A DNA stretch of 64,000 bases from positions 20,036,527 through 20,100,526 of the forward strand of contig NC_089730.1 in NCBI RefSeq assembly GCF_035083965.1, given 5' to 3'. The stretch comes from Branchiostoma lanceolatum. Its lineage: Eukaryota; Chordata; Leptocardii; Amphioxiformes; Branchiostomatidae. This document shows, in pieces, positions 1 through 64,000 of the stretch (the stretch's first letter is position 1; each line of letters opens with the position of its first letter). The translations under genes were made by a program, and so were the position numbers. The notes beneath the pieces are model-generated. The model ran no database searches. It saw nothing but the letters and a program-made list of their open reading frames with translations, and was not told where the DNA came from.

Positions 1-104
1 TACATCAAACTTTTGATTGTGTCTCACAAAACATAGCCTCAGTTCAAAGATGCAGGAAGTACAATTTAGTTGCCTCTCGCATAAAAAATAAGCAAAGCAT
101 ATAC

Positions 105-200
105 CACATCCATATGGTACAGCATCACGCCTATGATGGAGGTTTCTTTCGTCATGGCGGCACGAGCGTTGATCTCGGTCGGTCCCCTGTTGCCTACAAC
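105..200 (-). CDS. CRYZ-like exon 7, version b (duplicate exon)
   Basis: Homologous to the exon at 755-844. It encodes [20 protein letters not shown] and then [12 protein letters not shown] in the same phase. The acceptor (ataccag) is good; the donor could be gtatat after codon 32 or gtggta after codon 31, both phase 0. Using both copies would duplicate one strand-turn segment of the Rossmann domain, so mutually exclusive use or a non-functional copy is more likely. Its E-I-N-A-R and SIIGV residues match the vertebrate protein better than version a. Confidence 0.65.
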
Positions 201-3200
201 CTGGTATAACAGCAGACATACACTAGTACTGATTCCCATCACCACAGTAGCACACATGGCTCAGGGTCATGGATGTGTCACGCCACAAAAGAAATTATTC
301 AGCTGTTTTCAGAGTTTCCGATGATCATAAATGATGTTCAGGTAATGTAGGTCCTTTAGATTTGAAAAGACAATGAGAATTCGGACAATCTGGAGCTTTG
401 TAGCTTGTGTTTCAACCTGTAGCTAAATGTACTGTATATCTTCATGTGTCAATTGAAAGAGCATAGTTTGACCTATATCATGGCACTTTTCACTCACTCA
501 TGAGTCCAGTGGTCATAGGGGCGTCATGACAGCCAGCAGCAATGGTCCGTGCCCATCCATGGCACTTTTAGTTCTGTTTAAAGGTCCTACAAACAATTGG
601 CTACATAAGATTCTCCAAGTCCTCAGTATCTTTCTAAATTCAAAGTGTCAGGTTTTGTTACTTGCGACATCAGAAACAAATGAATTTTGTTTGTGGTACA
701 AAAAACATCCATGACATCTGAGACGACCACCATCTGCCCTTGACCTTGACTCACCTCCGTGTCGCGTCCGACACCAATTACCCAGGATTCCTTGGTCATG
801 AGCAGGCGGGGGGTCATTTCTATCCGGCCACGAGAGCCTACAACCTATAGAATAGGGTGACACTTAGCTTGTCCTTGATCAAAATAAAGACTCTTAAGTA
901 ATTAACTTAAGACAGTCACTTAAAGAATGTCTCTACCACAACCTACAGAACACTTGGTGCGACACGTTGCACCTTCCTTGATTAAAACAAAGTCTCTCTC
1001 ACACTCAGTTACTTTTAGAAATTCTCTACGACAACCGACTAGTACAGAACACTGTGGCACTTAGCTCCCTTTTGTTTAGAATTGACACTTGAAAGATAGT
1101 TACTCAAAGAACTTTCAAGTTTCTCCTCTCACTTTTACAATTGCAAAGAGTATTGAAAAATGTTCCAATCATAGAAAAAGGAGAACATTTTGTGTGCATC
1201 TCTACTTGGACAAAGATATATAGCTGTCAATATAAAACACTTAGCAACATGCCACTTAACAATCTTACAATATAGAATAAACTGACTCCAATCTATCAAG
1301 TTAGGATGGAGGGGACTAATACAAGCACCAAAAAGTTCTTCCTCTAAACGCAGTCTATCCTCACAATGGAAGGTATTAATTATTTCTCTATACAGTATTA
1401 GATTTTACGTAAAATCATAAGATGTAACTCACCCCCACCCTCCCGTGTCTGGCCAGCAGCTCTAAGTCCTTCTCCAGGTTCACGTTTGCCAGCATCTCAA
1501 TAATCAGGTCCACTCCAACTCCTGCTGTGGCAGCCTGCAGAATAAACAAACAAAAACACACAAATAAACAAACATCTCAAAAATCAGGTCCATTCCCACT
1601 CTTACTGTGGCTGTCTAGTGTCAGGATACAAACAGACAATCTAACCAAGTTGAACATATAAACAAAGTTGTAATAAACCTAAAGCTAACAAACATCTCAA
1701 CAATCAAATCCACACAAACTCCAGCTGTGAATATACACAGTATGCAATATTCTATCTACATTTGTATCAGTCTAAGAATGTGCTAACATAATAACTAGAA
1801 ATTTAATGTGTGAGTTAGTGAGTGTGAGTGTGTGAGTGAGTGTGTGAGTGAGTGAGTGTGCGTGAGTTGTGAGTGAGTGTGTGAGTGAGTGAGTGAGTGA
1901 GTGAGGGAGTGAATGAGTGTGAGTGAGTTGAGTGAGTGTGTGAGTGACTGAGTGTGAGTGAGTGAGTGAGAATTTGTGACACTGTGTTTACCATGATCTT
2001 GTCGGTGTACCCCTCCTCCCGATGGTTGAAGACGTGTGAGGCTCCGTTCTTCCTCACCAGCTCCATCCCCTCGCTACTGCCTGCTGTTCCCATGACAACC
2101 ATCCCACGAGCCTTTGCCAGCTGAATAGCCGCCAAGCCGACCTGCGATATAGATAGATAGATAGACAGAAAGCTAGAATGGTTCTCAGAATGAGAAATTT
2201 TTAGAGATAAGATTTCTATGTTTCTATTTTCTTAGAAAATTAAAATTGTTGCACACGACTAAAAGTTTCTTGGTGAGAAGCTTTCAGACAGCATCTGACA
2301 TACAAGTTTGAAAAAAATGCAGCAAGTTGAAGTTCTCACAGAAATATGACTATATGTATCTACACACAGGAATATGGCTAACCCCATGATAGAGATGTGC
2401 AACATTGTCTCAGAATTGTTGCACAATACACTGTGATAGATGTAGCCCTCCCCTAAGTTATACATGGCCCGACATGGTAATGTTACACTTCATTCAAATG
2501 ACCATGTCCCCTGAAAGACTCACCCCTCCACTTGCCCCGTGGACCAGCACTGTCTCACCAGGCTTGCCGTGGGTCCTGTAAGGTACAAGCTTCAGTCACT
2601 CTCAACTCATGACTGTCAATGCAAACTCAAGAATCAGTCTCATGCTTTTATTGACATCTTTTAGTTATATATCTCTACATCTGCATTCTACGGACATTCT
2701 TCTGTAACCTAAAATCTTAAGCTATAAGTGACTATAAGCTTCAGTCACTGTCAACTCATGACAGTCAATGCAAACTCAATCAGAGTCTTTTGCTTATCAA
2801 TCTTCTTATGCATTCTAATACTATATTGCTTGCAAAAAAACGCTACCCAGTAGATCATGACATACCACAAACCTGACTTTGAAGTTTCGGTGCAACAGAT
2901 ACTGAACGATATACAATGTAGTATGTAGCACTGGTTATCATTGTCTATCTATGTATCTATCTATTTAGATTTACCACATTTGTGGAAGGATTGACCTAAC
3001 AGGTGACTATCACCTTTTCAAGATGTTAAACCAGACCAGACTGTAAGGTTCGATATGCTCACACTGTGCCAGGACCCCTACTCTTTTCGAGTAAGACGTG
3101 TATAAGACATGTACTGTTCCTCACCTGTGGAACAGTGCCCTGTACGCTGTCATGTACGGGGTTCCAGCGGCAGCACCCTGCTGGAACGACAGCCGATCCA

Positions 3201-5085
3201 CCAGCCTGAAGGTCGCATCCTCTTCCGCCACAGTGTACTCCGCGTATGCTCCCGTCACGGTACTCTTGGTAAACACACGGTCTCCCTTCTGTAGTACAAA
3301 TTATATGGAAGAAATCTTTCAGACTCAGCCTCTTTCTCTCTATCTGTCTCTCTCTCCATCTCCATCTCTATCTTGATAATACTCTCTTTGACACAACAAT
3401 CAATGTCTAGCCTATAGTAATATGTGTATTTCTGATGATATTGTTCCAACGAAGAAAACTTATCTGTTACACCATGTTCTGTCAAGATTTGGAACTTGCT
3501 TTCTTGTGAAAGTTAAAGTGACCAAGGCGTCTTGATAAGATTGGTTTATTGGTTTATTGAGAAAATCCATTAGTGATGTGCCCAAAGGCACACCACTAAT
3601 CTTCCTGGACTTCTAACATTATAGTAAATACATTACATTAACAAAGATGCATAAGGGTGGCACCCATCTTCATTTCTGTACATAAAGTAGTCCTTGGGCC
3701 ACACATTTGTGCAAGTCACTACAGCAGGGGGCTAGTCCGGTGGTAGTGATGTGTGTTTAACTAGCGTACTCTCTCCCACATGCTGAGTGCTAAGCAGAGA
3801 AAGCAGATTGTACAGGAACCCTGCAATACTGATCTATTCCAATAGATGGCACTACTGCATTGACCTTAAACTTGGTGGCCTCCTTCCCCACATCCTCCAC
3901 CACCCCAGCCACATCACCCCCCAGCCCCGGGGTCCAGGGCAGGGACGCTAGGTACCCTGCAATACTGATCTACTCCAGTAGATGGCACTACTGCATTGAC
4001 CTTAAACTTGGTGGCCTCCTTCCCCACATCCTCCACAAACCCTGAGACATCATCCCCCTGGGGTCCAGGGCAGGGGTGCACCATATCCTGCAATACTGAT
4101 CTATTCCAATAGATGGCACTACTGCACTATACTGACCTTAAACTTGGTGGCCTCCTTCCCTACATCCTCCACCACCCCAGCCACGTCATGCCCTGGTGTC
4201 CAGGGTAGCGGGGGTTTGATGTTGTGTGTGCCGCTACGGATGTAGGTTTCCACTGGGTTCACTCCGACTGCTGACACTTTGATCAAAACCTGAAAAAGAT
4301 TTTAAACAAGATGAAAATAAGATAACAGAAGATGAATAAAGAAAAGAAAAAAAAACTTTAATTGACAGGGCTGCTATACGGTATGCCTCCCGTGTGCCCG
4401 TGTGTGAGTGTGTGTGCATGATTGTGTGAGTGAGGTGTGTGTCTGACAGTGGGTGCGTTTGTATAAGTGGGTTATTGAATTGATGTTGTGCGTGTTGCTC
4501 CACCAAGTTCACTCCGACTGGGGACACTTTGATCAATACCTGGGGACAGGATTATCATCTTTAAGAAATGTTTGATTATCTGACCGTGCAAAGGAAAAAT
4601 TATTGTGGTAAAACAATAGCTATAGCTACCCCTACTCAGAACTTACCCTACCCCGACAGGCAATATGTCCACTTATGGATTTATACGTCCATGTGTGTCC
4701 TTGTGTGTGTTTGCATGTCCTTGAGGGAGTGTGTGTTTGTTTGTATGTGTGTGTGTGTGTGAGTATATTTGTGTGTTTGCATGTCCTAGTGTGCGTGCGT
4801 GCATTTGCATGCATGTCCTTGTGCATGTGTGTGAATTTACTACTTTATCCTTTCATAGACAACAGCTACAGGCAAACCATGTCTAAGTCCTTGAGCTGGA
4901 AGGAAGCTAACCCGACTCACCCTGAGAACCCATAAACAAAAAAACAGAAAAACAAACAAACAAACCTGTTTGGCCTGAGCCTGAGGAACGGCGACCTCTT
5001 CGACCTTGAGCACCTCCGGCCCTCCAAACTCTCTCACGACGACCGCCCGCATGGCTCCAGCTGCAGCTCGCAGGGAAGCAGACAT
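105..5085 (-). CDS. CRYZ: Zeta-crystallin / NADPH quinone oxidoreductase-like, 5' and central exons (partial gene)
   Basis: Medium-chain dehydrogenase/reductase of the quinone oxidoreductase family; the family reduces quinones with NADPH in the cytosol. Coding exons on the minus strand, in gene order: 4966-5085, 4137-4289, 3125-3288, 2524-2575, 1992-2141, 1433-1534, then 755-844 or 105-200. All have GT-AG borders and the phases join without a break (40, 51, 72 over two exons, 50, 34 and 30 or 32 codons). Recognisable family stretches are [44 protein letters not shown], the nucleotide-binding loop [41 protein letters not shown] and VVGSRG. The window covers about 277 of roughly 330 residues; the last exon or exons lie beyond position 1. 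Translation could start at Met1 (5085) or at the Met in AMRAVVV. Two versions of the last visible exon exist, and several exons have repeated fragments in the introns. Confidence 0.93.
201..1432 (-). other. CRYZ-like introns around exon 7a
   Basis: The intervals 201-754 and 845-1432 hold no open frame resembling the gene apart from exon 7a. Three imperfect copies of a motif meaning 'lists of acttagctcc / gacacttagctt' with nearby 'acagaacac' occur at 850-1090, suggesting small internal duplications. No RNA gene or classified transposon is seen. Confidence 0.35.
755..844 (-). CDS. CRYZ-like exon 7, version a
   Basis: A 90-bp phase 0-0 exon. It is flanked by an acceptor (ctatag at its 5' side) and a strong donor (GAG followed by gtgagt). 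It encodes [15 protein letters not shown] and then [15 protein letters not shown], which aligns with the family segment that normally reads V-V-G-S-R-G-x-I-E-x-x-P-R. It is the upstream of two tandem homologous exons. Confidence 0.75.
1488..1735 (-). repeat. Repeated fragments of CRYZ-like exon 6 in its own upstream intron
   Basis: The 5' half of exon 6 (1491-1534) recurs in decayed form at about 1569-1618 and 1689-1731. All carry the plus-strand pattern aacatctcaanaatca followed by tccac/tccat and ctgtggc or ctgtga. The copies lack open splice borders or intact codons and are degenerate. Confidence 0.7.
1805..1975. repeat. GAGT/GTGAGT microsatellite
   Basis: A 170-bp tract built of gtga, gtgt and gagt units inside a CRYZ-like intron. 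It directly abuts the 3' side of exon 5, so open-frame prediction runs into it as His-Thr-Ser repeats; these are not part of the protein. Confidence 0.9.
2142..3124 (-). other. CRYZ-like introns 3-4 and 4-5
   Basis: Non-coding apart from exon 2524-2575. A short (GATA)n tract lies at 2147-2166 and a (TATC)n-type tract at about 2944-2967. A direct repeat containing 'agcttcagtcact' and 'caactcatgac' occurs at 2588-2620 and again at 2738-2775. Nothing else is recognised. Confidence 0.5.
3525..3790. other. Intronic stretch with a hairpin, possible old repeat end
   Basis: This lies within the intron between CRYZ-like exons 2 and 3. An imperfect hairpin at 3569-3602 pairs attagtgatgtgcc with ggcacaccactaat. 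Related text (tttattg followed by ccattagtg) recurs near 15540 and 39320, so it may be the end of an interspersed repeat. The family is not identified. Confidence 0.3.
3821..4215 (-). repeat. Three tandem units spanning the exon 2 / intron border of the CRYZ-like gene
   Basis: Units start at 3821, 3957 and 4088 (periods 136 and 131 bp). Each starts with ctgcaatactgatct (plus strand), runs through an intron piece and then the donor plus the 3' half of exon 2. Only the third unit joins the full exon (4137-4289). The first unit still reads [17 protein letters not shown] before a donor-like gtcaat; the second is disrupted. Confidence 0.85.
4475..4543 (-). repeat. Copy of the 5' half of CRYZ-like exon 2
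   Basis: Minus-strand reading gives [15 protein letters not shown] after a tacccag-type acceptor, matching the start of exon 2 ([15 protein letters not shown]). It then diverges. With the downstream partial units, this shows repeated duplication of this exon. Confidence 0.75.
4684..4850. repeat. TG-rich simple repeat
   Basis: A long tract of tgtgtgtg mixed with gcatgtcc in a CRYZ-like intron. Open frames across it are low-complexity Cys-Val-Cys strings, not genes. Confidence 0.85.
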
Positions 5086-5350
5086 CAGCTGTTAGCAGGG
5101 CCTAGAACAAGCAGTCAGTTACCAACTACTGTAACTTCATTTATTTTCGTGGGGATTGATTTCACAATAGAAGGGAAAAGGAGGTTTTCACTGTGTCTCA
5201 ATTTCATTTTAAGGCTTAAATTATAAAATACCAGATGCTCGCAGGCAAGCAGACATCAGCAGTTAGCTGGGCCTAGAAGTACATTGATTTATTTGTGCGT
5301 GGACTTGATTTTACGGTAGAAGGGAAAACAAGGTTTTTGCAGTGTTTTCA
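5061..5350 (-). repeat. 171-bp duplication containing the CRYZ-like start codon region
   Basis: The segment gctcgcagg-aagcagacatcagc at 5066 recurs at 5237, followed in both by ttag-c-ggcctagaa and then a run ending tagaagggaaaa...ttttaaggctta. Each copy carries an acceptor-like ttctag and an ATG reading MSASLRA or MSACLRA. The outer copy has no continuing frame. The remaining 5' intron to 5896 shows nothing else. Confidence 0.8.
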
Positions 5351-5896
5351 GTTAATTTGAAGGCTTATAAGAAACCTGAGTAAGCTACATACTATGTTTT
5401 TTTTTCATTAAAACTAAAAATTGTATTTTATGTTACAAGACACAGCACATACAGGCATGTGTAATCACTAAAAGGAATCTGTAAAATGATACACTAAAGT
5501 GCACAATCTAGCATTGCTTTGAATAAGAAAGCTAACAAAAATCCAAAATGTTTGATGAAATGCATAAAGTTTGTTCTCAAATCCGAAATAGATAAACAAA
5601 TCTCCTGAAGTCAGATACTGTGCACGTGATCACGAGACAGCAATACATCCTGTTAACCTTCTCCCTGCTGCCTTAACCCATAACCAATACACATTTGGTC
5701 CAAACGGAAACCATAGCGAGTTCAGTTGATAGATTAATATTCGTCGTCGATACACATATATCAAGGAGGATATATACATATAATGATATATACATATAAC
5801 TTTACTACTAGAGCCATTGACAGCAACCAGGACATTTCCTGCTTAAGTGGATATTTAACCTAAGGGATCCAAGAAAAACCGAACCAGTGTTCTCAC

Positions 5897-6070
5897 CTGT
5901 TGAATACCTGTCCTGTTCCAAGTCTGCACACCTGGCCCCGCCCCCTTCACACCTTCCTGCGTCACTAACGTCACTTCCCTGCCCCAAAACTACAAACAGT
6001 ACCGACAGGACGGCGCTACAGAGTCGCACAGCACAATCGGCACGCATACAGCTAGGGAAAGTCCTCAAAA
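5897..6070 (-). promoter_or_regulatory. Probable 5' non-coding exon and promoter of the CRYZ-like gene
   Basis: A donor-type site (ACAG followed by gtgaga, exon end at 5897) lies about 0.8 kb upstream of the first coding exon. That coding exon has an acceptor (ttctag) ending just right of 5101. A GC-box-like stretch (ccccgccccc on the plus strand, near 5936-5948) lies inside this segment. The exact transcription start cannot be seen. Confidence 0.4.
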
Positions 6071-7177
6071 GTTACAAGAAATCACGAAATACGTGAGAGT
6101 AAACTTTCACTGGCCCCAGACTAGCCAGTTGACCCAAGAGTGAACTTTGCCCCTTTGACACCACAGATGACTTTAACGCCGTCTAGCGAGCTTATCCTGC
6201 AATGCAGAAAAATCACCACCGTGTTAGCAAAAGAGGTACTTACATGTAGTATTCTAACTTGTGCATTTATTAACATTTACACATGGACAAACCAAATAAG
6301 CTTGTAGGTTCTCCAATTTTACAGGAAATTCTTGATATCATGATACCAAAAGACGAGTATGACTTCGAATGAAAATTTAGCTGTGGATGTGATTGACATT
6401 ATAAAGACTTTAGACCATATCTAAGTACAGAAAGCATAGTGTTTACTGACAAGCTTTCGATCAGTAGAGACAGGGAATGCCACAAACATTCTGCAACTTA
6501 TCATCCACTGCTCACCGTGTCTCATCTGCATAACATGACGTCATCTAAGCGGTGGATTGTTCATTTCTTGACAAAGACTGGTATTCTACAGTCGAAAATT
6601 TGGGTAAGTCCAATTTTTGTGTGCTGGCAATTAGTTAAAACTTTTTTTTTTCAGAAAGCTTTCGATCAGTTCTCTGACCCTTCTCAACAATCCTAACCGA
6701 GACGGGGGCTGATACAGACTGAAGCCACCTTTGCCCCGTTGCTGGGGTCACATTTCCATTCAGATCACGTGACTGTGAGTCATTTGAACATGAGTAGGTT
6801 CAAAGCAGGTTTAGAGGAATAATTTTGGTATGCGTTTCACTTTGTGTACGGAAAGACCTTAAAAAACTTTTACAACGAATATGACTTGTATGTTCATTGT
6901 CAAATTCAATTTAGTCGTCATGTACTTGTATTTTTAACATAGGCACAATATAAGAAAAAAACACGAAACCATGTCTTATTGAAAAGTTGTAATGTATTTT
7001 AAAAGATACAGTATATTACAACAACATTTATCTTATCCTTATTTTACATGGCGTTTTACGAAAGAAAGATCTTTTCCATAACAATTCATATCTATGTGTG
7101 TTAACTTTCTAAGCATCTTAGCTTTACCTACATGTTGCCTTCAACAAATGTTCTACGGTGTAGAATAGTCTTCTAGT
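6071..7177. other. Intergenic region between the CRYZ-like gene and ZnfA
   Basis: No supported gene. Two direct copies of gctttcgatcagt lie at about 6451 and 6659 and a third related motif near 6700, which suggests a decayed repeat. The right part is probably the 3' untranslated region of ZnfA. Confidence 0.4.
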
Positions 7178-7355
7178 TCACATGGGAATATCTTCATACA
7201 GGTTTGTTTCATATGTGGAGAGAGTGTCTACAGACTTATAAGCTGTCCTCACGTCAAATTTGTTACACTTTAGGGTTTCTCGTCGACATCGGTGGGTGTA
7301 TGTAGACATTTGCTGATCTAAGTCACATTGATGTTTTGTTGTATACCTGCATTGG
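7178..7355 (-). pseudogene. Decayed C-terminal fingers of ZnfA
   Basis: Immediately after the ZnfA stop another frame reads EKTLKCDQCRYTTKHQCDLD, then a second finger-like stretch LKCNKFDVRTAYKSVDTL, ending at a stop at 7178-7180. The switch falls in an A-run (plus-strand T-run near 7370), so a one-base slip most simply explains the loss. Key His residues are already lost in both remnants. Confidence 0.75.
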
Positions 7356-10300
7356 TCACACTTGAGGGTTTTTTTCGACTGCAGCTTGTTCCATGCGCCG
7401 TGATATCAAAGACGTCTTACTTGCATGGGCTTTCATATGTCGAGTCAGGGCCGACTTGTGACCTGTTGCGTACTCACACTTCCCACACATGTAGGGCTTC
7501 TCACCGGAATGTGTGACCATGTGGTCCTTTAAATTATATTTCTGTGCAAACGCGCTGTCACACTGGTCACATTTGTAGGGTCTTTCGACCGCAGATTCTT
7601 CCATACGACGAGATATCCGAGACGTTTTACTTGCATGAGCTTTCATATGTCGAGCCAAAGCAGACTTGTGGGCTGTTGTGTACTCACATTTCTCACACGT
7701 GTAGGGCTTCTCACCGGTATGCGTGACCATGTGGTCTCTTAGATGTGAGTTCTGTGTAAACGCGTCCCCACACTGGTCGCATTTGTAAGGTTTCTCCCCA
7801 GTATGCGTTCTCATGTGCGTGGCTAGGTCAGAGGACGTGGCTGATCTGTGCCCGCATTTTTCACACATGTAGGGTTTCTCGCCCGTGTGCTTAAGCATGT
7901 GCCGTTTCAGATGGCGCTTCCGTCTGGTTGAAAAGTCGCACTGGTCACAGTTGAAAGGGTTTTCGCCTGTGTGTGTTCTCATATGCACAGAAAGTTCTTC
8001 ATTATAAGCCGTCCTGTATCCACACTTTTCACACATGAAGGCTTTCTCACCGTGTGATAACATGTGTTTTCTTAAGCTTTTTCTAGTTACAGCAGAATGG
8101 TCGCAATGGTGGCATTTGTATGTTTTGTCACCTGCGTGTTTTGCCATATGTTTTGATAGGCGAGTCTTTTGGGTAGTCACGTAGTCACATAACTCACACG
8201 TCAATGGCCTCTCTCCAGTGTGTTGGACCATGTGTAGGTCTATACGCATCTTCCTTGCAGTAGAATAGTCGCACTGGTCGCATTTGTACCGAGATTTCTC
8301 ACCAGTGTGTGATCTCTTGTGGCGGTTCAGCGCAGACTTAAATGCCGTCCTGTAGTCACATTTGTCACAATTGTAGCGTTTCTCGCCGGTGTGTTTAAAC
8401 ATGTGGTCTCTTAGATTCCCTTTCGTTGCAGCAGAATAGTCGCACTGGTCACATTTAAAGGGTCTTTCCCCAGTATGTATTCTCCTATGTTCAGTTAGGG
8501 CAAACAAATCGGGCGCTTGGTGACCGCATTCCCCACATTTGTATCGTTCGTCGCCGTGGTGTTTAGCCATATGTCTGTTCAAAGGGCCCTTGCGCGCTGC
8601 GGCGTAGTCGCACTGATTACACTTGTACAGTTTCTCTCCGGTGTGTAACCTCATATGATCCGTGAGATAATGTTTGTCAGCCGTTTCGAACCCGCACTCT
8701 TCACACTTGTGTGGTTTCTCTCCACTGTGCGTCTTCATGTGTTGGGTTAGGTATCCCTTTACAGCTGTCTTGTATCCGCATACCTTGCACGCGTAGGGTT
8801 TCTCTCCAGTGTGTTGAACCATGTGCATGTCTAAAGTCCTTTGCTCTGTAGCAGAATAGTCGCACTTGTCACATTTGTAAGGTTTCTCACCGGTATGCGT
8901 TCTCTTGTGGCGCTTTAGCGCAGACATAAAGGGCGTCCTATAGTTGCATTTGTCACAATTGTAGCGTTTCTCGCCGGTATGTTTAAACATGTGGTCTTTA
9001 AGATTGTTTTTCCGTGCAGCAGAATAGTCGCACTGATCACATTTGTAGGGTTTCTCCCCCACATGTGTTCTTACGTGTCGAATAAAGGCAGACTTACACT
9101 GCGTCCTGAATTCGCACTTCTGACACTGGTGGCGTTTCTCACTGCTGTGTTTCGTCATGTGTTTTGACAGGAGAGACTTTTTAACCGTTCTGTATCCGCA
9201 CTCCTCACACCTGTAGAGTTTGCCGTTAGTTCGGTGCGCCGTGTGCGCGTGTCGGAGTGATGAAGCCCTTTTGTCTTTTTCTTCACACAGAATTCCCTTC
9301 TTCCTTTCCTGTTGCCCTTCATCTGTCTGGCCCTCTTCGTTCCCAGGATGTTCTACAGGCCGTTCTGTCTGGCCCTCTCCACCGTTTGTCTCGTTCCCAG
9401 GATGTTCTACAGGCCGTTCTGTCTGGCCCTCTCTATCGTTCGTCTCGTTCCCATGATGTTCTACAGGCCGTTCTTTCTGGCCCTCTCCGCCGTTTGTCTC
9501 GTTCCCAGGATGTTCTACAGGCCGTTCTGTCTGGCCCTCTCTATCGTTCGTCTCGTTCCCATGATGTTCTACAGGCCGTTCTGTCTGGCCCTCTCCATCG
9601 TTAGCCTCGTTCCCAGGCGGTCCTTCAGGCCGTTCTCCAACGGAAAATCCGCAGCTGGAGTTTTTCGTGTGAGAGCTGGAGCTTTCACGCCACGTTTCCT
9701 CGCTGGATGCCTTCCTTTTCTTGCTCTGCTGACTTTCCTCATCTGTTGTGTCGTCGTCACTGGTGTCTGTCTCGTTTCTAGAGCTCCTTGCAGGTTTTTC
9801 ACCTGTATGTCGGTTTAGAGCACGCTTCCAAGATGTCTTAAAATCACACTGGCCACATGCGTATCGTTTCTCGCCTGTGTGTGTAAACATGTGGGCGTCT
9901 AAATATCTCTTTTCTTTTGCAGAGTAGTCGCACTGGTCGCACTTGTACGGTCTTTGATCGGAATTTCCGTCTGCATGTCGAGTTCTCATGTGTCGGTTTA
10001 GAGCACTCTTCCAGGCTGTCTTGAAATCGCACTGACCACATTGGTGTGGCTGTTCGCCAGAGTGTGTTATCATGTGGTCCTGCAAGTGTTTCTTTTGCGT
10101 AAAAGACGAGTCACACTGGTCGCATTTGTAGGGTCTTTCTCCCGTATGTGTTCTCAAATGTTTGGTCAGCATTGTACGATCACGCGCCATGTATCCACAT
10201 TCATCACACGTGTAGTGTTTGCGGCCCTTATGATTAGCTAAGTTGCACTCACATACAGCAGAAGAGCCGCACTCATCACAAATATGTGCCCTTTTCTCTG

Positions 10301-11033
10301 TGTGCTTTCTCTTTCGTAATCGCAACGACATTGCCTTTTCAGGCTGACCCGAGTTTACATAAGAAGGATCTTCGCATGGAGTTTTGTTTTTCCTATCCGC
10401 TTGCCTTTCAGATGTCAGGCATTCGTCATTGCTGGTCTCGTTCAGAGGTTGTCTTTCAGGCAGTTCTTGAACCCGAGACCCACAGTTGGTCTTTTCCTTC
10501 TCGAGAGTGGAGGTTTCATTGGACGTTTTCTGGCATGTTATCTTTCTTTTCTTGCTCTGCTCCTTCTCCTTTTCTTTCGTCTCGTCGTCTGTGACTATTT
10601 TGTTTTTGATCGACTGACTCGTATGTCGCACTTTATGATGCCGGATAACTGCAGACTTGTAGGCTGACACGAACTCACACTTCCCACATTTAAAGGGTTT
10701 CTCGCCGATGTGTTTGTTCAGGTGTTGGTCTAAATGGTTCTGATGTTTCGCAGAATAGTCGCAGTGGGGACACTTGTACGGTTTTCCACCTGTACGATTG
10801 GGCTTTTCCATTTCACGGGTGGAGTTTTCACTGCAGGTTTCCTGAAAGGGCGTTTCGTTCCCCTGTTGCTCTTTCGTATTTGTCGTCTTGTCTTTTTTGT
10901 TATCTGTCTCGCAGTTTTCCTCCCCGAGTGTTCCGCCCTCCTCGTCCCGGCGTTTTTCTGAACTTGTCGCCTCGTTTCCGGAGTGTCTGGTAGGCATATT
11001 TTCCAGGGGATTTCCGCTGCTTTCCTCGTCCAT
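7356..11033 (-). CDS. ZnfA, 29-finger C2H2 zinc-finger protein with internal spacers
   Basis: Predicted nuclear DNA-binding protein of 1225 residues. Start chosen at MDEESS because a splice acceptor (cacag) ends two bases before that ATG; the open frame further upstream is intron. Order: acidic leader 1-85; fingers 1-2 (about 86-140); charged spacer to about 260; fingers 3-8, where finger 3 (CDECGSSAVC) is atypical and finger 8 lacks its second His; a Ser/acidic spacer with six 18-residue repeats (about 465-575); then fingers 9-29 (about 595-1203) with mostly T-G-E-K-P linkers. Two near-identical finger pairs with the tail ASKTS(R/L)ISRRME end the protein. There is no KRAB, SCAN or BTB domain. 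The spacers look like re-duplicated leader pieces (QxGNET, CEE/CSEN). Confidence 0.93.
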   Translation of the reverse strand: MDEESSGNPLENMPTRHSGNEATSSEKRRDEEGGTLGEENCETDNKKDKTTNTKEQQGNETPFQETCSENSTREMEKPNRTGGKPYKCPHCDYSAKHQNHLDQHLNKHIGEKPFKCGKCEFVSAYKSAVIRHHKVRHTSQSIKNKIVTDDETKEKEKEQSKKRKITCQKTSNETSTLEKEKTNCGSRVQELPERQPLNETSNDECLTSERQADRKNKTPCEDPSYVNSGQPEKAMSLRLRKRKHTEKRAHICDECGSSAVCECNLANHKGRKHYTCDECGYMARDRTMLTKHLRTHTGERPYKCDQCDSSFTQKKHLQDHMITHSGEQPHQCGQCDFKTAWKSALNRHMRTRHADGNSDQRPYKCDQCDYSAKEKRYLDAHMFTHTGEKRYACGQCDFKTSWKRALNRHTGEKPARSSRNETDTSDDDTTDEESQQSKKRKASSEETWRESSSSHTKNSSCGFSVGERPEGPPGNEANDGEGQTERPVEHHGNETNDREGQTERPVEHPGNETNGGEGQKERPVEHHGNETNDREGQTERPVEHPGNETNGGEGQTERPVEHPGNEEGQTDEGQQERKKGILCEEKDKRASSLRHAHTAHRTNGKLYRCEECGYRTVKKSLLSKHMTKHSSEKRHQCQKCEFRTQCKSAFIRHVRTHVGEKPYKCDQCDYSAARKNNLKDHMFKHTGEKRYNCDKCNYRTPFMSALKRHKRTHTGEKPYKCDKCDYSATEQRTLDMHMVQHTGEKPYACKVCGYKTAVKGYLTQHMKTHSGEKPHKCEECGFETADKHYLTDHMRLHTGEKLYKCNQCDYAAARKGPLNRHMAKHHGDERYKCGECGHQAPDLFALTEHRRIHTGERPFKCDQCDYSAATKGNLRDHMFKHTGEKRYNCDKCDYRTAFKSALNRHKRSHTGEKSRYKCDQCDYSTARKMRIDLHMVQHTGERPLTCELCDYVTTQKTRLSKHMAKHAGDKTYKCHHCDHSAVTRKSLRKHMLSHGEKAFMCEKCGYRTAYNEELSVHMRTHTGENPFNCDQCDFSTRRKRHLKRHMLKHTGEKPYMCEKCGHRSATSSDLATHMRTHTGEKPYKCDQCGDAFTQNSHLRDHMVTHTGEKPYTCEKCEYTTAHKSALARHMKAHASKTSRISRRMEESAVERPYKCDQCDSAFAQKYNLKDHMVTHSGEKPYMCGKCEYATGHKSALTRHMKAHASKTSLISRRMEQAAVEKNPQV
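9318..9641 (-). repeat. Coding 54-bp minisatellite in ZnfA
   Basis: Six tandem 54-bp units encode 18-residue repeats of the type ERPVEHHGNETNDREGQT. Neighbouring units alternate HH/HP and DR/GG, which suggests a 108-bp higher-order unit. The repeats hold the H-P-G-N-E-T core of the ZNF leader of neighbouring genes. Plus-strand frames across it are shadows. Confidence 0.9.
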
Positions 11034-11447
11034 TTCTGTGAATAAGTAGGGAACACAACGTTTAAAAAAAAAACACGTTAACATGCCAAGGATGTTTTCA
11101 ATCTCCTTGAACATACCAAATTCATGTGCATGTTCCTATAGGTTTCGTCGAATTTGCTCATTACAATTTAGATAATTCAAGCAAATTGGGAACTTTAAGT
11201 TTAAGTTAACTTTAAGTTTAATACTGGAACAGTCCTACCTGACCGAAAATTCTATTCTATTCTACTCTACTCTACTCTACTCTACTCTACTCTACTCTAC
11301 TCTACTCTACTCTAATACAATAACGTTGTTGTTGTTTGTCCAACGTGACTCTCTAATTTCTAAGCTATCCTCAAATCACTAACCTAGTTCGACGTAGCTG
11401 CAATTTTAGGACGAAGTAGTGATGTCTAATAGTGAAAAATGTCTTAC
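11034..11447 (-). other. ZnfA intron 1
   Basis: Runs from the acceptor before the coding exon to a donor (AAG followed by gtaagac; exon end at 11448). It contains a (CTACT)n pentanucleotide microsatellite at about 11253-11313. Unlike the other genes, no C-rich block is seen here. Confidence 0.6.
11253..11313. repeat. (TCTAC)n microsatellite
   Basis: About twelve pentanucleotide units, the left end varying to tctat. Confidence 0.9.
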
Positions 11448-11602
11448 CTTTCGTATTCTAGTGTTACTGATGGAACCGGATTTCAAAGAACTTAGAAATC
11501 ACGTAACATTTGAGAGAAACAGTGCTACAAACAATAACCAAGATGGCGGACAAGCGGCATACAGGTCAGCGGTTAAAAGGTCGAAGGTCATATACCTGAT
11601 TA
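11448..11602 (-). promoter_or_regulatory. ZnfA 5' exon and shared promoter cassette
   Basis: Plus-strand coordinates: exon end/donor 11448; YY1-type ccaagatggcggac 11538-11551; acaggtca shortly after; aaggtca 11584-11590; tacctgatta 11593-11602. The order and spacing match the other 12 genes. Confidence 0.7.
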
Positions 11603-11639
11603 CACCACTGCCAGGTCGCGTCACCGCATATTAGTCAGT

Positions 11640-12399
11640 AATCAGTAATGATTCAGTAATCTATCATTCGTGTCGTTGACCTCATGCAAAGATCTACATT
11701 TCATATAAGTGACTGATCATTCAAAGAATACTTCATCACACAACTATTCAAGACTAAAAAAAGGTTATCTCTTAGTCGCAAAGAATCAGACCGCTTGGTA
11801 TTTCCATAGTGAAGTCAGAGCAACAGTTATGGTCACATACCACATACGAGACGAGCTGTATTAATCAAGTTTCGCCATGAATAAAGTTGTAGAACACATT
11901 TTTATATACTATCAGCACTCCTCACACACGAACTGACAGAAATATCAGTCTCATTGTCGCTGTGTTTGCGTCACAATCAAGACATGCAGGGGAAACGATG
12001 TCAAGTTTTCAACAACTTTATTTAGCCATAACCAAGCTACATCAGACTACCGTTTTAAACAACAATCTTTATGAACACAACATATTTATATGTATTCTTC
12101 TTCTTTCTCTAGATGTGTGTATATGGACAAGGTGCCCGAATTAAATGGAAAAAAAAAACACGTCGACTTTAAACAAACCATGCCTTCAATAAGTTTTCTA
12201 TGCAGTAAACCTTTAAGGTTTGGATAGGTCAGAAGTCGTGGTTGACTTTTACCTGATTATCTAAGCTATAAGCTAGAGACTATATGTATTTTGACTAAAG
12301 AAGTTCATATCTGTAAACGTTCCAAACATTTTGAATGCTGCAATTTTGAACTGTACTGAATGGTTGTCTAGTTAACACGAGAATGTTTATTTCACCATT
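11640..12399 (-). other. ZnfB 3' flank
   Basis: AT-rich, no supported gene. An AATAAA poly(A) signal for the minus strand lies at 12017-12022 (plus TTTATT), in the same local context (aactttattt) as the 3' flanks of other genes in the array. Confidence 0.45.
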
Positions 12400-12715
12400 C
12401 AAAAGTATGTTTATCTTACACATATGTCGGCATAGGGCAGAACTATGAGCTGTCTGAAACATCTCACTTGATTGAGTTTTGATGTGTCCATAGATGGAAG
12501 ACCTATGAGCTGTTCTGTACTCACACTTCTCACAAATGTACGTAGGGCTTCTCACGGTATGTGTAAATATGTGGCCTTCTAATTGTATTTTCTGTGTAAA
12601 CTTGAAGTTACACCCAGTCCCTGGTCACATTTTAAGGTCTTACACCTATATGTTTTCTCATGTGCGTGGACAGGTTAGAGATCAAAGTCGACCCGTGTCC
12701 GCATTATTCACATAT
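12400..12715 (-). pseudogene. Decayed C-terminal fingers of ZnfB
   Basis: After the ZnfB stop the same frame continues as a broken finger (ICE, stop, CGHGSTLISNLSTHMRKH), then further remnants, including YICEKCEYRTAHRSSIYGHI in another frame and AHSSALCRHM. At least three or four fingers have been lost through several stops and frame changes. Confidence 0.8.
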
Positions 12716-14674
12716 TTAGGATTTCTCTCCGGCGTGCATAACAGCCGTGTGTTGTATCAAACCGCGCTTCCGCCTGGCTGAAAAGTCGCACTGGCCACAT
12801 TTGAAAGGCTTTTCGCCTGTATGCTTTGTCATATGCACCAATAGTTCCTTCTTATAAGCCGTCCTGTATCCACATTTTTCACACATGAAGCGTTTCTCAC
12901 GGTTGTGTGACACTATGTGCTTGTTTAACATCCTTTTCGTCACAGTGGAATAGCCGCAATGTTCGCAATTGAAGGGCTTTTCAGCTGTATGTTTTTTCAT
13001 ATGCTGTGTTAGATGAATCTTTTCGGTTGTCACGTACTCACATACCTCACACTCGTACGGTTTCGTGTGTCGAATCAAGTGTTGGTCTAAATGTTTTTTC
13101 TGTGCAGCAGAATAGTCGCACTGGTCACATTTGTAAGGTTTCTCACCGGTGTGTGTTCTCTTGTGCTTATTAAGCGAAGACGTGAAAGCCGTCCTGTATT
13201 CACATTTGTCACAACCGTATTGCTTCTCACCAGTATGTGTAGACATGTGGTCTTGTACATGTCTTTTCTGTGTAGCAGAATAATCGCACAGGTTACACTT
13301 GTAGGGTCTCTCGCCAGTGTGCGTTCTCATGTGGATGACTACACTTTTTTTGTATCTGGCAGAGTAAGAGCACTGGTCGCATTTGTAGCGTCTTTCATCG
13401 GTACGTTTGGACACCGTTGGCCTTTGTTTTTCACCTGTATGCTGCATTCTCACATGTCGTTTTAGGGCGGACTTCCAAGCTGTCCTGTACTCACACTGGC
13501 TACATTGATGTGATTTTTCGCCAGAGTGTGCAACAATATGGAGCGTTAAATGTGAGTTTTGTGTGAAGGCCGAGTCACACAGGTAACACTTGTAGGGTTT
13601 CTCGCCGGTGTGTGTTCTCTTGTGGACGACTAAACTTGCTTTCTGTCTAGCAGAATAGTCACACTGGTCACATTTGTAGGGCCTTGGTTTGGACATGGTT
13701 GACCTGTGTTTTTCATTTGTATGTTGCATTTTCATATGTCGATTTAGAGCAGACTTCCAAGCTGTCCTGTACTCACACTGGCCACATCGGTGTGGCTTTT
13801 CACCAGAGTGTACAGCCATGTGGATCTGTAAATATGAGCTTTGTGTGAAAGACGAGTTACACAGGTGGCATTTGTAGGGTCTTTCGCCCGTATGTCTTCG
13901 CTTATGTTTAGACAGTGCTGAAGGGTAAGGCGCCCTGTATCCGCACTCCCCACACAAGTAGCGGCTGTCACCTGCATGTTCCTCTCTCGTATGTTGAGTT
14001 AGGGCGGACTTGCACGTGGCTACATACGGGCATTCCCCACATTTGTAAGGTTTTTCATCGGCATGAATACTTCGTACATGCTTGGAAAGGGTTGATAAGT
14101 CAGCTACCCTGAATCCGCACTCTCCGCAGACGTAGGCCCTCTGACCTGCATGTTTCCGCGTCATATGTCGAAAAAGGGAGGCCTTCCAAGCTGTCTTGTA
14201 CTGACATTCCCCGCACTGGTAGCGTTTCTCACCCGAGTGCGTGATCATGTGGTCTTGTAAATGTATCTTTTGTCTAAAGGAAGAGTCGCACTGGTCACAT
14301 TTGTAGGGTCTTTCACTTATGTGTATTCTCATATGCAGGGCGAGGGTTGAACGGTAACGCGCCCTGTATCCGCACTCTCCACAGATGTAGGGTTTGTGGA
14401 TCTTGATTACTAAGTTGCACTGACATACAGGAGAAAAGCCACACTTATCGCAGCCACGACTTTTACGATTTGCAGAATCGTCACACCGGTCGCACTTGAA
14501 GGGTTTTTTACTTGTACGTTTGGATTCGTTCATCTCAAGGGTGGAGTTCTCACTACAGGTTTCCTCGCAGAGCGCTCCCCATTCCTCGTCCTGACATTTT
14601 TCTCGACTTGTCTCTTTTCCAGAAATCATGGCAGGTAGGTCTTCCTGGCGATTTTCACAGCTTTCCGCGTCCAT
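12716..14674 (-). CDS. ZnfB, about 21-finger C2H2 zinc-finger protein
   Basis: 652 residues; start at MDAESC, two bases after a gcgcag acceptor. The leader of about 58 residues keeps the family's CEETCSENST core. The first two fingers are damaged: CDRCDDSANRKSRG is cut short and CDKCGFSPVCQCNL is atypical. About 19 good fingers follow. Fingers come in triads (C-D-Q-C-D-Y-S-A, then C-D-S-(S/A)-F-T-Q, then C-G-Q-C-E-Y-R-T-A-W-K-S-A-L) separated by longer linkers such as HRSTMSKPRP, so growth was by three-finger blocks. Closely related to ZnfA. The frame stops at GEKS, at a linker, with decayed fingers beyond. Confidence 0.93.
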   Translation of the reverse strand: MDAESCENRQEDLPAMISGKETSREKCQDEEWGALCEETCSENSTLEMNESKRTSKKPFKCDRCDDSANRKSRGCDKCGFSPVCQCNLVIKIHKPYICGECGYRARYRSTLALHMRIHISERPYKCDQCDSSFRQKIHLQDHMITHSGEKRYQCGECQYKTAWKASLFRHMTRKHAGQRAYVCGECGFRVADLSTLSKHVRSIHADEKPYKCGECPYVATCKSALTQHTREEHAGDSRYLCGECGYRAPYPSALSKHKRRHTGERPYKCHLCNSSFTQSSYLQIHMAVHSGEKPHRCGQCEYRTAWKSALNRHMKMQHTNEKHRSTMSKPRPYKCDQCDYSARQKASLVVHKRTHTGEKPYKCYLCDSAFTQNSHLTLHIVAHSGEKSHQCSQCEYRTAWKSALKRHVRMQHTGEKQRPTVSKRTDERRYKCDQCSYSARYKKSVVIHMRTHTGERPYKCNLCDYSATQKRHVQDHMSTHTGEKQYGCDKCEYRTAFTSSLNKHKRTHTGEKPYKCDQCDYSAAQKKHLDQHLIRHTKPYECEVCEYVTTEKIHLTQHMKKHTAEKPFNCEHCGYSTVTKRMLNKHIVSHNREKRFMCEKCGYRTAYKKELLVHMTKHTGEKPFKCGQCDFSARRKRGLIQHTAVMHAGEKS

Positions 14675-15364
14675 TTCTGCGCACATAACACAAATTCCTA
14701 TGTTTTACTAATGCTTGCCAAACAATTAGATAAAAACTGAAGTTACCAATACTAAAAACATTGTACCACAACGTTGTTAAAATTCAGATCCCCTGACAAA
14801 ATGTACAGGTGGATTCACTCTTGTGTCAAATGAACACTGTATGACATAGTATCTAGAGAGAACAATACGCTGCTGAGTGAGGTTATATGGATTCCGACAA
14901 TCATTCAGCCACGTAAAATAGGAAGGTATCAGTTACTAAAGCAACTGGGTGGATTTTGGAAACGGTCAGGCGTTTCAGGAAGCATCCACAGTCTTTTGTC
15001 ATTTCATTTATTTCTTTTTACCAGTGGATACGCTCAGATCTCAAGCTTAAAGCCCGTTTTTCAGGTTCCCCGGAAAATTATAAAATACACAGATACACAT
15101 AATGGCAGTGATATGGTAACCCTTATGCTAGATGCAAAGCTGGTGAGAGATCCCAACAACTGTTTGGATGCCTGGAATAAATCCTGGCAAACCTCTACAC
15201 CCAGACTAGTTTAATTGTATGGATGACAAAAACTATTCAAGGTCGTTCGATTTGTTATGTGCCCCCCTCCCTCGGACATACGGTGTTCTTTTAAAACACA
15301 TCCCTATTAAAAGCTGCTACAACATTAGCACCCAAGTAGCGCAACGCGATTACAAATGCCCTAC
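14675..15364 (-). other. ZnfB intron 1
   Basis: Non-coding between the acceptor and the donor at 15365 (ACAG followed by gtag). A C-rich block (gcccccctccc, 15261-15271) lies about 94 bp inside the intron from the donor, as in most other array genes. Confidence 0.55.
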
Positions 15365-15518
15365 CTGTTGATATTGACTGCTAGCTAGTTGGTGCGGCGT
15401 TGAAGTTTGTTAGAAATAGCGCCAAATGCAAGATTGTTTTAGTCTCGTGCTGCTCAAAATGGCGAACAAGTTGATTTAGGGTCATCGGGGCAAAGGTCAA
15501 AGTTGACATACCTGATTA
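15365..15518 (-). promoter_or_regulatory. ZnfB 5' exon and shared promoter cassette
   Basis: Exon end 15365; caaaatggcgaac 15455-15467; agggtca; caaaggtcaaag 15491-15502; tacctgatta 15509-15518 (all plus strand). Confidence 0.75.
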
Positions 15519-15529
15519 TTCGAGCTAGA

Positions 15530-16698
15530 GGCCCCAGCTTTTTTTTTATATTAGTGGTTTATTTGAGAAAATACCATGAAACTATCATTCACGGAGTTGA
15601 CGGACATTAGGTTAGTTTCGCAATAGTGAACTTTTTTGTCAAAATACATTATGCCATGGAAATGTTTCATTTTCGATGTTTCTGCACCGTAATCACGTCA
15701 AAAAAACCTAACACACAGAATGTTCTTCAGCAAGTTTATTATGCCATTTACCAGGGTACAAGAAACTACCATTTTGAACAAAATATATATAACTTTTTGA
15801 ATCATAACCACGCCAAAAAAAAAGCCATCCAGACTCAGGAAATTATTTCTTTAAAAGTTTATTTCGCAAGTTACTAGGCTAAAACAAACAAACAACCTAC
15901 AATTAAAATCAGAAGGCAAACAAACAAACATGTTATATTGCTAAGTCAAGAGAGCTACGACAATTATAGAGGTTAACTTTTTTCACTCATTTTTTTCACT
16001 AATATTTTTTCTTGACAATGACAGCTACATAAGAAAATGATAACATAACGAAACTTTAAAAAAAAATTGGTGCAGGTAACTATACAGGATAGGGAACTCC
16101 CTCAAATAGCTCTATTTCTACACTATAGTAATCCTATACAAAAGAAAAAAATACGTCTAAATAATTTTTCTCAAGCAATTTTTTTTGCCATTTACTTGGC
16201 TACAGCAAACAACCATTTGAATCAGGAAACAAACGGAACAATATTATATCCTTAATCTAGGGGGCTACGACAATTCAAGACGTGATTTTTTCACAAATGT
16301 TTTTCTTTTAATGGCAATGATAGCTAAATACAAGAAAAACGAGAAAACAAAAACCAAAGGTAAAAAAAAACCTCATTGATGCAGGTAACTACAAAATAGG
16401 CAATCCACTCAAATATCTCTATTTTTACACTAGAGCTGTTTACAGTGCGCGAAAGTGTCCGTTTACGTAATGGGTCCTCTTGAAATTGGACCGTTACTGT
16501 GTTAGCTGTAATGCAGTTTGATATAAATGGTTTCCCATATTAATGGTTTCCCATAATACTCTTGTATCATGAGTTGATAACAACGCCAAAAAGTAATTCA
16601 CAAACCATGTTTCCCAGCAAGTCTATTTTGCCATTTACCAACCTACAACAATCTAATGTTTTTCGTTGATTACGTTACGTTTTCTTTGTAGCTTGCTT
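15530..16698 (-). repeat. ZnfC 3' flank with degenerate tandem repeats
   Basis: A unit of about 310-320 bp is present twice, at about 15845-16130 and 16165-16440. Both hold tgccattta-like text, gctacgacaatt, gcaggtaacta and ctctattt-tacacta. Shorter related pieces (agcaagt-tatt-tgccatttacca) occur at about 15727 and 16617. Very AT-rich; possible poly(A) signals on the minus strand inside the units (tttatt near 15738 and 15858). No gene. Confidence 0.65.
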
Positions 16699-19600
16699 TT
16701 AAACGTGGACTTGCACGTCATCGTGTCTAGTCAGATGTGTGGCTAGAGAGTTTTTCCGTGAAGCAGAATAGTCACAGTAGTCACATTTGTAGGGTTTCTG
16801 ACTGGCGTGCTTACTAGCCATGTGATGGTTTAGATTGTCTTTCCTTACAGTCGAATAGTTGCAGAAGTCACACTTGTGTGGCCTGTCTCCACTGTGAATT
16901 TTCATATACTTGGACAGGTAAGCCTTACTTCTTGTCTTGAACGGGCACTCTTCACACGCGAAGCGTTTCCCGCGCGAGTGTACGAAGCTATGGTTGTATA
17001 GAGTACTTTTAAGTGCAGTAGAAAAGTCGCACTGGTCACATTTGAAGGGTTTTTCTCCTGTATGCGTTCTCATGTGTCCGGCGAGGAAACGCTTAGTAGT
17101 CGTCCTGTGTCCGCATTCCCCACACATGTAGGGCTTCTCACCGGTGTGCTTGAGCATGTGTTCGTCTAAATTACTCCTCCATGCAGCTGAAAAATCACAA
17201 TGTTTACACTTGTGGGGCTTCTCACCGGTGTGTACGAGCCTGTGCTGTTTAAGATTCCCTTCGTATACTGTAGAGTAGTCACACATGTCACACACGTAAG
17301 GTTTCTCACCAGTGTGTTTGTGCGCGTGTAAGTCTAAACTCCGTTTCTCAGCAGCTGAATAATCGCACTTACCACACTTGTAAGGCTTTGAGTGAATTCT
17401 CAAATGTCTGGTTAGGCTAGACCTTCTAGTCGTCCTGTACCCACACTCTCCACACGTGAAGGGTTTCTTACCTTCATGTTCGAGCAAGTGAATGTCTAAA
17501 GTCTTTTTTCGTGCAGCTTTGAACTCGCACTGGTCACACTTGTAACGTTTTTCCTCAGCGTGGATGTTCGTGTGTAGGAATAGGGATGTGACGTCAGCCG
17601 CCATGTAATCGCACTCGCCACACATGTAGGGTTTCTCAGTTGTTGTGTGCTTCACCGCGTGCTGATCTAAATCAGTTTTCGTTGTAGCTGAATACTCGCA
17701 ATGATCACATGTGTACGTTTTTTCACCAGTGTGTTCTTTCATATGCTGACGAAGGGATGAGCTCCGGATCGACCGATATCCGCACTCCCCACACAGGTAG
17801 GGTTTGTCACTATGATGTTTGATCTTGTGAATATCCAACTGGCTTTTGCTCCAAGCTGAATAGTCGCACTGGTCACATTTGTGGGGTATCCTACCTGTAT
17901 GTTTTCTCATATGCACGAATAGGTGAGGCTTGTAAGCCGCTCTGAACCCGCATTCCCCACATATGTAGGGGGTTTTACGAGTGTGCTCTTTCATATGCTT
18001 TGATAGGAAGTACTTATTAGCTGCTCTGTATCCACACTTCTCGCAAACGTACTTCGACTCCACGGTGTGACCTTCCTCCTGCCCGTCCACCTGTCCCGTA
18101 CGGGCCTGCACGAGTGGGTGTTGTACATGTGGGGTCTCTTCGACGAACCGGGTGCTGTTTAGGCCCCTCGTTTCCCCACTTACAATTTCAGGATCCTTGC
18201 TCTCTTGTAACTGTGGCTCTAGGACTGTTGTGTTGTCCTTCGCGTCATTTAGTCCGTTTCCTAGATGCTCGTTAGGATATTCCTGAACTTCTTCTTCATT
18301 GTGTTTAGCCAAATGTTTGGTTAATAAGTTTTTCCGTGAAGCAGAGTAGTCACAGAAGTTACATTTATAGGGTTTCTGGCCGGCGTGCCTATTAGCCATG
18401 TGTTGGTTTAGATTGTCTTTCCTTGCAGTCGAATAGTCGCAGAAGTCACACTTGTACGGCCTGGCTCCACTATGTACTGCCATATGTCGAATCAGACGAG
18501 CCTTTGTAATCGTCTTGTATTCGCACTCTTCACACACGAAGCGTTTACGGCCCGTGTGTCTCAATCTGTGTATATATAGGCTACTTTCACCTGCAGCAGA
18601 AAAGTCGCACTGGTCACATTTGAAGGGTTTTTCACCAGTGTGCGTCCTCATATGTCTTGCCAGGAGACGCTTGTTAGTCGTTCTGTGTCCGCATTCCCCA
18701 CACATGAAGGGCTTCTCACCGGTGTGCTTGAGCATGTGTTTGTCTAGATTACTCCTCGACGCTGATGAAAAGTCACAATGTTTACACTTGTGGGGCTTCT
18801 CACCGGAATGTGTGAACTTGTGCTGTTTAAGATTCCCTTCGCATATTGTAGAGTAGTCACACATATCACACCCGTAAGGTTTCTCGCCAGTATGTTTGAG
18901 CGCGTGTAAGTCTAAACTCCTTTTCATTGCAGCTGAATAATCGCACTTATCACACTTGTAAGGCTTTGAGTGAATTCTCAAATGTCTGGATAGTCTATCC
19001 CTCACAGTCGTCCTGTACCCACACTCCCTACACTTGTAGGGTTTCTCGCCAGTGTGTGTGAGCATGTGACGGTCTAACCTGCTTCTCCGTATAGCTGCAT
19101 AGTCGCACTGGTCACACTTGTAACGTTTTTTCACGGCGTGGATTTTCATGTGTTGGGATAAAGACGACCCGTCAGCTGTCCTGAACCCGCAGTCCCCACA
19201 CATGTACGGATTCTCACTGGCGTGCTTACCCATGCGTTGATCCAAACCTTTTCTTGTTGAAGCTGAATACTCACAGTGATCAGATTTGTAAGGTTTTTCT
19301 CCCATGTGTATTGTCGCATGTTGGAATAGATCAGACATCTGCGTCGCCTTGTACCCGCACTCCCCACACGCGTAGGGATTGTCACGGTTATGTTTCTTCT
19401 TGTGCAGATCGAGACTGCTTCTGTGTGCAGCTGAATAGTCGCACTGGTCACATTTGAAAGGTTTTTCTCCGGTGTGTTTTCTCATATGTGTAACTAGAGA
19501 TGATCTTATAGCCGCCCTGTATCCGCACTCCCCACACATGTAGGGTTTCCCACCGGTGTGTCTAAGCATGTGCTGGTCTAGACACGTTTTATGAGCTGAA

Positions 19601-20187
19601 GAAAAGTCGCAGTGGTTACATTTGTAGGGTTTTTCACCTGTATGTTTTCGCATATGTCGGGATAGGTTGGCCATTATAGCCGCCCTGTAGCCACACTCTC
19701 CACACACGTAAGGTTTTTTACCAGTGTGCCTAATCTTGTGCGATATCAGACCGCTTTTCGAGGATGTCGAAAAGTCACACTGATCACAGCTGTACGGCTT
19801 TTTACCTGTGTGTTGTATTTTATGTTTGGATAGGTTTGAACTGTAAGCCGTCCTGTACCCGCACTCCCAACAGGTGTAGGGCTTCTCACCTGTGTGCTTT
19901 TTCATATGTCTGGATAGGTAACGCTTGTGAGTTGTCCTGTATCCACATTCCTCACAAACGTAGGTTGAGCCCACGGTGTGGTCTTCTCCATGCTTGTTCA
20001 TCTTCCTCGTACGGGTCCGTACATGTGGTGGTAGTGTGGCCTCTCCGCCCCTTGAGATGCTGTTCGCATCTGTCGTTTCCGCAAATACAATTTCTTTATC
20101 CTCTTTCTCCTGTGTCCATTTGCCTGTGGTCTGGTTCTTTGTGACGTCATTTCCGTCTCCGGGCATTTCTTCAACGGACGGATCCAT
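16699..20187 (-). CDS. ZnfC, 36-finger C2H2 protein formed by an internal duplication
   Basis: 1162 residues; start at MDPSVEE, two bases after a ttcctag acceptor. Leader 1 (about 1-75) is followed by fingers 1-20 (to about 632), then a second leader (about 633-708: NEHLGNGLNDAKDN, KDPEIVSGETRG, GHTVESK) and fingers 21-36. The two halves align: leader 1 ends GHTVGST-YVCEECGYRT... where leader 2 ends GHTVESK-YVCEKCGYRA, and finger order matches over long stretches. Finger 9 (YKSDHCEYSA, and R for the first His) and finger 34 (Y for the first His) have lost metal ligands. Expected role: sequence-specific DNA binding in the nucleus. Confidence 0.94.
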   Translation of the reverse strand: MDPSVEEMPGDGNDVTKNQTTGKWTQEKEDKEIVFAETTDANSISRGGEATLPPHVRTRTRKMNKHGEDHTVGSTYVCEECGYRTTHKRYLSRHMKKHTGEKPYTCWECGYRTAYSSNLSKHKIQHTGKKPYSCDQCDFSTSSKSGLISHKIRHTGKKPYVCGECGYRAAIMANLSRHMRKHTGEKPYKCNHCDFSSAHKTCLDQHMLRHTGGKPYMCGECGYRAAIRSSLVTHMRKHTGEKPFKCDQCDYSAAHRSSLDLHKKKHNRDNPYACGECGYKATQMSDLFQHATIHMGEKPYKSDHCEYSASTRKGLDQRMGKHASENPYMCGDCGFRTADGSSLSQHMKIHAVKKRYKCDQCDYAAIRRSRLDRHMLTHTGEKPYKCRECGYRTTVRDRLSRHLRIHSKPYKCDKCDYSAAMKRSLDLHALKHTGEKPYGCDMCDYSTICEGNLKQHKFTHSGEKPHKCKHCDFSSASRSNLDKHMLKHTGEKPFMCGECGHRTTNKRLLARHMRTHTGEKPFKCDQCDFSAAGESSLYIHRLRHTGRKRFVCEECEYKTITKARLIRHMAVHSGARPYKCDFCDYSTARKDNLNQHMANRHAGQKPYKCNFCDYSASRKNLLTKHLAKHNEEEVQEYPNEHLGNGLNDAKDNTTVLEPQLQESKDPEIVSGETRGLNSTRFVEETPHVQHPLVQARTGQVDGQEEGHTVESKYVCEKCGYRAANKYFLSKHMKEHTRKTPYICGECGFRAAYKPHLFVHMRKHTGRIPHKCDQCDYSAWSKSQLDIHKIKHHSDKPYLCGECGYRSIRSSSLRQHMKEHTGEKTYTCDHCEYSATTKTDLDQHAVKHTTTEKPYMCGECDYMAADVTSLFLHTNIHAEEKRYKCDQCEFKAARKKTLDIHLLEHEGKKPFTCGECGYRTTRRSSLTRHLRIHSKPYKCGKCDYSAAEKRSLDLHAHKHTGEKPYVCDMCDYSTVYEGNLKQHRLVHTGEKPHKCKHCDFSAAWRSNLDEHMLKHTGEKPYMCGECGHRTTTKRFLAGHMRTHTGEKPFKCDQCDFSTALKSTLYNHSFVHSRGKRFACEECPFKTRSKAYLSKYMKIHSGDRPHKCDFCNYSTVRKDNLNHHMASKHASQKPYKCDYCDYSASRKNSLATHLTRHDDVQVHV

Positions 20188-21525
20188 TTCTAGGAACTGT
20201 TGAAAAATACCAAGACCATTATCGTGGAGTGCCATGTCGTTTCCGGATTTGTGAATATGCATTTTCCGTTCCATGACAAATAACAAATGTTCACATTACA
20301 ATTCCCAACAAGTAGACTAAAAATGGGAAACACGGACTTCTCATTTATTTGCGTCTAGTAGATGCTTCTGCTGACAAATACATTTAGAAACTAGCCTCCG
20401 TTGCAGGCTCTGAACCGGCTTTTTGGGGGACTAAATAATACACTTTTTGCAGCCAGCCCGTAACTATCAGCCAACCCTGTAACTATCAGCCTCTAGCCGG
20501 CTGATAGTTACAGGGTTGGCTGATAGTTACGGGCTGGCTGCAAAAAGTGTATTATTTAGTCCCCCAAAAAGCCGGTTCAGAGCCTGCAACGGAGGCTATT
20601 TAGAAACTGTGATTATGAAGATGATAATAAAGCTGGGTTCTTTACGCCAATCAAGATAACATAATAATCAAAGACATCAAAGGACAGGAGTGGGGGCAAA
20701 GGGATTCATTTTTGGGATAGGTGCACCGATGTCCGAAAAGCAGTGTGTTTAGCACTGAGTGCGCCTACCCTGTATAAAGAAAACAGAAATAAATAAATAA
20801 ATATAAAATTTTAGGTGTACAACATGAAAAACGGGAATATCAGCAACGCTGCATGCGTGTAGTGACCCTCCCCAATACAGGTATTAGTGGTAGGCCCCTA
20901 GTTGGAGGTCAGAGAGAGCACAAGGATTATTTGAGTTACACCAGGAGAGAGTTAACAGTGAGGCGTGCGTGTGTGGACCCTCGTGGACTTTGTACATTTA
21001 AAGGATTGATTCTACACCATCGGGCTCTTGGCAATATCTTTGAAGAGAACCTCTTAACAAGCAAAACCAATTGCAAATAACACAGTTTCTACCTCTCTTC
21101 AGAGCTTGAATCGTAAATTTTGAAGCTAACTTCAAAGTCTTAAATAATATAACGATTTATCATTTTCACTTTTCTGTATACAGGTGGGTACATGAATAGC
21201 CCTACACAAATATCAAGGTGCACTGCTCCCACAGTAAAAAAAAAATAGGTGCACAGCTGCAATTTTGGGTGCACAAAAGTGCTTATTACAGTTACAAATT
21301 GCTACATGTTGGCTAATCATATCCAGCCTTATCCAAAGTCTTTCTGGTCACTTCTGGCTGCTTGTCTTCAAAACGTTACATAATGAAATTTACAGTACCC
21401 CCCCTCCCTCCACCCTTGAACGGGACCATTGGTATTGGCGTTCTCCCAAAACACACCCCTGGTTCGAAGCTGTTACAACATATTAGCACAGCCCAAACAG
21501 CTTTTCCCGACAACAAAGGTCTTAC
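20188..21525 (-). other. ZnfC intron 1
   Basis: Contains the foldback element at 20392-20598 and a C-rich block (taccccccctccctccaccc, 21397-21416) about 110 bp from the donor at 21526. No gene seen; small open frames here have no family features. Confidence 0.55.
20392..20598. mobile_element. 207-bp foldback MITE with a 9-bp target site duplication
   Basis: Two arms of 100 bp are exact reverse complements around a 7-bp loop (tctagcc). Flanks are direct repeats tttagaaac (20383-20391 and 20599-20607). Inside each arm a 17-bp motif (gtaactatcagccaacc-type) is repeated. Long terminal inverted repeats with a 9-bp duplication fit a non-autonomous Mutator-like element; no transposase is encoded. 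Perfect arms point to a recent insertion. Confidence 0.88.
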
Positions 21526-21670
21526 CTGTTGATGTTGACTGCTAGCTAGTTGGTGTGGTGTTGAAGTTTGCGAGAAACAGCGTCGAATTCAAGATTGTGA
21601 TACGTCTCCAAAATGGCGGCTAGCTCGATCACAGGTTCCAAGGGGCAAAGGTCAAAGTTCACCTAAACTG
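21526..21670 (-). promoter_or_regulatory. ZnfC 5' exon and shared promoter cassette
   Basis: Exon end 21526; ccaaaatggcggc 21608-21620; caaaggtcaaag at about 21646-21657. The usual tacctgatta is replaced here by cacctaaact, the most diverged copy. Confidence 0.68.
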
Positions 21671-23022
21671 GACACGTTGCTCTAGACTACCATGTACTGA
21701 CAGATTCACACCAGACCAACCCTATTTTTAACCTGGGGATCGACTAGTGTTTGCTTCAGAATACGACTGGTATCTATGTAAAGCTGAGAACCGTTGATAA
21801 AATATGAGTAAAGAACATCCATACATATATCCAAGCAGGTATATTCTTTGTGTGTTACACCTGTTTTTTTGCAAAATCTAGTATTTCTCTCTAGTATTGT
21901 ATTTTTAACGGTAGGAGATGGTGAACCATTTAGAAATACAAGACCACAAAAGAGTACCATATCTTGCAAAAACCGGATCTTCTCATCTGCTTGGAGATTG
22001 CATAATGTTACATACATACATACATACACCACTAAAGAAACAGTTTCAAAACCCTTGTTCTTCAGTGTTTTACATTTATTCATACATTCAAAGTTTGAGA
22101 TGTAAATTGCAGAAAAAAACAGAGGTTCTGATATATCATTAATGAGGACACACATCTAATTGAGATGCATCATCTTCTATCTAAAAATATCCTCAGTCTA
22201 AAGATTTGAATAAATAAATATGTCTAATTCCTTCCATAGTAGTTCTAAGTTACAGAGCCTCCAGCTTCTATATCAAACACAGCATCGTTTCTTCGATCAG
22301 GTAACATCTTTTTGTCATGTACATCATTTAAGGTGTTATGGAGGCTGCGTTTTCCTCTTGATATCTGAATAATTGATAATATACTACATAACATAATCAT
22401 ACTATCATAAAGGATATCTATTTGAGGGAAACAATTATAACTATTTAGATAAATACACTCAGAAAGTTTGAACTGAATTCACCAACTTAAATACTATTGC
22501 AATGAACTAAGTTAGGCCCTACCGAGGTATAAGTAAATCCTAGAACATTTGCGGTGGTTTTGTTTTGGCAGTAACCTCCACACTTCAAAATCCATGACAC
22601 CCCGTTTATGCATTTCAATTATATTACTACCAGTACTGTACTTCACAATTGTTTCAACCCTCAAACACTGTGAAAACCTTCTTTTCTCACATACAGCAAA
22701 ATTAAACCCTACAAAACAACAGTACTAAACATATATAGTACATGTAGGATGACCAGCAGGGATTTTGTGCAATAGGCATAGGTAGGATGATCTCCTTTAC
22801 TTTGCAGTCTATTATCAATTTACTTGTACTTGTTAAAGGCCATAGACTAGTCTGCTATTGGACGATTCACAAATAATATTCAGTAATACTGTGTTACAGT
22901 AAAGTACATCATTTACATGTACAACACCCTACCAATAAGTATAACATACTTAGCATTCTCATTCAAAACATACAGGTCTATGCATTTGGCTACCCTTTGA
23001 TCCACTTAAGCTGTGTTTAGAG
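21671..23022 (-). other. ZnfD 3' flank
   Basis: AT-rich, no supported gene. Open frames near 21706-22155 on both strands overlap one another and show no domain. Likely 3' untranslated DNA. Confidence 0.35.
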
Positions 23023-24762
23023 TTAAAGCAAGTTAATCATCTTGTGCTTTCTCTTGTGTTTATTGAGGTCACTAATATCAGCTGCCCTGTGCCCACACTC
23101 TTCACACTGGTAGAACTTCCCATCAGCGTGTTTAGACATATGCACGTCTAAGTCACGTTTCTGCACAGCCGAGTAGTCACACTGGTTACACTTGTAAGGG
23201 TTGTCCCCAGTATGCGTTTTCATGTGTCTGTTCAGGCCGTGCTTGTGAGCTGTCCTGTACCCACACTTGTCACATTTATGCTTCTTCTCACCGGTGTGTG
23301 TGGCCATGTCCTCGCCAAGATTGCTTTTCCTAGCTGTAGCAAAGCCGCAAAGTTGACACTTGTATGGATAATTACCAGTATGTGTTATCATGTGCCGCGT
23401 TAGGTGGACCCTATAGCTTGTACTGTACCCGCACTCCGTACAAGCGTATGGCTTCTTACCAGAGTGTTTACGCATGTGCATGTCTATGCTGGTCTTCCAT
23501 GCGGTCGAGAAGTCGCACTGGTCGCACTTGTAAGGTTTTTCACCTGTATGTATTCTGACATGTTCGGTGAGGCTGAAACCGTTGGGTGCCCTATAGTCGC
23601 ACTCTACACATATGTAGGGCGGACCTTTCAGTGGCTTTGTCACACGTTCATCCCTATACCCAGGGGGAGCTTGTTCACCTGAATGCAAGGATGCTTCCGT
23701 ACCAGCCTGGGTGGAATTGAAACTGTGTGTTTGTTCATATTGATTGTCCCTTTCCTCCTCCTGCTGCCTTCCTGTGTCTGTTGACTCGTCCACTCTGTAA
23801 TTTGTCTTGGAGGCAGGCAGGGCAGAGGCTACACTGCTACAGGTTGTTTCATGTGGACTATCCCTTTTCTTGCACAGTTGCATACCTGTGTCTGTTGTCT
23901 GGTCCTGTCTGAAATGTGTCCCATAGGCTGGCAGAGTAGACCGTACACTGCTACAGGTTGCTCCTAATGCAAATGGACTGTCACTTTCCTTATCCTGTTG
24001 CATTCCTGTGTCTGTTGTCTGGTCTTCTCTATTTTTTGTCTCGTACGTAGGCAGTGTAGAGCTTACGCTACTGCCCTGCTGCCTTTCTGTGTCTAGATGC
24101 GATGTTTGATCTTCTTGTTTTTTGGTTTTTGGAAGGGTATAGTCTACAGCGATGCAGGTTTGCGCACATGGATTCTCCCATTTCTTGTCATGCTGCCCTC
24201 CCATGTCTAGATGTGTTGTCTGGTTTTCTCGTTTTTTTGTCTCATAAGCAGGCACGGTAGAACCTACACTACTACAGGTCTTCTCACATGGACTCTCCCT
24301 TTCCATATCTTGCTGCCTTCCTGCATTTATTTTCAGGTCTTCTCTGTTTTTTGTCTCACAAGTGAGCATGGTAGAGCCCACGCCACCGTAGGTTTTCTCA
24401 CATAGTCTCTCCCTTTCCTTGCCCTGCTGCATTTCTGCATTTGTTGTCTCGTCCTTTCTGTAATTTGTGTCGTAGCTGGGAAGGGAGGAAGCTACACTTC
24501 TGTACACAATGTAGGTTTTGTCACACGGAATCTGTCTTTCCTTGTGCTGCTGGCTTCCCACATCCTCTGTGCTGTAAGTTTTTTCACCATGCTGTGTAGT
24601 TTCCCTGAACAGTGTCCGCCTGAATATGGGTGTGTCCTCGCATGACGGACTCTCCCCTTCCTTGTCCTGCTGTATTTCTGTGTTTGATGTTTGGTCCTCC
24701 CTGTTTCTGGTCTCATGGTTTTGGGCAGGTAGTTCCTCAGCAGGAAACCCACAGCTGGCCAT
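23023..24762 (-). CDS. ZnfD, 7-finger protein with a nine-fold repeated leader
   Basis: 579 residues; start at MASCGF, four bases into the exon after an attag acceptor. Residues about 15-365 are nine imperfect repeats of 27-42 residues of the type YETKNREDQTTDTGMQQDKE followed by (S/N)PCEKTCSSVGSTLPA. The same motif occurs once in the leaders of ZnfE-M. The repeats are acidic, polar and probably disordered, with a conserved C-x3-C-like pair. Seven fingers follow at the C-terminus (from PPYICVECDYRA); finger 4 has Asp in place of its first His (LGEDMATH). It ends KHKMINLL. Proportionally this is the most leader-rich member of the array. Confidence 0.92.
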   Translation of the reverse strand: MASCGFPAEELPAQNHETRNREDQTSNTEIQQDKEGESPSCEDTPIFRRTLFRETTQHGEKTYSTEDVGSQQHKERQIPCDKTYIVYRSVASSLPSYDTNYRKDETTNAEMQQGKERERLCEKTYGGVGSTMLTCETKNREDLKINAGRQQDMERESPCEKTCSSVGSTVPAYETKKRENQTTHLDMGGQHDKKWENPCAQTCIAVDYTLPKTKKQEDQTSHLDTERQQGSSVSSTLPTYETKNREDQTTDTGMQQDKESDSPFALGATCSSVRSTLPAYGTHFRQDQTTDTGMQLCKKRDSPHETTCSSVASALPASKTNYRVDESTDTGRQQEEERDNQYEQTHSFNSTQAGTEASLHSGEQAPPGYRDERVTKPLKGPPYICVECDYRAPNGFSLTEHVRIHTGEKPYKCDQCDFSTAWKTSIDMHMRKHSGKKPYACTECGYSTSYRVHLTRHMITHTGNYPYKCQLCGFATARKSNLGEDMATHTGEKKHKCDKCGYRTAHKHGLNRHMKTHTGDNPYKCNQCDYSAVQKRDLDVHMSKHADGKFYQCEECGHRAADISDLNKHKRKHKMINLL

Positions 24763-25510
24763 TATTTCTAATGACAAGGAAAAATAGAAAGTTGAAAGAG
24801 TGACCATTCAGCACAATGAAGAATTATACATATATACTAGTACTAAGTATGTATGTACCTAGCATGTAATAGATTTACAAACGTGGATAAAATCATGTAA
24901 ATTAACAAGTAACATCTCATGGCTCGGACATAATACCTGCGACTAAACCATACGTCCTCCTAGAGCATATGTTATAATATTGCATCATGTGGCATATCAC
25001 ACCCCACAAAATATCACACCCCATAAACTAGAAATTTAAGAAAGATAAAATTTGATAACATTTTATGGCTTGGGCATAATATTTGGGACTATACCAAAGG
25101 CGCTCCTATGTATAGCATGGGTCATAATATTCCATAATGTGGTATGTCACCCCATATTTTCACACATAGATTTTAGGTGGAAAGAAACTTACACATAATA
25201 TTTTACCTACCCGCACACAACCGCACAAACATCAAAGACCATCAAACAATTGGAATACTCTTAGCCAACATCTACACAAGAAAATTGTTATTTATGCATT
25301 CAACAAAACTACAATTATCAAGCGACATCCTGATATAGTGAATTGCTCTCAGCTCACCCTATTACTAGATACGTAATTTACACATGTCAGTGCCCCCCTC
25401 CCCAACTCAAAACCTGTACCATTATCCGTCTTTCAAAACACATGCCTGTTTCGAGCTTACTGCAGTATTTGCACCAACCAGTGCGCGTTGACAATAACCT
25501 AAGGTCTTAC
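24763..25510 (-). other. ZnfD intron 1
   Basis: Non-coding. The motif tatggcttgggcataatatttg-like text occurs twice (about 24917 and 25064), an internal duplication. A C-rich block (tgcccccctcccc, 25391-25403) lies 108 bp from the donor at 25511. Confidence 0.55.
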
Positions 25511-25666
25511 CTGTAATCTTGCAATACTCTCCGATTGCTACAGGAATCAAGTGTGTTGGAAATTGCGCTATCTTTGAGAGAAAATAACAATTTTCTCGCT
25601 AGTCAATATGGCGGACAGAAAATCTCGGATTCGTACTTCGGAGGTCAAAGTTTACGTACCTGATTA
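25511..25666 (-). promoter_or_regulatory. ZnfD 5' exon and shared promoter cassette
   Basis: Exon end 25511; caatatggcggac 25604-25616; gaggtcaaag 25641-25650; tacctgatta 25657-25666. Confidence 0.75.
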
Positions 25667-25679
25667 CACAACTCTAGTC

Positions 25680-26243
25680 TGGAATTTGTATATCTCCTAA
25701 CCGGTTACGGTTTCAAAACAATGAATATGAACAAATCAACTGATTATTTGTCAACGATAGAGTGCAATTGGCACATACAAATATATCATATGTAAATGAT
25801 TTGTAACGTTGCATTTTGTGAAAGAAACTGCAACTAAGTGATATAAGCTACCTATTATCAATTCTTGTAAAGATCATACAGATCAAACGGAGGTTGGGGG
25901 AGGGGCAAATCTTTTTCCTACTGACCAATGTATACTTACCTATCGGCAAAGAATAAACGAAGGGAATTTTCTATAGTCTCAACAAACATTCGGCCTAACC
26001 ATCACACTTAGATCAGGAAGTATGCACATTTTGTTATTACTTGTATGCTGTTTCTTACCCGTCGATGGTGTAGTCTTGTAAAATGCACATAAATACACAG
26101 GAACAAACACACGGAGAGTCGAATAACTTTATTCTTTGTTGGTTTTCATTCAAAAGTGGTATTACGCATAACGTTACAATGGGAAAGACTGGACGTTAAC
26201 TTGTCACAATTCATGAGTGCCATCTATCTATGATCTATCTATG

Positions 26244-26276
<33 letters not shown>

Positions 26277-26736
26277 GCTAGCTAGCTATATCTAGCTATC
26301 AATCTAGCTATCTATTAACTGGATGCAATATCTATACATGTACATTCAATCACCGCTTGCGTAACTATGTCCATAACGTTGCTAACGTCTGATGCTTGGT
26401 AAACTCATTACAATTACTTTGTTAACTCACTAAAATAACTACGATGTCGTCAAGAGGTATTAGGATCTAAAGTATCATATATAGTAGGAGTTTTATAAGT
26501 AGTACACATCAATGATCAGTCATATTGATAGCGTTTTACAACATGCAGTAGTACTCAGTAATAGTAGTGAAGTAGTATACATTGCTGTCTTGAGAGATAA
26601 TAGTAGGTAGTCATTTTAAACGTCATCCTGCCTTGTACTTAACACATGTTGGGTTTACGGGCAAAGTGTTTTGCTTCGTTTTGGTTATAACAATTTTCCT
26701 ATGCATAGAAGAATCTCACAGTGACATTTTTCAGTT
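25680..26736 (-). other. ZnfE 3' flank
   Basis: Holds a minus-strand AATAAA signal at 26128-26133 in the recurrent context gaataactttatt, and an (ATCT)n/(AGCT)n microsatellite at about 26220-26300. No gene. Confidence 0.5.
26220..26302. repeat. (ATCT)n and (AGCT)n microsatellite
   Basis: A run of tatc units passing into ctagctagcta. Confidence 0.9.
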
Positions 26737-28587
26737 TCAGGGTTTCTTTCCTATGTGTTTTCTCATATGTGAGGATAGGTTTGATATATAACCACTCCTG
26801 AACCCACATTCCCCACACAGGTAGGGTTTCTCTCCAGTGTGTTTAACCATATGTCGGTCCAACAATGCCTTCTGCAGTGCAGAAAAGTCGCACTGGTCAC
26901 ACTTGAAGGGTTTCTCCCCTGTGTGTAGTCTCTTGTGAACAGACAGGTAAGAACTGTACGCCGTCCTGAACCCGCACTCATCACACATGTAGGATTTGTT
27001 CCCATTGTGTTTAGCCATGTGTCTCTCTAAATCACTCTTACATACAGAAGAATGGTCACACACATTACATCTGTAGGGTTTTACCCCGCCATGTTTAAGC
27101 ATATGTCGATCTAGATTATGCTTTCTCGCTGTAGAATAGTCGCACTGGTCACACTTGTGGGGTTTCTCACCTGTATGAGCTCTTTTGTGATAGATTAGGT
27201 GAGACTTGCAAGTTGCGTAGTATCCACATTCGCCACACATGAAGGGATGCTCTCCACTGTGTTGTAACATGTGCCGATCTAGATTACGCTTTCTTGCTGT
27301 GGAATAGTCGCACTGGTCACACTTGTACGGTTTCTCGCCTGTGTGCGTTCTTTTGTGATCGGATAAGTGAGCCTTGTTGGCTGTGCTGTACCCGCACTCC
27401 CCACACATGTAGGGTTTCTCTCCACCGTGTTCAAACATGTGTTTATCGAGATTATTCTTCTTTGCTGTGGAGTAGTCGCACTGGTCACACTTGTAGGGTT
27501 TCTCACCTGAATGTGTTCTCATATGTTCAAGCAGGTGAGACCTATTAGCCGTTCGGTACCCACACTCTCCACACATGAAGGGTTTCTCTTCGGCGTGTTC
27601 AAACATATGTCGATCGAGATTATCCTTCTCTGCTGTGGAATAGTCACACTGATCACATTTGTAGGGTTTCTCACCTGTATGTGTACGCGTATGTTCAAGC
27701 AGGTCATACTTGTCAGCTGTTCTGTATCCGCACTCCTCACACAGGTAGGGATTCTCTCCGCTGTGTTTTAACATGTGTCGATCTAGATTATTCTTTTTTG
27801 TTGTAGAATAGTCGCAATAGTCACACGTGTACGGTTTTTCGCCTCTGTGCATTTTTGTGTGATTGGATAGGTGAGCCCTGTTTGTTGTGCTATACCCGCA
27901 CTCCTCACACTTGTAGGGTTTCTCTCCTCCGTGTTCAAACATGTGTCGATCAAGATGAGTCTTCCGTGCAGCGGAATAGTCGCACTGGTCACACTTGTAT
28001 GGTTTATCACCTGTATGTGTTCTCATATGTTGCGACAGGTGATGAGACCTGTTAGCCGTCCTGTACCCGCACTTTTCACACATGTAAGGTTTATCGCCAG
28101 TGTGTTTTGCCATGTGCAAGACTAGACTACCTTTCCATGCAGAGCAAAAGTCGCACTGGTCACATTTATAGGGTTTCTCCCGAGTGTGCGTAATATGTCG
28201 GGCTAGTTTAGACGAGTCATTACATGTGGAAGGTTCACCCTTAGTACGTTTGTCCTCCTGGCTACCCGTATGTCCTTTAGGAGCCTGCATATTTTCATGT
28301 GATGAGGCCTCGACATCAGGTGGGAGGGGATTTTCCTCAAACAGCACGCTTTTCTCCTCTATCTTCTGTATTTCATTGTCTGTTATCTGGTCCTCGCTGC
28401 CGTCTGTCCTATCATTAGGCTGGGCACAGCCTAGACTGCAGGTTTCCTCACATGGACTATCCCATTCCTTGTCCTGCTGCCTTCCTGTGTCCGTTGTCTG
28501 GCCCTCTCTCCTTTTCGTCTCGTTTCCAGGATGCCCTGTGACTGGTTCTTCAGCCGGAAACCATTCCAATTTGATCGCGCCCTCCAT
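26737..28587 (-). CDS. ZnfE, 17-finger C2H2 zinc-finger protein
   Basis: 616 residues; start at MEGAIK, two bases after a ggctag acceptor. The leader (1-about 140) holds HPGNETKRREGQTTDTGRQQ and SPCEETCS, the single-copy form of the ZnfD repeat. It ends with a broken finger (CNDSSKLARHITHTREKP). Seventeen fingers then alternate strictly between a C-D-Q-C-D-Y-S-(A/T) type and a C-G-E-C-G-Y-R-T type, so the repeat unit is two fingers. The end is HIGKKP directly at a linker, which suggests a lost downstream finger. Confidence 0.94.
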   Translation of the reverse strand: MEGAIKLEWFPAEEPVTGHPGNETKRREGQTTDTGRQQDKEWDSPCEETCSLGCAQPNDRTDGSEDQITDNEIQKIEEKSVLFEENPLPPDVEASSHENMQAPKGHTGSQEDKRTKGEPSTCNDSSKLARHITHTREKPYKCDQCDFCSAWKGSLVLHMAKHTGDKPYMCEKCGYRTANRSHHLSQHMRTHTGDKPYKCDQCDYSAARKTHLDRHMFEHGGEKPYKCEECGYSTTNRAHLSNHTKMHRGEKPYTCDYCDYSTTKKNNLDRHMLKHSGENPYLCEECGYRTADKYDLLEHTRTHTGEKPYKCDQCDYSTAEKDNLDRHMFEHAEEKPFMCGECGYRTANRSHLLEHMRTHSGEKPYKCDQCDYSTAKKNNLDKHMFEHGGEKPYMCGECGYSTANKAHLSDHKRTHTGEKPYKCDQCDYSTARKRNLDRHMLQHSGEHPFMCGECGYYATCKSHLIYHKRAHTGEKPHKCDQCDYSTARKHNLDRHMLKHGGVKPYRCNVCDHSSVCKSDLERHMAKHNGNKSYMCDECGFRTAYSSYLSVHKRLHTGEKPFKCDQCDFSALQKALLDRHMVKHTGEKPYLCGECGFRSGYISNLSSHMRKHIGKKP

Positions 28588-30066
28588 TTCTAGCCAAAGA
28601 AATAAATAATATAAGAAAGTTGAGTTACCAGTATGTATACTCCTGACTATGCTACGTATACACAAGAACTAACCACAAGACAGCGTAAAGCAGTAAAACA
28701 ATATCGGAATAGCAAGGTTCTTTTATTCACAACCATGTATTTTACAAGAGACGATGTTTCGACGACTGTCAGGGCAATACTGACTGGTTCACATTGCACT
28801 GAAGCTGGGTGTTATTGCTAACAATGCAGTCCGAAACGTAAAGTATTGTTACATTAATAGATACTGTTAAGCAACAATGGTGAGATGTGAAATACTTGCT
28901 TGTGAATAAAAGAACCTTGCTTTTCAGTCATTCACCAACCTGATGAAATTTTTCACGGAAGTAAAAAAATACCTCAGACCGCTTCATCTGTTTGAATACC
29001 ATTTTATTCTTACATGCATGATTCACCATACAAGATTTTAGATTTCAGAGCTTGGAAATGATCAATCATGGGCCTTTTGTAAAAATATCTAACAGATAAA
29101 AACCTAGGCTTGTGTATTTTGACGCAAAGGTATTGATGTTGGTAAAAACAAATGTCTTATTGATTGTTTGTTTGGTATCCCTCGGCACAGTAGCACTGCA
29201 TTTTTTTTACTGTTCTTTAACAAGGTTTTGTGGGTATATGCACGTTGATAGGGGATGCTAGCACTGTTCCCAACAGCTTTAATAATTCTGCTTGGTACCA
29301 AATTTGGGGTCTGTACATTTCGTCAGTTTTGGGTCAGTGAGGGACAGATAAACCTCTCCCAGTCCGTAAAATTGCAGATTCGAGAAGCATGCATACATAA
29401 CAAGTCGTGATGCCTGTAACTCGTTTATGATATGATTTTTATCATCAACTTCTGTTCAATCAAGGAGGTTATATAAAACCTCCTTGGTTCAATCTAGCAA
29501 GAGTGATTCATTTTATTGTTATGGCCCTGCTTTACAGGGGGCCCGGAGAGCAGTCGAGAGACGCGGACCAATCAAAAGTCTCCATTCCTATATACGTTAC
29601 ACAGCCATATATAGCGTCAGTGGCTACAAAATAACAACGTTTATGAACTGCTTTTCCCGTGGTGTTAACGAGGCATGGCGCCTGGCCAGCGGCCTTTAAA
29701 CAAGTCATAAACATTTATTCGGTGGTTAATATAGGTCCCTTGCCAGGCATTGCGTCACCGTGGTCGGGACGTGTCACTCATTAACCCTTATAATTATGGA
29801 ATAATTCCAGTGCATGAACATGTAATTTTGTATCTCTAGAAAACAAAACATCATCATTGATGAAATTCCTTTAACTTTCAATTTTTCCAGGGGCTCACGT
29901 ATTTCTTCACATGCCATTGTGTCCATACGGAATATACCATTACGTTACACTACGTAATACATATTCCCCCTCTCCTTTATACATTTTACACGTTCGTTCT
30001 GTTTCAATCAGAATGCATCCTCAGGCATATCTCGCTGTCGTATTAGCCCAACAACAAAGATCTTAC
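28588..30066 (-). other. ZnfE intron 1
   Basis: A long intron between the coding exon and the donor at 30067. It holds the inverted-repeat element at 28711-28921, a 10-bp-arm hairpin at 29461-29486 (caaggaggtt / aacctccttg) and a C-rich block at 29964-29976. The stretch around 29490-29800 is GC-richer than its surroundings; nothing recognised there. Confidence 0.5.
28711..28921. mobile_element. 211-bp terminal-inverted-repeat element (MITE-like)
   Basis: The ends are exact inverted repeats over about 22 bp beginning AGCAAGGTTCTTTTATTCAC. No coding capacity. No convincing target duplication could be read, so the superfamily is open. Confidence 0.6.
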
Positions 30067-30221
30067 CTGCCTGGTCGTATTGCTGGCGACTTGATATGGT
30101 GATGAACTGTCGAGAAAATCAACCAAAATCTAGACAATGACACTCCCACAACATGGCGGACAAAGACGGTCACAGGTCATTGCTTCCCTTGACGGGATGT
30201 CAAAGGTCATGTACCTGATTA
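30067..30221 (-). promoter_or_regulatory. ZnfE 5' exon and shared promoter cassette
   Basis: Exon end 30067; caacatggcggac 30149-30161; cacaggtca; caaaggtca 30201-30209; tacctgatta 30212-30221. Confidence 0.75.
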
Positions 30222-30309
30222 CCCCAGTTGAACCTGCGGTCTGTCCGCGAAGGTACATGTACTATAACTGACTCCGAGTAATTTTCGTTCGTTTCACGCC
30301 ATCCTCATT

Positions 30310-30680
30310 TGAGGTGAAGTATGATGCTTTTTCAAGTAGCTACTGGTAGTGCAATGCCGGTTCGCTACGGCTCGCATTTTTGACCAGCACACCGGCCGGG
30401 TCACCCCTACTCTTCTCGATAAGTGTGTTGGGTTCTTTTACGTACAGAAGTTTGACGCTTGAGGCTAATGCCTGAAGCTCCCTCATACACGGGGCCGCCG
30501 GCTTTACTTCACCATCCGAAATGAATGCAATCCCTTACAACATGTCCGAGCTGGAGGCGACCGCTAGGATCGAACTCGGGCCCTAGGATCCACGGCAGTC
30601 CAAAAACCATGAATGGTGGCGATCCACATGGCGAAGCTGCGGGGTTGCGTAAATACCGCTTGCACCACGGGGACATGTCT
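30310..30680 (-). mobile_element. Possible tRNA-derived SINE-like repeat
   Basis: On the minus strand an A-box-like stretch (tggtgcaagcggta, near 30648-30672) precedes a B-box-like agttcgatcc (30568-30577). The GC-rich text differs sharply from the flanks. The box spacing (about 85 bp) is longer than in a tRNA, so the assignment is tentative; it could be another interspersed repeat. Confidence 0.35.
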
Positions 30681-30949
30681 TAGTAGATTGACATTTAATA
30701 GTGCAAATCAATTAACGTAGTTTCAATTCTGCCTACATATCTTTACATATGTCAATCTTAATGAACCATTGGTATCTCTAAATTTGTAAAAGACAATTCT
30801 AAGTAACAGTCCAAAGGAATGGTGGCGATCGTTCGACCCACACGTAATAGTTACGATAAGAAAGTCTACATAAAAAGCGGATGTTTCGACATAATATTGA
30901 AGATTCGTCAATTCTTATACACAGACATTCATTTTACTTTGCGTTTATT

Positions 30950-31055
30950 TCATTTTTGTGTACTATACCTTTTTATTATAATTATCTCATTTCCTTGCAG
31001 TCTTACAATTAGCCTTCGGGCATAAATTTGCAATAAAGCTATTTATAAACTTTGT
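30950..31055 (+). mobile_element. LINE 3' end fragment
   Basis: Text ttagccttcgggcat followed by aaatttgcaataaagct matches the 3' tail of the LINE piece at 47010-47510 (ttagcccacgggcatgaact, tgcaataaacct). The upstream part is not recognisable, so this is a strongly 5'-truncated copy. Confidence 0.55.
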
Positions 31056-32019
31056 ACGGATAGTCTAAGACACTCTGATTAAAAGATGTTGATGTTGGAC
31101 TCATTTTAGATGACCATTTCCCTTGTCATCCAATACTTATGCATTCAAATGACTACGTTTCGGGGTCATCTTTTGCTGTCTAAGTTAGGAATTTAGGCCA
31201 TGTCGATTTGATTTCATGGATGACATCCGCACGCGCATCAATTTTGTTCCGTTTCCAACACACAACAAAATTTTTCAGCCATACTGCAATTCATACAAGG
31301 CAGCTACAACATGAGAAAACATATGCTGTAATTGAAAAAAAAATGTTCCGAAAAACGGATATTGATACTCGTATTAGTATTGGTTCAAGAAGATGTGACA
31401 GAACAAAGCTAAAGAATCTGAATTTTGATAAACTATTCTCTGTGTTTAATTTTGTCCATCTTTCCTGACCACGTAGATTTCATAATACAGGCAACAAACT
31501 TTTTCTGCAAATTTTTCATTCGCTACGTGGTAGTTTAAGAACAGCCAGTAGAAAGACGGCACAACAATGTTGGTGCAATTAAGTTGTAACAATACATATG
31601 ATCTTAAACGTCTAAGATGGCTTTGTAACCGTGCGACTGAAATTACTTGGTAATGAAAAAAGAACAAAACAAAAAGCAAAAGCATGTGGCATTACTATAC
31701 ACTGTTGATCTTAAAATCACTTTGCAACAGTACAGATGCACCGACGTTTCAAACAACAACAAAAAAGAATAGAAATTTTTAAAAAATAGCAAAGACATAC
31801 ATGTAAGGCATAAACAACAACAACAACAACGCCACATGAAGCAGATCACACCGTATCCTCAAGAGGACCCATATCATATGTATCATATGGCCTGCTAAAA
31901 ATCTAATATATACATGTAGTGTCCTCAAGCATATCTAATGTAATGACTAGCAACAACACAACATGATCATATATTACGTACATGCACCGTGACTGGTATG
32001 TATTGCTACAACTGTATCC
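31056..32019 (-). other. ZnfF 3' flank
   Basis: AT-rich without a supported gene. A short (AAC)n tract lies near 31812-31831. Small open frames on both strands show no family features. Confidence 0.35.
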
Positions 32020-32991
32020 TTAAGAAGTGTGCTTGACCAATAGGTTTGAATTGCCTCTATCTCTTGCAGAATAAGAGTAGTCACATTGGTCGCGTTTCTC
32101 ACCCTTATGCTTTCTCAGAATATGTCTGGATAGATGAGCTCTGCCAGTCGTCTTGAATCCGCACTCCCCACACATGAATGGCTTCTCCCTACCGTGTTTA
32201 AACATGTGTCGATCTAGATTATTCTTTCTTGCTGCAGAATAGTCGCACTGGTCACATTTGTAGGGTTTCTCACCCGTATGTACTTTTATGTGTTCGGATA
32301 GGTGAGACTTGTTAGCTGTGCTGTACCCACACTCAACACAAATGAAGGGTTTCTCTCCCCCATGTTCAAACATGTGTCGATTTAGATTACTCTTTGTTGC
32401 TGTAGAATAGTCGCACAGTTGACACGTGTAAGGTTTTTCTCCCGTGTGTTGAACCATGTGCTGGTCTAAATTGCCTTTCAGTGCAGTAGAATATTCACAA
32501 AGGTCACACTTAAAGGGTTTTTCACCTGTATGTGTTCTCATATGAAGGGATAGGTGACACCTGTCAGTTGTCTTGTATTCGCACTCTCCACACATGTAGC
32601 GTTTGTCCCCAGTGTGCTTTGCCATGTGGCGATCTAAATTGCCTTTCTGTGCAGCAGAATATTCGCACTGGTCACATTTATAAGGTTTGTCACCTGTATG
32701 CCTTCTGATATGCTTTGATAGGTCAGCATTTGAAGCTGCCCTGTAGTCACATTCCATACACGCGAATCGTTTCTCCATAGCACGTTTCACCGCAAGCCTG
32801 TGCGTCTGCTCTGTTCGACAATGTACGAGAGGGTTTTGAAATTTTCCCCCACACGTTTCCTCGCATGGAATGTCCTCTTCCTTCTTCTGGTGCCTTTCCA
32901 TACCTAATTTCTCGCTGCTACCTGTCTTCTTCTTCCCAGGATGTACTGCTGGTAGTTCGTCCACCAGAATCTCGCTGCTTCTCTCGTCCAT
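32020..32991 (-). CDS. ZnfF, 8-9-finger C2H2 zinc-finger protein
   Basis: 323 residues; start at MDERSSEILVDELPAVHPG, two bases after a ctttag acceptor. The leader of about 75 residues includes IPCEETCGGK and LAVKRAMEKR before the first finger (FACMECDYRA). Eight good fingers are followed by a ruined ninth (DQCDYSYSARDRGNSNLL) with the first Cys and the His pair lost. Its nearest relative here is ZnfI, which has the same leader; F looks like a shortened copy. Confidence 0.94.
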   Translation of the reverse strand: MDERSSEILVDELPAVHPGKKKTGSSEKLGMERHQKKEEDIPCEETCGGKFQNPLVHCRTEQTHRLAVKRAMEKRFACMECDYRAASNADLSKHIRRHTGDKPYKCDQCEYSAAQKGNLDRHMAKHTGDKRYMCGECEYKTTDRCHLSLHMRTHTGEKPFKCDLCEYSTALKGNLDQHMVQHTGEKPYTCQLCDYSTATKSNLNRHMFEHGGEKPFICVECGYSTANKSHLSEHIKVHTGEKPYKCDQCDYSAARKNNLDRHMFKHGREKPFMCGECGFKTTGRAHLSRHILRKHKGEKRDQCDYSYSARDRGNSNLLVKHTS

Positions 32992-33221
32992 TTCTAAAGA
33001 CAACAAAGAAATACCGAAAAATGAAAAAATAGAAAACCCTTCCATACTATCTATACCTGCATTTTCACCCCTTTACAACTGTGATTTATTATTACACCTG
33101 TTATGCCCCCCTCCCCCATCCAAAGCCAATGTAAGATTCAAAACCAATATACTCTTGTGGTTCTATTTTGCTGCCGTGTAAACATCAAACATTGACTGTT
33201 AATAACTAACGGATGTCTTAC
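32992..33221 (-). other. ZnfF intron 1
   Basis: The shortest intron in the array. It holds atgcccccctcccccatcc (33103-33121), 100 bp from the donor at 33222. Very similar to the ZnfI intron over its right half. Confidence 0.65.
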
Positions 33222-33387
33222 CTGTGTGCTGATTTTGTTGTAGGATCGACAAGTCGTTAAATAAAGTCTTGAAAATGGTCTAAGATTCTACGAACGATCT
33301 TCCTTGTGTTTGCAAAATGGCGGACAAGTGGGAGTCGCAGGTCAATGCTTATTCAGGTGAAAGGTCAAATCTCTTCTTCCTGATGAC
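33222..33387 (-). promoter_or_regulatory. ZnfF 5' exon and shared promoter cassette
   Basis: Exon end 33222; caaaatggcggac 33313-33325; caggtcaa; aaggtcaaa 33361-33369; tcctgatgac 33378-33387 in place of tacctgatta, a change shared with ZnfI. Confidence 0.75.
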
Positions 33388-34129
33388 CCAGAAGGAAATG
33401 TACATGACAGATAACACTATATGTGCCGCTTTGAGTAAATCTATTGATGGTTCATTCACAAAGCACCCGATTGATGCAATAAGTAAATTCACATTTATAC
33501 TGTGTATTAGTATCTTTATTGGGCATGAGGATGACATACATTAACAACACGAGAAGAAACTTTGACTCGAGCTCATTTTATTTTGACATATCAGAATAAA
33601 ATCAGAGGGTAAACTTAATGATAATACACAATATAGATACAATATCATAATCGTTCAATATGATACAAAGAAAATGAAGAAAGCATAAACTAAATGGCAG
33701 TAAAATCGAATACATATATGGACGTTTTGCTACCTATATGCCATATGACCTCACCTCATATATTTGTCTTTGTCCTATATAGGCTATATACAGCTTGGAA
33801 TATTAGTACTAATGCACTATTACAGCAATGATACTCTGTTCTATACAGGGCGTTCCCATTGGATTGCAGCATACCACATCCTTATTTGCAACAGCAGCTA
33901 TCAGTGTCTAGGCTATTAATAGATACGTATATGCTGTACAAGAGGCGCCAGGGGCCTTACCAGCCTAACTTACAGTTTAATGTACAACTGCAGGCTAAAC
34001 GACAGTTCAAATGGGCGTCCATTACAAGTTGAATATAGGTAGTCGACGTTTTAATAGTTTCTACTTATTGATCATTAAATGTATATTAGGCTGCATTCTT
34101 CCCAGGAAACCCAGTCCCTACAGTTTCAT
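33388..34129 (-). other. ZnfG 3' flank
   Basis: A minus-strand AATAAA signal lies at 33577-33582. The whole stretch is homologous to the ZnfJ 3' flank (about 46200-46270 and 47570-47880), for example gcttggaatattagtact and ggggccttaccagc. Confidence 0.6.
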
Positions 34130-34291
34130 TGGCGTGTTTGACCAACTGTGTAGGTCTAAAGTACTTTTTAATGAAGCAGAATAGATCCTCTGGTCACAGT
34201 TGTTTGGTTTTCTCCTGGCTGTTTGTTTTCGCACAAGCTTGGATAGGATAAATCCGTCAACGGTACTGTATCCTCAACTGTGAACTTGATG
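34130..34291 (-). pseudogene. Decayed C-terminal fingers of ZnfG
   Basis: After the stop the frame still reads GYSTVDGFILSKLVRKQ, then RKPNNCDQRIYSASLKSTLD: two finger remnants with lost Cys and His ligands. Confidence 0.7.
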
Positions 34292-37045
34292 CTAAGAAGT
34301 GTGTCTGGCCAAGTGTTTGTTTAGATTGTTTTTCGCTCTGGTAGAATAGTCACATTGTATACATTTGTATGGTTTCTCCCCTGTATGCATTCTCATATGG
34401 ACAATTAGGGTAGACTTATGAGCCGTCCTGAACCCACACTTCTCACACATAAAGGGTTTGTCACCAGTGTGCGTGAGCATGTGCCGGTCTAACTTGTCTT
34501 TCTGTGCAGATGAGTAGTCGCATTGGTCACATTTGTATTTGCATTTATAGGGTTTCATATCTGTATGCCTTCTCATATGTCCGTTTAGATTGGACTTGTC
34601 AGCCGACCTGTATCCGCACTCTCCGCACATGTAGCGTTTTTCTCCGGTGTGCGTAGCCATGTGTCGGTCTAGATAGCTTTTCCTTCCTGCAGAATAGTCG
34701 CACTGGTCACATTTATATGGTTTCTCACCTGTATGCGTCTTAGTGTGTCTCGACAGGTCAGCCTTTGAAGCTGTTCTGTAGTCACATTCCGTACACACGA
34801 AGCGTTTTTCTGCACGTTTCACCGCAAGCCTGTCCGTCTGGTCTGTTATATCCTCCACGGGAGGATGGTCAGATTTTACCCTGCAAGTTTCTACCCAAGT
34901 AATGCCCTCTTCCTGCTTCTGCTTTCTTGCCATGTCTAATTTCTCGCCGCGGGTTGTCTTCTTCCCAGGAATCTCACTGCTTATCTCGTCCATTTCCAAG
35001 CAAATGTAGGGGGTTTCTCCGATGTGTTTAACCATGTGTTGGTCCATAGAACGCTTGTTTGCAGCAGAATAGTCACACTGGTCACATCTATAGAGTTTCT
35101 CACCTACATGTCTTCTCATATGCACAATTAGGGAAGACCTGTAAGCCGTTCTGTATCCACATTCTCCACACATGTACGGTTTGTCTCCAGTGTGTCTAGC
35201 CATGTGACGGTGTAAATCGTCTTTCCTTGCAGCAGAATAGTCGCAGTGGTTACACTTAAACGGTTTCTCACCTGTATGTGTTCTTCTATGTCTGGACAGA
35301 AGAGACCTTTTCGCTGTCCTGTATCCACACTCACCGCACATGTAATGTTTTTCTCCGGTGTGCGTAGCCATGTGTTGGTCTAGAGAGCTTTTCCTTACTG
35401 CAGAATAGTCGCACTGGTCACATTTATATGGTTTCTCACCTGTATGCGTCATAGTGTGTCTCGACAGGTCAGACTTTGAAGCTGTTCTGTAGTCACATTC
35501 CGTACATACGAAGCGTTTTTCTGCACGTTTCACCGCAAGCCTGTCCGTCTGGTCTGTTATATCCTCCACGGGAGGATGGTCAGAGTTTACTCTGCAAGTT
35601 TCCTTCCAATTGAGGCCCTCTTCCTGCTTCTGTTTTCGTTCCATGTCTAATTTCTCGCCGCTGCTTGTCTTCTGCCCAGGATGTACTGCTGATAGTTTGT
35701 CAACAAGAATCTCGCTGCTTCTCTCGTTCATTTCCAAGCACATGTAGGGTTTTTCTCCGATGTGTTTAACAATGTGTTGGTCTAAAGAACGCTTGTTTGC
35801 AGCAGAATAGTCACACTGGTCACATTTATAGAGTTTCTCACCTACATGTCTTCTCATATGTACAATTAGGGAAGACCTGCAAGCCGTTCTGTATCCACAT
35901 TCTCCACACATGTACGGTTTGTCTCCAGTGTGTCTAGCCATGTGACGGCGTAAATCGTCTTTCCTTGCAGCAGAATAGTCGCAGTGGTTACACTTAAACG
36001 GTTTCTCACCTGTATGTTTTCTTCTATGTCTGGACAGAAGAGACCTTTTCGCTGTCCTGTATCCACACTCACCGCACATGTAACGTTTTTCTCCGGTGTG
36101 CGTAGCCATGTGTTGGTCTAGAGAGCTTTTCCTTACTGCAGAATAGTCGCACTGGTCACATTTATATGGTTTCTCACCTGTATGCGTCATAGTGTGTCTC
36201 GACAGGTCAGCCCTTGAAGCTGTTCTGTAGTCACATTCCGTACATACGAAGCGTTTTTCTGCACGTGTCACCGCAAGCCTGTCCGTCTGGTCTGTTATAT
36301 CCTCCACGGGAGGATGGTCAGAGTTTACTCTGCAAGTTTCCTCCCAATTAAGGCCCTCTTCCTGCTTCATCTGCTTTCGTTCCATGTCTAATTTCTCGCC
36401 GCTGCTTGTCTTCTTCCCAGGATGTACTGCTGGTAGTTTGTCAACAAGAATCTCGCTGCTTCTCTCGTTCATTTCCAAGCAAATGTAGGGGTTTTCTCCG
36501 ATGTGTTTAACCATGTGTTGGTCCAAAGAACGCTTGTTTGCAGCAGAATAGTCACACTGGTCACATCTATAGAGTTTCTCACCTACATGTCTTCTCATAT
36601 GCACAATTAGGGAAGATCTGTAAGCCATTCTGTATCCACATTCTCCACACATGTACGGTTTGTCTCCAGTGTGTCTAGCCATGTGACGGTGTAAATCGTC
36701 TTTCCTTGCAGCAGAATAGTCGCAGTGGTTGCACTTAAACGGTTTCTCACCTGTATGTTTTCTTCTATGTCTGGACAGAAGAGACCTTTTCGCTGTCCTG
36801 TAGTCACATTCCGTACATACGAAGCGTTTTTCTGCACGTTTCACCGCAAGCCTGTCCGTCTCCTCTGTTCGAGCCTGTACGGGTACAAGGTCAGATTTCA
36901 CCCCGCACGTTTCGTCTGACCGAATGTCCTCTTCCTTGTTCTGCTGCCTTCCCGTGTCCAACGTCTCGCTGCTGCTTGTCTCGTTCTCATCGTGTACAGT
37001 TGACAGATCGTCCATAGAGATCTCCTCGCTGCTTCTCTTGTCCAT
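34292..37045 (-). CDS. ZnfG, 22-finger protein made of four fused leader-plus-finger units
   Basis: 917 residues; start at MDKRSSEEISMDD, two bases after a tgctag acceptor. Unit 1 (37045-36473): leader and 4 fingers. Unit 2 (36472-35732), unit 3 (35731-34994) and unit 4 (34993-34292): each a full leader and 6 fingers. Internal leaders begin MNERSSEILVDKL, MNERSSEILVDKL and MDEISSEIPGKK and end DRLAV(K/T)RAEKRF. Each unit joins the next inside the first Cys of a finger (Y-(I/M)-C-L-E-M). The L-E codons (TTGGAA) correspond to the splice acceptor in front of real leaders (TTAGAA or CTAGAA) with the AG changed to GG. So a duplication took in the intron end, and the acceptor was lost. Units 2 and 3 are nearly identical at DNA level. 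Confidence 0.94.
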   Translation of the reverse strand: MDKRSSEEISMDDLSTVHDENETSSSETLDTGRQQNKEEDIRSDETCGVKSDLVPVQARTEETDRLAVKRAEKRFVCTECDYRTAKRSLLSRHRRKHTGEKPFKCNHCDYSAARKDDLHRHMARHTGDKPYMCGECGYRMAYRSSLIVHMRRHVGEKLYRCDQCDYSAANKRSLDQHMVKHIGENPYICLEMNERSSEILVDKLPAVHPGKKTSSGEKLDMERKQMKQEEGLNWEETCRVNSDHPPVEDITDQTDRLAVTRAEKRFVCTECDYRTASRADLSRHTMTHTGEKPYKCDQCDYSAVRKSSLDQHMATHTGEKRYMCGECGYRTAKRSLLSRHRRKHTGEKPFKCNHCDYSAARKDDLRRHMARHTGDKPYMCGECGYRTACRSSLIVHMRRHVGEKLYKCDQCDYSAANKRSLDQHIVKHIGEKPYMCLEMNERSSEILVDKLSAVHPGQKTSSGEKLDMERKQKQEEGLNWKETCRVNSDHPPVEDITDQTDRLAVKRAEKRFVCTECDYRTASKSDLSRHTMTHTGEKPYKCDQCDYSAVRKSSLDQHMATHTGEKHYMCGECGYRTAKRSLLSRHRRTHTGEKPFKCNHCDYSAARKDDLHRHMARHTGDKPYMCGECGYRTAYRSSLIVHMRRHVGEKLYRCDQCDYSAANKRSMDQHMVKHIGETPYICLEMDEISSEIPGKKTTRGEKLDMARKQKQEEGITWVETCRVKSDHPPVEDITDQTDRLAVKRAEKRFVCTECDYRTASKADLSRHTKTHTGEKPYKCDQCDYSAGRKSYLDRHMATHTGEKRYMCGECGYRSADKSNLNGHMRRHTDMKPYKCKYKCDQCDYSSAQKDKLDRHMLTHTGDKPFMCEKCGFRTAHKSTLIVHMRMHTGEKPYKCIQCDYSTRAKNNLNKHLARHTS
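34994..36472 (-). repeat. Two near-identical 741/738-bp coding units in ZnfG
   Basis: Unit starts lie at 36472, 35731 and 34993 (minus strand). The 3-bp difference is one extra codon (ERKQMKQEEG against ERKQKQEEG). Identity is high including silent sites, so the duplication or later homogenisation is recent. Confidence 0.9.
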
Positions 37046-37674
37046 TTCTAGCAAGTAAAATAAATCATAATCAATAAATAGAGACATTCCCACACTAATC
37101 CGACTTCTTGTGGAATCAAGGCCTTTATTTTTCTTCAACGTGCTTGGCGAAGCACACTGGTGAAGTGGTGGGGAGGGGTAGCAGATAAGAGTGGGATGAA
37201 AAGAACCCCTTTTGTCCTTAAAAATAGTCGTACAAATAGCACACGGTGTATTTATTATAAGCAGGGGTTCCCGCGGGCAACCGTATGAATGGTTTTAGGA
37301 AATAAAACAACACGCACTGTGACACGTATGAATAACTTATGATCACATAATCCGCGAGCTTCTTACCGAATAAAATCATCATCATCATCATCATCACTGT
37401 CGTGACTAGAAAATTGCCAAGACCCCCCCCCCCCCAAAAAAAAAAAATCCCAGGGAAGTGCTTCAATATTTTGCAATGTATATAGGTTATCAAACCGTGG
37501 AATTGCTATCATCCGTCGAAGAGATGAACTCTAACTAGTCTTAGTTTGCGCCGTAATGCCCCGTCCCCATTATAAATATACCCGCTAATTTTCCAGTAAA
37601 CAAAACAGCTCTATTTCCGAAGGTCAAAGAGTTGGCATGGGTTCGAGGGAACAGACAGTTAACAAACGTCTTAC
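37046..37674 (-). other. ZnfG intron 1
   Basis: Contains an (ATC)n tract (37376-37397), a C-run next to an A-run (37430-37448) and a weak form of the C-rich block (atgccccgtccccatt, 37556-37571). No gene. Confidence 0.5.
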
Positions 37675-37843
37675 CTGTCGGTTTATGGTGTTATTTGATA
37701 TCCAATGTGTTGAGTTGTCTTAAGAATAGCCTAAAACTGCAAAGAAGTGAGAATGCGATGCACCCTCAAATCAAAATGGCAGACAGAAAAGTTGACCCCT
37801 AGGTGCTGCAGAGGTCGAGGGTCAAAGTTGATTTACCTGATGA
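37675..37843 (-). promoter_or_regulatory. ZnfG 5' exon and shared promoter cassette
   Basis: Exon end 37675; caaaatggcagac 37772-37784 (one change in the YY1 core); agggtcaaag at about 37818-37827; tacctgatga 37834-37843. Confidence 0.72.
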
Positions 37844-37849
37844 TCCCAT

Positions 37850-39140
37850 TATGTCTTAACATGCAGTAACGCTGTATCCCGTTTCTCTGCTACAAGATAA
37901 CCTTTAAAACTGTTCTGGATTTGATTTTGTATAATCTTACACCTTTTATACTAAGTATTAAACTACTCCTCAATCAGAAGTTGCTGGGGAGATTGTGACC
38001 TCCTTATCTTATACCCCTTTTTTGTATAGACTCCCCAATAAACGGACCATAAACGTGGCATATTTTAAGGAGGTCACAACAGTACACAACTAGTCTTCCC
38101 CAACAGCCCCCTCACTCACTCCCTACTTGGAAACTATTTCAAGCATCTTTGTAAAGTAAGTCGAGCACCCAGTTAATTCTATTTTACCTTTGTCATGATC
38201 CGTCCTACGGTTTCTCCAACTCAGACACAGGAAGGCTGACGAAAAGAATCATTTGCACTACCACTACAGCCTCCCCCCAGACCGTAACCTCGGCTTGAAG
38301 AATAGTGTTGGATCATAGTAATTACTGAGGTTTTTTTTCTCGGGAAAACCTCCTTGCTGAGATGCACAAGTCAAGCGTTGGTCCTGCAGTATCGGTGCAG
38401 TCTGCTGCTAACTCCTCGACATGTTTGTCCCTTTCCCGATAATCTACAGACAAATGTAAGGATCAAATTCACACCGTATTTTATTCTTAGTAAAATGTGA
38501 TTTGACGAGTCTTCTTCTAAGGACTACTTCAATGTCGCATAGACAGGCGTGAAACACCGAGAATGCGCCGGCATCTGCTTGGAGATTACCCTTCTTTATG
38601 CGAGGTGGCCAGGTTCGTCATATGTTCCTGACCGGCTAAAGCTAGAGTCAATGCATGGGCAATAGGGTATAGTTTTGTATGTACTTTATTCTGTATATTT
38701 GGTTTGGATACATCACACAATACACTGATAGTAGACACCACTCCATATGCAGGGAAGACATTACAAAACAAGACTATTATGATCTTATTATCTATCTATC
38801 TGGCTAACGTACGGAATAGCCTTAAGCTTGTACGTTGTCTTTATTGTGCGGTAATGCCACTTGCCTTACTACAAGGCTTCGCTAATTTCACCCTACTCTA
38901 TCCTATTTTATATTAATATTGTACAGATTTGATTTCAGCATTTCTTTTCTGTTGTGTAGTTGATTTCCTAAGTTGATTTCCTAAGTTGATTTAGATTACT
39001 TCTTTCCTCTGTCGTATCAATATCTATTGAACATAGTCGTTTATGGTTTTGTCGGGATGGTGGCCTTCAAAATGTGTCCTCGACATGGTCTACTTATTGC
39101 ACCTTACCGTCCACTGTGTTGGACAGGCATAATAAATAAT
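37850..39140 (-). other. ZnfH distal 3' flank
   Basis: No supported gene. An imperfect inverted repeat pairs gctggggagattgtgacctc (about 37981) with text at about 38070-38115 (taaggaggtcacaac, cttccccaacagc), possibly a decayed MITE of about 130 bp. A related aacctcctt motif is at 38344. Confidence 0.4.
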
Positions 39141-39144
39141 CAGA

Positions 39145-39640
39145 TAAATCCCCGTGCTGGGCGAATTTAGACCTGATAGCCGTTATGAGTCTGCACTTTT
39201 CACACTTACAATGCCCTTCAACAGATTAAAGTTTGCGTCCTTTCAAATTACATTTCTGTTCCACATGTACAGAGTAGTATCACTGGTCACATTTATCGGA
39301 CTTTTACAAGTTTTTTTTTATTTGTTTATATGAAGGGTCTCCATTAGTGAGTACATCACACATACTACACTGTTTTTCCTGAGTCGTCATAATAACACAT
39401 TACAATTTTAGATACACTAACACTAGAGCACCTGCCAAACCTAACACATGTATCTACATTTACAACAACATTGATTTAAGTGATAATGGAGATGAGAGGT
39501 CAGAGGTCGGACTTAACAATATACACAGGTATGTACAGTCATCTAGCTACCACCAAGTTGATGTTTTCTCAGATATTTTATCAGGTCATATCTGTCAGTC
39601 CTGTACCCGCACTTCCCAGACATGCAGTGTTTGTTAAGTG
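39145..39640 (-). pseudogene. Decayed C-terminal fingers of ZnfH
   Basis: Two layers. At 39543-39640 a second frame carries KHCMSGKCGYRTDRYDLIKY, the finger that should follow finger 18, so one frame slip in the linker ends the protein. Further out (about 39150-39310) lie older remnants, CKCEKCRLITAIRSKF and KSDKCDQ. Confidence 0.75.
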
Positions 39641-41374
39641 ATCAGTGTGTCTCAGCATGTGGCGGCTCAAACTACTTTGCCTCGCAGCAGAAAAGTCGCA
39701 CTTGTCACACTTGTAGGGTTTCTCACCAGTGTGTCTAGTCATGTGCTTAATTAGATTAGAATTTTGAGAAGCAGAATAGTCGCACTGGTCGCATTTGTAG
39801 GGTTTGTCTCCTGTATGTTTTCTCATATGTAGGGAAAGAAAGTACCTGTCCGTCGTTCCGTACCCGCATTCTTCACACATGAAGGGTTTCTCTCCGGTGT
39901 GTTTAGACACATGTCTGTCTAGATTGCCTTTCTGAGAAGCAGAATAGTCACACTGGTCACATTTATAAGGTTTTTCACCGGTATGAGTTCTCATGTGTTG
40001 GGACAAGAGAGACCTTCCAAACGTCCTGAATCCGCACTCCCCGCACATGTATGGTTTAGTGTGTTTAGCCATGTGTTGGACTAAAATGCTTGTATGTGCA
40101 GCAGAATAGTCACACTGGTCACATTTGTACGGTTTCTTGTCCGTATGCTTTCTCATATGTGTGGTTAGATTGGACCTTAAAGCCGTTCTGTACCCGCACT
40201 CATCACACATGTAGGGTTTGTCTCCGGTGTGTTTCGCCATGTGTAGGTCTAAAGAACATTTCTGTGCTGCAGAATAGTCGCACTGGTCACACTTATAAGG
40301 TTTAACACCTGTATGTGTTCTCATATGTATGGCTAGGTAAGACCTACCAGCCGTCCTGTATCCGCACTCCCCGCACATGTAGGGTTTTTCACCGCTGTGT
40401 CGTAGCGTGTGTTGGTCTAAATTGCTTTTTCTAGCAGTTGAATAGTCGCACTGGTCACATTTGTAGGGTCTCTCACCTGTATGCTTTCTCATATGTTCTG
40501 ATAGACAAGACCCATAAGCCGTCCTGAACCCGCATTCTCCACACGTATAGGGTTTGTCTCCCGTGTGTTTAGCCATGTGTCGGTCTAAATTGACTTTCCT
40601 TGCAGTTGAATAATCGCACTGGTCACACTTGATGGGTTTCTCGCCTGTATGTCTTTTCATATGTGCACGTAGGCTAGACCTATTCACCGTCCTGTACTCG
40701 CACTCTCCACACATGTAGGGTTTTATTCCAGTGTGTTTAGCCATGTGCCTGTCTAAATCAGTCTTTTGTGCTGCAGAATAGTCGCACACATTACATCTGT
40801 ATGGCTTCTCCCCACTGTGTTTAAGCATGTGTCGACGTAGGCTATTCTGCCTTGCTGAAGAAAAGTCGCATTGGTCACATTTGTAGGGTTTCTCCCCTGT
40901 ATGTGTTCTTGTGTGTAGGGACAGATTAGACTTCTTAGCCGTCCTGTATCCACACTCTTCACACATGTAGGGTTTGTCACCATTGTGGCCCGCGATGTGT
41001 TCCTGTAAGCTCTTTTTCCACCGTGTAGAAAAGTCACATTGGTCGCACTTCCATTGTTTTCTTTCACCATGTTCTTTGACATGCTGAGTTAGGTAACGCG
41101 TTTCATTCGTCTTGTAGTCACACTGGTTACACGAGTAGCTACAGGATGGGTCCACAGCACGGTGTTTCACGTCCTGCATGTCGGACGATCCTTCAGGACG
41201 CTGTGCATGAAGTTGTGGCGAGGCCTGCTTATCATCATTGTCTACCTCACATCCTACGGGCAACTGTACATAACGCTTGTCATGCTTCATAATTTGTACC
41301 CCACAAACTTCCTCGGAAACAATAACCCTTGTGGTGTCCTGTTGGATTCCCGTGTCCGTTGTCTGGTCGTCCAT
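39581..41374 (-). CDS. ZnfH, 18-finger C2H2 zinc-finger protein
   Basis: 597 residues; start at MDDQTTDTGIQQD, two bases after a ctttag acceptor. The leader (about 79 residues) is diverged but keeps QTTDTG-QQD and EEVCGV. Eighteen fingers with two-finger alternation; fingers 1-2 (YSCNQCDYKTNETRY, WKCDQCDFSTRWKKS) lack the T-G-E-K-P linker. Finger 13 is followed by a shortened linker (HTKP). The C-terminal 22 residues (DHLTNTACLGSAG...) are an out-of-frame reading of a former finger. Confidence 0.93.
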   Translation of the reverse strand: MDDQTTDTGIQQDTTRVIVSEEVCGVQIMKHDKRYVQLPVGCEVDNDDKQASPQLHAQRPEGSSDMQDVKHRAVDPSCSYSCNQCDYKTNETRYLTQHVKEHGERKQWKCDQCDFSTRWKKSLQEHIAGHNGDKPYMCEECGYRTAKKSNLSLHTRTHTGEKPYKCDQCDFSSARQNSLRRHMLKHSGEKPYRCNVCDYSAAQKTDLDRHMAKHTGIKPYMCGECEYRTVNRSSLRAHMKRHTGEKPIKCDQCDYSTARKVNLDRHMAKHTGDKPYTCGECGFRTAYGSCLSEHMRKHTGERPYKCDQCDYSTARKSNLDQHTLRHSGEKPYMCGECGYRTAGRSYLAIHMRTHTGVKPYKCDQCDYSAAQKCSLDLHMAKHTGDKPYMCDECGYRTALRSNLTTHMRKHTDKKPYKCDQCDYSAAHTSILVQHMAKHTKPYMCGECGFRTFGRSLLSQHMRTHTGEKPYKCDQCDYSASQKGNLDRHVSKHTGEKPFMCEECGYGTTDRYFLSLHMRKHTGDKPYKCDQCDYSASQNSNLIKHMTRHTGEKPYKCDKCDFSAARQSSLSRHMLRHTDHLTNTACLGSAGTGLTDMT

Positions 41375-41935
41375 TTCTAAAGGTGATGACAAAGCGATAG
41401 TCTAAATCATTGAGGTTGATGACCCCCCCCCCCCAGGTTCAACAACTCGACCCCCCCCCCCAAAAGAAAACTATACGCGTACTAGAGTACGTCTTCAATT
41501 TACCCAATAGCAAGCTATATCTTCATATCGATTTTAATCTATATGTAGTTCCCTGCCCCCATCCCCGCCGCCTCACGATATACCCGTCACTTCCCCCACT
41601 CTCATTTACAACCGACATATGCTTCCTAATCAATCAGACTAGTAGTCGGGCTTCTTTGGAGCGTATTTGGTGGTGTTGCATTCGTACGTCTTTTTTCTTT
41701 GTGTCTATGATACGCGCTTTTTTCAGATCTCTCAAGGCTTGAGATATCTTTAGAAAAACGTACAAACGCAAACACCGCCAAAGCAAATTTGATCAGATCA
41801 AATCAAATCAAATACGCTCAAAGCAAGCAGGACTGTAACATGTGCTTGCAGATGAGGATTCCACTAAGAACTGTAATCCTCAAGTTCTTAATGCATCATC
41901 AGGAGATTATCACTGAACATCAAGAATGATCTCAC
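41375..41935 (-). other. ZnfH intron 1
   Basis: Holds two long C-runs (41424-41434 and 41451-41461) and a C-rich block at about 41549-41572. The donor at 41936 is ACAG followed by gtgag, unlike the gtaag of most paralogues. Confidence 0.55.
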
Positions 41936-42086
41936 CTGTCGGATTATAATGCTCCATGATTGATACAGCCTTGAAATGCTGCCGTAGATTCCGAGAAACG
42001 TTCTCCTAATCCAATATGGCCGACAGGAGTGATTCCGAGGGTCATCTACTAGGCCGGCAAAGGTCAAAGTTGACCTGCCTGATACT
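41936..42086 (-). promoter_or_regulatory. ZnfH 5' exon and shared promoter cassette
   Basis: Exon end 41936; ccaatatggccgac 42011-42024; gagggtca; caaaggtcaaagttgacct, in which AGGTCA and TGACCT face each other across four bases (42061-42076); tgcctgatac 42077-42086. Confidence 0.7.
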
Positions 42087-44151
42087 CCAACCGAACTGCA
42101 AGTCGCTGTATCTTCGTAGGCACAGTATTGGTATTGTAAATGTATTTGATTTCGCCGGTAGTCAATTTCGCGGTAAGGAGAAAATGGGGTGTTCGCGGTG
42201 GTTTTTATTAAGTTTTGCGTTTGATACAATAGTAGGGCTGCAGTCATAGGCGGGCAAAAAGTTTCATGGTGGATTTAAGTTCGCGCTGAAGAGTTCACCG
42301 CGAAAACCGCGAACGTAGAACCACCGCGAGCATTTCTGCATTTACAGTATGAACTGCATCTTATCTTCACACTTGGTCGTCACCAGAATCTCATCGGATG
42401 CTCTGAAATAATAGACATTGTTCAAACGGAGACGAACTTTGGATGAAAGGTAGGGAAAAAGATTGGATTTCATTTTGGCATAAACTTTCTCGTTTTCCTA
42501 TGGCCATTTTCATATCCTCCGCAGGCTTCAGCTGTTGTCTGTTCAAGTTAACGTTTTCTTATTATATATTTACAGGCCAGTAACAAGAAAACAATGTAAT
42601 AACAAAACGGTATAATGAACCGTCAAGTGAATTCCAAACATAGATGACAAAATGATTCTGAAACGTGAGCAGCTAACATTTGCATCAATATTGATTCCGA
42701 AGAACTCAGAGGTGAAGCAAGAGTTAGGAGACATCATGTCTTCATGAAATATATTACGCAAATCAGGCCTTCATTTTCAACCATGTTTACCGTCACATAA
42801 CTTCCAAATGCCACAGAATTTCCTCATTAATTATGCAAATTAGGTCTTTATTACATAATTTTTATCTATCAATGTCTCTCTATTTCTCAGTTATGCAATT
42901 TGCATAATTTGCATTACATTATGTACATCTCTAATTAAGCTACCCACATACTAAATATCATCGTCGTTCCTTTGTTTAGTTATTATCCTTGGAAGATTGT
43001 AACAAAAACGCCCCTGCAGTTCTAGAGCAAGCTGGTAGGGGGCCCAACCTATAACACTTGTTCATTGCATTACAAACTATCTGCCACAAAAAAATATAGA
43101 CCATATTACGTTCTGGTCAAAATATACATAACATGGAAGTTCTGCTGCAGTGCCAAGGTCACATACCAGACGGGCCAAAATTATCATTGACCTTTGCCCT
43201 CTCAACAACTACTGCCATACCAAATATCATCACAATCCATCTAGGCGTTCTTGAGTTATACTGACTACAAACATCCGGAAACAAGGACACACAAACACAA
43301 CATTTGCATGGAGATAATAAACGCATAATTACAACACAATTGTGGTTTCGAATAGCTTTATTTCAAGAACCAAGTGTTATATCAGTGGCAAACAAATGCT
43401 GGTTAACTATTTCATGTCAGTTTCAACTAAATATGACAAGTCAACTTTACTGAAGAAATAAGAAAATAAAAAAGTTGTGTATGGTTCAAGCAAGATTAGC
43501 TAAGGTGTTGAAACTAGAATGTTGTATCTTGACAAAGAATGTTGGTCAAAGGTGAAGAAAAAAAAACTTTCGCTAATTATAACTTGAATAGTACAGGAAC
43601 CTCTGTGGGAAACATTAGCTCTAGAAGTGCTAGTGAACTGACTTTGGAACGCTTCAAAGTACATAACTGTCTAACAGGGCAATCTTGAGAAGACTTAGTA
43701 ACAGTACAAGTGAAACGACTTTGTAAACAAAACAAAACGAAAAATAGCCAATACATTAGGCATAGTCGTTGTACAAAACAAATACTTATATGTCGGTATT
43801 ACAGCTCGACCTTATGATGTCCCTTCTGAGGAAACTCTTGTGATCTGTGGTGTGCTTAGTTTGGGTCACATGAAGTTGTTTTTAGGTAGAAAAATCAATG
43901 AACAGGTAATATACATTTTCTAATGTATCATCACCATTCTAATGTATGGTGACACACAATGCCACAGGTTAGTTGAAGTTTCCTTGACGGGGAATTTCAA
44001 CAGCCAACAAGCACAAAGTTGTACCTTCTAATAAACCATGTTTTGATATTTGCTAAAGGCAAACAACAACAAAGACTTCATAATGTCCTACGTACATACA
44101 AGGTGACTCCCTACAGCGCTTTGCTTCCTTTTCCATAACTGTCAACTGTAT
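42087..44151 (-). other. ZnfI 3' flank
   Basis: Mostly AT-rich. About 42790-43310 resembles an interspersed repeat (cttgagttatactgac followed by a caaggacacacaaacacaac end), family not assigned. A minus-strand AATAAA lies at 43357-43362. The following 200 bp (ctatttcatgt, gacaagtca, caagcaagattagct) is homologous to the ZnfK and ZnfL 3' flanks. Confidence 0.5.
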
Positions 44152-44232
44152 TCATAATCCTATAGTGTGTTTTATGAAGTGATACTTTGAATTGCTTTCA
44201 GTTTTGCCAGAAAAGTCACATTGGTCACATAT
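44152..44232 (-). pseudogene. Cut-off 14th finger of ZnfI
   Basis: Directly after the TAA stop the same frame reads ICDQCDFSGKTESNSKYHFI and KHTIGL up to a stop at 44152-44154. The stop replaces the linker; the first His has also changed (Y). Confidence 0.8.
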
Positions 44233-45549
44233 TTATGTGCTCTTGCCAGCATGCTTTTTCATATGTACGGTTAGGACAAACTTACGGTTCGTCCTGTACC
44301 CGCACTCTCCACACATGTAGGGCTTTTCTCCAGTGTGCTTAACCATGTGGTAATCTAAGTGGGCTTTCTTGACAGCAGAATAGTCACATTGATCACATTT
44401 ATATGGTTTATCACCCGTATGTCTTCTCATATGTACGGTAAGATAACACCTAGCAATCGTTCTGTATCCGCACTTTTCACACATGTAGGGCTTTTCTCCG
44501 GTGTGCTTAGCCATGTGTTGGTCTAAATGGCCTTTTTTGACAGCAGAATAGTCGCATTGATCACACTTATATGGTTTATCGCCTGTATGTGTTCTTATAT
44601 GTTCGGATAAGTGAGTTCTTGAAGTCGTCCTGTATCCGCACTCCTCGCACATGTAGGGTTTGTCTCCCGTGTGTCGTAGCATGTGCTGGTGTAAATTGTG
44701 TGGTGTAGCAGTTGAAAACTCACACTGGTCACACTTATGGGGTTTTTCGCCTGTATGCGTTCTCCTATGTGCGGATAGACGAGACCTGTTAGCCGTTTTG
44801 AACCCGCATTCTTCACAGATGTACGGTTTGTCACCCGTGTGTTTAGCCATGTGTTGGTCTAAACATATTTTTCGTGCAGCAGAATAGTCGCACTGGTCAC
44901 ATTTATAGGGTTTCTCACCGGTATGCTTTCTCATATGTCTGTAAAGATGAGACCTATTAGCTGTCCTGTATCCGCACTCACCGCACATATAGGGTTTTTC
45001 ACCGGTATGTTGAGCCATGTGTTGGTCTAAAGAACGTTTGTGTGCCGTGGAATAGCCACACTGGTCACACTTATAGGGTTTTTCACCTGTATGTTTTCTC
45101 ATATGAAGGGATAGTTGAGATCTAGAAGTCGTCCTGTATTCGCACTCTCCACACATGTAACGTTTGTCGCCAGTGTGCTTTGCCATGTGGCACTTTAAAT
45201 TGCCTTTCCGTGCAGCAGAATAGTCGCACTGGTCACATTTATAGGGTTTCTCACCTGTATGCCTTCTGATATGTTTTGATAGTTCACTATTTTTAGCTGC
45301 CCTGTAGTCACACTCCGTACACGCGAAGCGTTTGTCCACAGCACGTTTCACTTCAAGCCTATCCGTCTGCTCTGTCCGACCCAGTACGGGTGGATGGTTA
45401 GATTTTACTCCGCATGTCTCCTGGCATGGGATTTCCTCTTCCTGCTTCTGCTGCCTTCCCGTGTCTAATTTCTCGCCACTGTTTGTCTCGTTTCCAGGCT
45501 GTACTGCTGGTATTTCGTCCACCAGAATCTCGCTGCACCTCTCGTCCAT
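44233..45549 (-). CDS. ZnfI, 13-finger C2H2 zinc-finger protein
   Basis: 438 residues; start at MDERCSEILVDEIPAVQPG, two bases after a ctttag acceptor. The leader ends TDRLEVKRAVDKRF. It is followed by 13 intact fingers with T-G-E-K-P or T-G-D-K-P linkers and strict alternation of the two finger types. The protein ends HAGKST where a further finger begins. Leader, intron, promoter cassette and even the diverged cassette end match ZnfF. Confidence 0.95.
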   Translation of the reverse strand: MDERCSEILVDEIPAVQPGNETNSGEKLDTGRQQKQEEEIPCQETCGVKSNHPPVLGRTEQTDRLEVKRAVDKRFACTECDYRAAKNSELSKHIRRHTGEKPYKCDQCDYSAARKGNLKCHMAKHTGDKRYMCGECEYRTTSRSQLSLHMRKHTGEKPYKCDQCGYSTAHKRSLDQHMAQHTGEKPYMCGECGYRTANRSHLYRHMRKHTGEKPYKCDQCDYSAARKICLDQHMAKHTGDKPYICEECGFKTANRSRLSAHRRTHTGEKPHKCDQCEFSTATPHNLHQHMLRHTGDKPYMCEECGYRTTSRTHLSEHIRTHTGDKPYKCDQCDYSAVKKGHLDQHMAKHTGEKPYMCEKCGYRTIARCYLTVHMRRHTGDKPYKCDQCDYSAVKKAHLDYHMVKHTGEKPYMCGECGYRTNRKFVLTVHMKKHAGKST

Positions 45550-45936
45550 TTCTAAAGACAACAAAGCAATGCCGAAAACTGAAAAATACAGATACTATAC
45601 CTACATTTTCATCATTATAGTATTATACAACTTTTAGCAAAATATACATACATAATGTCCCATATCGTCAAGTGTGGCATAGCTATCTGCAGGTAATCAT
45701 AGTTTTTGATTGTGTTATTTCCGTTAACGTTTTCCATGAGTGAGCTTACTGTGCATCGGATGTATGGTACATAACATAACACACCCCATGCCCCCCCTCC
45801 CCCATTCCAAGTATATTTAACCTCCTTGCCCATTCAAAGCTAAATGTAAGAGTCACAAACATTGTACTCATGCGGTTCTTTTTTGCTGTCGTGTAAGCAC
45901 CGAACATTGACCGTTGATAACTAATGAATGTCTTAC
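45550..45936 (-). other. ZnfI intron 1
   Basis: Holds atgccccccctcccccattcc-type text (45788-45808), 129 bp from the donor at 45937. Otherwise no feature. Confidence 0.6.
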
Positions 45937-46080
45937 CTGTGTGCTGGATTCGTTGTAGGATCGACAAGTCGTTAGATAAAGTCTTAAAAATTCTACAAGC
46001 TATCTTCCAAAATGGCGGAGAACTTGAGTCACGGGTCAATGCTTACTCCGGTGAAAGGTCACATCTTTTGTTCCCGATGA
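45937..46080 (-). promoter_or_regulatory. ZnfI 5' exon and shared promoter cassette
   Basis: Exon end 45937; ccaaaatggcggag 46007-46020; cgggtcaa; gtgaaaggtca 46051-46061; cccgatga in place of tacctgat, as in ZnfF. The flanking 150 bp are closely similar to those of ZnfF. Confidence 0.75.
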
Positions 46081-46084
46081 CCCA

Positions 46085-48034
46085 AATAGAAATGCACATG
46101 GCAGATAACACCATATGTGCCGCCTTGAGTAAGTTTATTAATGTTTTTTTTCACAAAGTATCCATATGATTGAAACAATAACATACTTCACATTTATATT
46201 GTATACGCGTATCTTCACTGGGCATGAATAGGACAAACAAAATAAACAACACGAGAAGAAACTAGTCTCTACCAGACTAACCGCGCCGGCTATAGGGAGA
46301 ACATTTGCCGGGGGACTTTGGCCATGGAGGGTAACATTCGGACACTATCTCCGTAGCCGACTCCCTTCATAAAAATTGACTCTATTTTGGCCAATTTCTA
46401 CTATTTTCCAAGCAACCAGCGGAGGATGGTAGAGCCTAAGAAGAAACGATGAGTCGAACTTTTCATTTCATTTTGACATATTATCATAATGAAATTAGAA
46501 GGTAAACGTAATGATGATACATAATATAAATATAATACTACAATGATTAAATATAGTATAACGACAATTGAATGTTGATCTTTGTTTGCACGCTCATGCC
46601 CACACAGGCTAAATGCAGTACAGTAGATTCAGTATCACATGAAACGTATTCAGTGCTCCGGCGAAAGGGCAAAACGCGTTGACTTATTCACAAAACATTT
46701 CACATATATAACATTGTATTCTAGCATCTTTACTGCGCAAGAATATGAAATGCATAAAGAAAACGACAAGAAACTTTAAGTCAAGCAGTTCATTTTATTT
46801 AACCACATAATGCAAATCATCAGCGGGTAAACATAGTTTGTTTGCTTGTTTATTTATTCAACCAGGAATACAGTATCGCCTGGCGGCGTTTTTCAACGAT
46901 TCCTGGGGGGTTCAACCCCTTACATAATAGTACATAGCAACAATAGTAATAATACACTCTCTCTAGTGTAAAATTTGTAAAACTGTATACACTAGAGAGA
47001 GGTACCTAGAACTTGCTGATTTCGAGTCGCTCTCGGCCATCAGCAAATTAAGAATTAGTGCTCACTCCCTAGAAATAGAGAGAGGACGATATAAGAGTTT
47101 ACCAGTGTGCCAAAGAATTGGCGGTCGAAGACGAAACGCATTTTATTTCCAAATGTCTATTTAACCGTGACGAAAGAACCGAATTATGTAAACAAGTTAC
47201 CAAGAAATACCACTACTGTTACACATTCACGGATGAACAAAAAGCTACATTTCTCTTGAAATCACAGAACCCACAAATACTAGAAAAAGTGGGACGTTTC
47301 GTCTTCCACTGCCTCCAAAAAGAAGTCAAACCCAGCTAGTTTAGATATAGCCAACAATTGCATTTAGTACTAGTAGCCAATTGTTACAACAAAGTCAGAC
47401 ACAGTTAACTGACGTATGTATGTTTTTTTCCCTATGTTTTTACCATGTATTTGCAATTAGCCCACGGGCATGAACTTGCAATAAACCTCTATTTATAAAT
47501 ACGATATAAACATGTTAAGCTTCAACGGAACATTGGGAAGGTATGTCAAGGTCTGTGAGATTTTGCTACCTAAAAGCTATATACAGCTTGGAATATTAGT
47601 ACTTATTCACTATTACACCAATGATTGAAGGCAGAACGCTCCCATCGGATCGAGGCATACAATATCTATGTTTGCAACTACCTGTGTCTAGGTTATAGAT
47701 ATGTATATACAAAAGGCGTCAAGGGGCCTTACCAGCATAACATTTCAATGTATAACTATTGGCCACAAAATGACAGTTCAACTGGTCGAAGATTCCAAGT
47801 TGAACGTAAATAGATCACTTTATAGCTTTTACTCATTATCAATTAATGTAAACTACGCTGTAAATTCTAGTGAAACCAAAACTCCATGCAAAGTTTTTCA
47901 CCATGTGTATGTCTAAACCAACTTTAGACATTCACATAAAATAAAATAATAAAATTCCGTTTTTTTTTACACAACCAAGTGACTGATTCAACAGAAGTTT
48001 CGGTGACCCATCTTTCGCCTTCATCAGGGCGATT
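46085..48034 (-). other. ZnfJ 3' flank with inserted LINE piece
   Basis: Homologous to the ZnfG 3' flank but longer. A segment near 46270-46440 has no counterpart there, and a LINE 3' end is inserted further on. Minus-strand AATAAA at 46794-46799 in the context cattttattt shared with ZnfG. A 14-bp-arm hairpin (ctctctctagtgta / tacactagagagag) lies at 46957-47001. Confidence 0.55.
47010..47510 (+). mobile_element. Non-LTR retrotransposon (LINE) 3' end
   Basis: Codes for the C-terminal end of a LINE protein: KLRISAHSLEIERGRYKS, PVCQRIG, then, after a frame change, VEDETHFISKCLFNRDER and a stop at 47337-47339. It is followed by a 3' tail ttagcccacgggcatgaact and tgcaataaacct. One frame break and the missing Cys-knuckle residues show it is dead. 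The clade (CR1/L2-like) is a guess from the tail. The same tail occurs at 30950-31055. Confidence 0.72.
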
Positions 48035-48114
48035 CTAATGACAGAAGCAGAAAAGTTGCACTGGTCACATTTTTACCTCAATACTGTTCTACGTGTTTGG
48101 ATAGGGTAGACCTG
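48035..48114 (-). pseudogene. Decayed C-terminal fingers of ZnfJ
   Basis: In the frame next to the ZnfJ end one reads HRCKYQTFDRSTLSKHVEQY and then, beyond a stop, KCDQCNFSASV. The first is the finger replaced in the protein by TQMQIPDL, lost through one frame slip shared with ZnfK. Confidence 0.75.
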
Positions 48115-49848
48115 TCAAAGGTCTGGTATTTGCATCTGTGTCCTATGTTTGGCCAAGTGTGTGTTTAAATAGTTTTTCCTTCTGGTAGAATAGTCACACT
48201 CATCACATTTGTAGGGTTTGTCATCCGTATGTACCTTCATATGTCTGGATAGGGTAGACCGGTCAGCCGTCCTGTATCGGCACTCTTTACACTTGTAGGG
48301 TTTCTCACCAGTGTGTGTAGCCATGTGTCGATCAAAGGTCCTTTTATTTTTGGCAGCGTAGTCACACTGGTCACATTTGTAGGATCTCGCATCGTCATGT
48401 GTTTTCATGTGAACGGAAAGGCAGTAGTTGATTGCTGTCCTGTACCCGCACCTATCACAAAGGTAGCGTTTGTCACCGGTGTGTTTTGCCATGTGCATAT
48501 TCAAATACACTTTTGTCCGGGCAGAATAGTCACACTGATCACATTTATAGGGCTTCCCATCTCCAACATGCATTCTCATATGGACAATCAGGGTAGACCT
48601 ATGGGCCGCTCTAAACCCGCACTTTTCACACATGTAGGGTTTTTCACCAGTGTGTTTGATCATGTGTTGATCTAAATAGCTCTTCACAGCCGTTCTGTAC
48701 CCGCACTCCAAACACATTAAAGGTTTCTCTCCGCTGTGTGTAAACATGTGTCGCTTTAAACCACCCACATGCTTTGAAGAATAGTCACACTGGTCGCATT
48801 TGTATGTTTTCTCACCTGCATGCTTTTTCGTATGTTGGCACAGGCTAAACTTGTCGTCCGCCTTGTATCCGCACTCAGCACACAAGTAGGTGTTTCCTCC
48901 TAAATGCTTAGTCATGTGAGTGACTAAACTACGTTTCTGTACAGCAGAATAGTCGCACTGGTCACACTTAAAGGGTTTTTCTCCGCTGTGTATTACCATG
49001 TGTCGCTGTAAATCACCCTTTCGCTTAGAAGAATAGTCACACTGGTCGCATTTGTATGGTCTCTCGCCTGCATGCTTTTTCATATGTTGGCACAGGCTAA
49101 ACGTGTCATCCGCCTTGTATCCGCACTCAGCACACAAGTAGGTGCTTCCTCCTAAATGCTTAGTCATGTGAGTGTCTAAAGTACGCTTCTGTACAGCAGA
49201 ATAGTTGCACTGGCCACACTTAAACTTAAAGGGTTTTTCTCCAGCATGGGACTTCATATGTTTGGATAGGTTAGACCTATCAGCCGTCCTGTACTTGCAC
49301 TCCCTACAAGTGAAAGGTTTCTCTCCGCTGTGTTTCAACTTGTGTCGCTCTAAGTGACCCTTTTGCTTAGAAGAATAGTCACACTGGTCACATTTGTATG
49401 GTCTCTCGCCTGCATGCTTTTTCATATGTTTTTCTCCGCTGTGTGTAACCATGTGTCGCTGTAAATCACCTTTTCGCTTCGAAGAATAGTCACACTGGTC
49501 ACACTTATAGGGTTTATCACCTGTATGGGTCCTCATATGTTTGGATAGGCTAGACCTATCAGCCGTCCTGAAGTCGCACTCCACACAAGTGAAAGGTTTC
49601 TCTCCGCTGTGTTTCAACTTGTGTCGCTCTAAGTGACCCTTTTGCTTTGAAGAATAGTCACACTGGTCACATTTGTATGGTTTCTTGCCTGCATCATGCG
49701 ATACGGCAGTTTGGTCAGATTTGACCCCGCACGCTTCCTCTTCCTTGTTCTGCTGCATTTCTGTATCGAATGTCACGCTACTATCCGGGTCTTTTCCATG
49801 TTGCCCAGTGGGCAGAACTGTTGGAATTTCGGGGCGTCTCTCGTCCAT
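48115..49848 (-). CDS. ZnfJ, 18-finger C2H2 zinc-finger protein
   Basis: 577 residues; start at MDERRPEIPTVLPTGQHG, two bases after a ttcgcag acceptor. Short leader (about 57 residues: FDTEMQQNKEEEACGVKSD). Eighteen fingers. Between fingers 3 and 4 the text HSGEKHMKKHAGERP is the scar of a deletion that removed most of one finger. Blocks of two to three fingers (QKGHLERHKLKHSGEKP, AECGYKADD(T/K)FSLCQH) recur, so the middle expanded recently. The C-terminus TQMQIPDL is out of frame relative to the lost finger. Parent-like copy of ZnfK. Confidence 0.94.
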   Translation of the reverse strand: MDERRPEIPTVLPTGQHGKDPDSSVTFDTEMQQNKEEEACGVKSDQTAVSHDAGKKPYKCDQCDYSSKQKGHLERHKLKHSGEKPFTCVECDFRTADRSSLSKHMRTHTGDKPYKCDQCDYSSKRKGDLQRHMVTHSGEKHMKKHAGERPYKCDQCDYSSKQKGHLERHKLKHSGEKPFTCRECKYRTADRSNLSKHMKSHAGEKPFKFKCGQCNYSAVQKRTLDTHMTKHLGGSTYLCAECGYKADDTFSLCQHMKKHAGERPYKCDQCDYSSKRKGDLQRHMVIHSGEKPFKCDQCDYSAVQKRSLVTHMTKHLGGNTYLCAECGYKADDKFSLCQHTKKHAGEKTYKCDQCDYSSKHVGGLKRHMFTHSGEKPLMCLECGYRTAVKSYLDQHMIKHTGEKPYMCEKCGFRAAHRSTLIVHMRMHVGDGKPYKCDQCDYSARTKVYLNMHMAKHTGDKRYLCDRCGYRTAINYCLSVHMKTHDDARSYKCDQCDYAAKNKRTFDRHMATHTGEKPYKCKECRYRTADRSTLSRHMKVHTDDKPYKCDECDYSTRRKNYLNTHLAKHRTQMQIPDL

Positions 49849-50399
49849 TTCTGCGAACAACAATAAATTATCCGAAATCATAAAAAAATTCCGTTTCCCA
49901 CATGCTGTATATGTCCACATTCTGACCCTGAAACAGTACTAGTGTCATTTCACTGTATTCACATACGGAAATTTAAGGAAACAGTGCGAAAACCTTTACC
50001 TATTCCCATCCTCATGCCTGAGGGTTGGGGACCATGGTAGCGAAAACAATGAACTTTAAAGCTAGTTTCACGGTGTCCCTCAAAGTAGGTTGAAGCCCAA
50101 AAGTGAACAACATTGATTCTGTTGTCCAGCATTGGGGGCACTGCATGTTATTTTTCCCTTTAGAAAACTAAATGTTCTCTGATGCTTCAACACTCATGTA
50201 TGTTTGTAGAAAGCTCGGATAACCTGGATAAATAAACCTGGAACCCCCCCCCCCTTCTTTGCCAATCGCGGGGTCATATGGGGACAACATATATGAAGAT
50301 GACGATGCTGATGATAACATGATTATCATTGTCGTTGATATAGAGAAAAATGCACACATTCTCTACTGCCATTGGCTGTCTCGTTCATGAAATAAGCTA

Positions 50400-50570
50400 G
50401 TTCGGAGTTGCTACTACGCATGTGCAGTTTCAAAGGTGAAGGCCCCCAAGACGTAAACAAAACCCGTCTGGGCGTTGTCATGCAAATCTAGACAATGTCG
50501 AGACAAGAACTGTCTGTAAGCCAGGGGCCTTCACCTTTGACACTGCACATGCGTAGTAGCAACTCCGAAC
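50400..50570. mobile_element. 171-bp MITE, copy 1
   Basis: Terminal inverted repeats of about 47 bp (gttcggagttgctactacgc inward from each end, with one internal difference). No coding capacity. The same element sits at the orthologous place in the ZnfK intron, so it inserted before the J-K duplication. Confidence 0.85.
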
Positions 50571-50631
50571 TGACTTATTGTAACGTTAAGCCCCCCCCCC
50601 TCCCTCCTCTACTCCGAGCTGACGAACGATT

Positions 50632-51120
50632 CACAGGGAAACATTAACAATGGCGCCTATGTCACATTTGCTCGCGGCAGCTCACAATAATATATATTTA
50701 AATATATATGTGAAATTTCCATCTTAAAGTAAGCTCCCCGGCAGCTTCGGGCCGTAATTTCGCTTTTTGTCGCAAAATCACACGAGATCTCGCGAAACTC
50801 GCGAAACAGAGCAAGATCGCACGAGATCTCGCGAGGTCACATCAGAACTTCATATCTAAATGTATTACAACTCTTCGGACGTGTCTGAGCTTACCTCTCA
50901 ATGGTACGCCCGTGCGGTTTTCGCCATCATCTTTATGACAAATCTACCTACAATTTGATATAAATTCTAAATGCGTACCACGAAGAGAACTTATTCTACT
51001 AATTCTAGTTTGGTGGGAAGTTTGAATGGGCCAAATGGGACGCCATTTTCCGGTCTGTCGCAAAATCGTTAATTTGCATAAAATGGCCGAAATCTATTGT
51101 CGGTAGGTCGTTTCCCTGTG
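50632..51120. mobile_element. 489-bp non-autonomous DNA transposon, CAC-type ends, 5-bp target duplication
   Basis: Exact 11-bp inverted ends CACAGGGAAAC / GTTTCCCTGTG. Flanked by cgatt on both sides (50627-50631 and 51121-51125). The ZnfK intron holds the empty site gaacgattcaccc with a single cgatt. No open frame for a transposase. A 5-bp duplication and CAC termini are known for Transib and RAG-like elements; the heptamer here (CACAGGG) departs from their usual CACWRTG form, so the superfamily is an inference. Confidence 0.82.
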
Positions 51121-51208
51121 CGATTCACCCATAATATAGTATTGTGGTCCGATCTTGCTGAGGTACAGATATTGATTAGTGCACGCTGATAAATCACAAC
51201 TGTCTTAC

Positions 51209-51381
51209 CTATGTCCTGTTTTTCTTGGTGGGTCGATAAAGCGCCCTATTGTCTAGAAAATCGGCTTAGATGCAACATCGTTCTGCCGCAACACGAAACA
51301 CCGCTGGTCAAAATGGCGGATAAGCGCAATCACGAGTCAGCACTTCCGGTGCTCAAGGGTCAAAGTTGATACACCTGATTA
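51209..51381 (-). promoter_or_regulatory. ZnfJ 5' exon and shared promoter cassette
   Basis: Exon end 51209; caaaatggcggat 51309-51321; cgagtca; aagggtcaaag 51355-51365; cacctgatta 51372-51381. The exon is very close to that of ZnfK over about 180 bp. Confidence 0.75.
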
Positions 51382-51389
51382 CCCCACTG

Positions 51390-52659
51390 AAACCACGAAT
51401 GACCGATGATAGAGTTAGAGTGCTGTTCAGATTTTGATTTGTGTTGGTGGCCATTAGTGTAGTTTCCTGTTGTATTCCTTCCTTTCCTTTAACTGAATGT
51501 GTGTTATCTGTGTTTCTTATGGTACAAAATTCTGTATTACTTATGTTTTAATCCGCTCCTAGTCGTATTTTTACTATCATCATACTTTGATGAGCAATGT
51601 TAATGATTTCATGTTTCGGTAGAATAGGCCCCTTTGAAAACAAGTCGTCAGAGTCGAATTGGACCATCAATATGTCTGAAGCTTTAATACTTAGAAACAT
51701 TACCAAATATTTAGGCTGTTAAGATAGTAATTTGGCACCAGATATACAACAATATTACAACAAAACTGTGCTTTCAAGTAGCTTTATTTCGATAATCGTA
51801 TGAGTGATAAACATGTGGAACAAATACGAGTAAACTATTTCATGTAAGTTGCTATGAAATGAGACAAGTCATGGTGTAACTAAAGAAAGAGGAAAACAAA
51901 ATATTGTGCAAGATAGTATCTTGATCTCAAGCAAGACTAGCTGTGATGCAGAAACTAAATTGCTGTGTATTTACATCGACAAATGTCCGATTAAAACATT
52001 GATCGAACTTCAATATCCTAACTAGTCCTAAAACTACGTGCCTGATCTTATATCATACAATAGTTTAGGTAGACATAAAAGGAACAATATTAATTGTTGC
52101 TACTTTGAAACATACAATCCTTAAAGCAACATTACCTGAAAATTGCGGGTGACGTTCAACAGTGCAAATGATATATTTAGTTAAAATGACTTCAAGATAT
52201 TGCAAGTAAAATAATGACTAATCTAGATGATGATGATAACTAATAATATTGAAACATGAATAACTTTTCAACGGTGTAAGTGAAATGACTCTGTAACATT
52301 AACAATGCGAGTGGTCTTGAAATGACTTTGTAGCAGTTCAAATTACGACTTTGTAAAATAAGACAAAGCAAGCGCATGAGAACCGAACTCTATATAAAAC
52401 GCATGTGTACAGGTTGGTATATTAGCTTGACATAATGATACGTTGAATATGAACAATCTTTTTAAAGTTACTATTCCTTGATATGATATATAATGTGAAC
52501 AGCCAACGATTACAACATTAAACCTTTTCAGATGTACTAAACTATGTTGTAGGTTATTCATCAATAATGAACAATACAAAATATGGCACCACATTCCTCA
52601 TACGCAAGGCGAACCGCAATTTTGTTTCCTGCCCATCTGTCTGTCCTCTACAAGACCGT
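51390..52659 (-). other. ZnfK 3' flank
   Basis: No gene. A minus-strand AATAAA lies at 51784-51789 (gctttatttcgataatcg). The stretch 51660-52090 is closely repeated at 56190-56590 in the ZnfL 3' flank. The text tttcctgcccatctgtctgt near 52624 is repeated near 56840 and, weakly, near 61450. Confidence 0.6.
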
Positions 52660-52715
52660 TCTCGCAAGCCGAATCCCAACAATCTTTAACGACGTGTTTG
52701 GATAGGGTAGGCCTG
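52660..52715 (-). pseudogene. Decayed C-terminal finger of ZnfK
   Basis: The neighbouring frame reads YICGYRTSDRPTLSKHVVKD, the finger replaced in the protein by IHLRIQDL. One frame slip, at the same place as in ZnfJ, so it predates the duplication. Confidence 0.75.
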
Positions 52716-53906
52716 TCAGAGGTCCTGTATCCGCAGATGTATCCTATGTTTGGCCAAGTGTGTATTTAAATAGTTTTTCCTTCTGGTAGAATAGTCACAC
52801 TGATCACATTTGTAGGGTTTGTCATTCGTATGTACCATCATATGTCTGGATAGGGTAGACCGGTCAGCTGTCCTGTATCGGCACTCCGTACACTTGAAGG
52901 GTTTATCACCAGTGTGTGTAGCCATGTGTCGATCAAAATTCCTTTTAAATTTGGCAGCGTAGTCACACTGGTCACATTTGTAGGGTCTCTCATCGTCATG
53001 TGTTTTCATGTGAACGGAAAGGCAGTAGCTGATTGCTGTCCTGTACCCGCACCTATCACAAAGGTAGCGTTTGTCACCGGTGTGTTTTGCCATGTGCATA
53101 TTCAAATACACCTTTGTCATGGCAGAATAGTCACACTGATCACATTTATAGGGCTTCCCATCTCCGACATGCATTCTCATATGGACAGTCAGGGTAGACT
53201 TATGGGCCGTCCTGAACCCGCACTTTTCACACATATAGGGTTTTTCACCAGTGTGTATGATCATGTGTTGATCTAAATTTTGCTTCACAACAGCAGAATA
53301 GTCGCACTGGTCACATTTGTGGGGTTTAACACCTGTATGGGTCCTCATATGTTTGGATAGGCTAGACCTATGGGCCGTCCTGTACCCGCACTCCAAACAC
53401 ATTAAAGGTTTCTCTCCGCTGTGTGTAAACATGTGTCGCTTTAAAACACCCACATGCTTTGAAGAATAGTCACACTGGTCGCATTTGTATGGTTTCTCAC
53501 CTGAATGCTTTTTCATATGTTGACGTAGGATAGACTTGTAAGCCGTTTTATATCCGCACTCCTTACACATGAAGGATTTTTCTCCTGAATGTTTCGCCAT
53601 GTGTCGATCCAAATGGACTTTCTGTGCAGCAGAATAGTCGCACTGGTCACACTTATAGGGTTTATCTCCTGTATGGGACCTCATATGTTTGGATAGGCTA
53701 GACCTATCAGCCGTCCTGTACTCGCACTCCCCACAAGTGAAAGGTTTCTCTCCGCTGTGTGTACGCATATGTCGCTCTAGATGACCCTTTTGCTTAGAAG
53801 CATAGTCACACTGGTCACATTTGTATGGTTTCTTGCCTGCATCATGCTGTACGGCAGTTTGGTCAGATTTGACCCCGCACGCTTCCTCTTCCTTGTTCTG
53901 CTGCAT
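52716..53906 (-). CDS. ZnfK, 13-finger C2H2 protein with lost ancestral start
   Basis: Recent tandem copy of ZnfJ. The position of the ancestral start (53994-53996, two bases after the ttcgcag acceptor) reads ATA, giving IDERRPEIPTVLP where ZnfJ has MDERRPEIPTVLP. The next in-frame ATG starts MQQNKEEEACG (53906), which gives 396 residues and removes 30 leader residues. Thirteen intact fingers follow. It lacks the repeated middle block of ZnfJ. ATA initiation or intron-derived starts are possible but unsupported. Splice acceptor, cassette and fingers are all intact, so it may well be expressed. Confidence 0.88.
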   Translation of the reverse strand: MQQNKEEEACGVKSDQTAVQHDAGKKPYKCDQCDYASKQKGHLERHMRTHSGEKPFTCGECEYRTADRSSLSKHMRSHTGDKPYKCDQCDYSAAQKVHLDRHMAKHSGEKSFMCKECGYKTAYKSILRQHMKKHSGEKPYKCDQCDYSSKHVGVLKRHMFTHSGEKPLMCLECGYRTAHRSSLSKHMRTHTGVKPHKCDQCDYSAVVKQNLDQHMIIHTGEKPYMCEKCGFRTAHKSTLTVHMRMHVGDGKPYKCDQCDYSAMTKVYLNMHMAKHTGDKRYLCDRCGYRTAISYCLSVHMKTHDDERPYKCDQCDYAAKFKRNFDRHMATHTGDKPFKCTECRYRTADRSTLSRHMMVHTNDKPYKCDQCDYSTRRKNYLNTHLAKHRIHLRIQDL

Positions 53907-53996
53907 TTCCGTATCGAATGTCACGCTACTATCCGGGTCTTGTCCATGTTGCCCAGTTGGCAGAACAGTTGGAATTTCGGGGCGTCTCTCGTCTAT

Positions 53997-54470
53997 TTCT
54001 GCGAACAACAATAAATTATCCGAAATCATTAAAAAAATCCCCGTTGCCCATTTAATATATAAATCCACATTTTGACAATTATGAAGATGATGATGATAAC
54101 ATGTTTATTATTGTCGCGGACATATTATTCTCTACTGCCATTGGCTGTCTCGTTCATGAAATTAGCATGTTCGGAGTTGCTACTACGCATGTGCAGTTTC
54201 AAAGGTGAAGGCCCCCAAGACGTAAACAAACCCGTCTGGGCGTTGTTATGCAAATCTAGACAATGTCGAGACAAGAACTGTCTGCAAGGGGCCTTCACCT
54301 TTGACACTGCACATGCGTAGTAGCAACTCCGAACTAGCGTATTGTAACGTTATGCCCCCCTCCCCTATTCAGAGCTGACGAACGATTCACCCACAACATA
54401 CTATTGTGGTACGATCTTGCTGAGGTATAGACATTGATTAGTGCACGCTAATAACTCACAACTGTCTTAC
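53997..54470 (-). other. ZnfK intron 1
   Basis: Contains MITE copy 2 (54169-54334) and a C-rich block (tatgcccccctcccctattc, 54351-54370), 101 bp from the donor at 54471. It keeps the empty site of the 489-bp element found in ZnfJ (near 54380). Confidence 0.7.
54169..54334. mobile_element. 166-bp MITE, copy 2
   Basis: Same terminal inverted repeats and interior as 50400-50570, lacking a few bases near the centre. Duplicated together with the gene. Confidence 0.85.
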
Positions 54471-54642
54471 CTGTGTTCTGCTTTTCTTTGTGGGTCGATA
54501 AAGCGCCCAATCGTCTGGAAAATCGGCTTAGATGCAACATCGTTCTGCCGCAACACGCAACACCGCTGGTCAAAATGGCGGATAGCGCAATCACGGGTCA
54601 GCACTTCCGGTGCTGAAGGGTCACAGTTTGTATACCTGATTA
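54471..54642 (-). promoter_or_regulatory. ZnfK 5' exon and shared promoter cassette
   Basis: Exon end 54471; caaaatggcggat 54571-54583; cgggtca; aagggtcacag at about 54616-54626; tacctgatta 54633-54642. Confidence 0.75.
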
Positions 54643-54808
54643 CCCCACTGAAACCTTTAACTGTATGTTATCTGTGTTTCTTGTGGTACAACTGTCTGTG
54701 TTACTTATGTCATAATCCGCTTCTAGTCTTAATCTTTCTATATCTATGAGCATACTTTGATGAAGTAATGTTGATGGTTTCATGTTTGGGTAGAATGGGC
54801 CCCCTTAA

Positions 54809-56162
54809 CCCTCAAACCACCGTATGGGGTCAAAACTGACCTCAGGCGTATATCAAGATGTGCCATTTTGACATTTCGAGTCGAAAACAAAATTCCTTCT
54901 ATGAGTTTGTTTGTATATATGTCTTATAACTTCTCACAAGTTTTTACCGAGATTGGCTCATTGTTGATTAAGTTATTCTAGAAAGTTTACGCATGGTCCA
55001 GTGGGCTCAAAACTGACCCCAGCAAAATCTGCACTCATATTCCCTATTCTTTGATACTTGTCATCCAGTATCATGTATGATAAGGGTTATCATGATCATA
55101 GTTACAAAATATGATTTTGTAGAAACGTGAAAAAAACAAATTTTTCAAATGAACGTAAATATTAATGACGTTGCGACGTATTATGACGTCATTTATGTGA
55201 CTTTATTGACGAAAACAAACAAATTGGGTATTTCCATATAATTCAAAGGTACACGATAAAACTTAAGTAGAAATTATGTATGATAAATCATGATATATCC
55301 AAAGACGTTATTTGTAGATGGCAACAGGAACGACGTCAAAATGACGTCATAAAAATCATTTTCATATCAAGTTACACTAGCGAAATCCGCCATCTTGGTT
55401 CCGCCATCTTGAATTATTTCAAATGCATTTTTTCATCATATAACCTTATAACACAATAAAAATGGATCAAAGCGTTTATATTAAGATTGTTTCTGTTTGA
55501 ATAAACATGGTAATGATAAAATTTGAGGTTGAAATAGCCGGTTATAGCTAATCTTATTATATCGTCCGCCATCTTTGATTTTGACCGGTGACGTAATCAA
55601 ATATATGCATAAATTATGACTATTAAATCAAAAAAGTGATAGTGAATTAATTTGGTTGGTATTGATGTCAGAAAATAAGTGCAGTTTAAAAAGACAGCCC
55701 TAGAATTACATTGTAAAATCCAAAAGTAGCGACTTTTTCCAAATATGGCGCTAAGAAGGCGGTTGCCATAGCAACATGAAAACCTTGATTAGTTATTTCA
55801 TTCATTTAAAATTGTTGCCAACAAAATTTTAGCAAAGGTGACCAAGTTTGGTTGTTCTAGAGTAAGACATTCAGATGCTATATGACATCAAGTGTTGGTG
55901 CAGGCCTCAAAAGAGCCCACTTGTCTGAATAGCGTTAGTTGCAAAAGACGATGTTCCCTATTTTTGCATAAATCATCATAATGAACAGAAATTATTCACA
56001 CCTATTCATGTCAAACTGTCCCTTATAGATTACTTAAACTATACATATATACAAGCCACAAAAATAGTCACCAATAAAGCTATATTTGTAGAAAACATTG
56101 TGGGGTCAGTTTTGACCCCATACGGTAAGATTAGTCGTAAAAAAGCTACGGTGGTTTGAGGG
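54809..56162. mobile_element. 1354-bp piggyBac-type non-autonomous element
   Basis: Flanked by TTAA on both sides (54805-54808 and 56163-56166). Ends are inverted repeats CCCTCAAACCACCGTA. A second inverted pair (ccgtatggggtcaaaactga) lies at 54820 on the left and about 56104-56125 on the right, offset by about 30 bp. AT-rich interior without a transposase frame. TTAA target and CCC-type ends are the piggyBac hallmark. The paralogous place upstream of ZnfJ (near 51625) lacks it. Confidence 0.87.
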
Positions 56163-56166
56163 TTAA

Positions 56167-57214
56167 AAGAAAAACTCGTCAGAATTGAATGGGGCCAACA
56201 ATATGTCTGAAATCTTGATTATCAGAAACATAACCTAATATCTAGGCTTGTTAAGGTAGTTATTTTGCACTAGATTTACAACAATATTATAACAAAACTG
56301 TGCTTTCAAGTAGCTTTATTTCGATAATCGTATGAGTGATAACATGTGGAACAAATACGAGTTAACTATTTCATATAAGTTTCTATTAAATGAGACAAGT
56401 CATGGTGTAACTAAAGAAAGAGGAAAACAAAATATTGTACACGATAGCATCTTGATCTCAAGCAAGACTAGCTGTGATGCAGAAACTAAATTGTTGTGTA
56501 TTTACATCGACAAATGTTGTCCGATTAAAACATTGATCGAACTTCAGAGCTATCTAGTCCTAAAACTACGTGCCTGATCTTATATTATACAATAGTTTAG
56601 GTAGACATAAAAGGAAGAATATTAACTCTTGGTACCTTGAAACATACAATCCTTGAAGCAAAATTAGCTGAACAATTGCGGATTACTTCTAACAGTGTAA
56701 GTGATAGTGATATATTTAGTGAAAATGACTGCAAGTGAAATAACGTGATAATTGTGAAAGATAAATAACTTTGCTACAGTGCAAGTGAAATGACTCTATA
56801 ACAGTGCTAGTGGTCTTGAAATGACTTTGTAGTTATTTTGTTTCCTGCCCATCTGTCTGTCCTCTACAAGACTGTTCTCACCTTACGCACGCCGAATCCC
56901 TACAATCTTTAACTACTTTCTTGTATATCTGTCCCGTGTAAGACTGATTCCCACAATTGCTCTAGCCTATCACCCCGTAGCCGCACTTGGCACAAATGTG
57001 CAGTTCTTTTGGAGTGTGTTTGATAATGTGCTAAATTAACTCTGTTGAGCCTAGGGTTTGTCAACTATATGCGTTCTTCCGTACAAGTCAGACTTCCGTT
57101 TTCACAAGAAATGAACATGTGGAGTATCTGACATGTACGGGTTGCGGTGAGCTATGGTCTTGAGTTCCCATGCAAAGAATAAGTCATGGTTTTATCATCT
57201 TTAAACTTGCTGTC
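56167..57214 (-). other. ZnfL 3' flank
   Basis: A minus-strand AATAAA lies at 56315-56320. The stretch is homologous to the ZnfK 3' flank. Around 56960-57020 the minus strand still reads HIIKHTPKELHICAKCGYG, an old finger remnant. No intact gene. Confidence 0.6.
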
Positions 57215-57385
57215 AGATACGTGTCCTGAAATGGCAATATGTTTGTTTAAATCACCTTTGGTTGTGGCGGAATAGTAACACTTGTCACATTTGAAGGGTT
57301 TCTCCCCGCTATGTGTCATAACATGCCTATCTAAGGATGTCTTTTTAGTAGTTTTGTACCCGCATTCCCAAAGAATGTATCATTC
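57215..57385 (-). pseudogene. Two in-frame fingers beyond the ZnfL stop
   Basis: After the TAG (57386-57388) and a TGA (57380-57382), the same frame reads YILWECGYKTTKKTSLDRH, then FKCDKCYYSATTKGDLNKH and the tail ISGHVSDSKF. The tail matches the intact ZnfM end (VSGHVTDSTA). The first remnant has lost a Cys (I-L-W); the second is complete up to its first His. Confidence 0.85.
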
Positions 57386-58840
57386 CTAATCAGTGTGTCT
57401 CTTCATATGTCTGGAATGTTCAAACTTGTGGGACGTTCTGTAATCACATATTTCACACGCGAAGGGTTTCTCACCGGTATGTGTGAACATGTGTCGCTCA
57501 AGATTACCCTTCCGTGCAGCAGAGTAGTCGCACTTGTCACATTTGTACGGTTTCTCGCCAGTATGTGTTCTCATGTGTGAACGTAAGCTGGCGAGCTGAG
57601 TAGTCGAATACCCACACTGGCCGCACATGTAGGGCTTTTCTCCAGTGTGATGTGCTAGATGGCTGGTTAAACTGCGCTTCTGAGCTGCAGAATAGTCGCA
57701 CTGGTCACACTTGTAGGGTTTTTCACCTGTATGTGTCGTCATGTGCCGAGATAGCGAAATCTTTTGAGCAGCCCGGTAGCCGCACTCACCACACATGTAG
57801 GGTTTTTCTCCATCGTGGTTACGCAAGTGTCGGTTCAAATTAGATTTTGTGGTAGCAGAAAAGTCGCACTGGTCACATTTGTAGGGTTTCTCACCGGTAT
57901 GGATTCGCATATGAACGGTAAGGTAAGCCTTGTAATTCGTCTTGTATCCGCACTCTCCACACGTGTAAGATTCTTCTCCGGTGTGTTTAGCCATGTGTTG
58001 TTCTAATGTGTCTTTCCGTGCAGCAGAGTACTTGCAATGTCCACATTTGTGAGGTTTTTCACCTGTATGTGTTCTCATGTGTGTCGTTAGGCGACACCTG
58101 TCAGCCGTTCCGAATCCACACTCTTTACACGTGTACGGTTTGTCAACTTTCTCTCCCGTGTGTTTAGCTACGTGTCGTTGTAAAGTGATTTTTTGGGCGG
58201 CAGAATAGTCGCAATGACTACATTTATAGGGTTTCTCACCTGTATGTTTTCTTATATGACTGAACAGATGAGACCTGTTAGCCGTCTTGTATCCGCAGTC
58301 CTCACACGTGTAGGGTTTCTCACCACTGTGCTTAAAGAAGTGGCGGGCTAAAAGGTCTTTATCTGGAGCGCAATACCCACACTGGTCGCATTTGTACTTT
58401 TCGCCGGTATGTTTTCTCATATGTTTGTATAAATTAAACTTGCTAGCTGTCCTGAATCCACAGTAATCGCACATGTAGGGTTTTTCTCCGGTGTGTTTAG
58501 TCATATGTCGGTCTAAGTTGCCTTTCTTTGCAGCGGAGTAGTCGCACTGGTCACATTCATATGTCTTCTCACCTGTATGTTTTCTGTTGTGTCTTATCAG
58601 GTCAGCCTTTGAGGTTGTCTTATAGTCACACTCCATACACGGGAAGCGTTTGTCCGCAGTACGTTTCACTACAAGCCTGTCCATCTGCTCTGTTCGACCC
58701 TGTACGGGAGGATGGTCAGATTTTACCCCGCCCTTTTCCTCGTATTGGCCGCCCTCTTCACTGTCCTTCTGCCTTCCAGTGTTTACGTTCTCGCTGCTGT
58801 TTGTCTCGTTCCCAGGGTGTTTAGTTGGCAGATCGTCCAT
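57386..58840 (-). CDS. ZnfL, 15-finger C2H2 protein with lost ancestral start and early stop
   Basis: 484 residues from MDDLPTKHPGNETNSSENVN. The ancestral start, two bases after the ctaag acceptor (58865-58867), reads ATA (IDERSGEVS), so the next in-frame ATG nine codons on is the likely start; ZnfG has the same internal S-M-D-D-L after its first Met. The leader includes NTGRQKD, GGVKSDHPPVQGRTEQ and VKRTADKRF. Fifteen fingers; the linker after finger 6 is lengthened (GEKVDKP) and the one after finger 3 shortened. Finger 15 ends HTD at a TAG, after which two former fingers remain. Fingers 11-15 are nearly the same as fingers 10-14 of ZnfM. Confidence 0.93.
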   Translation of the reverse strand: MDDLPTKHPGNETNSSENVNTGRQKDSEEGGQYEEKGGVKSDHPPVQGRTEQMDRLVVKRTADKRFPCMECDYKTTSKADLIRHNRKHTGEKTYECDQCDYSAAKKGNLDRHMTKHTGEKPYMCDYCGFRTASKFNLYKHMRKHTGEKYKCDQCGYCAPDKDLLARHFFKHSGEKPYTCEDCGYKTANRSHLFSHIRKHTGEKPYKCSHCDYSAAQKITLQRHVAKHTGEKVDKPYTCKECGFGTADRCRLTTHMRTHTGEKPHKCGHCKYSAARKDTLEQHMAKHTGEESYTCGECGYKTNYKAYLTVHMRIHTGEKPYKCDQCDFSATTKSNLNRHLRNHDGEKPYMCGECGYRAAQKISLSRHMTTHTGEKPYKCDQCDYSAAQKRSLTSHLAHHTGEKPYMCGQCGYSTTQLASLRSHMRTHTGEKPYKCDKCDYSAARKGNLERHMFTHTGEKPFACEICDYRTSHKFEHSRHMKRHTD

Positions 58841-59375
58841 GGATACCTCGCCGCTTCTCTCGTCTATTTCTTAGACAACCAAAACAAGTGTCAAAACTGA
58901 TTATAAATTATACTATACTGTATACATTTCCAGACAATCCATGCCCATCTGCTTTTCCTAGAACAGACTTACAGCATGTGCTCTTATTCCCAGAAAGGCA
59001 AAATAACCAGAGCAAGCTCATGTGTATTCAGACTAGGTTGTTTAAAAAAAAAACACTGGCTTTGGAATGCCAAATCATGGTATACAGGATTGCATCAGAA
59101 GTGTAGATTTTAGCTTAGCTTCCAGTCAGATTAGAAAGCACTGAACTTTCCTTTAATCTTAACAAATACGATAACAAAGCAAAAACACATATACGAACAT
59201 TTGCTGAGGTTTAATGTATGCTCCATGCCCTCGAAACGCTTACACCCGCCATGCCCCCCTCCCCAGGCAAAGCCAGTGTGCAAATTATCCTTCTCAAATT
59301 AGTGTATGTTATGCTCTTGTTTTGCTGTCGAATAGGAATAAATAAGGGAACGCTGGTAACTAACAATGATCTTAC
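58841..59375 (-). other. ZnfL intron 1
   Basis: No gene. C-rich block atgcccccctccccaggc (59251-59268), about 110 bp from the donor at 59376. Confidence 0.55.
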
Positions 59376-59538
59376 CTGCGTGGTTATGCTGCTGTACGAT
59401 CGATAAGGCGTTGATTGGTTTCACAGTCGTCTTTACATATGGAGAAATGATATTCCGTCGCAGGTCAAAATGGCGGACAGGCGCAGTCACAGGTCAGTGC
59501 AGCCGGAGGTGAAAGGTCAAAAACCATATACCTGATTA
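59376..59538 (-). promoter_or_regulatory. ZnfL 5' exon and shared promoter cassette
   Basis: Exon end 59376; caaaatggcggac 59466-59478; cacaggtca; gaaaggtcaaa at about 59511-59521; tacctgatta 59529-59538. Confidence 0.77.
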
Positions 59539-61489
59539 TCACTGTAAAACCAGAAACGTTCGAATATGTAGCATGAAAGCCTCACTCACTGCCCGTTTCA
59601 TTCTGTAAACATGTGGATTTTCCCTGCTCATATCGAACCGCAAAACTACATACAGCAACACAACAAATGAGTCCACTTTCTTTGAACTATACACAAGGCT
59701 TGATGTCAAGATTAGTTCGCACTCACCATGTCTTACAAGCTTCCAACCAAGGAAGGAAATCATAGGACAAACACATTATATCACACACTTACTACTCTAT
59801 TGAACCATCTAAAATTGTATTTGCTTCATTAACATATCTATTCAGAGCTTTCGTATAAAACCTATTTCTGCCAGATCTTTCATTAGTCACTGACGAAAGA
59901 TAGCGGATACTCTCTGACACGTCTGACTGTTTCGAAATTTCATCCAGATGCGTGAGTTGACTATTTTTGGCGTAAACACATTATGTTTCTTTTTTATATC
60001 TCAACTTTACAGCAGAGAAACGGTGATCCAACTTTCTAGTGTTTGATGTGCTTTCAACTAAAGAAAATCGGTGTCCATCTAGTATGAAAAGGCCGCTAAT
60101 AAGAAACAAATTTGAATATATTTTTAAGGTCTTCCCTAAACAAACATGATTCAAGTGTTTGGATAGGTCAAAATTATCAGCTCTCTTGACTTGAGGTGTA
60201 TCTTTTTCCGAGCAGCAGAAGTCAATTGTGAGCTAGTCATATTTGTGCTCTTTTGCACAATTGGGTTCGTTCATATGGTGCCTGATTGATACGGCATTTG
60301 GATGCGCAAAAATCTCCGAAGTTTTAGAGAAATATTACTTCTTCAGATCAAATATAATTGTTAAGATTAATGAAATGTTGGATTTCGCATTTTTTTTACA
60401 CTAGTCATATTTTCATTTGGCACAATTCCCTACATATAGACCAGCCAGCGATTCTACAACGTAAGCGCCTCATATTTGATATCAATCAACGCATTCAGGT
60501 GAAATACAATCAGAGCTGCAGCAAAATGTGGCCCTCGTGCCATTTTCGAGAACCAAGCATTACACCAATTTCAAACGTTTTCAATAAATAGGAATTGACT
60601 CTTTCAATTACCTCTCTTTTAATACTAGTTTGTCTACATGTATGTCTCGGAGTGAGTGAGTGAGTGAGTGAGTGAGTGAGGCAAAAGGTAAGCAATTTAA
60701 AAAAAAGACAATATAATGTGTAAGATAGCTATTACATTCTAAACCAAGAGGAGCAATAATACAAAAAACTACAAAAAACATCTTCAAATCGAAGAATGTT
60801 GGTTGATAAAGACATGAATACGATTTGAATATGGTAGTACAGTCATAACAATATATGATACAGTGACTTTCAAAAAAAGAAGAAACCTGTGGCTAAATTG
60901 AACTAGGCACTTTCCAGGCAACCTTTACTAAGAAAGTGCAAGTTAAACGAATATGTAACAGTGCAAACGAAATAACCTTTAAACAGTGCTAGTTATCATA
61001 AAATAACTTTGTTACAGTACATTCAAGTGAAACGAATGTGTAAAAAAAGACGACAAAACATTACTACTGCTATTAATACTAGAAAAGGCACGATAAACAC
61101 TACAAGTATACAACAAATATGTTCACAAATCGATTGGCATCATACCTTATAATTGACCTCTTCATATTGACCTTAAATTGACCCATTGTAGGTCTAATAA
61201 AGGTAGTTTTCCGTGAGGTAGGAACATCAACAAGCAACAGATAACAGAGATTGCAGCATTATTCTATGAGTTCTTTTAACTTGCTTTTTCTTGATGTAGA
61301 ATTATGAGAATACAATCAGTCAGCTAGCACAGGGTTATCAGTTATAACATTTGTATACTAGTATATGTTATCATTTGCTGATGGTAAACAATGCAACAAA
61401 ACTAGTGTCCATACGCGGGGCGAATCCCTACAATGCTTTTAAATTTGTCACTTTCTTGTCCATCGATCCTGTACAAGACTGTTGTTCCC
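59539..61489 (-). other. ZnfM 3' flank
   Basis: AT-rich, no supported gene. A (GAGT)n microsatellite at about 60652-60680. Stretches such as acagtgcaa and gaaataac-ttt repeat in the manner of the 3' flanks of ZnfK and ZnfL. Confidence 0.4.
60650..60681. repeat. (GAGT)n microsatellite
   Basis: About seven gagt units in tandem. Confidence 0.9.
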
Positions 61490-61660
61490 ACCATTGCTCA
61501 GGCCTGCCGTCTGTCCTGCAGCCACACTCCACACCCGTGTACAGGAGTGTGCTTTTAATTGCCTTTGGCGGGTTGATTTTCGTTGAGTCATAAAGGTCAC
61601 ATTAATGGTAAACATGGGCTTTCTCATCTGCATGCCATCTCTGTTGTTTTGCAAGTGGTG
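61490..61660 (-). pseudogene. Decayed finger remnant 3' of ZnfM
   Basis: The minus strand at about 61495-61560 reads LLYTGVECGCRTDGRP, a worn finger start in the same style. It is beyond the shared C-terminal tail, so it is an older loss than the ones in ZnfL. Confidence 0.5.
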
Positions 61661-61666
61661 AGCTAA

Positions 61667-63280
61667 TCAGTTTCTATGTTGCGGAATTGTCATTGTTTTT
61701 TTTTTTTCAGCCGTGCTGTCAGTTACGTGTCCCGAAACAGCTATGTGTTTCTTTAAAGTGGCTCTCGATACGGCTGAAAAGTAACACTGTTCACATTTGA
61801 AAGGTTTCTCCCCAGTATGTGTCATCATATGCGCAGTTAAGGAAGACCTATTAGTCGTTTTGTACCCGCATTCCCAACAAATGTATCGTTCCTCACCAGT
61901 GTGTCTCTTCATATGAAGTGAAAGTACAAACTTGTCAGACGTTCTATAGTCACATGTGTCGCACGCGAAGGGTTTCTCACCGGTGTGTGTGAACATGTGT
62001 CGATCTAAATTGCCCTTCAGTGCGGCAGAGTAGTCGCACTGGTCACATTTGTAGGGTTTCTCACCGGTATGTGTTCTCATGTGTGAACGTAAGCTAGCGA
62101 GCTGAGTTGTCGAATACCCACACTGGCCGCACATGTAGGGCTTTTCTCCAGTGTGCTGTGCTAGATGGCTAACTAAATTGCGCTTTTCAGCTGCGGAATA
62201 TTCGCAGTGGTCACATTTGTAGGGTTTTTCGCCTGTATGTGTTCTCATATGCCGAGACAGTGTGTTCTTTTGAGTCGCCCGGTACCCACACTCTCCACAA
62301 ATGTAGGGTTTTTCTCCAGAATGTTTGCGCACGTGTCGACTTAAGTGACTTTTTTCGGTAAACGAATAGTCACACTGGTCACATTTGTAGGGTTTCTCGC
62401 CGCGATGTCTCCGCATATGACCGGTTAGGCTGGACCGGTCAGCCGTCCTATATTCGCACTCTCCACACGTATACGGTTTTTCGCCAGTGTGTTTTAGCAA
62501 GTGTTGTTTCAAACTTTTTTTCCACGCTGTGGAATAGTCGCACTGGTCACATTTGTAGAGTTTTTCATCTGTGTGTTTTATCATATGTCCGGAAAGGCGA
62601 GACCTGACCGCCGTTCTGTATCCACACTCTCCACACATGAAGGGTTTTTCTCCGGTGTGCTTAGTCATATGGCGGTCTAAACTGCGTTTCTGTGCAGCAG
62701 AATAGTCACACTGGTCACACGCATAAGGTTTCTCACCTGTATGCTTTCTCAGATGGAGGTCTAAACTGCCCTTTCGTGCAGCAGAATAATCGCACTGGTC
62801 ACACGCATAAGGTTTCTCATCTGAATGCTTTCTCATATGGTGGTCTAAACTGTCCTTCCGTGCAGCAGAATAATCGCACTGGTCACATGTATAGGGTTTT
62901 TCACCTGTATGTTTTCTCACATGGCGGTCCAAACTACCCTTAAGTGCAGCAGAATAATCGCACCGGTCACACGTATAGGGTTTTTCACCTGTATGTTTTC
63001 TGATATGTCTCGATAGGACAGTCCTATCAGCTGATCGATAGTCACACTCCGAACACGCAAAGCGTTTATCCGCAGTACGTTTCACTGCTACCCTGCCCGC
63101 GGCCGTCTGCTCTGCTCGAGCCTGTACAGTACTAGTAGGATGGTCATATTTTACCCCGCACGGTTCCTCGCATGGAATGCCCTCTTCCTTGTTTTGCTGC
63201 CTCCCCATGTCTAATGTCTCACTGCTGTTTGGGTCTTTTACATGTTGCACAGTTGGAATCTCGGAGCGTACCTTGTCCAT
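61667..63280 (-). CDS. ZnfM, 16-finger C2H2 zinc-finger protein
   Basis: 537 residues; start at MDKVRSEIPTVQHVKD, two bases after a ttcacag acceptor. The leader of about 73 residues has DMGRQQNKEEGIPCEEPCGV and VKRTADKRF. Sixteen fingers. Fingers 2-5 are a fresh tandem array of the C-D-Q-C-D-Y-S-A-A type, repeated every 84 bp, so the alternation with the C-G-E-C-G-Y-R-T type is lost there. The last finger has a wider His spacing (HIAVSGH) and is followed by the basic tail EKKKTMTIPQHRN. This is the most complete C-terminus in the array. Confidence 0.95.
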   Translation of the reverse strand: MDKVRSEIPTVQHVKDPNSSETLDMGRQQNKEEGIPCEEPCGVKYDHPTSTVQARAEQTAAGRVAVKRTADKRFACSECDYRSADRTVLSRHIRKHTGEKPYTCDRCDYSAALKGSLDRHVRKHTGEKPYTCDQCDYSAARKDSLDHHMRKHSDEKPYACDQCDYSAARKGSLDLHLRKHTGEKPYACDQCDYSAAQKRSLDRHMTKHTGEKPFMCGECGYRTAVRSRLSGHMIKHTDEKLYKCDQCDYSTAWKKSLKQHLLKHTGEKPYTCGECEYRTADRSSLTGHMRRHRGEKPYKCDQCDYSFTEKSHLSRHVRKHSGEKPYICGECGYRATQKNTLSRHMRTHTGEKPYKCDHCEYSAAEKRNLVSHLAQHTGEKPYMCGQCGYSTTQLASLRSHMRTHTGEKPYKCDQCDYSAALKGNLDRHMFTHTGEKPFACDTCDYRTSDKFVLSLHMKRHTGEERYICWECGYKTTNRSSLTAHMMTHTGEKPFKCEQCYFSAVSRATLKKHIAVSGHVTDSTAEKKKTMTIPQHRN

Positions 63281-63591
63281 GTCTGTGAACAATAAATAAT
63301 CTGACATTGACAATGGAAAAGAAAACAGTTCCGATACCCACATCATTTCCGGTCAGAAAGCAAGGCCGTAGTAGATTACTATTATTACCAATGTAAAGGT
63401 GGGAAAATGAAAACAAAATATTTTTACAAGCCCTTTACTGCGCATCGGCTCTCTACTTCATGACCTCCTTTCTTCATGCCCCCCTCCCCCATTCCGAGTC
63501 GATGTACGATTGACCCCAAATACTCTTGTAGAGGTTGTTATCATATTTTCCTGTCGTTTAAGTACATTTCGATAACTAACAGAGGTATTAC
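63281..63591 (-). other. ZnfM intron 1
   Basis: Short intron with C-rich block tgcccccctcccccattcc (63477-63495), 97 bp from the donor at 63592. Confidence 0.6.
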
Positions 63592-63753
63592 CTGTGTGGT
63601 GGTTTTGCTGATGGGTCGACAAAGCGTTCAATCGCTAGAAAATCGGCTTAGGTTTCGATAAATGATCTTCCTGTCGCTGGTCGAAATGGCGGGAAAGCGC
63701 AATCGGGGTCAGCACTTCCGGTACGGCAAGGTCAAAGTGTACATACCTGATTA
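63592..63753 (-). promoter_or_regulatory. ZnfM 5' exon and shared promoter cassette
   Basis: Exon end 63592; tcgaaatggcggga 63681-63694; ggggtca; aaggtcaaag 63728-63737; tacctgatta 63744-63753. Confidence 0.76.
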
Positions 63754-64000
63754 CCCTATTGAAACCACAAGTGCCAGATAAAGAGTCTTGTACAGACTAT
63801 GGTCTGTAATGTTGGTGTAATCAACGATCATTATACTGTTTTATTCCTTCCCAGTTATGTATATCATCTGTGTTTCTTATTCAACTTGTTTTCCAAAAAT
63901 GTATATCATCTCTGTTACTTTTTTAAAACTTGTTTTCGGAACTTTTGTAGTACTTGACTAACCTGCTACTATTTGTTTGTCTTTCTTTGTGCACACTTTG
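63754..64000. other. Right edge, nothing recognised
   Basis: AT-rich text with gtgtttctta and ctgtgttac motifs like the region upstream of ZnfJ and ZnfK. No gene. Confidence 0.4.

Follow-up and report, generated by a model that had tools for sequence, protein, structure and literature searches.

A motif cassette with a YY1-type core precedes each of 13 tandem zinc-finger genes in a lancelet and is probably their promoter

Large finger-gene families expand by duplication, which raises the question of how new copies stay regulated. The window analyzed, a 64-kb stretch of lancelet DNA, holds 13 tandem C2H2 genes whose sense strand is the minus strand. Their coding exons, located between 7356 and 63352 (open frames 7356-11135, 12716-14704, 16699-20295, 23023-24807, 26737-28668, 32020-33072, 34292-37294, 39581-41401, 44233-45594, 48115-49938, 52716-54104, 57386-58870, and 61667-63352), contain 6 to 34 regular C2H2 fingers each. 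A first-pass annotation had proposed that all 13 genes share one promoter cassette with the same motifs in a fixed order. As a whole, this observation was partly confirmed, and the central part of the proposed cassette does exist.

In the sense direction, each gene is preceded by A (TAATCAGGTA), B (AACTTTGACCTTT), Y (TGTCCGCCATTTTG), and a splice donor, in this order. A and B are separated by 4 nt and form a rigid 27-bp unit. The gap between B and Y defines two classes, one of 25 to 27 nt in genes 1 to 4 (short class) and one of 34 to 36 nt in genes 5 to 13 (long class). The previously described spacing of about 20 bp thus held for genes 5 to 13 but not for genes 1 to 4, in which it is shorter by 8 to 9 bp. 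The donor, placed earlier at 70 to 100 bp from the YY1 core, was found 81 to 110 nt from the start of the Y core across the 13 genes. The names of the motifs are provisional, Y being what we take to be a YY1 site and B presumably a site of the nuclear-receptor type. The motif order was inherited via duplication, and the shared order alone proves nothing.

All cassettes lie on the minus strand and are given here down to the last base of the 5′ exon, which is the lower coordinate. The short class comprises gene 1 at 11448-11602 (A 11593-11602, B 11576-11588, Y core 11540-11549), gene 2 at 15365-15518 (A 15509-15518, Y core 15456-15465), gene 3 at 21526-21674 (A 21665-21674, B 21647-21659, Y core 21610-21619), and gene 4 at 25511-25666 (A 25657-25666, Y core 25605-25614). 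The long class begins with gene 5 at 30067-30221 (A 30212-30221, Y core 30150-30159), gene 6 at 33222-33386 (A 33377-33386, Y core 33314-33323), gene 7 at 37675-37843 (A 37834-37843, Y core 37773-37782), gene 8 at 41936-42085 (A 42076-42085, Y core 42013-42022), and gene 9 at 45937-46080 (A 46071-46080, Y core 46009-46018). It continues with gene 10 at 51209-51381 (A 51372-51381, Y core 51310-51319), gene 11 at 54471-54642 (A 54633-54642, Y core 54572-54581), gene 12 at 59376-59538 (A 59529-59538, Y core 59467-59476), and gene 13 at 63592-63753 (A 63744-63753, Y core 63683-63692).

The YY1 core AANATGGCGG was exact in nine of the 13 cassettes and had one mismatch in the other four, in line with the earlier statement that such a core precedes each gene. 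Window-wide, it gave 32 matches versus 9.15 expected, a number reached by none of 100 shuffles. A scored at least 7 of 10 in 12 of the 13 genes and is essentially lost in gene 3 (5/10). The word TACCTGATTA was exact in seven genes and had one mismatch in two, with gene 6 (8/10) and genes 8 and 9 (7/10 each) matching at 7 to 8 of 10 positions. Taken alone, it was weak versus chance (12 window matches, 4.96 expected, as many in 1 of 100 shuffles); a lone copy at 12250, outside the top composite positions listed, was taken as a chance match. TAATCAGGTA alone was no better than the best shuffles: as a word of length 11, it was shared by 8 of the 13 segments, a count that some word equaled in two of eight shuffles.

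For B, AAGGTCAAAG was present within one mismatch in 10 of 13 genes (16 matches versus 5.75 expected), and the longer motif matched at 9 to 13 of its 13 positions in every gene. The first half-site reached at least 5/6 in all 13 genes. AAGGTCAAAG had been regarded as a lone half-site; this is corrected here, as it is one half of a DR1, with the second half-site 1 nt away. At exactly this spacing, the second half-site reached at least 5/6 in eight of 13 genes, and 0.9% of window positions are as good. At 23 other offsets between -12 and +12, the strong half-site itself apart, the count was 0 of 13 each. In genes 6, 9, 11, 12, and 13, the second half-site matched at 2 to 4 of 6 positions and was called poor for genes 6, 9, and 12. 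Hence B is a DR1 site of the nuclear-receptor type by its sequence and a candidate binding site. A reading as a monomer site of the NR5A/ERR/ROR kind was provisionally set aside, its 5′ extension being a poor match.

The separate RGGTCA half-site, here named C, is an optional part of the cassette. Its sense form TGACC was exact in 9 of 13 genes and reads TGACT in gene 10; the usual form was not found in genes 3, 4, and 7, and gene 7 has a copy in the opposite orientation. A fixed order in 13 of 13 copies was therefore too strong a claim: order, position, and strand stood for three of the four motifs but not for this half-site, whose usual form is missing from some copies. The DR1 character of B, the rigid A-B unit, and the absence of a TATA box (see below) are new with respect to that annotation.

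The composite pattern was specific within the window. With the tested copy left out of the model, the 13 cassettes scored 32.1 to 54.8 and the best other position 29.1 to 30.6, the smallest margin being that of gene 3 (32.1 versus 30.5). With the full model, the cassettes ranked 1 to 13, and nine further listed positions were all located at most 12 bases from a cassette core. The composite scan of the 64 kb found no further copies, which supports the proposed association with the genes, one cassette per gene. When a model built from one subgroup was used to search the other, in both directions, each of the 13 held-out cassettes was the top site in its segment and scored above 200 dinucleotide shuffles. 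Furthermore, in an unguided word count in the 13 noncoding segments, YY1 and donor words (shared by as many as 12 segments) exceeded the shuffle maxima, as did DR1 words (as many as 11) and G- and T-runs. An oxidoreductase-like gene at the left end of the window is without a cassette, but it is a single control whose promoter was not located. In viral contigs scanned for AATCAGGTA-gap-ACTTTGACC, three matches were found, with gaps of 9, 9, and 7; a gap of 5, as is usual in the cassette, did not occur, and the matches were taken as chance.

Is the agreement of the motifs explained by young tandem copies alone, without selection? All genes are tandem paralogues, and some pairs, 6/9, 10/11, and 10/13 among them, resemble each other beyond the motifs as well. 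Among the 78 gene pairs, 20 were judged close and set aside, and ungapped identity was determined for the 58 more distant pairs. It was 75% in A, 77% in B, and 85% in Y (positions -3 to +10), versus 24% at the bases 20 to 46 upstream of A. At the downstream edge of Y, it dropped from 100% at +10 to 34% at +11 and was 26% over +11 to +30. In 28 of the 78 pairs, all five flanks and spacers were at chance (z<3), and yet the 37 motif bases were 82% identical; flanks were thus not conserved like the motifs in these pairs, a comparison that the first-pass annotation had proposed as a check. Local alignments of pairs with E<=0.01 centered on the cassette: 50 to 52 of them covered every position tested between -40 and +10, with coverage falling outward to 47 at -50, 31 at -60, and 9 at -80 and to 29 at +20. 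Also above chance in the distant pairs were the splice-donor region (about 40%) and the 20 bases upstream of A (35%), and about 30 pairs align through the exon and the intron start. Because the region upstream of A, the donor region, and the exon and intron start are conserved as well, not all conservation is promoter motif. The blocks were picked for looking conserved, a circularity that the held-out and local-alignment tests remove only partly, and since the copies are related, they amount to fewer than 13 independent observations. Nevertheless, because much flanking sequence is at chance beside the motifs, purifying selection on them is supported, and an origin of their agreement in duplication alone is highly improbable.

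The donor words matched at 9 to 11 of 11 positions in all 13 genes. The acceptor adjoins the start codon, the two forming AGAAATGG in 9 of 13 genes; the variants are AGACATGG in gene 13 and AGAAATAATGG in gene 4, and genes 11 and 12 have lost the start and read AGAAATAG. The 64-kb window gave no match to Rfam at the gathering threshold and none in a tRNA scan. None of the 13 genes has a TATA-like word (TATAWA) in the 60 bp preceding Y; between -100 and +10 of the Y core, it was absent in 12 of 13, with one at -85 in gene 2. Over the 100 bp from Y, the observed/expected CpG ratio was 1.17, versus 0.65 to 0.99 in 15 other bins, a weak excess because each core supplies its own CpG.

Since these control sites were kept as the family multiplied while much of the surrounding DNA drifted to randomness, they very probably constitute a working promoter. 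We consider it likely that the cassette is a compact, TATA-less, YY1-initiator-type promoter of each array gene, located before a noncoding exon. YY1 would bind CCGCCATTTTG and place initiation at or beside this site. A nuclear receptor of a DR1-binding kind (HNF4, RXR, or COUP-TF) would occupy B, and another factor would occupy TAATCAGGTA; together on the rigid 27-bp unit, 25 to 36 bp upstream of Y, they would set activity. The transcript would begin with the short noncoding exon, to be spliced to the coding exon. Coordinated control of the array genes, with possible co-expression, is plausible, and the lineage-specific promoter type suggested earlier is a conjecture at this point.

A reading that overlaps this one, possible though rather unlikely, is that of a common housekeeping-type YY1 promoter, which many genes of the genome would use and which would not be specific to the finger array. 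The absent TATA box would fit it, as would the YY1 motifs mapped at ubiquitous lancelet promoters in the part of Marletaz et al. 2018 available (PMC6292497). However, the A-DR1 unit, in which the gap is fixed at 4 nt, has a much higher specificity than a YY1 site, and the oxidoreductase-like gene, with the reservations given above, is without the cassette. An arrival of the cassette as a transposable-element promoter that multiplied with the genes is improbable, though an old origin with decayed ends is conceivable. The lancelet transposon ProtoRAG is described, in the excerpt at hand, as having YY1 sites in its ends (PMC7481187), and a likely TIR element in the window contains three YY1-like sites; nevertheless, among the 25 longest of 40 inverted-repeat pairs (>=18 nt, <=2500 nt apart), none was common to several cassettes, although two AT-rich imperfect pairs enclose those of genes 9 and 12. 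Less probable still is a conserved RNA or splicing element lying inside a transcript that starts farther upstream. TAATCAG|GTA is donor-like, CAGGTA resembling a donor, and conservation at exon and intron positions is in register with the true donor. However, the bases that follow the A "donor" are poorly conserved (gap identity of 40%), the GT is missing in genes 6, 8, and 9, and B and Y read as DNA-binding-site types, DR1 and YY1.

The proposed YY1-initiator-type promoter has parallels in known systems. In the clustered protocadherins, the promoters carry a conserved sequence element, and the variable exons are joined by splicing to constant exons that the genes share. A single conserved element likewise precedes every gene of the lancelet tandem array, but each of these genes has its own long finger-coding exon. 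In the adeno-associated virus P5 promoter, YY1 acts at the initiator, and its site sets the start point. Similarly, an intact YY1 site controls initiation in human LINE-1, according to the part of the report consulted (PMC11602158). We liken Y to this initiator use, with the start point in the array predicted from sequence alone; unlike both of these YY1 sites, the array promoter also has a conserved upstream DR1 unit.

With the ubiquitous lancelet promoters, the array shares the YY1 motif near the gene start and lacks a TATA box of its own, but it adds the A-DR1 composite to what the available description of them contains (PMC6292497). Wells et al. 2023, citing Hadzhiev et al., state in the available passage that a class of FiNZ-type finger genes of zebrafish shares promoter architecture (PMC10547256). 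The lancelet array resembles them in having one architecture common to family members, whereas a TATA box is clearly present in the zebrafish sharp-peak class (same excerpt); the array has none and carries YY1 and DR1 sites. Promoters of clustered finger genes on human chromosome 19, scanned for promoter motifs including YY1, hold most of those tested (PMC3039671), but the accessible portion of that article gives no description of one ordered cassette. Accessible text on zebrafish chromosome 4 promoters and early transcription names no YY1 cassette (PMC10695386, PMC6370886). As far as these partial sources go, YY1 at lancelet promoters and promoter architectures common to finger arrays are already in print. 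A description of shared promoters of lancelet finger genes was not found in the open-licence literature, which is weak evidence of absence, and in a text search for TAATCAGGTA or its complement, the matches listed were judged, by their titles and the openings of their abstracts, to be unrelated sequence matches.

A more speculative reading, which we regard as a long shot, is that the 27-bp A-B unit is one long footprint of a many-fingered protein, possibly encoded by the family, so that the array would regulate itself and each new copy would be controlled by the family from the outset. In that case, the promoter would serve the finger family as a lineage-specific addressing tag. The composite pattern can be scanned genome-wide and matched to start-site maps, which bears on whether the family carries its own promoter code. 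Moreover, the array offers 13 natural variants of one promoter, in two spacing classes, usable for dissection.

The minus strand of the window carries a row of thirteen open frames, each 350 to 1259 codons long, and a simple pattern search found 6 to 34 regular C2H2 fingers in each. The wording of the fingers resembles that of lancelet (Branchiostoma) proteins. Pfam analysis of 4 of the 13 proteins revealed finger families. GST_C_5, C1_2 and DUF2399 also reached the cut-offs, but these matches fall within runs of fingers. None of the four proteins had a KRAB or comparable N-terminal domain among its listed matches. We numbered the genes 1 to 13 by rising window position. On the sense strand, each is preceded by a cassette consisting of motif A (TAATCAGGTA), motif B (AACTTTGACCTTT), usually a half-site C, and motif Y (TGTCCGCCATTTTG), followed by a splice donor 81-110 nt from the Y core. 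Motif A matched at 10 of 10 positions in seven genes, at nine in two, at eight in one, at seven in two and at five in gene 3, while B matched at 9 to 13 of its 13 positions in all 13 genes. Half-site C, regarded in the first-pass annotation as a constant part of the cassette, is not universal, since it starts with TGACC in 9/13 genes.

A and B are separated by 4 nt in 12 of the 13 genes. The exception is gene 3 (5 nt), in which A has degenerated to the point of being lost and the composite score is weak. Between B and Y, genes 1-4 have 25-27 nt and genes 5-13 have 34-36 nt; therefore, the array contains two promoter forms, which follow the map order. A-B is one rigid 27-bp unit, whereas the B-Y spacing varies. 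The A-B unit may be recognised either by a single protein with a long footprint or by two that cooperate.

We take Y to be a YY1 site and B to be a DR1-type nuclear receptor site (a direct repeat of half-sites with 1-nt spacing). The earlier reading of B as a half-site was too narrow, since the strong half-site is preceded by six bases that fit a second DR1 half. At 1-nt spacing, this second half matched at no fewer than 5 of 6 positions in 8/13 genes, compared with 0.9% of window positions; at the other offsets from -12 to +12, the strong half-site itself excepted, the count was 0/13 each. The second half is poor in genes 6, 9 and 12 (2-3 of 6). The JASPAR form of the YY1 motif, CGCCATNTT, is quoted in a lancelet paper (PMC7481187).

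Since the motif order is inherited, only the contrast between motifs and flanks is informative. Across all 78 gene pairs, the 37 motif bases showed a mean identity of 81%. In 28 pairs the flanks were at chance level (two upstream stretches, spacer, exon and intron start all z<3); here identity was 82% in the motif bases and 49-54% in the aligned flanks, the latter being the level of a gapped chance alignment. We then set aside 20 close pairs and compared the remaining 58 without gaps. Identity was 75% in A, 77% in B and 85% in Y, blocks that were picked after being seen as conserved, versus 40% in the 4-nt A-B gap, 26% in the 20 bases after Y, 25% in bases 31-59 from the Y start, 35% in the 20 bases before A and 24% in the 26 bases upstream of those. 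The flanks are not as conserved as the motifs, which speaks against recent duplication alone. Because of these figures, including the 35% before A, A may be slightly longer than originally described.

Local alignment of 600-bp regions (that of gene 13 being clipped at the window end) gave a match at E<=1 in 68 of the 78 pairs and none in 10. In 29 of the 68, the best match was confined to -80 to +25 of Y, with some E-values weak (up to 0.25). At E<=0.01, every tested position from -40 to +10 was covered by 50-52 pairs and position -80 by 9; approximately 30 pairs extended through the exon and intron start. A second, weaker conserved island spans the donor, with about 39 bases on the exon side and about 13 on the intron side. 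The view that the composite is a constrained element is well supported.

When the tested copy was left out of the model, the 13 copies had composite A-B-Y scores of 32.1 to 54.8, and no other position on either strand exceeded 30.6; the margin was small for gene 3 (32.1 versus 30.5). The full model ranked the cassettes first to thirteenth (42.2 to 57.1); each of the nine positions listed after them (25.5 to 29.6) was no more than 12 bases from a cassette core. For each of genes 1-4, a model trained on genes 5-13 ranked the cassette highest within the noncoding segment; a model trained on genes 1-4 did the same for genes 5-13. Each of the 13 held-out cassettes outscored all 200 shuffles of the segment in which it lies. 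Because the genes are related, the effective sample is smaller than 13. The non-finger control within the window was one gene, whose promoter was not located. An unguided count of 10- and 11-mers common to the 13 noncoding segments, with one mismatch allowed, recovered Y words in 12/13 segments, donor words in up to 12 and DR1 words in up to 11; it also surfaced G- and T-rich words. In eight shuffles, the most widely shared 10-mer occurred in 9-10 segments and the most widely shared 11-mer in 6-8. Since TAATCAGGTA words occurred in 8 segments at length 11, the A word alone was not above the best shuffles.

The best reading of the cassette is a TATA-less promoter. YY1 bound at Y would set the start position and the A-B unit would set promoter activity; a noncoding first exon would then be spliced onto the coding exon, with the acceptor adjoining the start codon. 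The 13 genes would also be co-expressed. TATAWA is absent from the 60 bp upstream of Y in all 13 genes (one lies at -85 in gene 2), whereas the sharp-peak class described in a zebrafish study has a TATA box (PMC10547256). The same study describes a promoter architecture common to a zebrafish finger-gene family. According to further articles, chromosome 4 finger genes show coordinated expression (PMC5690287), human chromosome 19 finger-gene promoters were scanned for motifs including YY1 (PMC3039671), Marletaz et al. mapped YY1 motifs around ubiquitous lancelet promoters and compared promoters with and without them (PMC6292497), and an intact YY1 motif controls initiation in human LINE-1 (PMC11602158). 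For the A-DR1-YY1 composite, we found no earlier report among the papers listed by searches of an open-licence library, which is weak evidence.

A G-tract resembling the gene 6 word GGGGGAGGGGGGCATAAC (at least 13 of 18 positions) was observed in 7/13 introns at a near-constant distance from the donor. On the sense strand of genes 2, 4, 6, 9, 11, 12 and 13, it is found 94-135 nt downstream of the intron start (e.g., at 33117, 54366 and 63490), with no comparable run on the opposite strand at these sites. Gene 3 has a looser tract, and that of gene 10 is at 607 nt. The tract is possibly a splicing enhancer or a further promoter site.

Judged by eye, many genes share an acidic N-terminal stretch (MDERSSE...DELP..HPGNET...) at the coding-exon start (minus strand, e.g., 32991, 45549 and 37045); it had no Pfam match in the 4/13 proteins scanned. 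In genes 11 and 12, ATA (minus strand, ~53996 in frame 52716-54104 and ~58867 in frame 57386-58870) replaces the start ATG that most other genes use after the splice acceptor; despite this, their open frames are still long and contain downstream in-frame ATGs, and both genes retain the promoter cassette. Gene 4 (23023-24807) also has ATA at this position, but ATG follows directly. Only 6 regular fingers are present in its frame. They begin ~384 residues in and are preceded by a long stretch that contains 114-bp tandem repeats. Gene 4 may be a finger gene that is either decaying or turning into something else.

Upstream of the gene 11 cassette lies a likely DNA transposon of 1.36 kb (54805-56166), whose TTAA and CCCT ends suggest the piggyBac type. 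Its outer inverted repeats are perfect over 20 nt, and it contains three exact AAGATGGCGG sites. The alignment of genes 10 and 11 is interrupted about 75 bp upstream of Y and picks up again after about 91 additional bp in gene 10 (~51395-51485, upstream of its cassette), as though a gain of DNA in gene 10 or a loss in gene 11 had occurred right at the 5' edge of the cassette. Between the gene 3 coding frame and its cassette, a 112-nt inverted repeat with 96% complementarity and a 7-nt loop is located at 20380-20610. The left end of the window (1772-5101, minus strand) carries pieces of an oxidoreductase-like gene, which we assume to be quinone oxidoreductase-like; one of the three pieces scanned matched Pfam ADH_zinc_N. 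At 3813-4205 there are 2.9 copies of a 136-bp unit that includes some of this gene's coding sequence.
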